Source of the DNA: Daphnia pulex
Taxonomy: Eukaryota; Arthropoda; Branchiopoda; Diplostraca; Daphniidae
Direction of reading: 5' to 3'
Length of the DNA stretch: 64,000 nt
NCBI RefSeq assembly: GCF_021134715.1
Contig: NC_060025.1
Coordinates: 806,001 to 870,000, forward strand
Positions 1 through 64,000 of this stretch are shown piece by piece (the stretch's first letter is position 1; each line of letters begins with the position of its first letter). Under the pieces are notes generated by a model, which was not told the DNA's origin, made no database searches, and saw only the letters and a program-made list of their open reading frames with translations. A program made the position numbers and the translations under genes.

Positions 1-602
1 TGGGTATTAGATATGGGATCAAAACCTTGGATGGAACAGAGTGCTCGTGATCCATTTTCATTTTCCCGCGGGAAGAATGGGGCAAAAAAAAAAAAGATTT
101 CGTTGCGATGCCTGAATATTTGCAACAGTAAAAGAGGCTTTTCGAAATGCCAGTCATTCCACGTCCTGTTAAGAGGAAATCCAAATAGGAATTATTCCTT
201 TATTGCTGCGCAGTTCCTGTCGCTGATTTTATCTCGCCTCACCGTGGTTAATATTGAAAAATCTCTTTGTCGATTCATTCTCGCTGGTTGGTTATTAAAC
301 AACCACTCGGCTGACGTAATAACCAACAGACTGCTCTGCATACTGAACTGAGAAAGAAGATTCAAAGGTTTCACCATTCTCGAGGTTAAAATTTAGGAGA
401 GCCAAATTGTTGATTGTTATTCATTTCCCGTTGATTCTTTTCCTTAATCCCAGCATCTTTTAATTTAATTTTTTAATTTAATTTTACAGTAAATGTTTAA
501 TACGACGAATGAAAATTGTTGACGATAAGAAATGTATTATTATATTAAAGTTGGCCACATGCCAAACATAATTTAGATTTAAATATATTCAGCATCGTGA
601 AA
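1..602. other. Left-edge intergenic DNA
   Basis: No supported gene. The open frames here are short, lack splice-consistent neighbours and match no family I recognise. The last part is AT-rich and forms the 3' flank of the small gene that ends at 603. Confidence 0.5.
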
Positions 603-878
603 CTAATAAGACATTTTTTTGTAGTACGAAGGAGCTGGGGCCATGTAGGCTGGAGCTCTGTAAGCCGGAGGTGAATATGCTGGAGGAGAGTAAGCAGGAG
701 GAGAATATGCTGGTGGTGAATAAGCTGGAGCCCTGTACGCCGGAGCCTTGTAGGCCGGTGCGGAATAAGACGGAGCCATGTATGCAGGAGCCATGGGTTT
801 GTACCCGTATCCTGGATTGCCAGCCACCATCACGACGACCACAGCCAAGAAACAAACGGCGAAACTCATCATGGACAT
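603..878 (-). CDS. Small secreted Pro-Ala-Tyr repeat protein (copy 1)
   Basis: 91-codon coding exon on the minus strand. A hydrophobic signal peptide (MSMMSFAVCFLAVVVVMVAG) precedes NPGYGYKPMAP and then tandem AYxxP pentamers such as APAYSPPAYSPP, ending in a Tyr/Lys tail. The start is the ATG directly after a splice acceptor (ccag|ATG, 879). An upstream non-coding exon ends at a donor near 973 (caaag|gtaatt), as in three paralogues. The composition fits an arthropod cuticle or other extracellular-matrix protein; the function is inferred. It differs from the copy at 45961 at only two residues in the mature reading frame (A/V and S/M) although about 45 kb away. The upstream TATA-like sequence is near 1060-1070. 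Confidence 0.85.
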   Translation of the reverse strand: MSMMSFAVCFLAVVVVMVAGNPGYGYKPMAPAYMAPSYSAPAYKAPAYRAPAYSPPAYSPPAYSPPAYSPPAYRAPAYMAPAPSYYKKMSY

Positions 879-1836
879 CTGGTCGTCAAAATTTTGAAGA
901 AACAAAAAATGGAGAAGTAAATTATAACAAATAGACAAGTCCATTTTGGACGGCCTGTTTAATTACCTTTGACTTTTAAGGTGAAACAAGATCCGAATGA
1001 GAAGAAGAGGAGAGATGGAAAGCTAACAGCTTGAAGATGCTTGAACATACTAACGCCGAGAGTATTTATGCTGCACCGTTTTGTCTTCATTTGGAATGGC
1101 ATACAGCAGCAAGGTATAGAGGACTAGGACGTTTCCGTGTTATTGGGTGCAATTCTAAGATCATGACGGTTCATTGACATGAGAAAATAATTGATCCCAA
1201 ATGGCACATAGGTCAAACGACACAAGAATTATTTTTGGACGTTTCTAATGGCCATCGGTTGTACATGGCACGAGTCAGTTCTTATATTCTCATTTCTGTC
1301 TTTTTTCCTCTGAAAAGATTTCTAACTGACTAACATTTTTTTTTATAGTATCAAAGAATCCTGAATATGCAGCGCAATGCAAACGTTTAAGGTGCCAATG
1401 GTGTCCGAAATCGGTGATAACAAACAGGTAATACGCCCAAAGATTAATTGCAGAAATTATCATCATGTGCAGTCCTTGTATTGAATATGCATAATTAACC
1501 GAGTTATTTGATCTGTTATCATAGTAGTCAAGTTTATTTAACACCGGTGAGTATTACGTTGGAGATAGACGTGATTATTTTGGTAAAGGGTTATCAGGTT
1601 CCTCATTTGTTACGTCAGCTTATGAAATCAAAGTGAATCGAAACTCCAGCTAGGCCATTTTACGTCAATAAATCAACATTTCTAATCCAGAGGTAATCTT
1701 TAATTTTGATAGTGTATTACTATTAGTTTAAATCTATAAATTTTAGGGAAATGAAAATGATTGTTCAGAAAATTCCAATACATTGTTGTGCACAAAGTAA
1801 TCTGGCAACGGCAGTGGCGCGGGAGAAAAATGTTTT
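879..1836. other. 5' region of the 603 gene and intergenic DNA
   Basis: It holds the non-coding first exon (about 975-1040, minus strand) and a CATAAATAC TATA-like element near 1060 for the 603 gene. From about 1100 to 1836 I see no gene, RNA or repeat that I can support. Confidence 0.5.
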
Positions 1837-2914
1837 CTAGTTTGGAGTTCTGGAGGCTTGAAAATTAGGAAACCAATTCGGTGTTTGCATATTGCCCAAG
1901 ATGACTCTACACTTTTGACAACCACAAGCATTGTCAATGATGTCCAGGTAAATTGCATTTAAATCTTCAAACTTTTTCTTCTCGGCCACCAGTTCCGCTT
2001 CGACTTTGTTAAACTTGTCGTAGTAAAATTGACCACTAGATTTCTCGCGTTCGTAATCAAGAGTCACGGTTTTTAAGTCGTATTCGAGTGTTTCGATATC
2101 AGAGTCGAGCATTGCCAAAATTCGGTCCCTTTTCATATTTTCCACTTCCACTTGCATCTTCTCCACTAACCTTTCGTTCTCTCTGATCTTGAGAATCTGA
2201 ATTTCTTTGTCATTGGTTTGTTCCACCACCACGATGGGCTAAAAAAAAAGAGATTTTCTTACTCTCTTGCATTATAACTTTATTAGAGCAATCAGTGAAA
2301 CAGTGATACCTTTAGCACAATTTTCTGAATGATCAGCTGCTCAACGTAGAAATTCCTTCCATTTTTGTTCAACTAAGACCACAGTAATATCATAGACACA
2401 ATTTGAATTTTTTACACGTAATCAATAAATTCTTACGTGAGTAACGACGATTGGCGTAACTCTAAGTGAAGCCCCATTTTGGCAGTTGGACATCATGGCC
2501 TCCAGTTTCTATTATTTTGTTGAAATTGAATTTTATTAGTGTAACTTTTTCTGTGAGAATAGAATTAGAATGTAAAAAAGCCTGTTTTACTTTAGATATC
2601 ATCTCCAGGGCCTCTTTTCCAAAACTGGTGATTTTACTCTAAACGGATTCATAGTGAATTCAATGACTTTAAGTTAACAAACAATTTAGTTTCCTCCTAC
2701 TTACATCACTAGCCTTTTCTGGTGGATTAATTTCATTGAGAAATCCAAACAATTTTGTCGTTAAGTGTTGCAAGCAATTCTCGTGATCTTGGAATGATTT
2801 TTCAGAGAGAGTGCTGAGCAATCTGTCTGGCTGGGGTTGCGCAACTTGCGTCAGAGTCACCACTACTAGAGTTGTTACAAAAATCAGTTTCATCAAGAAC
2901 ATTTCGTTCGCCAT
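1837..2914 (-). CDS. Secreted coiled-coil protein, tandem copy B (5 exons)
   Basis: Coding exons on the minus strand: 2705-2914, 2591-2638, 2437-2508, 2310-2372 and 1837-2238, giving 264 aa. All boundaries are GT-AG and every intron is phase 0. The N-terminus (MANEMFLMKLIFVTTLVVV) is a signal peptide. Exons 2-4 are short and carry SKITSFGKEALEMISK, KLEAMMSNC and NGRNFYVEQLIIQK. The last exon is a charged heptad-rich coiled coil (about residues 135-225) followed by SGQFYYDKFN and the cysteine motif NACGCQKCR. Its upstream neighbour (3184-4293) has the same five exons and matching motifs, so this is a tandem duplicate. I do not recognise the family. A secreted, self-associating structural or egg/haemolymph protein is possible but unproven. 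Confidence 0.8.
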
Positions 2915-3183
2915 GGCTACCGATCTAAAATAATCACCAGGTGTTTTCAACGGAGACTTCTCAACTAACGCTAATCGCAAAGTGGTCGTGATTATGGCGA
3001 CTCATTTCGTTCGTTTAGGAACGTGAATATTTCAGCCAAGTATGCTCAAATTTCAATTCGATTCACGTAGAAGAAAAATTGCAAGCGAAAACTTAATCCT
3101 TATAGTATTGTATTACTCAGAACAGCAAGGGTTGTAAGAAATGAGAGCAGGAAGAAAGCAACAATTTATAGGACACGCGTTTC

Positions 3184-4293
3184 CTAATGAATAGTCGGAG
3201 TGTTGACCGTAGTAGTTTTCCATAGGACTTCCGAAGTATTCGTTTCTTTTTCGACATTTCTTCCGGTGCTGAGAATATTCGCCCAGTTGTTTGGTGTTTG
3301 ATTGTTTCTGCATCTTGTACATCCGCAAACATTGGTCAGAATTTCGTCATATTTTTCCTTGAGACTGGCGTATTTTTTCCTCTCTTCCTGCAACTCGAGG
3401 CTGCGCTGATTGAAGCGGTTGTAATAGAAGTTTCCGCTCTGGTACTCGTGATTTCGACTTTGAATCATCTGTTCTAATCTCACTTTCAGTTTCTCGATTT
3501 CGGCTCTTTTACTTGCCGCAAGACTTAACTTTTGCGAACCCAATTGTTCTTGTTCCGCTTTTTCTTTGGCTATTTTATTCAACGAAGCCTTCAGTTTGTC
3601 AATTTGTATTATGTTATCTACTTCCGCTCTCAATCTGGGCTAAAATGATGTAACAGATGAAACCAACTGGATCAAGTCCAAACCACTAACAATAAAAGCA
3701 CTACCTTAATTTCAGTTTTCTGAATAGCCAGCTGCTCAACAAAGAAACTCTTTCCATCCATATTGAACTGTAGAATCAAGAAAAACGTTAATTTTTCAAA
3801 AATCGTGCTAAAAAATCCAATCCCCAAGTAGAGACTCACGTGATTAGCGATTTCGGGCGGAGTTGTTAGATTGATTCCTCTACATTTCAACATCAAATTA
3901 GTAATTTTCTAATTGAGGGGGGGAAAATGTGTTAATAACAACAGTGATACAGATTATGCGTAGAAAATAGTATGTTTTACTTTATTGATTATTTCTTCGA
4001 CTTCTTTTCCAATAGCATTGAAGCCAGCCTGCCCAAAAGGGTCACAGTCATTAATATTTTAAAGTGCGCCATAGATGAAAAGAAAATTATTTGACACCTA
4101 CGTTGTTGGCGTTTCCTGGTCGATTGAGTTTGACCATAGATTCAGCGAGCGACGTGTTCAAATAACTGATGCAAACTTCGTTGTTTTGAAACGAGTTTTC
4201 CGAGAGAGGACTCGCCATAAATCCTCCTTGATACTGAGCGTTAGCCAATGCCATCAAAACAGCCAGTCCCAACAGGAAAATTGCCTTTGCCAT
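3184..4293 (-). CDS. Secreted coiled-coil protein, tandem copy A (5 exons)
   Basis: Coding exons on the minus strand: 4102-4293, 3981-4028, 3840-3908, 3705-3767 and 3184-3639, giving 275 aa with phase-0 introns throughout. The signal peptide is MAKAIFLLGLAVLMALANAQ. It continues with AGFNAIGKEVEEIINK, KITNLMLKC and DGKSFFVEQLAIQK, each aligning with copy B exon by exon. The last exon holds a long charged coiled coil, then SGNFYYNRFN and NVCGCTRCR, and a C-terminal tail that is longer than and unlike copy B. The shared CGCxxCR motif near the end of the coil suggests a disulphide or metal-binding knot. The family is unknown to me; the extracellular location follows from the signal peptide. Confidence 0.8.
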
Positions 4294-6867
4294 TGTTGGT
4301 GCCCGTGAAAAAGAAATAAAATATCCGACTTTAATATGAAAATTGTAATATTTAAAGCAGTCTCGAAACTATGCAGATGAATGAATTTCGTTCTAGCTGC
4401 TTCCTACTGAGAAATGTTTTCTCTACTAACGCAATTTGCGAAATGGCTAAAAGCTGTTCAATAGAAATGTTTCTGTTTGATTTTGAACGTGATTATTTTA
4501 TTCGAGTGAGATCAAGTATCCTATCAAATCCAAATGTGAATAAAAGTGTCAGTTGTTAAGCAGAGCGTTCATGCGAATACTCCTTCTCCATGGTTTCAGT
4601 TACTCTAAACCTTTTTCTCTTCGTTGCCAGGACGCTGTATGGAAAAATAAGGAAAAACATTAGGTTCTGAGTAAATATGGAGACGTAGATCCATAATGGT
4701 TACTTTAAGGAATGTAGACTGATTTCTACGGATAGCACGAGGGAAAATTTAGCGCTAGAACTTGTGACTGTATAGCCCAAATCTCCCACAGCGACACTTA
4801 TATTGCACATCACTTACGGAGGACAAACGTAAAAAAGTCGAATGATATATTTTTTTCAATCAAAGGGTTAATCAATTCAATAGATTCAGGGTATATCCTG
4901 TTTACGTCTCATTGATACCAAAGTCATTTATGTACGTCACCTTATCCTTGGATTTGCTGCTCTTAATCAATTGTTGTTGTTTTTTTAATACGAAAATAGA
5001 GGTCTATCTCGTATAGAAAATCGCCTTAATGAACCGAAACGAGAAAGCTATATTGTTGCCTGAAGGGACGAAAGATATCAAATAGGGTAAAATTCTATTA
5101 GAACTATTTGTGGCTTTAATGTATTCGATTATGTTGGATTTTACAGGAGATTGAGTCGTAATCGGAGTGGTCAGAGTTCGCCCCCAGTCAATCCGGTTGA
5201 ACAAATTGCGGGAACTTCTTTTGATTATTCCATGGAAATTTGTGGGTACAAATGCTACTTAACTTGAAAATTTAAATTTTCATTATAATTTGTTGCTATT
5301 TCAATACGGATAGATTTGGATTTCGATGAAGTGCTGCCCAGTTTGGATCGTGGAGGGAATCATTCGTGTGGCTGATCTGATCACATATGTCAACATCTGA
5401 CACTACATGGCAAAGCATTAGATCATTTCCAGCTGTCAGAAGCTTCTGTTTCAGTTACATTTATTTTTCAAGACATTTCTCGCTGCTAATTTGAGGTAAA
5501 CTTGGGTTGTAGCTGACCGTTTTTATCCTGAAACAAAGTTCACTTGTTAGATTTTTGGAACCATATTTTTTTTTGTACTTTACTACTTTGCACATCTCTG
5601 AAACAATTATCGGCAGTTGCTGTAAGGAAATTTATTAGTAAAAACTGACAGTAACTGAAACAGCAACAAAGCTCACTTGTTCGCAATAACAGCATCTCGA
5701 CACCATTTACCCCCGAGTTGCGCCTCCTCCATTCCTCCTTCATGGTAAATTCGAGTGTCTGTAACTTGTCGGTGATGTGTTCTATTCCGTGTACATGTTG
5801 GATAACCTTAATGTTTTTCATCGAACTTACAGTCTGAGGAAACGTGAAAGTCGTGCAGCCGACCGTCAACTATTTTGTTCAAATTCATTCCATTCTACTG
5901 AATGTGTCATCGAAATTAAACAGGTATCAACCAACACTAGCTTAGATCACCAACTCCAGAATGGATCTAACTCCCATTCCATTTTCTAGAGAGCCTTGGA
6001 TAACTGATTGTGGTTTCATGTGTAAGTTCACTTAACATGTTACTGAACTTTCTTCGTTCAAAAAGGACAAGGACTATACAGTCAATAAGATTCCGTGTTT
6101 GCTAACCTGTTGGCTGCTACCCTTGAATCTCCCTGTTTGTCAACAACAAAAAAAGAGGTTCAGTATTGTGATCATGCTATCATAAATGGAAGTTGTGTTT
6201 ACATTCAATTTAGAGAAGTTGTCATCTAATAGCAATGTTAACAATTTTATGTTTTCTTATTTAGATATGGCCTGTAAGACCAAATGTCTGGTTGTCACTC
6301 CAAAATAAGGCAATGACTACACGTTCAACGCGGATTATTCGTTTTGTCATCGAACTTGACTCATTCCATCTTCTGGATTGCTCAGGAAACCTGATTGGCG
6401 TTTTCTGTGTAACTTCATTGTCATGCCACTGAATTTAAATTTCGTTTACATTTTGTTTATCGATTTAGCCATTTAGGTAATGACCGAGAAGATGCGGCCT
6501 ACATGAATATCATTTCGTCGGCCATTATCATTCGACTACCCAACCGGCTTCTACTACCCTGGTCTCAACACAGCAAGGAGTTTTACCCTTAAGATTTTTG
6601 GCTGTTCGCGATGTGAGATATTTCGTTAGACGAGATGTTGATTTTGGCGAGAAAAATATTGCGTGAGTAACTAATATTTTTTCTTTATATTTGATTCAAT
6701 CTAAAGAGGTCACATAATTTTACTGCATTCATCGTCATTATACCCTTTCATTATCATTTCCATACTGCAGAGCTAAAACTGTCTTTTTGTAGGTCTGAAT
6801 ATTACTCATTGAATGATATATTGGTGAATATATACTCAAATGTCATATAAAGTGAGTTTTAAGCCAT
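4294..6867. other. Intergenic region with exon-like fragments
   Basis: No complete gene could be built. On the minus strand between about 5840 and 5660 a stretch encodes KNIKVIQHVHGIEHITDKLQ and continues with coiled-coil-like sequence. It is preceded by an acceptor-like tttcctcag and followed by GT motifs, so it may be an exon of an undetected or decayed gene. A second possible minus-strand exon lies near 5100-5200 (RTLTTPITTQSPVKSNIIEY). Neither has a convincing partner exon. The rest is AT-rich and featureless to my eye. Confidence 0.35.
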
Positions 6868-7310
6868 AACCATTTGGTATTCATTTTGAAATTGGTTTTT
6901 GTAGACCCATCCCCTGCAAAAGGAAAGGCCAGTTGGCCGCTCGAAGGTCACGGAGATCATTACGAAAACGTGCCATGCAGTGGTGTAGAGGTTGGGTGAG
7001 AACGACACGTGTTCATAACCATTTGGTATTCATTTTGATATTGGTTGTTGTAGACCCATCCCCCAGCAACGACAACCTGCAAAAGAAAAGGCACGTAAAA
7101 CTTGTCAAAAAGAGGAAGGGTGAGAACGGGATGTGTTACATAACCATTTTCATTTTGATATTGGCTGTTGTAGACCCATCCCCAGAAACTTCATCCTGCA
7201 AAAGGAAAGGGCAGTCCGCCTTTCCTTCACATTCGAAGGTCACGGAGATTATTATTTAAAACGCGTCATGCAGTGGTGTAGAGGTTGAGTGAGAACGGGA
7301 TGTGTTTCAT
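6868..7310 (+). repeat. Three-unit imperfect tandem repeat
   Basis: Three diverged direct repeats start near 6868, 7017 and 7142 (about 149, 125 and 169 bp). Each begins aaccat...attcattttgatattgg, passes through ttgtagacccatcccc and a gcaaaaggaaagg block, and ends gagaacgggatgtgttt/cat. Units 1 and 3 also share gaaggtcacggagat and catgcagtggtgtagaggttg, which unit 2 has lost. Each unit carries a pyrimidine-rich tgtag|acccat that resembles a splice acceptor. It lies just upstream of the pseudogene promoter. No function is known to me. Confidence 0.75.
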
Positions 7311-7369
7311 CATTTTTAAGCAGCTGCAATAGCCGCAAGGCTTAAGAGGTGAGGGTGATCAAAAAATCG

Positions 7370-7402
7370 TATAAAACGAGAGAGAAAAGGCGAAGGTAAA
7401 TC
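7370..7402 (+). promoter_or_regulatory. TATA box and initiator of the 7464 pseudogene
   Basis: TATAAAAC at 7370-7377 is followed by TCAGTT with its A near 7401, the spacing seen at the intact Tyr-repeat genes. The core promoter therefore looks intact although the reading frame downstream is broken. Confidence 0.65.
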
Positions 7403-7463
7403 AGTTGAGGGAGCATCTCCGACACGGCAACAACTGCAGAGCTCTGTCTGTCAGTTCGCATCT

Positions 7464-8400
7464 ATGGGTAAATATTCTGAATTTTACAAAGAGTGTGGTA
7501 TATCAATCCTTCTTTTGTTTATGTGTGCTTGTTATAATGTAATATTTATATTTAAATTTATAATTGTCTAGTAAACTGTGGCGCCGTGCTGCTGTTGTGT
7601 GTTGAATCATTAATGGCTGGGTCGACTACTGGTGTACCGATGTCTTCTTGATATGGCGGATACCAAACCGCAACGCCACCGCCTTACTACCCAAAAGCAA
7701 CTTACGCAACGACCAGTTCCTGCACCGAGGTCTTCAAGTACTACACCACTAAAGCACCAGAGTTTTATAGCACAACTTACGCTGCCCCGAGCCACTACAC
7801 TGACGCCATGAAGTTTTACTGTGCCCCGAGTTACTACACCACCAAGGCGACGTAGCATGCCTACGCATGCTGCCCCATCCTACTACACCGAAGCTCCTAA
7901 GTATTACTCTGTTCTCATCTACTTATTGCACTGATTTTCCTAAATACTACTCTGTTCCCAGCTGCTACACCGAGACTCCCGCTGATTACTACACCGAAGC
8001 GGCAAAGTACTACTCTGCCCCGATCTACACAACCACAACTGAGGCGGCCAAGTATTACGCTGCCCCGACTCACTGCACAGAAGCTGCTCTTTCGTACAAC
8101 GTTGAACAGAAATACTACACCGATGCTCCAGTTCACTACACCACGGCCTACGCTACACCACAGCCTCCAAGTACTACACCGAAGACGCCGTCTACAACAA
8201 CGTATGCTGCCTAGTTTACTACACCGAGGCTCCCAAGTACTACATCACTAAGGCGTTGGAATTCTACACGTCTATGCATGCTGCCCCTGCCTACTCCACC
8301 GAGGCCCCGCATTACTACAACACTGAAGCGCTCAAGTACTACACTACAACCTGCGCTGCCCCGAGCTACTACACCTACGTCCCGGAGTATTACTGTGCGT
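7464..8400 (+). pseudogene. Tyr-repeat secreted protein pseudogene 1
   Basis: Start and first intron are preserved: ATGG (7464-7467) with donor gtaaat, and acceptor tctag with exon 2 from 7572. The joined N-terminus reads MVNCGAVLLLCVESLMAGST, clearly related to the signal peptides of the genes at 53597 and 57684. A TGA follows soon after (MSS-stop, about 7651). Downstream, fragments of the repeat (EAAKYYSAP, EAAKYYAAPTHC) continue in shifting frames with several stops. A partial open frame remains at about 7867-8214. It is interpreted as a decayed family member; sequencing error alone would not explain so many disruptions. Confidence 0.85.
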
Positions 8401-8484
8401 AAAAGGAGTCGTAAGAAAAAAGAAGTGCCCGAACTGCAGTGCCCTATCTGTCACCAACTGCATTCCTCATCGCGATTCGCAATT

Positions 8485-9236
8485 ATGGGTAAATATTCTT
8501 TTTCTATTTGTTAATATGCCTGTTAATACTAATGTTTCAAATTATTTTTGTTTAGTTTACTATGGCGTCGTGCTCCTATTGGGTGTTGTATCGTTGATGG
8601 CTGGGTTGACTGCTGGTGTAGCGATGTCTCCTTGGTATGGCGGAAACTGAACCGCAACGCCGCCGACTTCCTACACAACTAACGCAACAACCAGTTCCTG
8701 CGCCGATGTCTTCAAGTACTACACCACCAAAGCACCGGAGTTTTATAGCACAACTTACGCTGCCACGAGCCACTACACTGATGCCCTGAAGTATTACTCT
8801 CCCTGAGTTACTACACCACCAAGGCGACGGAGTACTACATGACTACGCATGCTGCCACATCCTACTACACCGAGGCTTCTAAGTATTACTCTGTTCTCGG
8901 CTACTTATTGCACCGATTTTCCTAAATGCTACTGTTCCCAGCTGCTACACCGAGGCTCCCGCTGATTTCTCCACCAAGACGGTCGAATACTACACCGAAG
9001 CGGCAAAGTACTTCTCTGCCCTGATCTACACAACCACAACTGAGGCGGCCAAGTATTACGCAGTCCCGACTGGCTACACACAGGCCGCTCTTTCGTGCTA
9101 CGTTGAACAGAAATACTACACTGATGCTCCAGTCTACTACACCACGACCCACGCTACACCTAGCTTCAACACCGCAGCCCCCAAGTACTACACCGAAGAA
9201 GCCGCCTATTACACAACTACGTACGCTGCCTAGTTT
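8485..9236 (+). pseudogene. Tyr-repeat secreted protein pseudogene 2
   Basis: Tandem copy of the pseudogene before it. ATGG at 8485-8488 is followed by gtaaat; the acceptor gtttag leads into exon 2 at 8556. The joined frame MVYYGVVLLLGVVSLMAGLT runs to WYGGN and then TGA near 8648. Repeat remnants (KYYTE, YYTTTHAT-like) persist to about 9236 in several frames. The duplication junction lies in the repeat body of copy 1. No intact TATA box remains upstream, only a degraded gcgtaaaagg near 8396. Confidence 0.85.
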
Positions 9237-10749
9237 ACTACATCGACGAATTTAAGTATTGCCCTGCTCCAAACTACCAAACTTAGGTTCATATGTATCG
9301 CAATTTTCATGACTAAATCACCACTGCTCCGACCTACCTAAGTTCTGAAGTATTTCTCTGTATTTCTCTGTATTTCTCTGTATTTGTGAAAGATTGCTGA
9401 AATACAAGATTGATTTTAAATTACAAGTGCATGTTTCTATTTTCTCCTTAAATACCTTCTCCTGCTGACAATTGCAAACTTGAACTTTGTAAACTTAATT
9501 GTTCTTGCCAAATACACTGATAAAAATTCAAACTTTACATTTTAATAATATTTAAACTCTTCCATTTTTATAAACTCGAAGATTGAAAGTCCAACAACCA
9601 ATAATTTTATTTAAAATTCAAATCCACAACCTATTTTTCTGCTAAGTCCAGACTTTTGTTTTTGAAAAAAAATTTAAAAAAATTCCCCTTACACGAGATT
9701 TTCAAAAATTTATCGCGAAAAAGATTGATACGAATATTTTATTGCATACAAAATTTATTTTTATAACATTTTACATACATCATATACATTTCCTGTGGCC
9801 CCCAGGGGGGGGGGCCTGTCGCTTTCTCTACCGCGATAATAACATGATGCAAGTTATATGCAAGTTATTATTTGTTTGGCGCAGAAAGCTTGTTTTATCT
9901 AGCAGTTCTCGACTGTTTCAAACCTGACATTGATCAGGTTGCCTCAGTCGTATACTGCATGATTGAATGAAAACTCAAAAGACAACAGATCAAAATTTTA
10001 AAGCAGCATCACGAAATATCACTGGCAGAGCAATTTCATATGGCATGGATGAAAACACAAACACAAACATTTTTAAATCAGGAACCCAGATGCAACAGCT
10101 CAGCTACAACGGCACAGCAACTTCTGGATTACACTGCAACTGCATGCTGCATACAAAGGCTCAATCTGTCTTCGTCACACCTTTCACCATTTGGCTGCAA
10201 CAAGGTAACCACCAGCGTTAAAGAAGTGTTTGGTATACCTGTTCAAGAAAAGAAAATTAGTTTCGAGAAACACAACTGTGTACATATGCATACTCATTAT
10301 AACAAAAGAATACAAAGAGTAACAGAAAACTACGCAGACTAACAGAATAACTTTGATATCTAATTCAAACTTTCTATGGAAGCAGAGCAAATCGGTCTAC
10401 TCTCTAGTCATGTTAACTAAATCTGTAGTACTTTAGCAAGACATTTGATCAAAATAATTACTTTTTCTGTTGCATGAGATGAGACGTACGCCTAAGAAGA
10501 GGCAGCGAGACACACGAGGCACGCCATTTCGGAAATGTACAGGCACTTCCCAAGTCTGAGTTGAATGACTTGGCAAATTAGTTTCAACGTGCTAAATCAC
10601 CTGTAAATTTTCACATCAACATTTTACATTCAATAACAATAGACAATTAACAATAAATACCTTTTAATTTTCATCGTGAGGAGCGTGACAGCCAACAACC
10701 TACTTCAACTGCGTCTTGGAACAAAATGGCCGCTAAGCGTCCCTGAAGA
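9237..10749. other. Intergenic DNA, AT-rich
   Basis: Contains a short tandem run of ctctgtattt units at about 9355-9386 and a G9 homopolymer flanked by C's near 9796-9816. The open frames at 9742-10342 overlap one another, lack signal peptides and splice context, and are not called. Confidence 0.45.
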
Positions 10750-10950
10750 CACTCGCGCTACCTGGTGGATATCATTCATCCGCTTATTTAGTTAGCAGTT
10801 AGTCATGTTGAATCTAAAGGAAATATGTCAATAAATATTCCAATATTCATCCAATAAACTAAAGTTAATGGTTACCTACTGCTCGTGTTTAACATTCAGA
10901 AAAATACTTATGAATGATGAATGAATGATATCCACCAGGTAGCGCGAGTG
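10750..10950. repeat. Perfect 30-bp inverted repeat, about 200-bp element
   Basis: The 30 bases at 10750-10779 are the exact reverse complement of 10921-10950; the termini read CACTCGCGCT...AGCGCGAGTG. The 141-bp centre is AT-rich and non-coding. This is the shape of a small non-autonomous terminal-inverted-repeat element (MITE). I could not find a clear target-site duplication (flanks gaaga and tacaa), so a simple stem-forming regulatory repeat is also possible. The right arm ends 12 bp before the TATA box of the next gene. Confidence 0.7.
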
Positions 10951-10962
10951 TACAAGTACGAG

Positions 10963-10970
10963 TATAAATA
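10963..10970 (+). promoter_or_regulatory. TATA box of the 11175 gene
   Basis: TATAAATA in the context gagtataaatactttggctgtcagtcagttcc. The same context occurs on the minus strand before the paralogue at 44674. TCAGTC/TCAGTT motifs follow at a slightly short spacing (19-23 bp). Confidence 0.7.
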
Positions 10971-11174
10971 CTTTGGCTGTCAGTCAGTTCCGACTTCCGA
11001 TATCTTCAATCTGTTGCTCATCCAGCATCTCCTCCCTTTCTTCGCATCCGTTTCTTGTCAACTTTCCTGTCAAAGGTAATTGTTAATTGGATTATACCAT
11101 AATGTTTAATTAATTTTTGTCCTTATCTTTAACTGCTCAATTTCGTCGATTTTTTTCCCGAGTAGACGACGTTG

Positions 11175-11354
11175 ATGAATTTCACCGTTTGCTTCTTGGC
11201 TGCCGTTGCAGTGGTGGCTGGTAATCCAGGATACGGATACAAACCAATGGCTCCTGCATACACACCACCGGCATACACTCCTCCTGTTTATACTCCACCT
11301 GCATATTCTCCACCAGCATACAAAGCTCCTTCGTACATGGCTCCAGCTTATTAA
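11175..11354 (+). CDS. Small secreted Pro-Ala-Tyr repeat protein (copy 2)
   Basis: 59-aa protein: signal peptide MNFTVCFLAAVAVVAG, then NPGYGYKPMAP and AYTPP/VYTPP/AYSPP pentamers ending SYMAPAY. Exon 1 is non-coding (ends near 11074, gtcaaag|gtaatt) and the acceptor is ccgag|tag-like just upstream, as in the 44674 paralogue. Aligning the two shows that the ancestral start codon is ACG here and the next in-frame ATG is TTG, so translation must begin at the following codon, which has become ATG. The shortened N-terminus is still a good signal peptide. It has fewer repeats than the paralogue. The role as cuticle or matrix protein is inferred. Confidence 0.8.
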   Translation: MNFTVCFLAAVAVVAGNPGYGYKPMAPAYTPPAYTPPVYTPPAYSPPAYKAPSYMAPAY

Positions 11355-11463
11355 GTTCCTGTTAAAAATTGAAGTTTCCTAAAATGCGTCACCGTCTTAA
11401 ATTATGCTTCCTTTTCGCCGCTCCTTAAGAACAAAATTTTAACTTAAATTAAATTCGATTCAA

Positions 11464-11469
11464 AATAAA
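11464..11469 (+). terminator. Polyadenylation signal
   Basis: AATAAA 110 bases after the stop codon of the 11175 gene; AT-rich sequence follows. Confidence 0.55.
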
Positions 11470-12863
11470 TGAATGAATGATTAAAAAATGTGTTTTAGTG
11501 CCTCATTTAAAAAAATAACTTTTTAATTAAATTACCATTGCAACCTTTCCTTCTCGTGGAATTCGATACCTACAGTTCGGGTGAGATGTTTCCTGTAAAA
11601 TTTCTAAATAAGAATTAAACTTCGTCGGGTTAAATGTGCTGCTACAAAGATTACACGAGTGAAAAAAAAAATTCAAATATTTCCTTTTTTATTGGCGTTA
11701 TGACAATCCGTTGCACTAGTTAACAGCACAACGTAGGACATACATATTAAGTGATAAAGAGAGCGCGGTGGAGACGGCGGAGGGCGACCCCCATTCCCCC
11801 GTTTGGAACACACAAAGTTTTGACAATCCGGCTTTTATAACCGTTTGTGTTTGTATTTTTCATTTTTTTTTGTATTTTTTTTTTCTTTCTTTTCGTCAAG
11901 TTTATCTTGTTCCTTTTTTTTCTTCTTCGTAGCATATAATGTCGTCATCATTTAGTTTTTTTTTTGTTTGTTTTTGCTTGCTGGAACATACGACACCCAA
12001 ACGAAACAAAACAGAGGTGATAACGGGAGAGACGACACATATTTGAAAGGAGCGGGAAGCAGATTTTAAAAAAATTTATAAATAAACAAAAGTTTTTCTT
12101 GAAGAGATGCGAATGAAAGGAATTACAGAAACTGGTTCGGAGGGGACGGTTTAGGAACCGGAAGAAAGAAACAAACAGTTAACACACCGTATACTCAACA
12201 GTGGACAACAATGGGTTCGGGATAGGGGTGGTAGGTGTTGTGGTTGGGTTTCGCGTGATTTGGGTATAACCCCCAGTCTGAAAAGGAAATAACAAACAAA
12301 GTAGCAGGTCGGGCCCAGAAAAGATTTTGGAGTCAGGAGAATAGATTGAATTGGTCGGTCATGGCGTTGTTGAGTGCTGAGGTTAAGAAGGAAGAAGTGA
12401 AAAGGTCAACAACACAAATTAAGCAATCGACTGATGTTCTCAGATCTTGGTTTGAAACAGTTGTGCGAGCCAACGGTCAACACAATCTTCATGATTATAT
12501 CACGGGGGAATAGGGGAGGGAGGGGGGGACTCGGAGGGCGGGTAGAAACGCAACAAAAAAATAGAAATTGTTAATTTCCGATAATCATAAATAAGTTGCG
12601 ATCGCAGAATAGAAGGTGTAAGTACGTAGCCATTTAAAAAGATGCAAATAAACACATCATACTAATAATTCTTAATTGTGTGAATCCCCCGTTCGCATTC
12701 CGACAGCCAATAGGTCCAATATGGAGATGATTGGGGTAGGGAGAAAAGTTGGGGGAGGATGAGGAACAAGCCACAGTTTTCTGTTACCTTTCTATCTTCA
12801 ATTTTGTTTGTCTGTGTATATATTTCCTTCCATTTGATTGTATTGTAGTCTAATGGCGCTCTC
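11470..12863. other. Macoilin 3' untranslated region and intergenic DNA
   Basis: Most of this interval lies downstream (minus strand) of the macoilin stop and probably contains its 3' UTR. It holds T- and A-rich homopolymer tracts around 11860-11980 and purine-rich tracts at 12230-12550. No gene is supported. Confidence 0.45.
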
Positions 12864-15800
12864 TTAGAGATCCCCATTGCCTAGGGCTTTAGGGGTGTAA
12901 GCGGTCGCATTCGGGTCGAGGCCGCTGGACAGTCCTCCGGATTTGGGTCCTTTGCCGTCGTCGTTGAGTGAGCCCATGCCCATGCAACTGTTGAGCATGT
13001 TCGACCCGCCGTTAGAATGAGTACTGAACAGCTTGGACGTATAGGGACGCATCGGAGTCAGCGGGCTAGAGGGCGTCAGGGCCGATGACGGGACCGGGTC
13101 CAAGTTCAAGTCACTCAGGTTTAGGTTGTTCGACAGTCCCAAGTCGGCCATCGTCAGAGGGTACGTGGACAAGTAGCTATTCAGGCTGCTCATAGAAAGA
13201 GCGTGATTGCCGAGATCGCTGATGCCCAGACTATGACTTAGTTGACTTGGCTCGTTCATGCTAGGCATCACAGCCAAAACCTCAGTCACTTTGGCCTTCA
13301 ACTCGGAAATTTCACGTTCGCGAGCCATCAACAAACCTAAGAAGACAAAACAACAGTCAGTTGAGCTATATATATACAATTATTTAACAAAGTCGATTTA
13401 CTTTCGCGTTGCTCCAGCTGTTTCTTCGCTTCTCCCAGGGCGCTGAACAAATCCAATTTGATTCGTGTCTCAGCGCTGAGTGAAGACTCCAGATGAGATG
13501 TCTTGTCTTGCAGGGCAGACAGCGCAGACACCAGCAATTCTGTTTCCACATTGTGATGTTGTTGATGGTGGTGTTGCTGCTGTTGTTGCTGCTGCTGTTG
13601 CTGAAGTTGTTGTTGTTGCTGCTGCTGCTGCATTTGCTGCTGTTGTTGTTGTTGCTGCTGCTGCTGGAGTTGTTGCTGTTGCTGCATTTGTTGTTGTTGT
13701 TGATGTTGCTGTTGTTGCTGGCTAGGAGAGTTGGCCGCCTGTTGCTGTGCCCGTCGCAGTTGCTGGTACTGTTGGATTTCCATCTCCATTGCTCGAAGAC
13801 GGTCTTCGCCACTTTTAATTTCCCGTCGCAGCTGCTGAGCTTCGCCCTCCAATTCGCGACGTCTCTGGCGGCAATGTTCCCCGCACTCGGTGATGCCATT
13901 GTTGTTTTTGGACCTATAACGGGAATTGGGATAAACAACTTTATTTAATACGTTACACTAAAGAAATAACAAAAAAAGAATGAGTTCCGGATGAGAAATG
14001 GAATCGAATGTCTGAGAGTAGATTGGATTAATTACTTTGAAGCTGAACAACCCACACACGAGAAAATGAAACACTTGGCGAATGAGTGAGTGATGGTATT
14101 AGCGTCATAGTTACAACACGACAAGGCTGCAATCCCTCTTAGGAGTATCCCCCAACTTCATCCCCACTTCGTTACCCCCGACAATCTCCCAAATGCGAGC
14201 GTGTCCCTCAGAGAAATTACGAGGACCCACATTATGAAATTGGATTTTTCTCTCTCCTTTAAGGTTACGAATTAAACTTAACACATCATTCGAAGGCAAA
14301 AGTCATCTCCAAACACTCGGAACAGATTCAGATGATTAAAAGTACAGTTTTAAGAAGACTTACCGTTGTTGAGCCTTACTAGCCTCAATCACTTCGTTGG
14401 CTCGAGCTCGTCGCTCATTTGCAAGCTGCGTCTCGACCAGTAATCGACATCTTCTCTCTTCCTGCAATCGCTTTTCGAGGGAAGCCAACGTCTGCTTATC
14501 AGATTGACGGGCCGAGACTAGACCATGTAACCTGCGGACAAACAATGACATTGAAATCAGGATAGTGTTTAAAGTAGTGTTGGACAAATTTAGCGTACTT
14601 GGCTTGTAGAGAGTCATTGTCCTGCTGAACCTGTGATAATTCCGCTCGAATGGCACGTTCGCCAGATGCGTGTTGGGACAATTGCGACCGTAGCTCAGCT
14701 TCTGACTGTCTTGAAGCCTGTAAAAGCGAAAATGATGATCTCGTAAATCAAATTGATTAGTCTGACGCTTGAATTACCTGTAGGTCGGCTTTGAGCCGTT
14801 TAATATCAGCCTCCAGTCTGAGGACGTGTTCACTAGGCGTCGCTGGACTACCAGCCTCGTTAGACGAGTTACTGTGAATGTTGTTCCGCTGTTTAATATG
14901 AGCGTTATTGTTGGTATTGTTAGAATTGAGTATGTGAGCAGAGTTATTCAACTTGCTCTTCCTCTCCTTCTCCTTATCTCGATCCCTCTCTCGCTCTTTT
15001 TCCTTCAAGAGCTGAGAGGCCTCCATCGCTTCATGGAAGTCATGGAATGAACTGCACAAATGAGTCGAACAAGAGAAGAATTAGATGAGCGTAAAATCAA
15101 TATGAGGTCTGACCCAGTCAATAAACGCGTAATGCGTGTATGTACGTACCCTTTCTTTTCATAGTTTTTCTCTGAGTTCTTCTCCTTTTCCCTTTTAATT
15201 GAAGAAGAAACCTGTTGGGTGGAAGATGAGGAAGAAGATGACGAAGAAGAAGACGATGACGACGGGGGTGAAGACACATTTTTGGAAGGTGCGTTAGGGG
15301 CAATGGTTATAGGATTGCCGTTGGCAACTGGCAACGTCAATTCTTCAACCGTATTCGATACGGTTTGCTAGAGAACATAACAGAGATAAGAATCATTCAT
15401 GAAAAGCTATTCATGGTTGAATAAAACTTACTTGTGATGCACTATTTCTTAAATGGTACGCTTCCTGCTGTTCTGACGGCAAAGACTGTACCAAAAGTTC
15501 ATAGTAGAACTCATTTTCCTTAGCAACTTCCCGTTGCTTACGCTGAAATCGGAAATGACATTTCATTATTCAAAGGGCTCCATGAATAAAGCAGAAGAAG
15601 TCACAAATAGAAACAATCTAGGATTACCTGACGTATCCTATAGGATATGTAGCCTTTAATATCAAAACCCCACGTAACGACCGGATAGCCTATACAATGA
15701 GCGGCAAACGGCCGACAGAGATCCAGATGTGCTGGGAAATGTTTCAGATCCTTCAATCGTATTGAAGCCTCCACGTAGATGAAAAGCACCCACAGGCAAA

Positions 15801-16680
15801 TAGTTGGTAGACAAATTCCTCTTTCTGCTCAGAAAAATATGACATGGTTGCAAACAAAATGTGTTCATACACGCTGAGATTGAGATAGTCACCTGTGTGC
15901 CAAACATATTGTATCCATACATATGTTGGGGCAACAAAAAACAGCCATTGAACTGGGATGAATAGAAAACAGAGAAAATCGGCCGTCAGTGACAAGCACA
16001 CAAAGAATACTGAGAAGGCCTATAAACAAATGAAAGAAACTTGTTAGAATTCGTCTACAATCATGAAAACAAATAGATTGACAAGGCACATACCAAGCCT
16101 TGGTATTTAAATGAATCGTAAACAGATGTCAGGAACAGCCAGAGGGGCCACAGAAGTTCTAGACGAAACTCCAGGAGGAAGTCAATGATCAGAACGAAAG
16201 CCCAGAAAGACAGAACACGAATGTAAACAAATCCTGCAAAGATGTTCCAATGGAGGTTATACTTAATCATTTTGTGTAAAACTATGAAAATAGTTATTTT
16301 AGAATTAATTCTTGTTGAAAGTAGATAACTTGTTTGATAAAAAATGGATTTTGTTTAGTACATCAGTTATTTTTAGTGTGGACTAGTAAACGTCTTTACG
16401 ATAGTCAAAACAACCAATTACAAGTGTCTTTGTTAATTACACCTGCAAGAGAACATATGTTCAATATTATTGTGAGTAGAGTCCACTAGCAAACAACATA
16501 GGCTAACATGTTGCTCAAAGCATCACTTTTTGGCACAACAATAGGACAATGATGGAGATTTTAAGTTGGTTTACCAGGTGAGCACCACCAAACATTTTCG
16601 ACAGATCCGAGTTTTCCGCGACTGCGGTTGACTGTACGTCGCGGCCACTTTCCGCACATATCGCCAGTTCTCCTCTTCAT
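12864..16680 (-). CDS. maco-1: Macoilin (multi-pass ER membrane protein with coiled-coil tail)
   Basis: Eleven coding exons on the minus strand: 16575-16680, 16094-16233, 15893-16019, 15628-15824, 15432-15542, 15150-15367, 14778-15051, 14599-14717, 14364-14531, 13402-13913 and 12864-13336. They join in phase to 814 aa. Landmarks shared with macoilin/TMEM57: start MKRR; transmembrane segments FVYIRVLSFWAF, LLWPLWLFLTSVYDSF, AFSVFFVCLSLTADFLC and GICLPTICLWVLFIYVEASI; LCRPFAAHCIGYPVVT; a Ser-rich linker; the coiled coil LRLEADIKRLKADLQ; LSALQDKTSHLESSLSAETR; and the tail SGLDPNATAYTPK. Macoilin is a neuronal ER protein that modulates excitability (established in C. elegans). It differs from vertebrates in a glutamine-rich tract and a longer C-terminal Ser/Leu region. 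Confidence 0.95.
13553..13730 (-). repeat. CAG/CAA glutamine tract inside macoilin
   Basis: Mixed CAG/CAA codons encode runs of Gln interrupted by Met, Leu and His within exon 10. It follows QQAANSPS and ends in HHHQQHHN just before the conserved VETELLVSALSAL coil. The vertebrate protein has no such tract at this point, from memory of the family. Confidence 0.9.
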
Positions 16681-17671
16681 CGCATAAGGAGACTGAAATA
16701 ATTTAAATTACTTGTTCTCAAGACGTTCTACCTTAAGAACAGATATGGTTTCAAGTTTGGCAGACAGTCTAAACGGTTCACTAGAGACCACTTCCGAATG
16801 AAGCACAACCCAATCAAAACACAGAAATCAAGTATCACGAAAAGTTAAACCCCTCGTCCGATTTGACAGTATCAATTACAGAGAGTCGGTCGAGTTAAAT
16901 AAATGTAGTTGAAAAACGGCTTCACTTCGTTACAAACACATCACATCACTTCAACGGCGCATGCGTAAATCGCCATTATACCCGCACGGTTGCAAAATCG
17001 TCGAATGATTTTTTTACCATTCAAAGGAGGGATAAAGAGAAAGTGGAAGTTTCAGAAATAAAGATTATTTTGTTTTTTTTTTAAACAAACTATTCACTGA
17101 CGTGACGTATGCCTGGTATTTGAAACAACAAAATTCAGTACTGAAGCTACCAATCAAAAATAGAAATGTGTCTTTGTCTTGGTATTCTGTTGGGCTAAAT
17201 ATCTCTTGTCTCCAGCAAATTGCCCTACAAATAATTTTTCTTGCCCAATTAAAAAACCAAGCCGTAGGGAGTTAACGCTACTTTTATAGGAACTAAAACG
17301 TGTTTTTTTATTACGACAATTAAAAACGAGTCAAACAAGGTATACGAGCGAAACTCATCTTCGTCACAAGAAAGTTGATTTTTGGCGGATGTTTTTTGTC
17401 CGAATTCCTCGTAGAATGCGGATCATCGCTTTGTAAGTTCGGTAAGAACGGCCCTTTAACGGGTCCTATTTTAAATATATTGCATTACCAAAACAAATCA
17501 AGAAAATAGTAAATTTTACAATGAGACGACACTGACAGCAAGCGCGACGGATGGGCCAAACATTAGGATAGACTCGTATATTGAACGAAAGAATACACAA
17601 AAACAAACGAGAAAGGTAAAAATCACAAAAGACGTGAGATTGGATCAAGCGGTTGAAGTAAACCATATTTT
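16681..17671. other. Macoilin promoter region and furry 3' flank
   Basis: No gene. The interval between the two minus-strand genes is just under 1 kb. It contains a TATA-less macoilin upstream region and, nearer 17672, the furry 3' UTR. Confidence 0.5.
16957..16965. promoter_or_regulatory. NRF1/Ewg-like palindrome
   Basis: GCGCATGCG is the core of the NRF-1 (fly Erect wing) consensus. It lies about 280 bp upstream of the macoilin start codon, a usual position for TATA-less broadly expressed genes. A motif match only. Confidence 0.3.
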
Positions 17672-31050
<13,379 letters not shown>

Positions 31051-31915
31051 CGTCAATCAGGCAGCAACAAATTCTTCGAAACGATACATCAAATAAATCC
31101 AAATTAAACAAGTTCTATTAGATAAAAACGATTTGTGGCTTTCTGATTAAACAACGAATTGCAAATAACCATCGACTTTTTCTCGTCGACTGTTTTGAGA
31201 CCCATAATCGACTGCAGCGCCACCTATGGCACGACGTAATAACTGTCCCAAATGAAATATAGTCGCGTATTGCGGGAAACGACCTTCAGATTCTTTTTTT
31301 AAATAAAAAAATGCAGCATCATTACCAGCTCTGTCTTTACTAATTCACAAGAAATATGAGATTGGCTAGCCTAGTTTCAAATAAGAAATTCAAAATAGTT
31401 CTCAAGGCAGCACCACTGCTGTCATCAGTGTTCAGTGGTATTAGCATACCATTTCTTTTGAAGGCCTCTTGTCATGGGAAGTTGTCAATAAATCAATAAT
31501 ACTGAGTAGGAAAATTTTTTTTTAAATTAAGCTTTTTCCTCGAATGACTTTTGGTTTTTTAGTATTCATGCCATTTTGCCATGCGTATTGATACAACGCG
31601 AGACTCAGAGATAGAGCAACATAAATTATTTACAACAAATGTTTATGCATTTTAACATCCCTACAATAAATTTGTTTTTTTTTTATTATTTTCGTTATAA
31701 AGGCTATGCTATGATCGGAAGCGTAAATAAAAAAGGTAATCGTATTATCGTAATAGTGTTCATAACACGCTCCCAATATCAGTAAGAACAAGAAGGAGAC
31801 ATATTTCGATTTGATTAACAATGATTTTATTTGTGCTGACAATTAAGTCCAACGAATAAATAGTGAATATGAGCACAACAACGATTAAATTAGGCTCCAA
31901 TTAATATTTACGAAC
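31051..31915. other. Furry promoter side and 3' flank of the 31916 gene
   Basis: No TATA box precedes furry, consistent with broad expression. Beyond about 31640 the sequence is the AT-rich 3' flank of the Tyr-repeat gene. Its 3' UTR (aataaatagtgaatatg near 31854) resembles the 3' flanks at 42940 and 46890. No gene seen. Confidence 0.5.
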
Positions 31916-33422
31916 TTAGTGGCTGGCTATTTGGTAAGATGTGGTGTAGTACTCTGGAGCCTTCGTGGTGTAGTACTTGGGAGCTTCGGTGTAGTAGCTG
32001 GGAGCAGCGTAGGTCGTAGTGTAGTAAGGTGCTGGAGTTGTGTAGTATTCAGCTTTCTTGGTGGTGTAGTATTCTGGCGACTTAGTGGTGTAGTAGGAGG
32101 CAGTTGTATAGTACTCAGCTGCTTTGGTGGTGTAGTACTTTGGGGCCTCAGTGTAGTAAGTTGGGGCTGCATAAGTCTTAGTGTAGTAAGGTGCCTGCGT
32201 TGTGTAGTACTCGGGTGCCTTGATGGTGTAGTAGGCAGCAGTGGTGTAGTATTCTGGAACCTTGGTGGTGTAATAATCCGGAGCCTCGGTGTAGTAACTG
32301 GGAGCTGCGTAGTATTTTGGGGCTTCCGTCTCGTAGCTTGGAGCAGCGTAGTACTGGGGTGTTTCAGTGTAGTAAGTTGGCTCAACATAGTAAGATGGGG
32401 CAGCAGCGGTGTAGTAAGTTGGGGCTACGTAATACTTGACAGCTTCAGTTGTGTAGTAAGGAGCAGCTGTAGTGGTGTAGCTTGGAGCTGAATAATATTT
32501 CGGAGCCTCGGTGTAGTATTCAGGTGCCTTGGTGGTGTAGTACTTGGGAGCTTCGGTGTAGTAGCTAGGGGATGCGTAGGTCGTAGTATAGTACTCTGGA
32601 GCCTTAGTGGTGTAGTAGGAGGCAGTGGTGTAGTACTCGGGAGCTTTAGTATAATAAACGGGCGCTTCAGTCTGGTAATAGCTCGGGGCAGCATAATACT
32701 TAGGGACCTCAGTGTAGTAAGTTGGCTCTGCGTAGTATGACGGGGCAGCAGTGGAGTAGTAACTAGGATAACCGTAAGATTTGGTGTAGGCAGCAGTAGT
32801 TGTGGTGTAGTATTCGGGATCAGCCTTAGCGTAGTAAGTTGCAGTATAACTGGGAGAAGAGTAGCTTGGAGCAGAGTAGTAACTGGGGACAGTCGTGGTG
32901 TAGTAGACGGGATCAGCGTAATACGAAGGAGCAGCAGTGGTGTAGTAAGTTGGTGCTGCGTAATTCTTTGGTGTTTCAGCGGTGTAGCTTGGAGCTGTGT
33001 AGTACTTTGGGTCCTCCTTGTAGTAACTTGGAGCTGCAGTGGTTGTGGTGTAGTATTTTGGCGGATCGGCGGGGGTGTAGTATTCTGGAGCCTTGGTGTA
33101 GTAACTGGGAGTCGCATACGCGGCACTGGTGTAGTATGGCGCCGGAGTGGTGTAGTAAGATGAGCCCATTGGTCCACCCAAAGTCGACACAGCCATCAAC
33201 AACGTGACGGCTAGTGACAGCAACATGACACGACACGCATCTGTTTGAAAAAAACATTTCATTATTATATACCATGTTTTGCAACAATTAATGTCTTATT
33301 GGGGAATCGTATTAGCACTCATATCCAAATTTATAACAAGAATTTTCACATATAAACTCAAGATATAAAACATGTTATGACGCAATAAAACAAACGAGAA
33401 TAAATGGGAAAAACTTACTCAT
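31916..33422 (-). CDS. Tyr-rich repeat secreted protein, subfamily A (gene 1)
   Basis: Two exons. Exon 1 contributes only ATGA (33419-33422, donor gtaagt); exon 2 is 31916-33240 (acceptor caaacag). The joined product is 442 aa and starts MNACRVMLLSLAVTLLMAVS, a signal peptide, then GGPMGSSYYTTPAPYY. The rest is imperfect 8-residue repeats built on YYTTKAPE, YYTEAPK, YYAAPSYY and YYVEPT, with two Tyr per unit. An upstream in-frame ATG (33262) lies in the intron and is not the start. The composition matches structural extracellular proteins such as cuticle or adhesive proteins, where Tyr can be cross-linked; this is inference. It ends SYQIASH. Confidence 0.88.
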
Positions 33423-33640
33423 GATGATAGACACGTGGGAAGATTTTTTCAAGATTCAGACAAATTCAGAACTGAAGTTGATCTGACGAAGGAACTGAAT
33501 CGAATGATCAACTTGGTGCCAACCCTGAGCTTTTATAGGTCGGCTGCGGGTGTCATCCTGCGATCCCGCATAATGCAATCTATGCCCAGCGGCTCTTTTT
33601 GTGTCAGGTACGGCCAAGGTTCCTTGCCACTCCCTCTGTC
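33419..33640 (-). promoter_or_regulatory. Conserved promoter-to-ATG block of gene 1
   Basis: TATAAAAG at 33530-33537 (minus strand) is followed by TCATTC, a match to the arthropod initiator, with its A about 32 bases on. The whole block from the ATG to about 33640 is nearly identical to blocks at 41010, 44033 and 48736. Confidence 0.8.
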
Positions 33641-34947
33641 TGATAGATTTTCTCGTTTCTTTTTGTCTCTCTCTTTGATACGATTACAGCCATTTACTTA
33701 ATGTCATTTGGATTTAAATTTTATCCTTAAGTGTGTATTATCTTATTCGCCATCAAAACCGATGCGATATTATAAAGGCTGTTACGCTCTCGGCTAATCT
33801 TTTTTTCGGTAACAGACATGTGGAACTATACAGAGTCTAAAAACAAACCTGTGATGAAAAAATATTAGTTATTAGCCCTGGCACGTGTGATACTGTACTT
33901 ATAAATAGCATGTTGTTGAAACAGTTAGTCAAGTTGATTAGGTTCGCATATTGGATAGTTTACGTCCAATGGCCTAGCTGATGTGTGCACATGTGTTTCA
34001 ATGTCCTTGGTTAAATAAAAAGAGAAAAATAACACTGTACCTGTTTACCCATGAAAAAACCCTGTAGTAGCCTACCCAATTAAAGTTAAGCAAATACTAC
34101 TTTTATCCAGATGTGTGATACGCAGAAACCTCGGTTCAATCCGATGGCAACTGGAATTTTGTTTTCTCTCTCAAGTATAAATAAAACAAGAATTTGTGGA
34201 TATTCCCTTCAAAGTCACTACACCTATAAAATTAAACAAACAAATTACGTCTTTGAATTATTCCCATATAATATTTTTCTTCTGTAATGAAAATATGTTT
34301 CCGGGATTCGATAAACTTTGATTGGGAGATGGTTCACTGTCTTGATTATCCTATTGTCAATTCCGTGGTAATACAATGGCAATACAAATCCGCAGAGAAT
34401 GTGATTATTCCGAACGACGGTTGCATATTTGAGCGAATGAAATACTTTAAAATAAATGATTTGCACCATAAATTCTGAAGGGGTATGTGTAAACATGTTT
34501 GACTATCTGCTGAAAAAGAATCGTGTCGCATTTTAACTTATAACAGAACGACGAAGACATAAAATATCCGAATAAGACAATCTAGTTTGATTAAAAGGTG
34601 CGCTCAGCCAACAAGCTGTAAAAATGGACGTCGCATTCATCATGGACCCAAAGAAGGCGACAAGGGCGGAAACTCGGCACTTTAGCACTCGATGACTTCT
34701 GTGCCTTTGAGCTATTACGTTTCGCTCTGTCTCGTTGAATTCATTCCGGTGTGAATGCACCGTAAGGCATTTCACAACAACATTTGGATGCGTCCAGTTT
34801 CGTACCGCAGTTCCACCACATCGGATGAACAATTCTACGTTTCCAAAAGGTAATACAACACAAACATTTAGAAAATGTTTCCTCAATCTATTCCTCGTTC
34901 TGAAATTCGTGATTTCTATTAAACCGTATTATTAAACAGGAAAACAG
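33641..34947. other. Intergenic DNA
   Basis: Holds the probable non-coding first exon of the 34948 gene (ends near 34851, ccaaaag|gtaata). The short overlapping open frames at 34245-34886 lack family matches and splice partners and are not called. Confidence 0.4.
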
Positions 34948-35490
34948 ATGGTGAAGATCAATTATTTTGTCTCATTGGCGGGTCTGTTAACTTTTTGCGC
35001 TGCCCAAAAAGACAATAAGGAAGATGTAAAGTATCTAGAAAATTGGAAATCTAACTGGAGAAAATTTGCGGTGAGGATATCAATGAAAATGCCTCAACTG
35101 TAATTTCGCAAAAAGATCAATTACGGTACATTTCTTAATTTGAAGGGTCGTTCATCTGAGCCCAGCGGACGTAGCAGCAGTTGTGCTGTCGGCAGTGTAC
35201 CGTGCGATTGTGCCAGCACTACTAGCACTTGCACCTGCGCTACCACCGGATGTACCTGCGCTGTCACCGGAGCCTGCACCTTCGGTACTGGAACAAGTAC
35301 AAATACCGCGACCAGCACCGGGACCAGTTCGAGTAGTACCACTACCTGTAGTAATTGCATTTGTACTACAGTCACATGTACCAATGCAGCCGATCCTACT
35401 ACGTGCTTAACAACTTCCACTGGCACGGCATGCACCTCCACCAGCACTGGAGGAGGAGGTGGGGGAGGAGGTGGAGGAGGAAAAAAGTAA
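34948..35490 (+). CDS. Secreted Cys/Thr-rich protein with poly-Gly tail (copy 1)
   Basis: Two coding exons, 34948-35070 and 35146-35490, joining in phase 0 to 155 aa. Exon 1 encodes a signal peptide (MVKINYFVSLAGLLTFCAAQ) and a short charged segment ending NWRKFA-like. Exon 2 is GRSSEPSGRSSS, then about 14 Cys in spaced pairs among Thr/Ser/Ala (PCDCAS, STCTCATTGCTC, CSNCICTTVTC), ending in a run of Gly and KK. The start follows an acceptor (aaacag); two candidate acceptors exist because of a small local duplication. Exon 1 matches the genes at 36229, 42126 and 49793. No known family; a disulphide-linked matrix or mucin-like protein is possible. Confidence 0.8.
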
Positions 35491-36228
35491 ATCAAGATGG
35501 AATAAAATCAACAAGTAGCATCAAATACAAATGTTTTTTTTCCATTTTAAGAAATTAATTGTCGTGACTTTACACACTTTGGATAATAAACGGTCGAATT
35601 GGTTGGTAAAAATATTGTTAAAATCTTTGATTAATTCAATGAGAATGCGCGGCAGTGCGGCTAGATTAAAACAAATGGATTTAAGTTTTATTTAAAGCTC
35701 AATTTTATAGACTCGATTAATTTCTTCCATTAATTTCTGTTCAAACCTATCGATGTGTCACGCGAACTAATATCCATATGGTTGAATGTCTAATATTAGT
35801 AAAATGATCTAGAATAAAAATTTAATGCGCACAGCAAAGCTTGACTGAAGGAATGTATGCACAAGTGTTTGATTATCTGATTAAACATTTACTGAAAGAC
35901 CAGACATGGTAGTGTCGCAGTTAACCTGAATAATGGCAGTATAGCAGTCTATCCTAAAATATTGCACACTGTGTAATGACGCAGCAGATGAAGTGATTTT
36001 GATAGCTAACCTGAATAAGGCATATGGGGCATATGCGCAATTCACGATAAATTCGGATGCGTCGGAGCTGGGCAACTTTAGTGTCGTACCGCTGTTCAAC
36101 CTAATCGGGTCAACGAGTCTCTACGATTCTAAAAAGGTAATAATTCCTATCGTACATTTTTTTAAAAACCAATTTTCAATAATTTTTTACCGGCACCAAA
36201 TTTGAAATTCGCTATTTCTATTAAACAG
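35491..36228. other. Intergenic DNA
   Basis: 3' flank of one Cys/Thr-rich gene and 5' region of the next. A donor-like ctaaaaag|gtaata near 36137 probably ends the non-coding first exon of the 36229 gene, paralleling the upstream copy. No other gene seen. Confidence 0.45.
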
Positions 36229-36815
36229 ATGGGGAAGATAAACTATTTTGTCTTATTGGTGGTGCTAATAACTTATTGCGCTGCCCAAAAGAGTAACAAA
36301 GAAGATGGAAAATTAACGAAAAATGAGGAATCTGTCTGGAAAAATATTATGGTAATAAGTTAAACGAAACAATTTCGAATCTATTTTCGCGGTAAATTTG
36401 AATTCTCAACCTGAAGAATGGCCGTTTGGAGGCCAGCAGCCGTAGCAGCAGTTGTTCCATCGCCAGTGTGCCATGCAGTTGCGCTAGCGCTTCGGGCACT
36501 TGTACCTGCGCTTCCACCGGATGTACCTGCTCCGGAACGTGCACCATCAGTACTGCTACTGGCACTACTACAAGCACCACTTCCGGTTCAAGTAGTACCA
36601 GCACTATTTGCAGTAACTGCATCTGTACTACAACCACATGCACCAATGGAGTATGTGGCACGCCATCCGTCGTCGGCACGGCATGCACCTCCACCACTGG
36701 GGGCACTGGAGGAACTGGAGGAACTGGGGGCACTGGAGGTACTGGAGGCACCGGTGGCACTGGCGGAACAAGCGGAGGAGGCGGCGGCGGAGGAGGAGGA
36801 GGTGGTAAAAAATAA
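36229..36815 (+). CDS. Secreted Cys/Thr-rich protein with Gly-Thr tail (copy 2)
   Basis: Two coding exons, 36229-36351 and 36417-36815, giving 173 aa in phase 0. The signal peptide MGKINYFVLLVVLITYCAAQ closely matches the previous gene. Exon 2 has the same 14-Cys framework (PCSCAS, GTCTCASTGCTC, CSNCICTTTTCTN). It then has GTGG repeats (TGGTGGTGGTGG) and a poly-Gly-KK end. The start ATG sits directly on the acceptor (aaacag|ATG). It is a tandem duplicate of 34948 on the same strand; the tail has expanded independently. The function is unknown; an extracellular location is expected. Confidence 0.8.
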
Positions 36816-38011
36816 AACGAAAGTGCATTTTGAAAAAAAAAAAAAAATAAATAAATAAATGTGGTGATGGGCTTTATTCTTTTATGGATTTTTCATAAGT
36901 GTCAGTATTAATATCTAGAATAAAATAACTGACGTCATTCAACCATGTTATTTTAACGTATTACTAAGGGATTGATAAAATCTGCGAATAATTTAGTTCC
37001 TCTTAATTCAATATTCCTGTGGTTTTTCTTTTAGACTATTGTTTTTATTTAAATCTAAATACGTCTAGTAAAATTACTATTATGTAATGATGAGAGAGTA
37101 GGGCAAGGGGTCCGACACTCCAAAAGTTTTCCAAACACTAGGGAAAAATAAAACAAGAAAAGAAAAAAGAAAAGCCCAAATAAGGCTAAGGAAAGGTTAC
37201 AAAAAAAATGGCCTCAAGGAAAGGGGAGTTTCCAGCGGTAGGCAAAAAAAGGTTTTGGAGAAACCTTTTTCTCATTTCAACATTTATGCAAAAAAATATC
37301 CAACAAAAGAAAAAAAAACAAGTGGAAACTTCAGCAGAGTCGATGTCGAACCCCTTGGAGTAGGGGAATGTTTCTACTAAACAAAAACAATTTTGCCCGT
37401 TACCTAGATATCCATACTTGGTATTTCTTAATTACTATTTCGTTGGTCATTATCTAAAGCTATTCAAAGGAACGTTACGATAATCAGTTTCTAGAATTTG
37501 ACACACATTATGGTATTTTGCACCCCCTTCTAATATCCTCAGAGCACGCGTGAATAAAGCTCGTTTTCCAATTTGACAGGAAAAGTATTTCCCACTCACT
37601 ATAGTAGAGCTAACTATTTTAAAAATCAGATGGTATCATTTTCTTGAATTAAATTTTTGATTTGCTGAGATTGTAATAATTATGAAGAAAAGTAGCGAGA
37701 AGTTCAAATCGTTGTTTTTTTAATATACTTCCAAGTGTCGTGTTGGTAGGGCGAAATAATTGACTAGATAGCGGGAAATGAAGGTGAACCAGGTGATTTC
37801 AAGTTTTTTCAACCGACAAATTAAAAAAAAGGGAAACACTTTCCACTTCCAAATTGCGCCAGAGACCAGAGGTACTACTTGGCCTCAATACAAAAGGCTA
37901 ACGAGAAATATCTAAAGTAGTATCTTGTATAAACAACACGCTTAGATTACCTTGGACTAGAATGGTAAAGGTATCAGACGGTACCAGCTAAAACTAGTCA
38001 CTTAGTTTGAC
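36816..38011. other. Intergenic DNA, A-rich
   Basis: An AATAAATAAATAAAT run at about 36846-36860 probably includes the poly(A) signal of the 36229 gene. 37120-37330 is rich in A tracts. No gene, RNA or mobile element supported. Confidence 0.45.
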
Positions 38012-38019
38012 TATAAAAG
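38012..38019 (+). promoter_or_regulatory. TATA box of the Gly-rich gene
   Basis: TATAAAAG, 54 bases before the start codon of the 38066 gene; consistent with a leader of roughly 20-25 bases. Confidence 0.75.
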
Positions 38020-38065
38020 CAGCGCAGTCTCCGTCAACAAATCACAGAAACAAACAAACTTCAAA

Positions 38066-38690
38066 ATGAACAAGGTAAGATTTAGTATAACACATCCACC
38101 TGCTAAATCAATTGCACATATATAATTCTATTGAATTTAAATCTAAAATTTGTGTTACCTGTTTTTGTACCTTAGGTGTTGATCAGTTTGGCTCTTCTCT
38201 TCTCCGTGGCTGCGGCTGCACCACAATTCCTCGGCGGTGGATTCAATAACGGATTCAACGGAGGATTCGGACCCGGCGTCGTAGGATTGCGTCCCGTTGG
38301 CGGTTTCGGTGGTTTGGGAGGTTTCGGTGGTCTCGGTGGTTTCGGTAAATACAAATTTAATTACAGTTTTTCTATTCATGGTAAAAACAAAACAAAAAAT
38401 GTTATGTGATAATTTTTTTAACAAACAAGGCGGTGGCGGAAGTGGCGCCGGAGCTGGAACAGGATCTGCTAATCTTTTTGGAGCAAACGCAGCAGGAGTA
38501 AGTGATTACGGTTGTTATGGCATAACTTTTGGTGCATGTCTTTATGCTGTGGTTATTCTTTTAGGTCGGCACTTCTAGTGCCTTTAACGGTGGATTCGGC
38601 TCTGGAAGTGGAAGCGGTCTGGCTGGATCAAGCTTGTTCGGCGGAAATTTCGCATCCGGCACCGGCAACGGACAAAGTTTCGGCAAATAA
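38066..38690 (+). CDS. Gly/Phe-rich secreted protein (cuticle or antimicrobial-like)
   Basis: Four exons: 38066-38074, 38176-38344, 38430-38497 and 38565-38690, giving 123 aa with consistent phases. Exon 1 encodes only MNK; exon 2 completes the signal peptide VLISLALLFSVAAAAPQ. The mature part is Gly-rich with GGF, GGLGGFGG, SGAGAGTGSANLFG and FGSGSGSGL motifs and ends GNGQSFGK. Similar Gly-Phe-rich proteins are known in arthropod cuticle and as crustacean Gly-rich peptides; the assignment between these is open. The tiny first exon interrupting the signal peptide is typical of arthropod cuticular-protein genes. Confidence 0.85.
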
Positions 38691-38767
38691 GTAAATTTCA
38701 ACCATTTTCATCGTGACAGACTATTTGTAAAGACTATACGCATGTTGTAAAAAATGTGGCGCTGAAA

Positions 38768-38773
38768 AATAAA
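38768..38773 (+). terminator. Polyadenylation signal
   Basis: AATAAA 78 bases after the stop of the Gly-rich gene. Confidence 0.55.
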
Positions 38774-38927
38774 TTAATCAAACTCATTTTTTTAAGGTAA
38801 TTCAATATTTTAATTTCCGACAATCATAACTTATAAGCTCCGGAAAGCTCATTTGCGGGCAAATAGGTATTTAACTAACAAAAATAGAATAAGATCAGAA
38901 ATCAACATATAACAAACTCAATTACAA

Positions 38928-41013
38928 CTAATATTTTGAAGTCTCGACGTAGTATGAAGGAGCAGAGGTGGTGTAGTATTTTGGGTCCTCTTTGTAGTAC
39001 CCTGGAGCTGCGTACGTTGTGGTGTAATATTCCGCAGCCCTGTTGGTGTAAGTTGGCTCAGCGTAATACATGGGATCTGGAGTAGTGTAGTATTCAGCTT
39101 TCTTGGTGGTGTAGTAGGAGACAGTTGTATAGTACTCCGAAGCTGCTTTGGTGGTGTAGTACTTGGGGGCTTCAGTATAGTAGGTAGGGGATGCATAGGT
39201 CGTAGTGTAGTAAGGAGCCGGAGTTGTATAGTACTCGGGAGCCTTGGTGGTGTAGTAAGCAGCAGTGGTGTAGTACTTGGGAGCCTCGGTGTAGTACTTG
39301 GGAGCCTCGGTGTAGTAGCTGGGAGCAGCGTAGGTCGTAGTGCTGTAGTAAGGTGCCGGAGTAGTGTAGTATTCAGCTTTCTTGGTGGTGTAGTATTCTG
39401 GCGCCTTAGTGGTGTAGTAAGAGGCAGTTGTATAGTACTCGGCTGCTTTGGTGGTGTAATACTTGGGGGCCTCAGTGTAGTAAGAAGGAGCTGCATAAGT
39501 CGTAGTGTAGTAAGGAGCCGGAGTTGTGTAGTACTCAGGTGCCTTTGTGGTGTAGTAGGCAGCAGTGGTGTAGTATTCTGGAGACTTGGTGGTGTAGCTG
39601 GGAGCAGCGTAGTATTGAGGTGCTTCGGTGTAGTAAGTTGGCTCAACATAGTAAGATGGGGCAGCAGTGGGGTAGTAAGTCGGGGCTACGTAATACTTGG
39701 CAGCTTCAGTGGTGTAGTAAGGAGCAGCTGTAGTGGCGTAGCTTGGAGCTGAGTAATACTTCGGGGCCTCGGTGTAGTATTCAGGTGCCTTGGTGGTGTA
39801 GTACTTAGGAGCTTCGGTGTAGTAGCTAGGGGCTGCGTAGGTCGTAGTGTAGTACTCTGGAGCCTTGGTGGTGTAGTAGGAGGCAGTGATGTAGTACTCG
39901 GGAGCTTTAGTATAATAAACGGGCGCTTCAGTCTGGTAATAGCTCGGGGCAGCATAATACTTAGGGGCTTCGGTGTAGTAGCTTGGGGTGGCAGTTGTGT
40001 AGTACTTTGGTGCTTCGGTCTCGTAGTAGCTGGGAGCTGAGTAATATTGCGGAACCTCGGTGTAGTAAGTTGGCTCAACATAGTAAGATGGGGCAGCAGC
40101 GGTGTAGTAAGTTGGGGCAACGTAATACTTGGCAGCTTCAGTGGTGTAGTAAGGAGCAGCTGTAGTGGTGTAATTCGGAGCTGAATAATACTTCGGGGCC
40201 TCAGTGTAGTATTCAGGTGCCTTAGTGGTGTAGTACTTTGGGGCGTCGGTGTAGTAAGTTGTCTCTGCATAGTAAGACGGAGCAGCAGCAGTGGAGTAAT
40301 AACTGGAATCACCGTAAGATTTGGTGTAGGCAGCTGCAGTTGTGGTGGTGTAATATTCAGGATCAGCCTTAGCGTAGTAAGTTGCAGTATAACTGGGAGC
40401 AGAGTAGCTTGGAGCAGAGTAGCTTGGAGCAGAGTAGTAACTGGGGACAGCCGTGGTGTAGTAGAGTGGATCAGCGTAATACGAAGGAGCAGCCGTGGTG
40501 TAGTAAGTTGGTGCTGCATAATACTTTGGGGCTACCGTGGTGTAGCTTGGAGCTGGGTTATACTTCGGGTCCTCCTTGTAGTAACTTGGAGCTGCTGTAG
40601 TTGTGGTGTAGTATTTTGGCGGATCAGCAGTGGTGTAGTACTTTGGCGGATCGGTGTAATATTCTGGAGCCTTGGTGTAGTAGCTTGGAGTCGTATACGC
40701 GGTGGTGGTGTAGTATGGCGCCGGAGTGGTGTAGTAGGATGAGCCCATTGGTCCACCCAAAGTCGACACAGCCATCAACAACGTGACGGCTAGTGGCAGC
40801 ATGACACGACACGCATCTGTTTGAAAAAAACATTTCATTATTATACCATGTTTGCAAAAATTAATATCTTATTAAGGAGTCATATTAGCGCTCACATTTA
40901 GAAATTATAAAAGAATTTTCACAATCAAACTGAAAATGTAAAACATGGAATGACACAAACAAGGTAATGACACAATAAAACAAACGAGAATAAATGGCCA
41001 AAATCTTACTCAT
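38928..41013 (-). CDS. Tyr-rich repeat secreted protein, subfamily A (gene 2)
   Basis: Exon 1 gives ATGA (41010-41013); exon 2 is 38928-40816. The product is 630 aa starting MNACRVMLPLAVTLLMAVS (signal peptide), then GGPMGSSYYTTPAPYY. The body is repeats such as YYTEAPKYY, YYTTKAPEYYTT, APSYYVEPTYYTE and TTTYAAPSYY. A three-copy SAPSY run lies near 40400-40440 (minus strand). It ends SAPSYYVETSKY. The intron and promoter are almost identical to those of the 46994 gene, marking a recent duplication or conversion. A structural matrix role is inferred. Confidence 0.88.
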
Positions 41014-41215
41014 GATGATAGACACGTGGGAAGATTTTTAGATTCAGACGAATTCAGAACTGAAGTTGATCTGACGAAGGAACTGAATCGAATGATCAAC
41101 TTGGAGCCAACCCTGAGCTTTTATAGGTCGGCTGCGAGTGTCATCCTGCGATCCCGCATGATGCAATCCACGCCCAGCGGCTGTCTCTGTGTCGGTTACG
41201 GTCAAGGTTACTTTT
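41010..41215 (-). promoter_or_regulatory. Conserved promoter-to-ATG block of gene 2
   Basis: TATAAAAG at 41118-41125 and TCATTC downstream, in the same block as genes 1, 3 and 4. It has a short deletion in the leader (gatttttagattc instead of gatttttcaagattc). Confidence 0.8.
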
Positions 41216-41797
41216 TCCTTACCCTACCTACTGACTTTTCTCAGACATTAGATTTCTCTGAAAAATAGGTTTTTGTATAAAATGTCACCACGCGTACCGG
41301 TAATTCATTTAATCCGCTTCGAAGAAATAACCTTGATTTCATTTTTTTTCTCTTACCTAAAAATGAATTGGGAAGACATTCAAGTTTTAACTTCCTTATT
41401 TGAATTTAAATTGGGTGAGATTTGTTTGATTGTGAATGACCTTGCATTTAAAATTATATTTTATGGTTCGATTCAGTCTAGTTTAAAGTGTATAACGTTT
41501 AATGTGAAGCTAGATTAAGGTGTATTGCCTACGGAAACCAAAGCGGATTTTGCCATTGGCTTATTTAACTGGTTATATTTTTTCAAAGTGACCATTTTCC
41601 AATATTCCTGTAGTGTGTTACGTCGCGATGTAACAATCGTCATATAGAGAAATGTAGAGCATCAACAAAACGAGGTCGAGAGAAAGATGGGCAAAGTCCT
41701 GTCTTGTTAGTGCTGAAAAGAGAAAAGAATGATCGGGTTCCTTATTTGTATATTGTCTTATTGGTTTTTATAACGGTACTCGCGCACTGCTAGCATG
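41216..41797. other. Intergenic DNA between divergent promoters
   Basis: Separates the minus-strand 38928 gene from the plus-strand 42126 gene. The small open frame at 41273-41518 has no supporting feature. Confidence 0.4.
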
Positions 41798-41805
41798 TAT
41801 AAAAG
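41798..41805 (+). promoter_or_regulatory. TATA box of the 42126 gene
   Basis: TATAAAAG; a non-coding exon follows and ends near 41935 (attgcgg|gtaagt), with the coding exon from 42125. Confidence 0.7.
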
Positions 41806-42125
41806 TCTCTTCACTTCACAAGTGTATAAGAGTAGTGTATTGGAACTAGTTGTGTCTCAGTTGCATTCTAGTTCGCAACAAAAATCTATCGTTAACTCAG
41901 TACATCGATTCAACATAACTTGAATTAATTGCGGGTAAGTCGTTACCAAAAAAGTTTATTTGGAAAATCAGAAGCATTAATACTGAGCCCTCAGTTAGGT
42001 ACTATAATTTCAAGCGCTAAAATTATTGACTATAAGCCCTACTGCAATCGTTTTCAATCGCCAATCAACTTAAATCGTCTTTAGTTTTTATCATATAATT
42101 ATAATTTTAAAATTTTTCCAACAGA

Positions 42126-42733
42126 ATGAAGACACTGAGCTTCGTCTTGTTATTAGCAGTGCTGGTATCGTTCTGTGATGCTGCCCAAAACGAGTTTGGT
42201 GATAACAAGGAATTGTTGCGTTATCCGAGAAATGTAGAAGCTACCTGGAAAAAGTTTATGGTAAGGAAATAAGAATCTAGAATGATGTAGCCTACTTCCG
42301 AAAATACTACGTTGGCATCGGCTGGTAAAATCAAAACAAAATTCCCCCCCATTTTATAAATTTCCATTTGAAGGGTCGTCTCCTGAAGAACATCAGAACT
42401 ACTCGTGAAGCTGCAAAGCGCGAGTTGAATTTACCCAAAGCACCTTCGGCTGCCATCGACGAAAAGCAAGAAGAAGGCGTTGGTGTCGAGAACAACACCA
42501 AAAACAATGGTACCAAAGTGAATAGCCAAAGCTGTTCATCTATTTTCGGCTGTACGATCACGGCAACTGAAAACAGCACCGTTCATGTCGGCAACAGCAG
42601 TAGCAGCGTGGACAGTAGCAATAACAGCAGCAACAGCAACAGCTCCAACGGTAGTACGAGTACCTCAGGTGGAGGCGGCACTGCTACCAGCAATAATAGC
42701 AGCAGCAGCAGTAGCAGTAGCAGTGGCAAATAA
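42126..42733 (+). CDS. Secreted Ser/Asn-rich low-complexity protein (copy 3)
   Basis: Two coding exons, 42126-42260 and 42374-42733, giving 164 aa. The signal peptide MKTLSFVLLLAVLVSFCDAA is followed by QNEFGDNKELLRYPRN and TWKKFM, matching the 49793 gene. Exon 2 starts GRLLKNIRTTREAAKRELNL, then a PKAPSAAIDEKQ segment, a QSCSSIFGCT motif with two Cys, and a Ser/Asn/Gly tail (NSSNSNSSNGS, SSSSSSSSGK). The start follows ccaacag|A-ATG. It belongs to the same exon-1 family as 34948 and 36229, with a different low-complexity tail. The function is unknown. Confidence 0.82.
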
Positions 42734-42979
42734 AAAGTGAAATTATGTCAAGAAAGGGTTAAGGACATAATTTTCAATTTGTAACATAACCAATTTTTGT
42801 TAAACCTGAAAATGTTAAAATTTGAATACAAGTTATTGTAGAATAGGTCTGTCTGGTGCAGGCTATTCGACCATTGAATGGAACAAGAACAAAATATCGA
42901 TTTAATTTACAATGATTATATTTTGGCGGGCAATCAAGTTCAACCAATAAATAATTAATATGAAAACAACAATGATCAA

Positions 42980-44036
42980 TTAATATTTTCGAACTTCAGC
43001 GTATTGATTGGCTGTGGGGTAAGGCTTTGGGTCCTCTTTGTAATAGGCAGGAGTTGCGTAGGTTGTTGTGTAGTGCTCAGGAGCCTTGGTGTTGCTGTAA
43101 TACTTTGGATTCTCGGTGTAGTAACTGGGAGCAGCATAGGTTGTGGTGTAGTACTCTTGCGCTTTGCTTGTGGTGTAATAGGAAGCCGCGGTGTAATACT
43201 CAGGTGCTTTCGTGGTGTAAATTGGATCAGCGTAGTAAGGTGCAGCAGTGGTGTAGTAATTTAGAGCTGGGCTATACTTGGCAGCTTCAGTGGTGTAGCT
43301 TGGAGCGGAGTAGTAGCTGGGGGCAGCTTTGGTGTAGTAAATGGGATCAACATAATAAGGAGCAGCAGTCGTGTAGTACTCTGGGGCAGTCTTGCTGGTG
43401 TAGTAAGTTGGTGCTGAATAGCACTTGGAGTGGGGAGCAACTGTGGTGTAGTATTCAGGATCAGCCTTAGCGTAGTAAGTTGCAGTATAACTGGGAGCAG
43501 AGTAGCTTGGAGCAGAGTAGCTTGGAGCAGAGTAGCTTGGAGCAGAGTAGCTTGGAGCAGAGTAGCTTGGAGCAGAGTAGTAACTGGGGACAGCAGGGGT
43601 GTAGTAACTTGGATGGACATCATACGAAGGAGCAGCAGTGGTGTAGTAAGTTGGTGCTGCGTAATTCTGTGGTGTTTCAGTGGTGTAGCTTGGAGCAGAG
43701 TAGTACTTCGGGTCCTCCTTGTAGTAACTTGGGGCTGCAGTAGTTGTGGTGTAGTACTTTGGCGGATCAGCAGTGGTGTAGTACTTTGGCGGATCGGCGG
43801 TGGTGTAGTAGGAAGAGCCGATTGGTCCACCCAAAGCCGAAACAGCCATCAACAACATCACGACTAATGACAACATGACACGATGCGCAACTGTTGGAAG
43901 GAAAAATTCATTAACATACAACGTAATTAAAACATTAACAAATATTCACAAGTAAATTAAAGATGAATAGCATGTTATGACATTATAAGAAAACGTTAAA
44001 ACGAACATACAGTAAATGTTAGAAAATCTTACTCAT
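42980..44036 (-). CDS. Tyr-rich repeat secreted protein, subfamily A (gene 3)
   Basis: Exon 1 gives ATGA (44033-44036, donor gtaaga); exon 2 is 42980-43890 (acceptor caacag). It is 304 aa and the shortest of subfamily A. The signal peptide MIAHRVMLSLVVMLLMAVSA is followed by GGPIGSSYYTTADPPKYYTT. It contains six consecutive SAPSY pentamers (43491-43579), more than any paralogue. The C-terminal tail is non-repetitive: KEDPKPYPTANQYAEVRKY. The repeat body is more diverged than in the other members, so it is probably an older branch. A secreted structural role is inferred. Confidence 0.87.
43491..43579 (-). repeat. Six-copy 15-bp SAPSY array
   Basis: Near-perfect 15-bp units (cttggagcagagtag on the plus strand) encode SAPSY six times inside the 42980 gene. 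The homologous site has about three copies in 38928, two in 31916 and one in 46994. Confidence 0.9.
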
Positions 44037-44250
44037 AATGATAGACACGTGGAAAGATTTTTCAAGATTCAGACAAATTCAGAACTGAAGTTGATCTGAC
44101 GAAGGAACTGAATCGAATGATCAACTTGGTGCCAACCCTGAGCTTTTATAGGTCGGCTGCGAGTGTCATCCTGCGATCCCGCTGAATGTAATCTACGCCC
44201 AGCGGCTCTTTTTGTGTGTCGGATACCGTCAAGGTTCTTTTTTCCTTACC
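44033..44250 (-). promoter_or_regulatory. Conserved promoter-to-ATG block of gene 3
   Basis: TATAAAAG at 44143-44150 with TCATTC initiator about 32 bases on; nearly the same sequence as the other subfamily A promoters even though the coding body has diverged. Confidence 0.8.
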
Positions 44251-44673
44251 CCACCTACTGACTTTTCTTAGGTAATAGATTTCTAAGAAAAAGATAATTT
44301 TTATCAAATATCGCCCGTAGCATTAATATTACAGCATATCGACAAAATTTTTCGATTGGCCTGTTACATAAAGATAGCTTACGAAGAATTTTCTTTTTGT
44401 CTTTTCTGTTTCAGTTTGAAGTTGTTTTCAAGGTTGTTTTTTTTTTCTTAATTTGATCAGACGTTTTTTTACTTGAAGAAAAGGTTGCAGTGGTAATTTA
44501 CACAATAAGATATCTATTGAAATGAGGTTTTGAGACAGTTTTCTTAATCGATCATTTATTTATTTTTAATTGGATTTAATTTAAGTTAAAATTTGTGTTC
44601 TAAAGGAGCGGCCAAACGGAAGCATAATTTCAGACGGTGAAACATTTTAGGAGACTTCAGTTTTAACAAGAAC
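44251..44673. other. Intergenic DNA
   Basis: AT-rich, no gene. The part next to 44674 contains the 3' UTR of the Pro-Ala-Tyr gene, which resembles the 3' flank at 11355-11450. Confidence 0.45.
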
Positions 44674-44955
44674 TTAATAATAAGCAGGAGCCATGTACGA
44701 AGGAGCTTTGTATGCTGGTGGAGAATATGCTGGTGGAGTATAAGCAGGAGGAGTATAAGCCGGAGGAGTGTATGCAGGAGGAGTGTACGCTGGTGGTGTG
44801 TAAGCGGGAGGAGTGTATGCTGGTGGTGTGTATGCAGGAGGAGTGTACGCAGGAGGTGTGTACGCAGGAGCCATTGGTTTGTATCCGTAGCCTGGATTAC
44901 CAGCCACCACTGCAACGGCAGCCAAGAAGCAAACGGCGAAATTGATCATCGACAT
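44674..44955 (-). CDS. Small secreted Pro-Ala-Tyr repeat protein (copy 3)
   Basis: 93-aa protein. The signal peptide MSMINFAVCFLAAVAVVAG is followed by NPGYGYKPMAP, nine AYTPP units, then AYSPPAYKAPSYMAPAYY. The coding exon starts three bases after an acceptor (cccgag|tag ATG). The non-coding first exon ends near 45053 (gtcaaag|gtaatt), followed upstream by the TATA box at 45150. It is the closest relative of the 11175 gene, with a near-identical leader and promoter. A cuticle or matrix role is inferred. Confidence 0.85.
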   Translation of the reverse strand: MSMINFAVCFLAAVAVVAGNPGYGYKPMAPAYTPPAYTPPAYTPPAYTPPAYTPPAYTPPAYTPPAYTPPAYTPPAYSPPAYKAPSYMAPAYY

Positions 44956-45149
44956 CTACTCGGGAAAAAATCGACGAATTGATCAGTTAAAGATAAGCAC
45001 AAAAATAAATTAAACATTATGATATAATACTATAATACAATTAATAATTACCTTTGACAGGAAAGTTGACAAGAAACGAATGTGAAGAAAGAGAGGAGAT
45101 GCTGGATGACCAACAGGTTGAAGATATCGGAACTGACTGACAGCCAAAG

Positions 45150-45157
45150 TATTTATA
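45150..45157 (-). promoter_or_regulatory. TATA box of the 44674 gene
   Basis: TATAAATA (minus strand) in gagtataaatactttggctgtcagtcagttcc, identical in context to 10963-10970. Confidence 0.7.
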
Positions 45158-45960
45158 CTCTTTCGTCTTGTGTGCATGTTATTACTTTCATCTTTATGTG
45201 GCTAACAGAAGAAATCCAAGGTCGAACAGGGTGACAGTTAAGTGTTTTTTTAGCATTGAGGCGAATCCCAAAGGCTTACCGGACGTAGGCTATTCTATGC
45301 AGGATCTCCTGTCCGTAATCGATGGTGTGAATCAAAAACAATTCTGCTGAGAGCTACGGTATTTTGCTGTTTGCTTGCCTTTCTAGCAAACTATTATCCG
45401 TTAATCTTTGCACAGTGGGCATACGACTAGTAATAATTAAGAATTTTTCAGAAGAAATCAAACAATGTTCATTAGTTTATCTTTAAAAATTTGAAATGAG
45501 TTATTAGACTGACTTCAGAGAAACAGTGAATGCATTGTCGATCGACTGGCATGTTAATTATTTTTTTCCGTTAGGCTCAGTCATCAGTCAATGGTTTACA
45601 AAGTAAATTTTATTGAAATGTAACATCGAGCTAGTCATCTCTCTTGCCATTGGGACTCTTGAATTGATTGTCTCTTATTGAAGGGTTCATCGTCCCACGT
45701 TGATTTAAGCGCCTTTGATTCTCTGTTGCCAAACTGCTATTGAGTTCTTTGCATTGTAAAATAATATGTTTTTTTGTTATGTGGCATGTTTTGCTGATTT
45801 TATACCACCTTTCTTATTCCCAGAGGTCAACCAACTACTTATTTTATTTTATTGTAGGAAAACGAATAAATATTCATAGTAGTGTAATAAGAAATCTATT
45901 TGTGGCCAAATACGAAACATATAATTTAGATTACGATTTAACAATTTCGCAGTTGTGAAA
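45158..45960. other. Intergenic DNA
   Basis: No supported gene. The 60-72 codon frames lack signal peptides, repeats or splice partners. Confidence 0.45.
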
Positions 45961-46236
45961 CTAATAAGAAGATTTTTTGTAATACGAAGGAGCTGGGGCC
46001 ATGTAGGCTGGTGCTCTGTAAGCCGGAGGTGAATATGCTGGAGGAGAGTAAGCAGGAGGAGAATATGCTGGTGGTGAATAAGCTGGAGCCCTGTACGCCG
46101 GAGCCTTGTAGGCCGGTGCGGAGTAAGATGGAGCCATGTATGCAGGGGCCATGGGTTTGTACCCGTATCCTGGATTGCCAGCCACCATCACGACGACCGC
46201 AGCCAAGAAACAAACGGCGAAACTCATCATGGACAT
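45961..46236 (-). CDS. Small secreted Pro-Ala-Tyr repeat protein (copy 4)
   Basis: 91 aa: signal peptide MSMMSFAVCFLAAVVVMVAG, NPGYGYKPMAPAYMAP, AYKAP/AYRAP/AYSPP pentamers and a PSYYKKSSY end. It starts on an acceptor (gaccag|ATG). It is nearly identical to the 603 gene along its entire length, including silent positions. The TATA box is at 46428-46435. Confidence 0.85.
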   Translation of the reverse strand: MSMMSFAVCFLAAVVVMVAGNPGYGYKPMAPAYMAPSYSAPAYKAPAYRAPAYSPPAYSPPAYSPPAYSPPAYRAPAYMAPAPSYYKKSSY

Positions 46237-46427
46237 CTGGTCGTCAAAATTTCAAAAGGTCAATAACAATTAATAACATAATCTCTTATAGAAGGTTATA
46301 GAACAGTGAATAAAGATCTTTTTACCTTGGTGGGACTTTTTAAAACAAGATCTGAGATTGCAAGAAAGTGGAGTTGGGAAGCTAGAAGCTTGCTGATGTC
46401 GATGCTAAATCTTACTGGAGCCAAAAG

Positions 46428-46435
46428 TATTTATA
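46428..46435 (-). promoter_or_regulatory. TATA box of the 45961 gene
   Basis: TATAAATA on the minus strand in gagtataaatacttttggctcc, resembling the other Pro-Ala-Tyr promoters. Confidence 0.65.
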
Positions 46436-46993
46436 CTCTTCCCTTTGCATGTTCATTCAGACGTTTTGCGTGTTATTACCATCAAATATAGGCCATTTTA
46501 CCGTTTCAAGATCAAGGTCACAGTCTGAAGCTATTGATATCCATAAAAGTGTGTGAATGGGTAATTGGCTGTGCGATTTTGACACATAGGTCAATGACAC
46601 CATACTTACCAGGTACAACGACTTGATTTTCCGACTTAACTAAAGGTCATGACTGCATTGCTAGTTGCTTTTCAGCCTTTCAGGTCTAAGTAAAACCATG
46701 TCTTTTTTCTTAATATGAACAGATGTTAATCAGAGACCAAACATCATTTGCCAAGAATTCAACTGTATCAAATTTGACAATTCAAAGTTGATGATTAAAG
46801 TTAAAGAGTAAAAACCTAATACAATTATTTTTTTCGTTTAGATTTAATTAACAATTATTGTATTTGGGCTAACAATTAAGTCTATCCAATAAATAGTGAA
46901 TAAGAGAAGAACAACTTATAAATTAGACTCCGATTAATATTTACGAACTTAGCGGCTGACTGTTGGATAAGATGTGGTGTAGTCTTTTAGGTC
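46436..46993. other. Intergenic DNA and 3' flank of gene 4
   Basis: The last 100 bases match the 3' UTR of the 31916 gene. They include an old reading frame (DYTTSYPTVSR) beyond the present stop of the 46994 gene. Confidence 0.5.
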
Positions 46994-48739
46994 CTACTTG
47001 TAATAGGCAGGAGTTGCGTAGCTTGTTGTGTAATACTCGGCAGCCTTGGTGGTGTAGTACTTGGGAGCTTCGGTGTAGTAGCTGGGAGCGGCGTAGGTCG
47101 TCGTGTAGTAAGGTGCTGGAGTAGTGTAGTATTCATATTCAGCTTTCTTGGTGGTGTAGTAGGAGGCAGTTGAATAGTACTCAGCTGCTTTGGTGGTGTA
47201 GTACTTTGGGGCCTCAGTGTAGTAAGTAGGAGCTTCATAAGTCGTAGTGTAGTAAGGAGTTGTATAGTACTCTGGTGCCTTTGTAGTGTAGTATTCTGGA
47301 GCCTTGGTGGTATAATACTTGGGATCCTCGGGGTAGTAGCTTGGAGCTGCGTAGTATTTTGGGGCTTCCATCTCGTAGCTAGGGGCAGCGTAGTTTTGAG
47401 GTGCCTCGGTGTAGTAAGTTGGATCCGCATAGTAAGACGGGGCAGCAGAAGTGGGGTAGTAAGTTGGGGCTACGTAATACTTGGCAGCTTCAGTGGTGTA
47501 GTAAGGAGCAGCTGTAGTGGTGTAGCTTGGAGCTGAATAATACTTTGGAGCCTCGGTGTAGTATTCAGGTGCCTTGGTGGTGTAGTACTTGGGAGCTTCG
47601 GTGTAGTAGCTAGGGGCTGCGTAGGTCGTAGTGTAGTACTCTGGAGCCTTGGTGGTGTAGTAGGAGGCAGTGGTGTAGTACTCGGGAGCTTTAGTATAAT
47701 AAACGGGCGCTTCAGTCTGGTAATAGCTCGGGGCAGCATAATACTTAGGGGCTTCGGTGTAGTAGCTTGGGGCGGCAGTTGTGTAGTACTTTGGTGCTTC
47801 GGTCTCGTAGTAGCTAGGAGCTGAGTAATATTGCGGAGCCTCGGTGTAGTAAGTTGGCTCAACATAGTAAGATGGGGCAGCAGCGGTGTAGTAAGTTGGG
47901 GCAACGTAATACTTGGCAGCCTCAGTGGTGTAGTAAGGAGCAGCTGTAGTGGTGTAATTCGGAGCTGAATAATACTTCGGGGCCTCAGTGTAGTATTCAG
48001 GTGCCTTAGTGGTGTAGTACTTTGGGGCGTCGGTGTAGTAAGTTGGCTCTGCATAGTAAGACGGAGCAGCAGCAGTGGAGTAGTAACTGGAATCACCGTA
48101 AGATTTGGTGTAGGCAGCTGCAGTTGTGGTGGTGTAATATTCAGGATCAGCCTTAGCGTAGTAAGTTGCAGAGTAGCTTGGAGCAGAGTAGTAACTGGGG
48201 ACAGCCGTGGTGTAGTAGAGTGGATCAGCGTAATACGAAGGAGCAGACGTGGTGTAGTAAGTTGGTGCTGCATAAAACTTCGGGTCCTCCTTGTAGTAAC
48301 TTGGAGCTGCAGTAGTTGTGGTGTAGTAATACTCTGGAGCCTTAGTGGTGTACTTTGGCGGATCAGCAGTGGTGTAGTATTCTGTAGCCTTGGTGTAATA
48401 GCTTGGAGTCGTATACGCGGTGGTGGTGTAGTATGGCGTCGGATAGGTGTAGTAGGATGAGCCCATTGGTCCACCCAAAGTCGACACAGCCATCAACAAC
48501 GTGACGGCTAGTGACAGCAACATGACACGACACGCATCTGTTTGAAAAAAAAAAAAAATTTCATTATTACACCATGTTTGCAAAAATTAATATCTTATTA
48601 AGGAGTCATATTAGCGCTCACATTTAGAAATTATAAAAGAATTTTCACAATCAAACTGAAAATGTAAAACATGGAATGACACAAACAAGGTAATGACACA
48701 ATAAAACAAACGAGAAGAAATGGCCAAAATCTTACTCAT
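46994..48739 (-). CDS. Tyr-rich repeat secreted protein, subfamily A (gene 4)
   Basis: Exon 1 gives ATGA (48736-48739); exon 2 is 46994-48537. The product is 515 aa: signal peptide MNACRVMLLSLAVTLLMAVS, then GGPMGSSYYTYPTPYY. The body is repeats shared almost block for block with the 38928 gene (PKYYSAPNYTTTAAPYY, EAPVYYTKAPEYYTT). It ends ATPAYYK at a TAG where the 42980 gene has GAG (KEDPK). The old tail is still readable downstream, so this is a recent C-terminal truncation of about 15 residues. It is otherwise intact. Confidence 0.87.
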
Positions 48740-48960
48740 GATGATAGACACGTGGGAAGATTTTTCAAGATTCAGACGAATTCAGAACTGAAGTTGATCT
48801 GACGAAGGAACTGAATCGAATGATCAACTTGGTGCCAACCCTGAGCTTTTATAGGTCGGCTGCGAGCGTCATCCTGCGATCCCGCAAGATGCAATCCACG
48901 CCCAGCGGCTGTCTCTGTGTCGGTTACGATCAAGGTTCTATTTTCCTTACCCTACCTACT
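48736..48960 (-). promoter_or_regulatory. Conserved promoter-to-ATG block of gene 4
   Basis: TATAAAAG at 48846-48853 with TCATTC about 32 bases on; the fourth copy of the subfamily A promoter block. Confidence 0.8.
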
Positions 48961-49611
48961 GACTTTCCAGACATAGAGTTTGCTTTTAGATTTCTTCTTT
49001 CGTCTTTATTTCCCAGCCAAATTTAATAGATTTCCTTGGTTTAATTTTAACACATTTATTTTCCTAAGAAAAGAAATAGAAGTGAGTAGAAGGATATTAA
49101 TTAGTTAATGTAATTAAAGTTAATATTAAAGCCTAGCGTTTAGTCTGCTTCTGATCTAGTAAGTATCTGACCACGTGCTTAATTATTTTATTTTCAAATC
49201 GGTATTTCATATTTATCTGTCATGAGTCATGACAAGTGTACTTTATCTTGAATGTTCTGTTTCATGGCATGCGTCAGACGCGAAAAACGATGCATATATA
49301 TTGCGTCGTACATTAATCAACAACTGGTCTATTACTTACTTATTGCTGTTTGCATTTAATTGGAACAGATTATTCAGCCTAATTAATGCGCCAATTGCCG
49401 CACTCAATGTTGCTCACCATCGCACTTGTGTTTAACTTATAGCTCTGTGTCGACTGTGTGCTCAATAAATAGCAGACAGGTGCAACAGCTAACCCTGGAC
49501 ACTGGCCATGGTGTACTATACGTACTTTAGTAATTGCTTATACTAGCTTCTGCATGGAAACCAAATCACAGTCTAGCTTCTTGTCATGCGCATTCTGATT
49601 ACTCTACACTC
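48961..49611. other. Intergenic DNA between divergent promoters
   Basis: No supported gene or repeat. AT-rich with scattered short frames. Confidence 0.45.
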
Positions 49612-49650
49612 TATATAAATCAATTGAGTTTAGCCTTATAGGCAATCAGT
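49612..49650 (+). promoter_or_regulatory. TATA box and initiator of the 49793 gene
   Basis: TATATAAAT at 49612-49620 is followed by TCAGTT near 49646-49651. The non-coding exon ends at about 49711 (ctgcaag|gtatgt). Confidence 0.7.
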
Positions 49651-49792
49651 TTTCAACCACTCTTCAACCCATTTGGATCTTCAACGATCGAAACGCACTT
49701 CTTTTCTGCAAGGTATGTAGTTATGTCTTATTGCTTCATCACTGTTGTGTGCGTGTGCCATAGATTAAATATTTTATGATCTTGTTAATAGA

Positions 49793-50364
49793 ATGGCGAA
49801 ATTGAGCTTCGTCGTGTTACTAGCTGTACTGGTATCTTTCTGTGCTGCCCAAAACAACGAGATTGGTAATAATAAGGAATTGCTTGGTTATCCTAAAAAC
49901 GCAGCAGTTAACTGGGACAAGTTTATGGTAAGGGAAACGTAATTTTTTTTAAATCTTTTGCAATTAATATTCATATGTGTTGCAAATGCTATCAATGGAA
50001 TAAAATTTCAATCACTAAGGTTCGCTTGTTGCGCGAGTTGAATTTACCCCAAGAACCTTCACCTTCTATCGACGAAAAGCAAGACCAAGGCGCTGGTATA
50101 GAAGATGTCGTTAAAGCTAACGGTGATAAGGCAAGCCAAAGCTGCAGTTCCACCACGGGCTGTACCGCCACCGCAAGTGAAACCAACACCAGTAGCAGTG
50201 GCAGCAGCACTGGCACCAGCAGTACCAGTACTGGAACAAGCAGCAGTAGCAGTAATGGATCAAGTAGCAGTACCAGCACTGGAACTGGCAGTAGTTCAAG
50301 TAGCAGCAGTAGCGGTAGCAGCAGTAGTGGCAGTAGCAGCAGCAGTAGTAGCAGCAGTGGCTAA
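49793..50364 (+). CDS. Secreted Ser-rich low-complexity protein (copy 4)
   Basis: Two coding exons, 49793-49927 and 50020-50364, giving 159 aa. The signal peptide MAKLSFVVLLAVLVSFCAAQ is followed by NNEIGNNKELLGYPKN and WDKFM, then VRLLRELNLPQEPSPSIDEK, matching the 42126 gene. The rest is QSCSSTTGCTATASE (two Cys) and a long Ser/Thr/Gly tail (SSSSGSSTGTSSTS-like). The start lies two bases after ttaatag. The second exon lacks the basic KNIRTTREAAK stretch of its paralogue. Likely an extracellular mucin- or silk-like protein; the function is unknown. Confidence 0.82.
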
Positions 50365-50775
50365 ATGTGAATGAGCAAAACCCTACATATAGGATATGGT
50401 CGTCACTTACCAAAATAAATTGGCCATTTGATTGACAATATTTTTTAATGATTTTATTCAGTTTGAAAATGTGAAAATTGAAATTGAATAATGGGAGTAC
50501 ACTGCAAAAGAATATTTTTGTTGAATGACACTTAAACAAAATAGTATAAATAATTACGTGATTTTAATAAGATGATTTTTGAAATTAGTTTCTAATATGC
50601 AAATTCCTACGGTCTTCAGTTTTTCAACAGAAGCTCTCGTATGGTTGACCGAAAAAGAAATTCAAATTCACAAGCAATAAATTTAGTAACCATTGATATA
50701 TTGATATGAGAAACGATTTGCGGATAAATACTAACGATGAGATAACATCGTCGGCTATTTCGAAAATAAGATATT
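50365..50775. other. Intergenic DNA between convergent genes
   Basis: 3' flanks of the 49793 and 50776 genes; nothing further seen. Confidence 0.45.
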
Positions 50776-51243
50776 TTAAAAAGGAACAGTTGTTGAGAAG
50801 TAGAGAGGAATCTCGCCGTCGGGAAAACCGGGACTATTGGCATCGTATTTCTTCGTTTCGGTGTAGTAAGTCGGTGCGGAGTAAGTAGAAGAAAGAGGCG
50901 CCTCAGTTTCGTAATAATTCGGTGCCAAAAAGTCCTTGGGAGCCTCGGCGAAGTAACTTGGAGTCCTATTAGCGCCGTCATCAGCTGTTGTGTCGATGGA
51001 CACATCTCGACTGTGCCGGTGGCGCAACAAACGGCGAACCGGTTCCCAATCCTCTTTCGACGAGCGCGATATAGAGCTGGAGTGAACGCGTGGGTAGGTA
51101 TACTCGTAGGTAGTCACCTCATAATGAGCAGCATACATCTTGTAGTACATTGACGGCTCGTAGGCATCTGAATCTTCCATTGTACCAACGTACATCGCTC
51201 CGGCGGAAGCAACGAAAATCGTAAATGCAAAAATCACCCACAT
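50776..51243 (-). CDS. Divergent Tyr-repeat secreted protein with basic cleavage site
   Basis: 155 aa from the first ATG after the acceptor (cttgatag| at 51259). Signal peptide MWVIFAFTIFVASAGAMYVG. A non-repetitive N-terminal half (SMYYKMYAAHYEVTTYEYTY) leads to a basic stretch RRLLRHRHSRDVS, a candidate furin-type site. The C-terminal half resembles the Tyr-repeat family (PSYFAEAPKD, PNYYETEAP, PTYYTETKKY). The non-coding first exon ends near 51361 and TATAAAAG is at 51477-51484, with TCAGTT at the right distance. The larger frame starting at 51333 runs through the intron and is not used. It may be released as a peptide plus a matrix domain; this is inference. Confidence 0.75.
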   Translation of the reverse strand: MWVIFAFTIFVASAGAMYVGTMEDSDAYEPSMYYKMYAAHYEVTTYEYTYPRVHSSSISRSSKEDWEPVRRLLRHRHSRDVSIDTTADDGANRTPSYFAEAPKDFLAPNYYETEAPLSSTYSAPTYYTETKKYDANSPGFPDGEIPLYFSTTVPF

Positions 51244-51476
51244 AACGAACGAATCTATCAAGAAATGAATTACAATTAAACAAAGAATATTACATAACAT
51301 AAATAACATAAATGAATTCCAACGAATAAACAAATTGAGACAATAGTAGCTCGCTTACTTTAAAATGGATAACGAAACAAAGTTTAGGATCAGCAACAAT
51401 GACAGGCTTTTTCGTGTACAACTTGCCAAAAAGCCAGGCCAACGTCAACTGATACACGAAAGCCTTTCTCGCCGAG

Positions 51477-51484
51477 CTTTTATA
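51477..51484 (-). promoter_or_regulatory. TATA box of the 50776 gene
   Basis: TATAAAAG (minus strand) with ATCAGTTG about 34 bases downstream, matching the arthropod TATA-initiator arrangement. Confidence 0.7.
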
Positions 51485-51842
51485 GGCCGTCACCACGTGA
51501 TCTGTAACTTTACCGAACCAGACAAAATGGTCTGACAAGGTCAACCCGATTGAGACAGATTTCCAAATGCTTTTTAGCTGTCATAACTTTTAAAAAATCA
51601 AACAACAATTCACTTCCGAATACAGCATTTTTTATTGGCTATCGACTGATACCAAAATTTACCTGAAAATCAATACACATTGTTCATGGCGTTAAAATTT
51701 TAATGATATCAGGTGTGTGATTTGATTGAATTTCGCGTCGAACGAGTATGTCTACCCATCCCCCGTTACGTCATCGCCTTCAGGCCAATATCATTAGTTC
51801 TCGGAATGACAGGTCGAAACGTGGCCTTGAAAAACCGTCGGT

Positions 51843-51850
51843 TATAAAAG
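51843..51850 (+). promoter_or_regulatory. TATA box of the 51917 gene
   Basis: TATAAAAG, 74 bases before the start codon. A TCAGTTC motif lies at 51860-51866, closer than usual. Confidence 0.65.
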
Positions 51851-51916
51851 GTCGCTTGATCAGTTCTTACCTGGTCTCCACACGCACCGCACTTCTAGTC
51901 CAGCCTTTCCTTCGAA

Positions 51917-52701
51917 ATGTGTAAGTTTTTATTTAATTACTTTAAATCGGAAGTTTTTTTTTTTAATTTATGAATTTTTGTTAAAAATTAGGTAACGCTA
52001 TTTTGTACGCGTTGTTGGCTGGCGTTTGTTTTTCGGCTCATTTACTGCGGGGCGTTGGGTCGTTGCCAGTACCGACGACGACCAGCACGGAAAGTCCGCC
52101 GATTTCGCCCGCAGTTTCTTCAGATGCAGACACTGACGAATCGACAGCGGAGGCTTCACGGGAAGTTTCTTATTACACCGCTGTGGCTTCAACGTCCCGT
52201 CAGGATAGTCCCGGCAGCAGCCGCATGTTCACCGTAACGGCCATTTTCAAAAAGCCGGCGCCTTCGCCGGAATCTGACGATTCCTCGACCGACGAACAAC
52301 CCACCGACCCCAATTTGCCTCTTTCATCTGCTGTGGTCTCTTCGTCGACGGCCGAGGAGAGCTGCTCGTCGGGAGTTGTCCAACGGGGCCCGTGCCGCAA
52401 GAGGTCCGCTTCCACCGAACGAATGTCCAAAGAGGTCCTGGATTTTTACACGCCTGGCGCTAAAAGGAGTTTGAGGGAAGCGAATCCTTCGTCCGAAAAT
52501 TGGGCTGTTCCGAATCTCGAAAAATCGCCCGGCCACAATGAAACCTCGTCCGCAGCCAACAGCCAGTCACGCCGGTCCAGTCATTCACGTGATTCAGACA
52601 GTCCTTCGCCCGAGAGTTCGAATAAAGAAGCTTCCTCCGCTTCCAAATCGTCCAGTGATTCATCATCCACCGATAAAAGCCAACCGGGAACGCCCATGTG
52701 A
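51917..52701 (+). CDS. Secreted Ser-rich acidic protein
   Basis: Exon 1 gives ATGT (51917-51920, donor gtaagt); exon 2 is 51992-52701 (acceptor attag). 237 aa. The signal peptide MCNAILYALLAGVCFSAHLL is followed by Ser/Thr/Pro/Asp/Glu-rich sequence (TTTSTESPPISP, SPESDDSSTDEQPTD). There is one short ordered segment, MFTVTAIFKKPAP, a basic GPCRKRSASTERM motif, and YTPGAKRSLRE. The tail is almost all Ser/Lys/Glu/Asp (SSSDSSSTDKSQPGTPM). It looks like an intrinsically disordered, heavily phosphorylatable or mineral-binding secreted protein; no family recognised. The microexon start is as in the Tyr-repeat genes. Confidence 0.8.
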
Positions 52702-53596
52702 TCTAATCAAGATGGAAGACAGTTCCTACAAGTATAAAAGCATCTCTTCTTCTTCATAAAAAAATTGCCTACCTGTTTTGGATTGTTGATGTATTTTTGC
52801 ACTTATGTGGATCGTCGAAAGTTATTGATTTATTTGTGGAGCCTGCGATGATACCTGTAACGCATGAATTCTTATTTTCTAGCTTACAATTTTTAATAGT
52901 AATACATCTATTTTCTCAAACTAAACTATGGTGTTGATCTAAATTTTTTACTTGGCAGTGATTGCAATAATGCATTTTGAAAGATATATGCAAATGACGT
53001 AATCTTGGGTGTTAAGGTAAGGCTGTCGAAATCAAAGTTTTCCTTTGTTGAAGGGAATAAGTTAAGAATTGTAAATAAAAAAAGCACTTGAACATGTAAA
53101 AAAAAAATAGTAAAATAATGAATCAATTGAAAGAAGATACAATTTAGTTGTCCCAGATTTTTTAAAACTTTCACATTTTAAATGATTGCAAAATTTCGCT
53201 TGGATTTTAAGAGCAATTTTTCGGAATAAAATGAAACAGGGTACTTACAAGCACAAGCAGAGCATAGCTGCTTATAGTTCCAGATACTTTTAACACCTTC
53301 ACCTTTCCAGCCAATAAACTTGAGTGATTTTGACAAGCATCTACGCGCTACCAAATGCTGAAAAAGGGTATGACAAGTTGACTAAAGACAGAACAAGATG
53401 TTTTGTTGTTTAACCAAGGCAATAAATAATGTATTCAACATCTGATTAAGAAAATATTTCCATGCCAAATGACTAGTAAACAAGTAAATGTGGCAGAATA
53501 TAGAAGGCATCACGTAAGAGGAACACCATTTCACAAATAAACAAGACTTTTTATAATGACATCTATTAAAATAAAAATATTTAATCAACATGCTCA
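52702..53596. other. Intergenic DNA
   Basis: AT-rich; contains A tracts near 53080-53107. No gene, RNA or repeat supported. Confidence 0.45.
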
Positions 53597-55726
53597 TCAA
53601 TAACGAGGTTGCGAATAATATTTCGAAGGTTCACCGTAGTACTCGGGTGCCTTAGTGGTGTACTTCGGAGCCTCGGTGTAATATTCTACCTTTTTCGTCG
53701 TGTAATATTCGGCCGCCTTGGTGGTGTAGTAGGAGGCAGTGGTGTAGTATTCTGGAGCCTTGGTGGTGTAGTATTTGGGGGCTTCAGTAGCGTAGTATTT
53801 GGGGGCCTCAGTAGCGTAGTATTCAGCAGCCTTGGTGGTGTAGTATTCAGCGGCTTTGGTGGTGTAGTATTCAGCGGCTTTGGTGGTGTAGTATTCAGCG
53901 GCTTTGGTGGTGTAGTACTCGGGAGCTTTGGTGGTGTAGTACTCGGGAGCTTTGGTGGTGTAGTACTCGGGAGCTTTGGTGGTGTAGTACTCGGGAGCTT
54001 TGGTGGTGTAGTACTCGGGAGCTTTGGTGGTGTAGTACTCGGGAGCTTTGGTGGTGTAGTACTCGGGAGCTTTGGTGGTGTAGTACTCGGGAGCTTTGGT
54101 GGTGTAGTATTCAGCGGCTTTGGTGGTGTAGTACTCCGGAGCTTTGGTAACGTAGTATTCAGCTGCCTTGGTGGTATAGTACTCGGGAGACTTGGTGGTG
54201 TAGTACTCGACGGCCCTAGGAATGTGGAACTCAGGAACCATGGAAGCAGAGTAGTATTTGTGAGGCCTGGCGTGCATAAACCTGTTGCCGCGATCTTGAT
54301 GTCCAAAAGCTGTGGAGTAGTAGGCAGGAGTTTCGGCATCGTAATAGCTGGAAGGCGAGTAATAAGCGGGAGCTTGGGCGTAGTAATTCGGCTGGACATA
54401 CGAAGAGTAGTAACGGGAATCAAAATAGTAAGACGGGGCAACTGTGGTGTAATAATTCTGAGCAGAATATTTCGGCGCCTCGGTGTAGTAAGTCGGCTCA
54501 GAGTACGAAGGGTAGTATGCTGGAGCTGCAGTTTCATGGTGGCTCACGGCTGAATAGTGATTCGGAGCTTCAGTGTAGTACGTCGGTTCGACATGATAAG
54601 AAGGAGCAGCGGTGGTGTAGTAAGTTGGGGCTACGTAATACTTAGCCTCTTCAGTGGTGTAGTAAGGAGCCGCTGTGGTGGTGTAGCTCGATGCGGAGTA
54701 GTACTTGGGGGCCTCAGTGTAGTAGCTTGGAGCGGCGTACGTCGTGGTGTAGTACTCTGGCGCTTCAGTGTAGTAAACTCCCTCAGAATAGGTGTAGTGA
54801 TCTGGAACGGCGGTCTCGTAATGGCTCAGGGCTGAGTAGTATTGAGGTGCCTCGGTGTAATAAGTAGGCTCTGCGTAGTAAGTTGGGGCAGCTGTGGTGT
54901 AGTAAGTTGGGGCAACGTGATACTTAGCACCTTCAGTGGTGTAGCTTGGAGCAGAGTAGTACTTCGCGGCCTCAGTGTAGTATTCAGGAGCCTTGGTGGT
55001 GTAGTAAGCAACAGTGGTGTAGTATTCAGGAGCCTTGGTGGTGTAGTATTCAGGAGCCTTGGTGGTGTAGTATTCAGGAGCCTTGGTGGTGTAGTAAGCA
55101 GCAGTGGTGTAGTATTCGGGAGCCTTGGTGGTGTAGTAAGCAGCAGTGGTGTAGTATTCTGGAGCCTTGGTGGTGTAGTAAGCAGCAGTGGTGTAGTATT
55201 CTGGAGCCTTGGTGGTGTAGTAAGCAGCAGTGGTGTAGTATTCGGGAGCCTTGGTGGTGTAGTAGGATGCAGCAGTGGTGTAGTACTCGGGAGCCTTGGT
55301 GGTGTAGTAGGATGCAGCAGTGTAGTACTCCGGGGCCTTGGTGGTGTAATACTTTGGAGGCTCGGTGTAGTACTCAGGGGCCTTTGTCGTGTAGTAGGAT
55401 GCCGTTGTGTAATATTCCGGAGCTTTTGTGGTGTAGTACTTTGGAGCCTCGGTGGCGTACTCTGCTTTCTTGGGGACGTAAACAGGAGACGGGCCCACAG
55501 GTCCTCCCTTGGTCGATCCAGCCATCATCGATGCAACCGCCAACAGCAGCATGACGCCGTAGTTAGCTAATGAACGCATTAAAAAGCCGTATCAACACTT
55601 GTCGTTCACACAAATTATCGAGTAAAACTTTTTTTTTAAACATAACTTTTTAAAAACAAGTGAGACTTGCAAACAAGAAATTAAAGTTAAAGACTGAACT
55701 ACAATTAAAGTTATATGATTACCCAT
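53597..55726 (-). CDS. Tyr-rich repeat secreted protein, subfamily B (gene 5)
   Basis: Exon 1 gives ATGG (55723-55726, donor gtaatc); exon 2 is 53597-55566 (acceptor cattag). The longest member, 657 aa. The signal peptide MANYGVMLLLAVASMMAGST is followed by KGGPVGPSPVYVPKK. The body has N-terminal YYTTKAPEYYTTAAYY repeats, a middle with PTYYTEAPQYYS-type units, and a unique non-repeat stretch AFGHQDRGNRFMHARPHKYY. Then comes a long array of KAPEYYTT/KAAEYYTT units, eight of them identical at DNA level. It ends GEPSKYYSQPRY. The in-frame ATG at 55579 lies in the intron. Secreted structural protein by inference. Confidence 0.88.
53914..54105 (-). repeat. Eight identical 24-bp units (KAPEYYTT)
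   Basis: A run of eight units of tactcgggagctttggtggt plus gtag, identical base for base, inside the 53597 gene. Flanking units differ by one or two bases (KAAEYYTT). Confidence 0.9.
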
Positions 55727-55838
55727 AATAGCGAGCTGAAAGTACTCTAGATGATACAGCGGATAACAAACTGAAGTCCTGCTGGTGATGTCGTGTGGAG
55801 GAGACACACTCGACTGATTCTGATACTCTCTTTCTCCC

Positions 55839-55846
55839 TTTTTATA
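55839..55846 (-). promoter_or_regulatory. TATA box of the 53597 gene
   Basis: TATAAAAA (minus strand) followed at the expected distance by TCAGTC (initiator). Confidence 0.75.
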
Positions 55847-56455
55847 TGTCTCCAATAAAGCACAGTATCCGTCTGAAGCGGGAAAAAACGGCCTTGGGCA
55901 TGCTTTAGGCTATTCACGTGCGACGTATGAGGTAAGAGTCTAGATTTTCTAACCCTACCTCTAGGGCGTGACGTAATTGGCTGTGGGCGTCACCGTTGGT
56001 TCGTTCTCATTGATCTTTTGATGTATTGGAAATTTACATCTGGCATTGTGGCCTACGGTGGAGAACTTTATGAAATTAAATCTAATGACATAATAACTGG
56101 TCTGTTTCGCTTGTCGAATCATCTGGCCAAATTGTTTTATTGTATACGCGTTAAGGTTTTGTAAGATGGCCACAGACTTAAGACGATGAACGCGTTATTT
56201 TTAATTAGATTGGATTATACAAAAAGCGGAAAGATGTGTATGCTTGTTAGATTGCTGAAGTATATGTGTATTTGTGTGATAAGCAAGAAAAATCTAATGA
56301 TTAAAGACATATAATTGGGCAGAGATTGACAGATCAATTACTGCTGAAATATGGAATAGAGTTCTAGATTGTATTTCTATCTAATTGTTTTCAAATCATT
56401 AAAAAACAAAGTTTAGCTTGACACTAACTCAGACTAGACTATTTGAGTCTTTTCT
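55847..56455. other. Intergenic DNA
   Basis: Separates gene 5 from the chitin-binding gene. No supported feature. Confidence 0.45.
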
Positions 56456-56858
56456 TTAAAAGGGTGTGTCCTTGCGACAGTTGGAATTGGATTGGTTTGG
56501 GAAATCGCACGTTGGATAATAATAGCTGTCCTCGCCAACAGTCCAGTACAATCCGTCGGGGCATTTCATACGAATCGGAACACCATCGGAGCATTGATGA
56601 TAATATCTGAGATTTCACAAATTTCGCTCTATTGTTATGAAGACAAATAATTGGGATAAAGTTGATTTTCTCTACATACCCACAGTAATATGCGTCAGAC
56701 AGGAAAACTGTATTGTAACTAAATTCTGGACATGTTCCGACGGGAGTTGGCAATGGCGCCTCTCCTGGATGTCCCATATTTCTTTCAAGTTGCGGAAGAG
56801 CGGAGCAGCTAACAATAACTGCAACCAAGAGGTAACCCCAAGCTAAATCGATTCTCAT
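56456..56858 (-). CDS. Single-domain chitin-binding (peritrophin-A, CBM14) secreted protein
   Basis: Two coding exons, 56680-56858 and 56456-56606, giving 109 aa. The signal peptide MRIDLAWGYLLVAVIVSCSA is followed by a short linker and one type-2 chitin-binding domain. Its cysteines are in TCPEF, AYYCGYYHQCSDG, MKCPDGLYW, PTCDFP and NCRKD, with the aromatic YYHQCSDG and CPDGLYW signature. The intron splits the domain (GG|A). The start is the ATG at 56858; an upstream TTG frame is not needed. A non-coding exon ends near 56965 (aaaaag|gtaagt). It should bind chitin in cuticle or peritrophic matrix. It sits between two Tyr-repeat genes. Confidence 0.92.
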
Positions 56859-57683
56859 TTCCAAAATTTGGTTTTATTACTGTTCAAATGTCTATTTCAA
56901 ATTAAAAAAAGGTTTGTATGTATTGAGACTGAAATTTGAATAATAAAAGAAAACAAAACTTACCTTTTTCAACAATTGACGAGAAAGTAACTGCTGGAAT
57001 ACTGTCTTCGTGCTAATGTTTTATATAAAAAAATTCTTATCAATTAAATATGTTGCAATGTTTGACTCGTTTATAGCTGGCATTGCTAAGCCAAAGCAAG
57101 TCTTATGTTGAATTGAGAAAGAATGACGTCACAAAAGCAGTAAATTTCTTTCTTAAAACGACTACCGCACTAAAGGAGGGCGCACAAATAAAGAATTGGA
57201 CTGCATCGTCGTCTTGCTGCGCCAGTTTGATCGGTCGTATCATATCACTATCTTACTTACGCGTGCCGCTGCTAGCCCCATCTTTCTGGCGATATATTAC
57301 GTTACTCCGGTAGATTAGTACATTACAACCTATAGGCTGTCCCGCGAGTTGCAACATCAAAGCTTTTCACTCAGTTAACTAAATCGAACAAAACCGTTTG
57401 GGGCGCTTTAGGAAAGAATGGGGGATATAATCTTGAGTATAAAATTCCAATTGAGATTCCAACACAGTATTAGCAAACGTAATTTTGTATTTCTTTTATA
57501 TTGTGCTTTTAAACTCTTCCAATAATTTCTCAAGATGCCGTAAACATTAAACACCAATAAAAACTAACGCAACACGACATTTGAGTGAACAATGCAATGA
57601 GCTGGATAATTAAATACGCTGATTTTTAGAGCGAAATGACTAATAAATAAATGGATTCTCTTTACATGAAATATTAACAACAT
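56859..57683. other. 5' region of the chitin-binding gene and intergenic DNA
   Basis: A TTTTATATAAAA stretch near 57019-57031 may hold the TATA box of the chitin-binding gene. No other gene seen; the frame at 57083-57313 has no support. Confidence 0.4.
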
Positions 57684-59239
57684 CTAGTATGCTGGCGCAG
57701 AATAATATTTGGGAGCTTCGGTGTAGTACTCGGTTTTCTTGGTTGTGTAGTACTCAGGTGCCTTTGTGGTGTAGTAGGAAGCCGTGGTGTAGTACTCGGG
57801 AGCCTTGGTGGTGTAGTACTTAGGAGCCTCGGTGTAGTAGCTGGGAGCGGCGTAGTACTGAGGTGCTTCGGTGTAGTAAGTTGGCTCAACATAGTAAGAT
57901 GGGGCAGCAGCGGTGTAGTAAGTTGGGGCTACGTAATACTTAGCAGCTTCAGTGGGGTAGTAAGGGGCAGCTGTAGTGGTGTAGGTTGGAGCCGAATAAT
58001 ACTTTGGGGCCTCTGTGTAGTAGCTAGGGGCTGCGTAGGTCGTAGTATAGTACTCTGGAGCCTTGGTGGTGTAGTAGGGGGCAGTTGTGTAGTACTCGGC
58101 GGCTTTTGTGGTGTAGTAGGAAGCAGTGGTGTAGTACTCGGGAGCTTTAGTATAATAAACGGGCGCTTCAGTCTGGTAATAGCTCGGGGCAGCATAATAC
58201 TTAGGGGCTTCGGTGTAGTAGCTTGGGGCGGCAGTTGTGTAGTACTTTGGTGCCTCGGTTTCGTAGTAGCTGGGAGCTGAGTAATACTGCGGAGCCTCGG
58301 TGTAGTAAGTTGGCTCAACATAGTAAGACGGAGCAGCAGCGGTGTAGTAAGTTGGGGCTACGTAATACTTAGCAGCTTCAGTGGTGTAGTAAGGAGCCGC
58401 TGTGGTGGTGTAGCTTGGAGCCGGGTAGTACTTTGGAGCCTCAGTGTAGTATTCAGGTGCCTTGGTGGTGTAGTACTTGGGAGCGTCGGTATAGTAGCTG
58501 GGAGCTGCGTAGGTCGTGGTGTAGTAAGGCGCCGGTGTTGTGTAGTACTCGGGTGCCTTGGTGGTGTAGTACTTTGGAGCCTCGGTGTAATAACTAGGAG
58601 GCGCATACGTTGTGGTGTAGTAATTTGGAGCCTCGGTGGTGTAATACTTCGGAGCCTCGGTGTAGTAGCTAGGGGCAGCGTAGGTTGTTGTGTAGTACTC
58701 GACCTTCTTTGTGGTGTAATACTCGGGCGCCTTTGTTGTATAGTAGGAAGCCGTGGTGTAGTACTCGGTAGCTTTGGTGGTGTAGTACTTCGGGGCCTCG
58801 GTGTAATAGGTAGGAGCTGCATACGTCGTGGTGTAGTACTCTGGCGCTTTAGTGGTGTAGTACTTCGGGGCCTCAGTGTAGTAGCTGGGAGCAGCGTAAG
58901 TCGTCGTGTAGTATTCAGCTTTCTTGGTGGTGTGGTACTCTTTCGTTGTTGTGGTCTGGTAATAGCTACTTGATGCAGAAGATGAGCCCATTGGTCCACC
59001 CTTAGTAGATCCAGCCAGCATCGAGACAACAGCTAGCAGCAACGTGATGGCAAAGTTAGCTGATGATAAAAATTGTAAAGTTAATCAAAGTGTCAAAAGA
59101 ATTATTTCAAAGTGATCTCGTAAATCATTTTAGTACATTAAACACGATACTATGGGAGTTAAAAAAACATTACTGAAACTTTCAAAACACATTTAAGTAA
59201 CAAGTTATAAAACAAAATAAATGAAGAATTTATACCCAT
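57684..59239 (-). CDS. Tyr-rich repeat secreted protein, subfamily B (gene 6)
   Basis: Exon 1 gives ATGG (59236-59239, donor gtataa); exon 2 is 57684-59059 (acceptor catcag). 459 aa. The signal peptide MANFAITLLLAVVSMLAGST is followed by KGGPMGSSSASSSYYQTTTT, then repeats TTTYAAPSYYTEAPKYYTT. The N-terminus is subfamily B like gene 5. The middle (about 58130-58400) is nearly identical in DNA to gene 4 of subfamily A, including the rare EAPVYYTKAPEYY unit. It ends EAPKYYSAPAY. A mosaic gene, intact and probably expressed. Confidence 0.88.
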
Positions 59240-59347
59240 GGCAACAGGTTGAAATTTGATGGCACAGTAAATGACAGATAGACTAAGTGCTCCTGTTGAC
59301 GTGTCGAAAAGGCGAACTCGACTGATTTCAATAGCCTCTACTCCCGT

Positions 59348-59355
59348 CTTTTATA
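59348..59355 (-). promoter_or_regulatory. TATA box of the 57684 gene
   Basis: TATAAAAG (minus strand) followed by TCAGTC with its A about 32 bases on; the same arrangement as gene 5. Confidence 0.78.
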
Positions 59356-60016
59356 CCCCAACATTACCCCAAAATTCGCGCCGCTGGCGTGATTTTCTTT
59401 ATGATGATGAAAGAATCAAGATTCTAACTCCTCCCCTTTTTCATGCCACACAATCAATAAAGCAGATTATTTTTCATTGTAAGAATCCTGTTATAGATAA
59501 CAATTAAATATTTCTGCAATTAAAATTTACAAAATAAATATTAATTTCTATTAAAGAATAAGACACCGATATGTAATGTTTGAGATTTAATTGTGATTCG
59601 TAAAAATATTAAAAATCGATCCACTTTTCTTATTTATCAATATTTTCATGACGCGGCTAATTTTAAATCGTTTTTATTGATCCCTGTTAATTCAGAACTA
59701 AACAAGATTATCACCGCTGTGTTATTTCTCTTGATCATACGAATCAGGAATGACGTAAGGGAAATTCAGCTTTAAACAGCCAAGAGCAAAATGGGTAAAC
59801 GACTAAACGTAGGTACTTGGCATCCATATTGCCGCACAGAACTGTAAAACATATGACTGGCTTAACATAAGGTAAGTTAGCAAATAATTCGGTGGTAAAT
59901 TACTGGAACAAACAATTAGATTATGAGGGATAAACACTGGACCAAATGAACTTAAAACTTATCCGAAGGGCTTTAAAAGAAGTGGTCACATGTTTGCTGT
60001 GCAAATATTTTCGTGC
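59356..60016. other. Intergenic DNA
   Basis: AT-rich; no supported feature. Confidence 0.45.
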
Positions 60017-60834
60017 TTACGATTCTGGTAGATCTGAAGGGATATTATTATTTTTCCTCGTCACCAAACACAAAGGCTCCGTCTGTTCAGGATCTGACCA
60101 ATAAACTGACTCTTCACACGATAAGACTCTCAAAGATTCTGGATGTGGAGATGAGTCAAGACTAGTAGATAATTCTTCCATTGAAACTAAATTATTTTCT
60201 TCTAAAATGGAAAAACAGATCGAGTCAAACAAAGTCTCAAAAAATTATGCAAAATGGGGTACCTCTGTTTTCTTTGTCGGAATCCAAATTTCTTGATGTC
60301 TCAAGTAGTTTACGGTTTTGACGGTAACGATAAATTGTACTGCGGACACACCTGAAGGAAGGAATCAGCGGTTCAGGGACACCACCTTTGATAACCTGCC
60401 GACGGAGTTCTTCATAGACGGAAGCAGAAGTGGCCGGTTGAATTTCTCCCGAATCGGCTACAACATTGTCCAATTGAACAAGTAACTGGCGACGAAATTC
60501 TTTGCCGATCAAATTTGGTCCATTTGGCAGATGTTGGTGTTGAAAATTTGTACTGCGACGAGAAAACTTCATCTCTCCAGTTTCGTGATTGACACAGACG
60601 CTGATCAAACGAACGTTACATCCACGTCGAGAACAACACCAATAGTCGACATTCTAATAGGACAACAATTTAAAACCAGACTACTTTTATAGACATAATA
60701 GTGGAAAACTCTACCTTGTATTTACGATTATGGTGAAAATAATAATCCTGGTAGATGACGGCGATTTTATCGAATCTGGTTCGGCAGAGAATGACGTCGA
60801 CGACGACATTAAATAGAGACAATTGCATTGGCAT
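60017..60834 (-). CDS. FLYWCH-type zinc-finger protein
   Basis: Three coding exons, 60715-60834, 60263-60653 and 60017-60201, giving 231 aa from MPMQLSLFNVVVDVILCRTR. Residues about 25-75 form a FLYWCH-like finger: YQDYYFHHNRKYK, then NVDYWCCSRRGCNVRL with the Cys pair, ending FQHQHLPNG with the His pair. It is split by an intron after the first half. The remainder is a helical region (EFRRQLLVQLDNVV, SVYEELRRQVIKGG, RSTIYRYRQNRKLLE) like the region after the finger in transposase-derived proteins, and an acidic tail. FLYWCH domains bind DNA or protein and are common in mobile-element-derived genes. Another upstream exon is possible. The cellular role is unknown. Confidence 0.7.
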
Positions 60835-61718
60835 CTTGGATGCTAAACGGTTGAAAATCGACTGACGATCTCTTACAACTTTATGTTGAAGTAAATAGCT
60901 CCCTGACCTTGGAAGCAATATTTCCCGGAATCGGACCAAATTTACCTCTAAACGAGGAGGTGTGGCGACAATATTTGTTTTCGGTAAAACCCAAGAGAAA
61001 TCGACGAATAGAATTATGACAACTTTGATCTGAAATTAAATGAGCTGAATTTTCTTTTTGATCAATTGTGATAAAAAGAAATTTGATTCCTGAATTGTGT
61101 GGATACAAATATTGTTTTCTTCCTTTCGCCAAATCTTCATTGTTTTATGTTTTATAGAATATTTCTTATTTAGAATATTAATAAAAAGTAAAGAGGACAC
61201 AGGCAATTGGCTGGACTTTGTAAGTGCGAAGTAGATGGAGCCTGACAAAGCGTCTCGGCCATAGACAAGGCAAATATAATGATAATTAGACATTCATTAA
61301 CTGTGAAAATAATTTTAAAAAAACAATTCAAGTTTAAGACAATCTTATTGTATTACCTCAATTAAAATATCAGTTTCATATAAGTTGATTATACATTTTT
61401 TAAAATAAACTTTAAAGTCTAACAATATAATAAAGTTCTAACTTATTTTTCACTGGTGTCCGCTGTCAATATGATGCCACCGTAATAATGTAATAAGACG
61501 GAACGGAGTAATAATTGTTGAACAACGTGTGTAAAACTGTCGCTGACTGAAATATGTTACTTTCTAAAATAATACTGACAAAATAAACACATATTCAACA
61601 GTGTGAAAGCGCTCAATCCAAGTTGCATCAATCAAAAGCAGACGCGTGTGTTCATAAATAGGCAACGTCAACCAACATCAATCATACTTCAACCTTCAGA
61701 GTTCAGACGGATATCGAC
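60835..61718. other. Intergenic DNA between divergent genes
   Basis: Open frames at 60881-61293 (minus strand) carry no recognisable domain and probably lie in the 5' region of the FLYWCH gene. Nothing else seen. Confidence 0.4.
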
Positions 61719-62342
61719 ATGGCTGATTTTAACGACTACCAGTCTCAATTCTTTTATCAACCCGCTGCTGCTGAAGAATGGATCCGTCAATACCAAAGGA
61801 TTGACCGTCAGTTGGCAGAACTCCAATTCCGATTGGAAATCGGCAATGATCTTGATTTGACCCACAAGACTGTCTCGGGTCATTTACAGGAGCTTAAATA
61901 CCTTTATTCGTCCCTGCTGGGTTCTGACCATGACGATCTGGGCAAGCGAAAAATGGTGATCGAACTTATTGCCACTGCCACACGCCTTCTGAGCCAAATC
62001 GAACAACGTAAGCAATTTAAGGATCGTTCGACACCAGTTTTTCCCAACACAGGAGACCAACAGATGAAAATGGAAGAGCACAAATTGATCGGCATGAAAA
62101 AACTACAGCAGAGCGTCGAAAGCCTGAATGATGTTTTCAAAAGTCTAGCTCAACATGTCGCAGATCAGGACAGCTTGGTCGACAGCATCGAATCGCAAAT
62201 CAAAGGGACTAACGAAAATACTAACGAGGGATGTCAACAACTGACCGAAGCGGAAAGTTTCCAAACTGGAAAACGTTGGCTGATTGCTAAATTTACTCTG
62301 GTCGCTTCTTTTATCGTCGGTATCGGACTTCTTCTGCTCTAG
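61719..62342 (+). CDS. Intronless syntaxin-like Qa-SNARE
   Basis: 207-aa single-exon protein starting MADFNDYQSQFFYQP. Residues about 15-95 are helical (RQYQRIDRQLAELQFRLE, RKMVIELIATATRLLSQIEQ), consistent with a reduced N-terminal Habc-type bundle. Residues about 120-185 match a syntaxin SNARE motif (LQQSVESLNDVFKSLAQHV, ADQDSLVDSIESQIK). The central Gln in ADQDS corresponds to the ionic-layer Q. It ends in a short charged spacer and one C-terminal membrane anchor (LIAKFTLVASFIVGIGLLLL). It is shorter than typical syntaxin-7/12 (about 260 aa). It would act in membrane fusion. Lack of introns in an intron-rich window suggests a retrocopy or a fast-evolving duplicate. Confidence 0.8.
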   Translation: MADFNDYQSQFFYQPAAAEEWIRQYQRIDRQLAELQFRLEIGNDLDLTHKTVSGHLQELKYLYSSLLGSDHDDLGKRKMVIELIATATRLLSQIEQRKQFKDRSTPVFPNTGDQQMKMEEHKLIGMKKLQQSVESLNDVFKSLAQHVADQDSLVDSIESQIKGTNENTNEGCQQLTEAESFQTGKRWLIAKFTLVASFIVGIGLLLL

Positions 62343-62434
62343 ATGAATTGACTTATCGTCTTATCCCCGCAAGAATACTCGATAAATCACATCTTCTTTT
62401 ACGAAATACATTGCAAATTCCGAAATTGATTTGA

Positions 62435-62440
62435 AATAAA
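62435..62440 (+). terminator. Polyadenylation signal
   Basis: AATAAA 93 bases after the stop of the SNARE-like gene. Confidence 0.55.
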
Positions 62441-62678
62441 CGTCATAATAATATCTAAATAGTTCGCTTTCTGTCTACCTATTTTTAATTAACAACCACG
62501 CAAAAATTTAATCACACGTAGCTTATATTTGTTTTCAATAAATCTCTGTAAATATTTCAATCCATTTCAGTAAAACCCAAAATCAAAATTAATTACCTCA
62601 CGATGGCAATTAATGAATGTGTGAAGAGAAACGAGAATATGACTAAACATTTAAAGGTTTTCCCAAGAAAATATGAAA

Positions 62679-63226
62679 TCAATACGATGGCACTGCCCTC
62701 TGATAGCTGGCGGGATACGACACAGTAGTAGTGTAGTATGATGGAGCGGAATAGTACTTGTGAGCTTCGGTGTAGTAACTTACTGTGGTGTAGTACTCTG
62801 GCGCCTTTGTAGCGTAGTATTTCTCAGTCTCGGTGTAGTAGCTTGGAGTGGTGTAGTAAGGGGTCGGCTGAGTGTAGTAGCTCGGAGTGGCGTAGTATTT
62901 TGGAGCCTCGGTGTAGTACTCTGGCGCCGGAGTTGGGTAGTAGCTTTGAGGTTGAGTGTAGTAGTATTCGCCGGCTTCATTGGCTTTATGCTCCATCCTG
63001 CCCATGTGACCTTTAGGCATCATACCACCCAAAACGCCATTGGATGCCCACAATAGACATTGAATCAGCAAGATCTTATTCATGTTTTTGATCGAACCAG
63101 ACAGACCTGTAAAACATAAATGCATACGATTTAAAATCTCAGAACAACTTTTCAAACAAATAATACTAGATTAAAATTGAAATATTTAACATCATTAGCA
63201 ACGAAACAGTAAAATAACTTACTCAT
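62679..63226 (-). CDS. Short Tyr-repeat secreted protein, subfamily C (gene 7)
   Basis: Exon 1 gives ATGA (63223-63226, donor gtaagt); exon 2 is 62679-63106 (acceptor ttacag). 143 aa: MSLSGSIKNMNKILLIQCLL signal peptide, then a unique mature start GGMMPKGHMGRMEHKANEAG. About ten Tyr-pair units follow (YYTQPQSYYPTP, YYTEAPKYYATP, YYATKAPEYYTT), ending SYQRAVPSY. Its N-terminus differs from subfamilies A and B, so it is a separate branch. The shared intron after ATG and a TATA box at 63331-63338 tie it to the family. Secreted structural protein by inference. Confidence 0.86.
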
Positions 63227-63330
63227 ATTGATGACGGAATGAATTGGAAAAGGGGATATAAATCAAAACAGATATCTTGATACGTGATTGAACAGTATTG
63301 GACTGATAAATTTAATGGCTGACGGTCTGC

Positions 63331-63338
63331 CTTTTATA
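63331..63338 (-). promoter_or_regulatory. TATA box of the 62679 gene
   Basis: TATAAAAG (minus strand) with TCAGTC about 34 bases on. Confidence 0.75.
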
Positions 63339-63583
63339 CGCCCCCAATTTTTTGTTTCGTTACGTAAAACAAAAGTATGGCGGCACGAATAAGCCAATAG
63401 AATTACGTTTCTTTGTAAAGGAAGGGCTATCTTTTTTTTAAAATTATTAAATCACCCTAGGCTTCTTTCTCTTCCCCATATTCGCCGCCATTGTTCCTAC
63501 CTCATTTGCAGAAGTGTCAGTCGTGTGGAGAAAGTGCAGGTGACAGGATCCTTCCACCAGTTGCAACGTCGATATTTTCAATC

Positions 63584-64000
63584 ATGGGTGAGTTAAATTA
63601 TTTATTACCTTTCAAAATGGTCGGCTTAACGTGGTCGATTGCTGATTGCAGGTGTCATATTGAGATGGCTTTTGATGTTGTCTTGTCTTTACATCTCGGT
63701 GGAAGCTCACGCGTACGGCTACAGGCCTCAACCGCAGCCAGTCCGGCCGGCTGCTTACGGTGTTAAACAGCCTTCGTCTTATTCCTACGTTAGGCCGGCA
63801 GCAGGGGGCTATGCGCCCCAGCAGCCGGCCGTCAAATATGCAGCGCCCGCCAAATTTCCGGCCGTCAAATACGCAGTTCCAGTCGCCAAATATGCAGCAG
63901 CACCAGTACCGCCAACCACCATTCCGCCGGCCACAACAATTCCGCCAACCACAGTACCGCCTGTTGCCATCAGCACTGCCGCGTACAAGTCGAGTGACAA
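63584..64000 (+). CDS. Cuticle-like Ala/Pro/Tyr/Val-rich secreted protein (partial at window edge)
   Basis: Exon 1 gives ATGG (63584-63587, donor gtgagt); exon 2 runs from 63652 (acceptor ttgcag) to the window end without a stop. Signal peptide MGVILRWLLMLSCLYISVEA, then HAYGYRPQPQPVRPAAYGVK. Units such as PAVKYAAPAKFPAVKYAVP follow, then a TTIPPATTIPPTTVPP segment. The repeated VKYA(A/V)P resembles short motifs of arthropod cuticular proteins. No Rebers-Riddiford domain is visible in the part present. The C-terminus lies outside the window. Confidence 0.78.

Follow-up and report, generated by a model that had tools for sequence, protein, structure and literature searches.

A cluster of secreted tyrosine-repeat protein genes in Daphnia pulex and its possible relationship to dispersed fold-back repeat units

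A stretch of 64,000 nucleotides from Daphnia pulex (contig NC_060025.1, positions 806,001 to 870,000; hereafter the window) carries genes for secreted, tyrosine-rich proteins, which an earlier note, made from the sequence alone, read as the parts list of one extracellular material. This raises the questions of whether the genes form a real cluster, whether they belong to one material, and how they are related to similar sequences elsewhere in the genome. The cluster of secreted Tyr-rich shell-type protein genes at window positions 31916–63226 is real. Its features, and two lying beyond it, are as follows:

31916..33422, minus strand: Y1, Tyr-repeat gene, 442 aa (exon 1, ATGA, at 33419–33422; exon 2 at 31916–33240)
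34948..35490, plus strand: CS1, secreted Cys-rich protein with a Ser/Thr/Gly tail, 155 aa, 15 Cys
36229..36812, plus strand: CS2, like CS1, 174 aa, 15 Cys (end approximate)
38066..38700, plus strand: Gly-rich secreted protein with several coding exons (by-eye model, limits approximate)
38928..41013, minus strand: Y2, Tyr-repeat gene, 630 aa
42126..42733, plus strand: CS3, N-terminus homologous to the other CS genes, Ser/Asn tail, 164 aa, 3 Cys
42980..44036, minus strand: Y3, Tyr-repeat gene, 304 aa
44674..44955, minus strand: PAY1, Pro-Ala-Tyr repeat secreted protein, 93 aa
45961..46236, minus strand: PAY2, Pro-Ala-Tyr repeat secreted protein, 91 aa
46994..48739, minus strand: Y4, Tyr-repeat gene, 515 aa
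49793..50364, plus strand: CS4, Ser tail, 159 aa, 3 Cys, TATA-initiator present
50776..51243, minus strand: YR, divergent Tyr relative, 155 aa, start set at MWVIFAF, TATA-initiator present
51917..52701, plus strand: Ser-rich secreted protein, exon 1 ATGT followed by an intron (by-eye model)
53597..55726, minus strand: Y5, Tyr-repeat gene, 657 aa
56439..56858, minus strand: chitin-binding protein with a single CBM_14 (peritrophin-A) domain (by-eye model of two exons, end approximate)
57684..59239, minus strand: Y6, Tyr-repeat gene, 459 aa
61719..62342: SNARE-like gene, interrupting the cluster
62679..63226, minus strand: Y7, short Tyr-repeat gene, 143 aa
63584..64694 (63584..64000 within the window), plus strand: secreted Tyr/Pro/Ala protein, 348 aa, with a 4-base first exon as in the Tyr genes
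65365..67116 in window coordinates, past the window end: Y8, an eighth Tyr-repeat gene

The seven intact Tyr-repeat genes announced by the earlier note were all recovered, together with the divergent relative, the secreted Pro-Ala-Tyr, Gly-rich and Ser-rich proteins (two genes, one ORF and one ORF, respectively) and the chitin-binding protein, the CBM_14 domain of which scored above the Pfam gathering threshold (27 bits; cut-off 22.1). The four genes described as having Cys/Ser tails are present and homologous, but only CS1 and CS2 are Cys-rich. The span given for the cluster does contain these genes, but the array continues beyond 63226 and beyond the window end. The idea of a parts list can be retained insofar as the clustered genes encode secreted proteins of low complexity and structural type, with constrained Tyr genes and a chitin-binding neighbour. 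However, its extension to one material is unsupported, since PAY-like and Tyr-repeat sequences occur elsewhere, the cluster is interrupted by a SNARE-like gene and two of the presumed Cys partners are not Cys-rich. Genome matches placed Tyr-repeat sequence at many further loci outside the cluster, and the PAY-like genes matched many other places, in particular 0.4–1.8 Mb on contig C7 and 1.2 Mb on C6 (contigs are referred to as C1–C12).

All seven Tyr genes of the window have a coding exon 1 of 4 bases and a signal peptide. Their proteins contain 19.6–25.8% tyrosine and are built from units of about 8 residues (YYTTKAPE- or YYTEAPK-like). The density of Tyr pairs previously suggested was borne out, with 12–72 YY pairs per protein in Y1–Y7, above the 5.4–41.6 expected from composition. 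TATA and initiator-like motifs, which had been attributed to most genes, were found 29–32 bp apart in all seven Tyr genes. A strict scan of 17 rows, one of them void (the Gly-rich row, taken from an incorrect start, CAA instead of ATG), detected both motifs in 9 of the 16 valid rows, namely these seven genes, YR and CS4, against a background of 3.6% of random 400-mers; neither PAY gene, nor the CBM_14 gene, CS1–CS3 or the Ser-rich gene scored. Eight paralogue pairs among Y1–Y6 and Y8 gave dN/dS values of 0.10–0.29. Nucleotide alignments of eight pairs displayed a third-position excess and gaps mostly in multiples of three (83 of 87 overall; 10/10, 10/12, 13/13 and 14/14 in the four Y1–Y6 and Y8 pairs aligned as DNA). 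These values support purifying selection on the Tyr-repeat genes of the cluster.

Cuticular protein genes generally have an intron that splits the signal peptide after a very short coding exon, and this arrangement is found in all seven Tyr genes. A Pfam scan of three Tyr proteins, Y1 (327 of its 442 residues), Y7 and YR, gave no match up to E=1, and thus neither the Chitin_bind_4 domain of the CPR (R&R) type nor a GYR or YLP motif. The low-complexity cuticular proteins of arthropods, which include families with GYR/YLP-like Tyr motifs and for which a survey matched 228 genes in D. pulex (PMC2932725, as available in part), are likewise secreted and repetitive, with conserved tyrosines and many paralogues, but the sequences scanned here lack the GYR domain (PF02756). 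The nematode epicuticlins, as described in the available part of PMC9612446, also have two exons, a short exon 1, repeats in exon 2, a signal peptide and tandem Tyr-motif repeats. However, their repeats are 49–51 residues long and contain GYR, versus about 8 residues here. The PAY proteins matched Extensin_1 weakly (34.8 and 24.3 bits, below the cut-off of 105), a compositional likeness only. Mussel-foot-like proteins have Pro/Tyr repeats, which the PAY proteins again resemble by composition only.

We consider it fairly probable that a cuticle-type array of Tyr genes and a branch of this gene family residing in dispersed fold-back repeat units together account for these observations. The DNA of the cluster shows tandemly duplicated genes under coding constraint, with signal peptides and promoter motifs, and the cluster would correspond to a tandem array of genes for secreted, low-complexity, Tyr-rich structural proteins of the arthropod cuticle type. 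The epidermis would secrete these proteins as chains that, judging from their composition, may be unstructured. The Tyr pairs would provide dense aromatic contacts, potentially oxidisable to dityrosine or quinone links, and the adjacent chitin binders could supply anchorage. A location in the cuticle, like the lack of structure and the cross-linking, is what we infer from these features, and the cluster constitutes a testable set of candidates for a Tyr-cross-linked layer of the cuticle or egg case.

The signal-peptide exon of the family had 150 matches on C1–C12 (150 scored out of 805 first-look candidates). The 51 neighbouring pairs of matches within 13 kb were mostly convergent (36, with 2 divergent and 13 on the same strand). 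Open frames of at least 300 aa hold 18 of the 150 matches, and many of the dispersed copies appear broken, a minority having long open frames. Among the matches listed, 25 of 89 Tyr loci were situated no more than 4 kb from a dispersed "core" repeat, and all 25 turned their 3' side towards it. By comparison, 2000 randomisations yielded a mean of 0.63 and a maximum of 6, with sizes assumed for C1, C3, C4, C6, C10, C11 and C12; C1 and C11 are shorter than assumed, and this mean is therefore somewhat low. The units are of two types, with a common Tyr part and unrelated tails, so they do not correspond to a single simple element. A tail common to all units was rejected, as the two tails compared were unrelated.

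The window itself contains a unit of this kind, with the following features:

6834..10951, plus strand: dispersed unit present as one decayed copy, with internal repeats that have diverged, two broken Tyr modules and a noncoding tail
10749..10951, plus strand: terminal fold-back of this unit, a 31-bp inverted repeat (10749–10779 / 10921–10951, 100% identity) with a loop of 141 nt

The broken Tyr copies, at 7804–9233, were absent from the earlier note. Copies of the window unit, including its noncoding tail, were found on C1, C2, C5, C7, C8, C9, C10 and C11 (80–94% identity), as 11 convergent pairs forming tail-to-tail palindromes and at 8 single places, including that of the window. Long inverted arms, as in Foldback or long-TIR elements, are thus present in many dispersed copies. 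In the four palindrome centres read, out of 11, there was one loop each, 97.8–98.6% like that of the window unit, and the flanking arms were mirrored (106/106, 101/103, 110/111 and 97/101 identities over the aligned bases, three of these alignments containing short gaps), meeting the loop at the 31-bp terminal inverted repeat in all four cases. A loop placed between mirrored arms at this repeat is what fold-back duplication predicts. In five of the other seven palindromes, however, the arms are separated by gaps of 0.5–2.7 kb rather than showing the predicted hairpin-sized overlap. At six outer ends, from three palindromes, the upstream sequence differed by lineage and no target-site duplication was found. 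A candidate sharp outer transposon end, GTGAGT, was not upheld, because the upstream sequence is common within lineages.

A branch of the Tyr family, comprising the intron, the signal-peptide exon, the Tyr repeats and downstream DNA, may have become part of high-copy dispersed units occurring singly or as tail-to-tail palindromes. The end of a unit would fold back on its short terminal inverted repeat and be copied back over the unit, generating a palindrome, and both forms would then be scattered over the chromosomes. We propose only tentatively that a structural host gene is the cargo of a mobile repeat, of a kind not encountered in the literature covered, that multiplies by snap-back: its end would fold on the 31-bp repeat and prime itself, turning the unit into a palindrome of 7–8 kb, and the single and palindromic forms would spread. 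In that case, copies retained by selection would keep supplying new secreted Tyr-rich genes, and the spread of the repeat would be coupled to the diversity of shell proteins. A rather unlikely alternative is the ordinary tandem expansion of a cuticle-type family, the scattered copies being immobile pairs homogenised in place by gene conversion between convergent neighbours. Duplications of Daphnia cuticle genes are already on record (PMC4236883 and PMC3584848, as available in part). The pair at 2.078/2.085 Mb on C7, with different 5' ends but 100% identity between arms over the initial 576 bases downstream and 919 more, is as conversion would leave it, and long open frames at some dispersed loci and dN/dS values of 0.19–0.31 in three unit-linked C7 pairs point the same way. 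However, conversion in place cannot move a unit from chromosome to chromosome, whereas the window unit is present together with its noncoding tail on eight contigs, where its ends are recurrent, and 22 of 40 core repeats had no Tyr match within 4 kb among the matches listed.

The converse origin, in which the Tyr-rich ORF would be native to the repeat element and the clustered genes would be domesticated copies, would explain why unit-type exon matches greatly outnumber cluster genes. We regard it as improbable, as promoters are complete and exons canonical in the cluster genes, the similarity of the window unit to the cluster region is confined to unit positions 841–2399, approximately the Tyr-module stretch, and the unit-borne exon copies (5 of 15 rows) formed one group on the tree, with weak support (77% of 200 bootstrap trees). 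Fold-back artefacts have been described in long reads, and the palindromes could, in principle, be errors of assembly or library preparation: the two outer ends of the palindromes at 4.44 Mb and 4.67 Mb on C1 are identical over the approximately 158 bases compared, and some arms are identical at all compared bases. Such an origin may apply to individual palindromes, but as a general explanation it seems very improbable given that the outer flanks of the pair at 1.21 Mb on C2 are unlike on the two sides, that the arms at 2.08 Mb on C7 differ in repeat number, coding sequence (dS 0.056) and signal peptide, and that the loop common to the four centres read occurs in both orientations, with small differences between arms.

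Foldback/Galileo-type elements have long inverted arms and many dispersed copies, features shared by the units described here. However, the arms of the units hold a structural gene of host type, copies with a single arm occur alongside palindromes, the centre (in the four read) is the unit's own terminal hairpin, no target duplication was seen at the six ends read, and no transposase was seen among the core-piece ORFs, judged by size only (the longest in five pieces was 162 aa). If the proposed spread is correct, a repeat family has distributed many copies of a gene for a secreted structural protein across the genome of a crustacean, in part in the form of fold-back palindromes. This would provide a datable system for palindrome formation in animals and for the expansion of a matrix protein family, and the units could account for difficulties in the assembly and annotation of such regions.

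We found no earlier description of the cluster or the dispersed unit in the part of the open literature covered. The word "tyrosine" does not appear in the main text, as available in part, of Daphnia papers on predator-induced changes or resting eggs (PMC4236883, PMC4514973, PMC13322756, PMC6073494 and PMC10190107). The last of these, in its available part, reports expression of Dpep-1 to -3 at the site of ephippium formation, and these could be relatives of the cluster genes. A third PAY gene, which the earlier note did not list, is located at positions 603–962 of the window.

As the earlier note had described, seven Tyr-repeat genes (Y1–Y7) lie within window 31916-63226, and this observation stands. 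All are on the minus strand. Each consists of a 4-base coding exon (ATGA or ATGG), an intron and one long exon that completes the signal peptide and then encodes the repeats. The proteins (143 to 657 aa; 19.6–25.8% Tyr) all contain more YY pairs than expected from composition. The proposed TATA-initiator promoters were also recovered, with TATA(A/T)A 112–120 bp 5' of the ATG in 7/7 genes, followed 29–32 bp on by an initiator-like TCAGT or TCATT, vs a pair at such spacing in 3.6% of random stretches. About 200 bp of upstream sequence is common to Y1–Y4 (93.0–97.5% identity in the four comparisons made), and identity drops to 41–55% over the following 200 bp. This boundary near −200 (window 33422-33622, and likewise 5' of Y2–Y4) could be the edge of gene conversion or of constraint. 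The cluster runs on, with a Tyr/Pro/Ala gene spanning the window end and an eighth Tyr gene (Y8) beyond it.

The chitin-binding protein reported within the cluster was confirmed by a CBM_14 domain match. The four secreted Cys/Ser-tail genes (CS1–CS4) have a common N-terminus, as judged by eye; a genome search with CS1 returned only CS1 and CS2, and this query missed CS3 and CS4, so genes resembling the latter may occur elsewhere. Sequences like those of the Pro-Ala-Tyr repeat secreted proteins (PAY) are present at many further genome places. From sequence, it is a fair inference that the cluster products are putative components of a single material. Other features in and beside the window are as follows.

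C9:805019-805291, immediately left of the window: further PAY gene (sequence match)
Window 603-962 (C9:806606-806878), minus: third PAY gene, 98% identical to the PAY2 protein (sequence match)
Window 2669-4368, minus: two small, secreted-looking ORFs (parts scanned without Pfam match)
Window 14360-14770 (piece), left half: Macoilin match (47.5 bits)
Window 21886-22401 (piece), left half: MOR2-PAG1_C match (67.9 bits), which we take to be a furry-like gene
Window 60237-60572, minus: ORF without Pfam match up to E=0.01
Window 61719-62342, plus: SNARE-like gene within the cluster (24.8 bits, slightly below the 26.8 cut-off)

The dN/dS values were 0.10–0.29 for the eight cluster pairs tested (Y1-Y2, Y1-Y4, Y2-Y4, Y1-Y3, Y2-Y3, Y6-Y8, Y5-Y6 and Y4-Y8), 0.12–0.18 in pairs with, or between, the dispersed copies at C5:1.86 Mb and C9:0.28 Mb, and 0.19–0.31 for three pairs among copies tied to repeat units on C7. 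Since dN can come out too low when repeats are aligned with the protein as a guide, the test was repeated with nucleotide alignments of eight pairs: four inside the cluster, two matching a cluster gene with a dispersed copy, and two unit-linked. Third-position changes exceeded those at first and second positions in all eight, and 83 of 87 gap lengths were multiples of three. By these sequence measures, the Tyr-repeat genes are coding and selected.

The palindromic spread of this gene family is a more unusual result than the cluster reading. At least 89 Tyr loci on 12 contigs were merged from the best 150 of 339 protein-search matches, and convergent pairs were frequent among those listed. The signal-peptide exon query gave 150 matches, from the 150 of 805 candidates scored, certain loci having more than one; an open frame of at least 300 aa encloses only 18 of these 150 matches. 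The 51 neighbour pairs less than 13 kb apart among these matches comprised 36 convergent, 2 divergent and 13 same-strand pairs, a convergent excess over the expected one quarter (binomial P about 1e-11).

The window itself holds a decayed unit (6834-10951, plus strand) with two broken Tyr modules inside it. Among the best 23 of 1102 candidates, it matched 18 other places (80–94% identity; main pieces 1.6–4.7 kb), 11 of them convergent pairs and 7 without a listed partner. A copy with 93% identity, at C9:953138-957866, extends into more upstream DNA and probably arose by local duplication. The outer ends of the units are variable (at least three upstream lineages among six ends read), no target duplication was found at these six ends, and a second unit type has the Tyr part in common with the window unit and an unrelated tail; movement of the units through the genome is thus inferred from their dispersal. 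The right end of the window unit is a 31-bp inverted repeat around a 141-nt loop. A PAY-like promoter and a stop-bearing PAY-like match (window 10952-11360, plus strand) directly adjoin this end.

Four palindromes have arms whose coordinates overlap by 31–33 bp. The centres of these four (C1:4.44, C1:4.67, C7:11.20 and C11:1.99 Mb) were read: each contains a single loop, 97.8–98.6% like that of the window unit and in either orientation, and the mirroring of the arms continues beyond the 31-bp repeat (106/106, 101/103, 110/111 and 97/101 identical/aligned bases). Three of the four arm alignments include gaps, 1 to 14 bases long. One loop between mirrored arms is the expected product if a broken or unwound unit end were to fold back onto its short repeat and then be copied. 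Simple fold-back does not predict the 0.5–2.7 kb found between the listed arms in 5 of the 7 remaining convergent pairs, unless there was later insertion or loss. At the two C1 centres (L056 and L059), one arm each has about 13 additional bases within the 31-bp repeat, possibly a trace of off-centre hairpin cutting.

The convergent pair at C7:2077200-2087413 has mirrored arms of 3.1 kb that are 85% alike overall, because their repeat parts are of unequal length. The signal peptides at its outer ends differ between the arms, and in its inner part 576 downstream bases, then another 919, are 100% alike. This inner DNA is a dispersed repeat (the core) found at no fewer than 40 places (150 of 208 matches listed), with listed Tyr matches on both sides at 7 of these 40, on one side at 11 and on neither at 22. 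All 25 Tyr matches near the core, among those listed, have their 3' side towards it. On a weakly supported tree, capture of the gene by the repeat would be the simpler but unproven direction of origin. Two PAY-like matches, C7:1740754 (plus) and C7:1754991 (minus), lie symmetrically 4.6 kb beyond each end of a core palindrome; matrix genes of two families may be present in larger palindromes.
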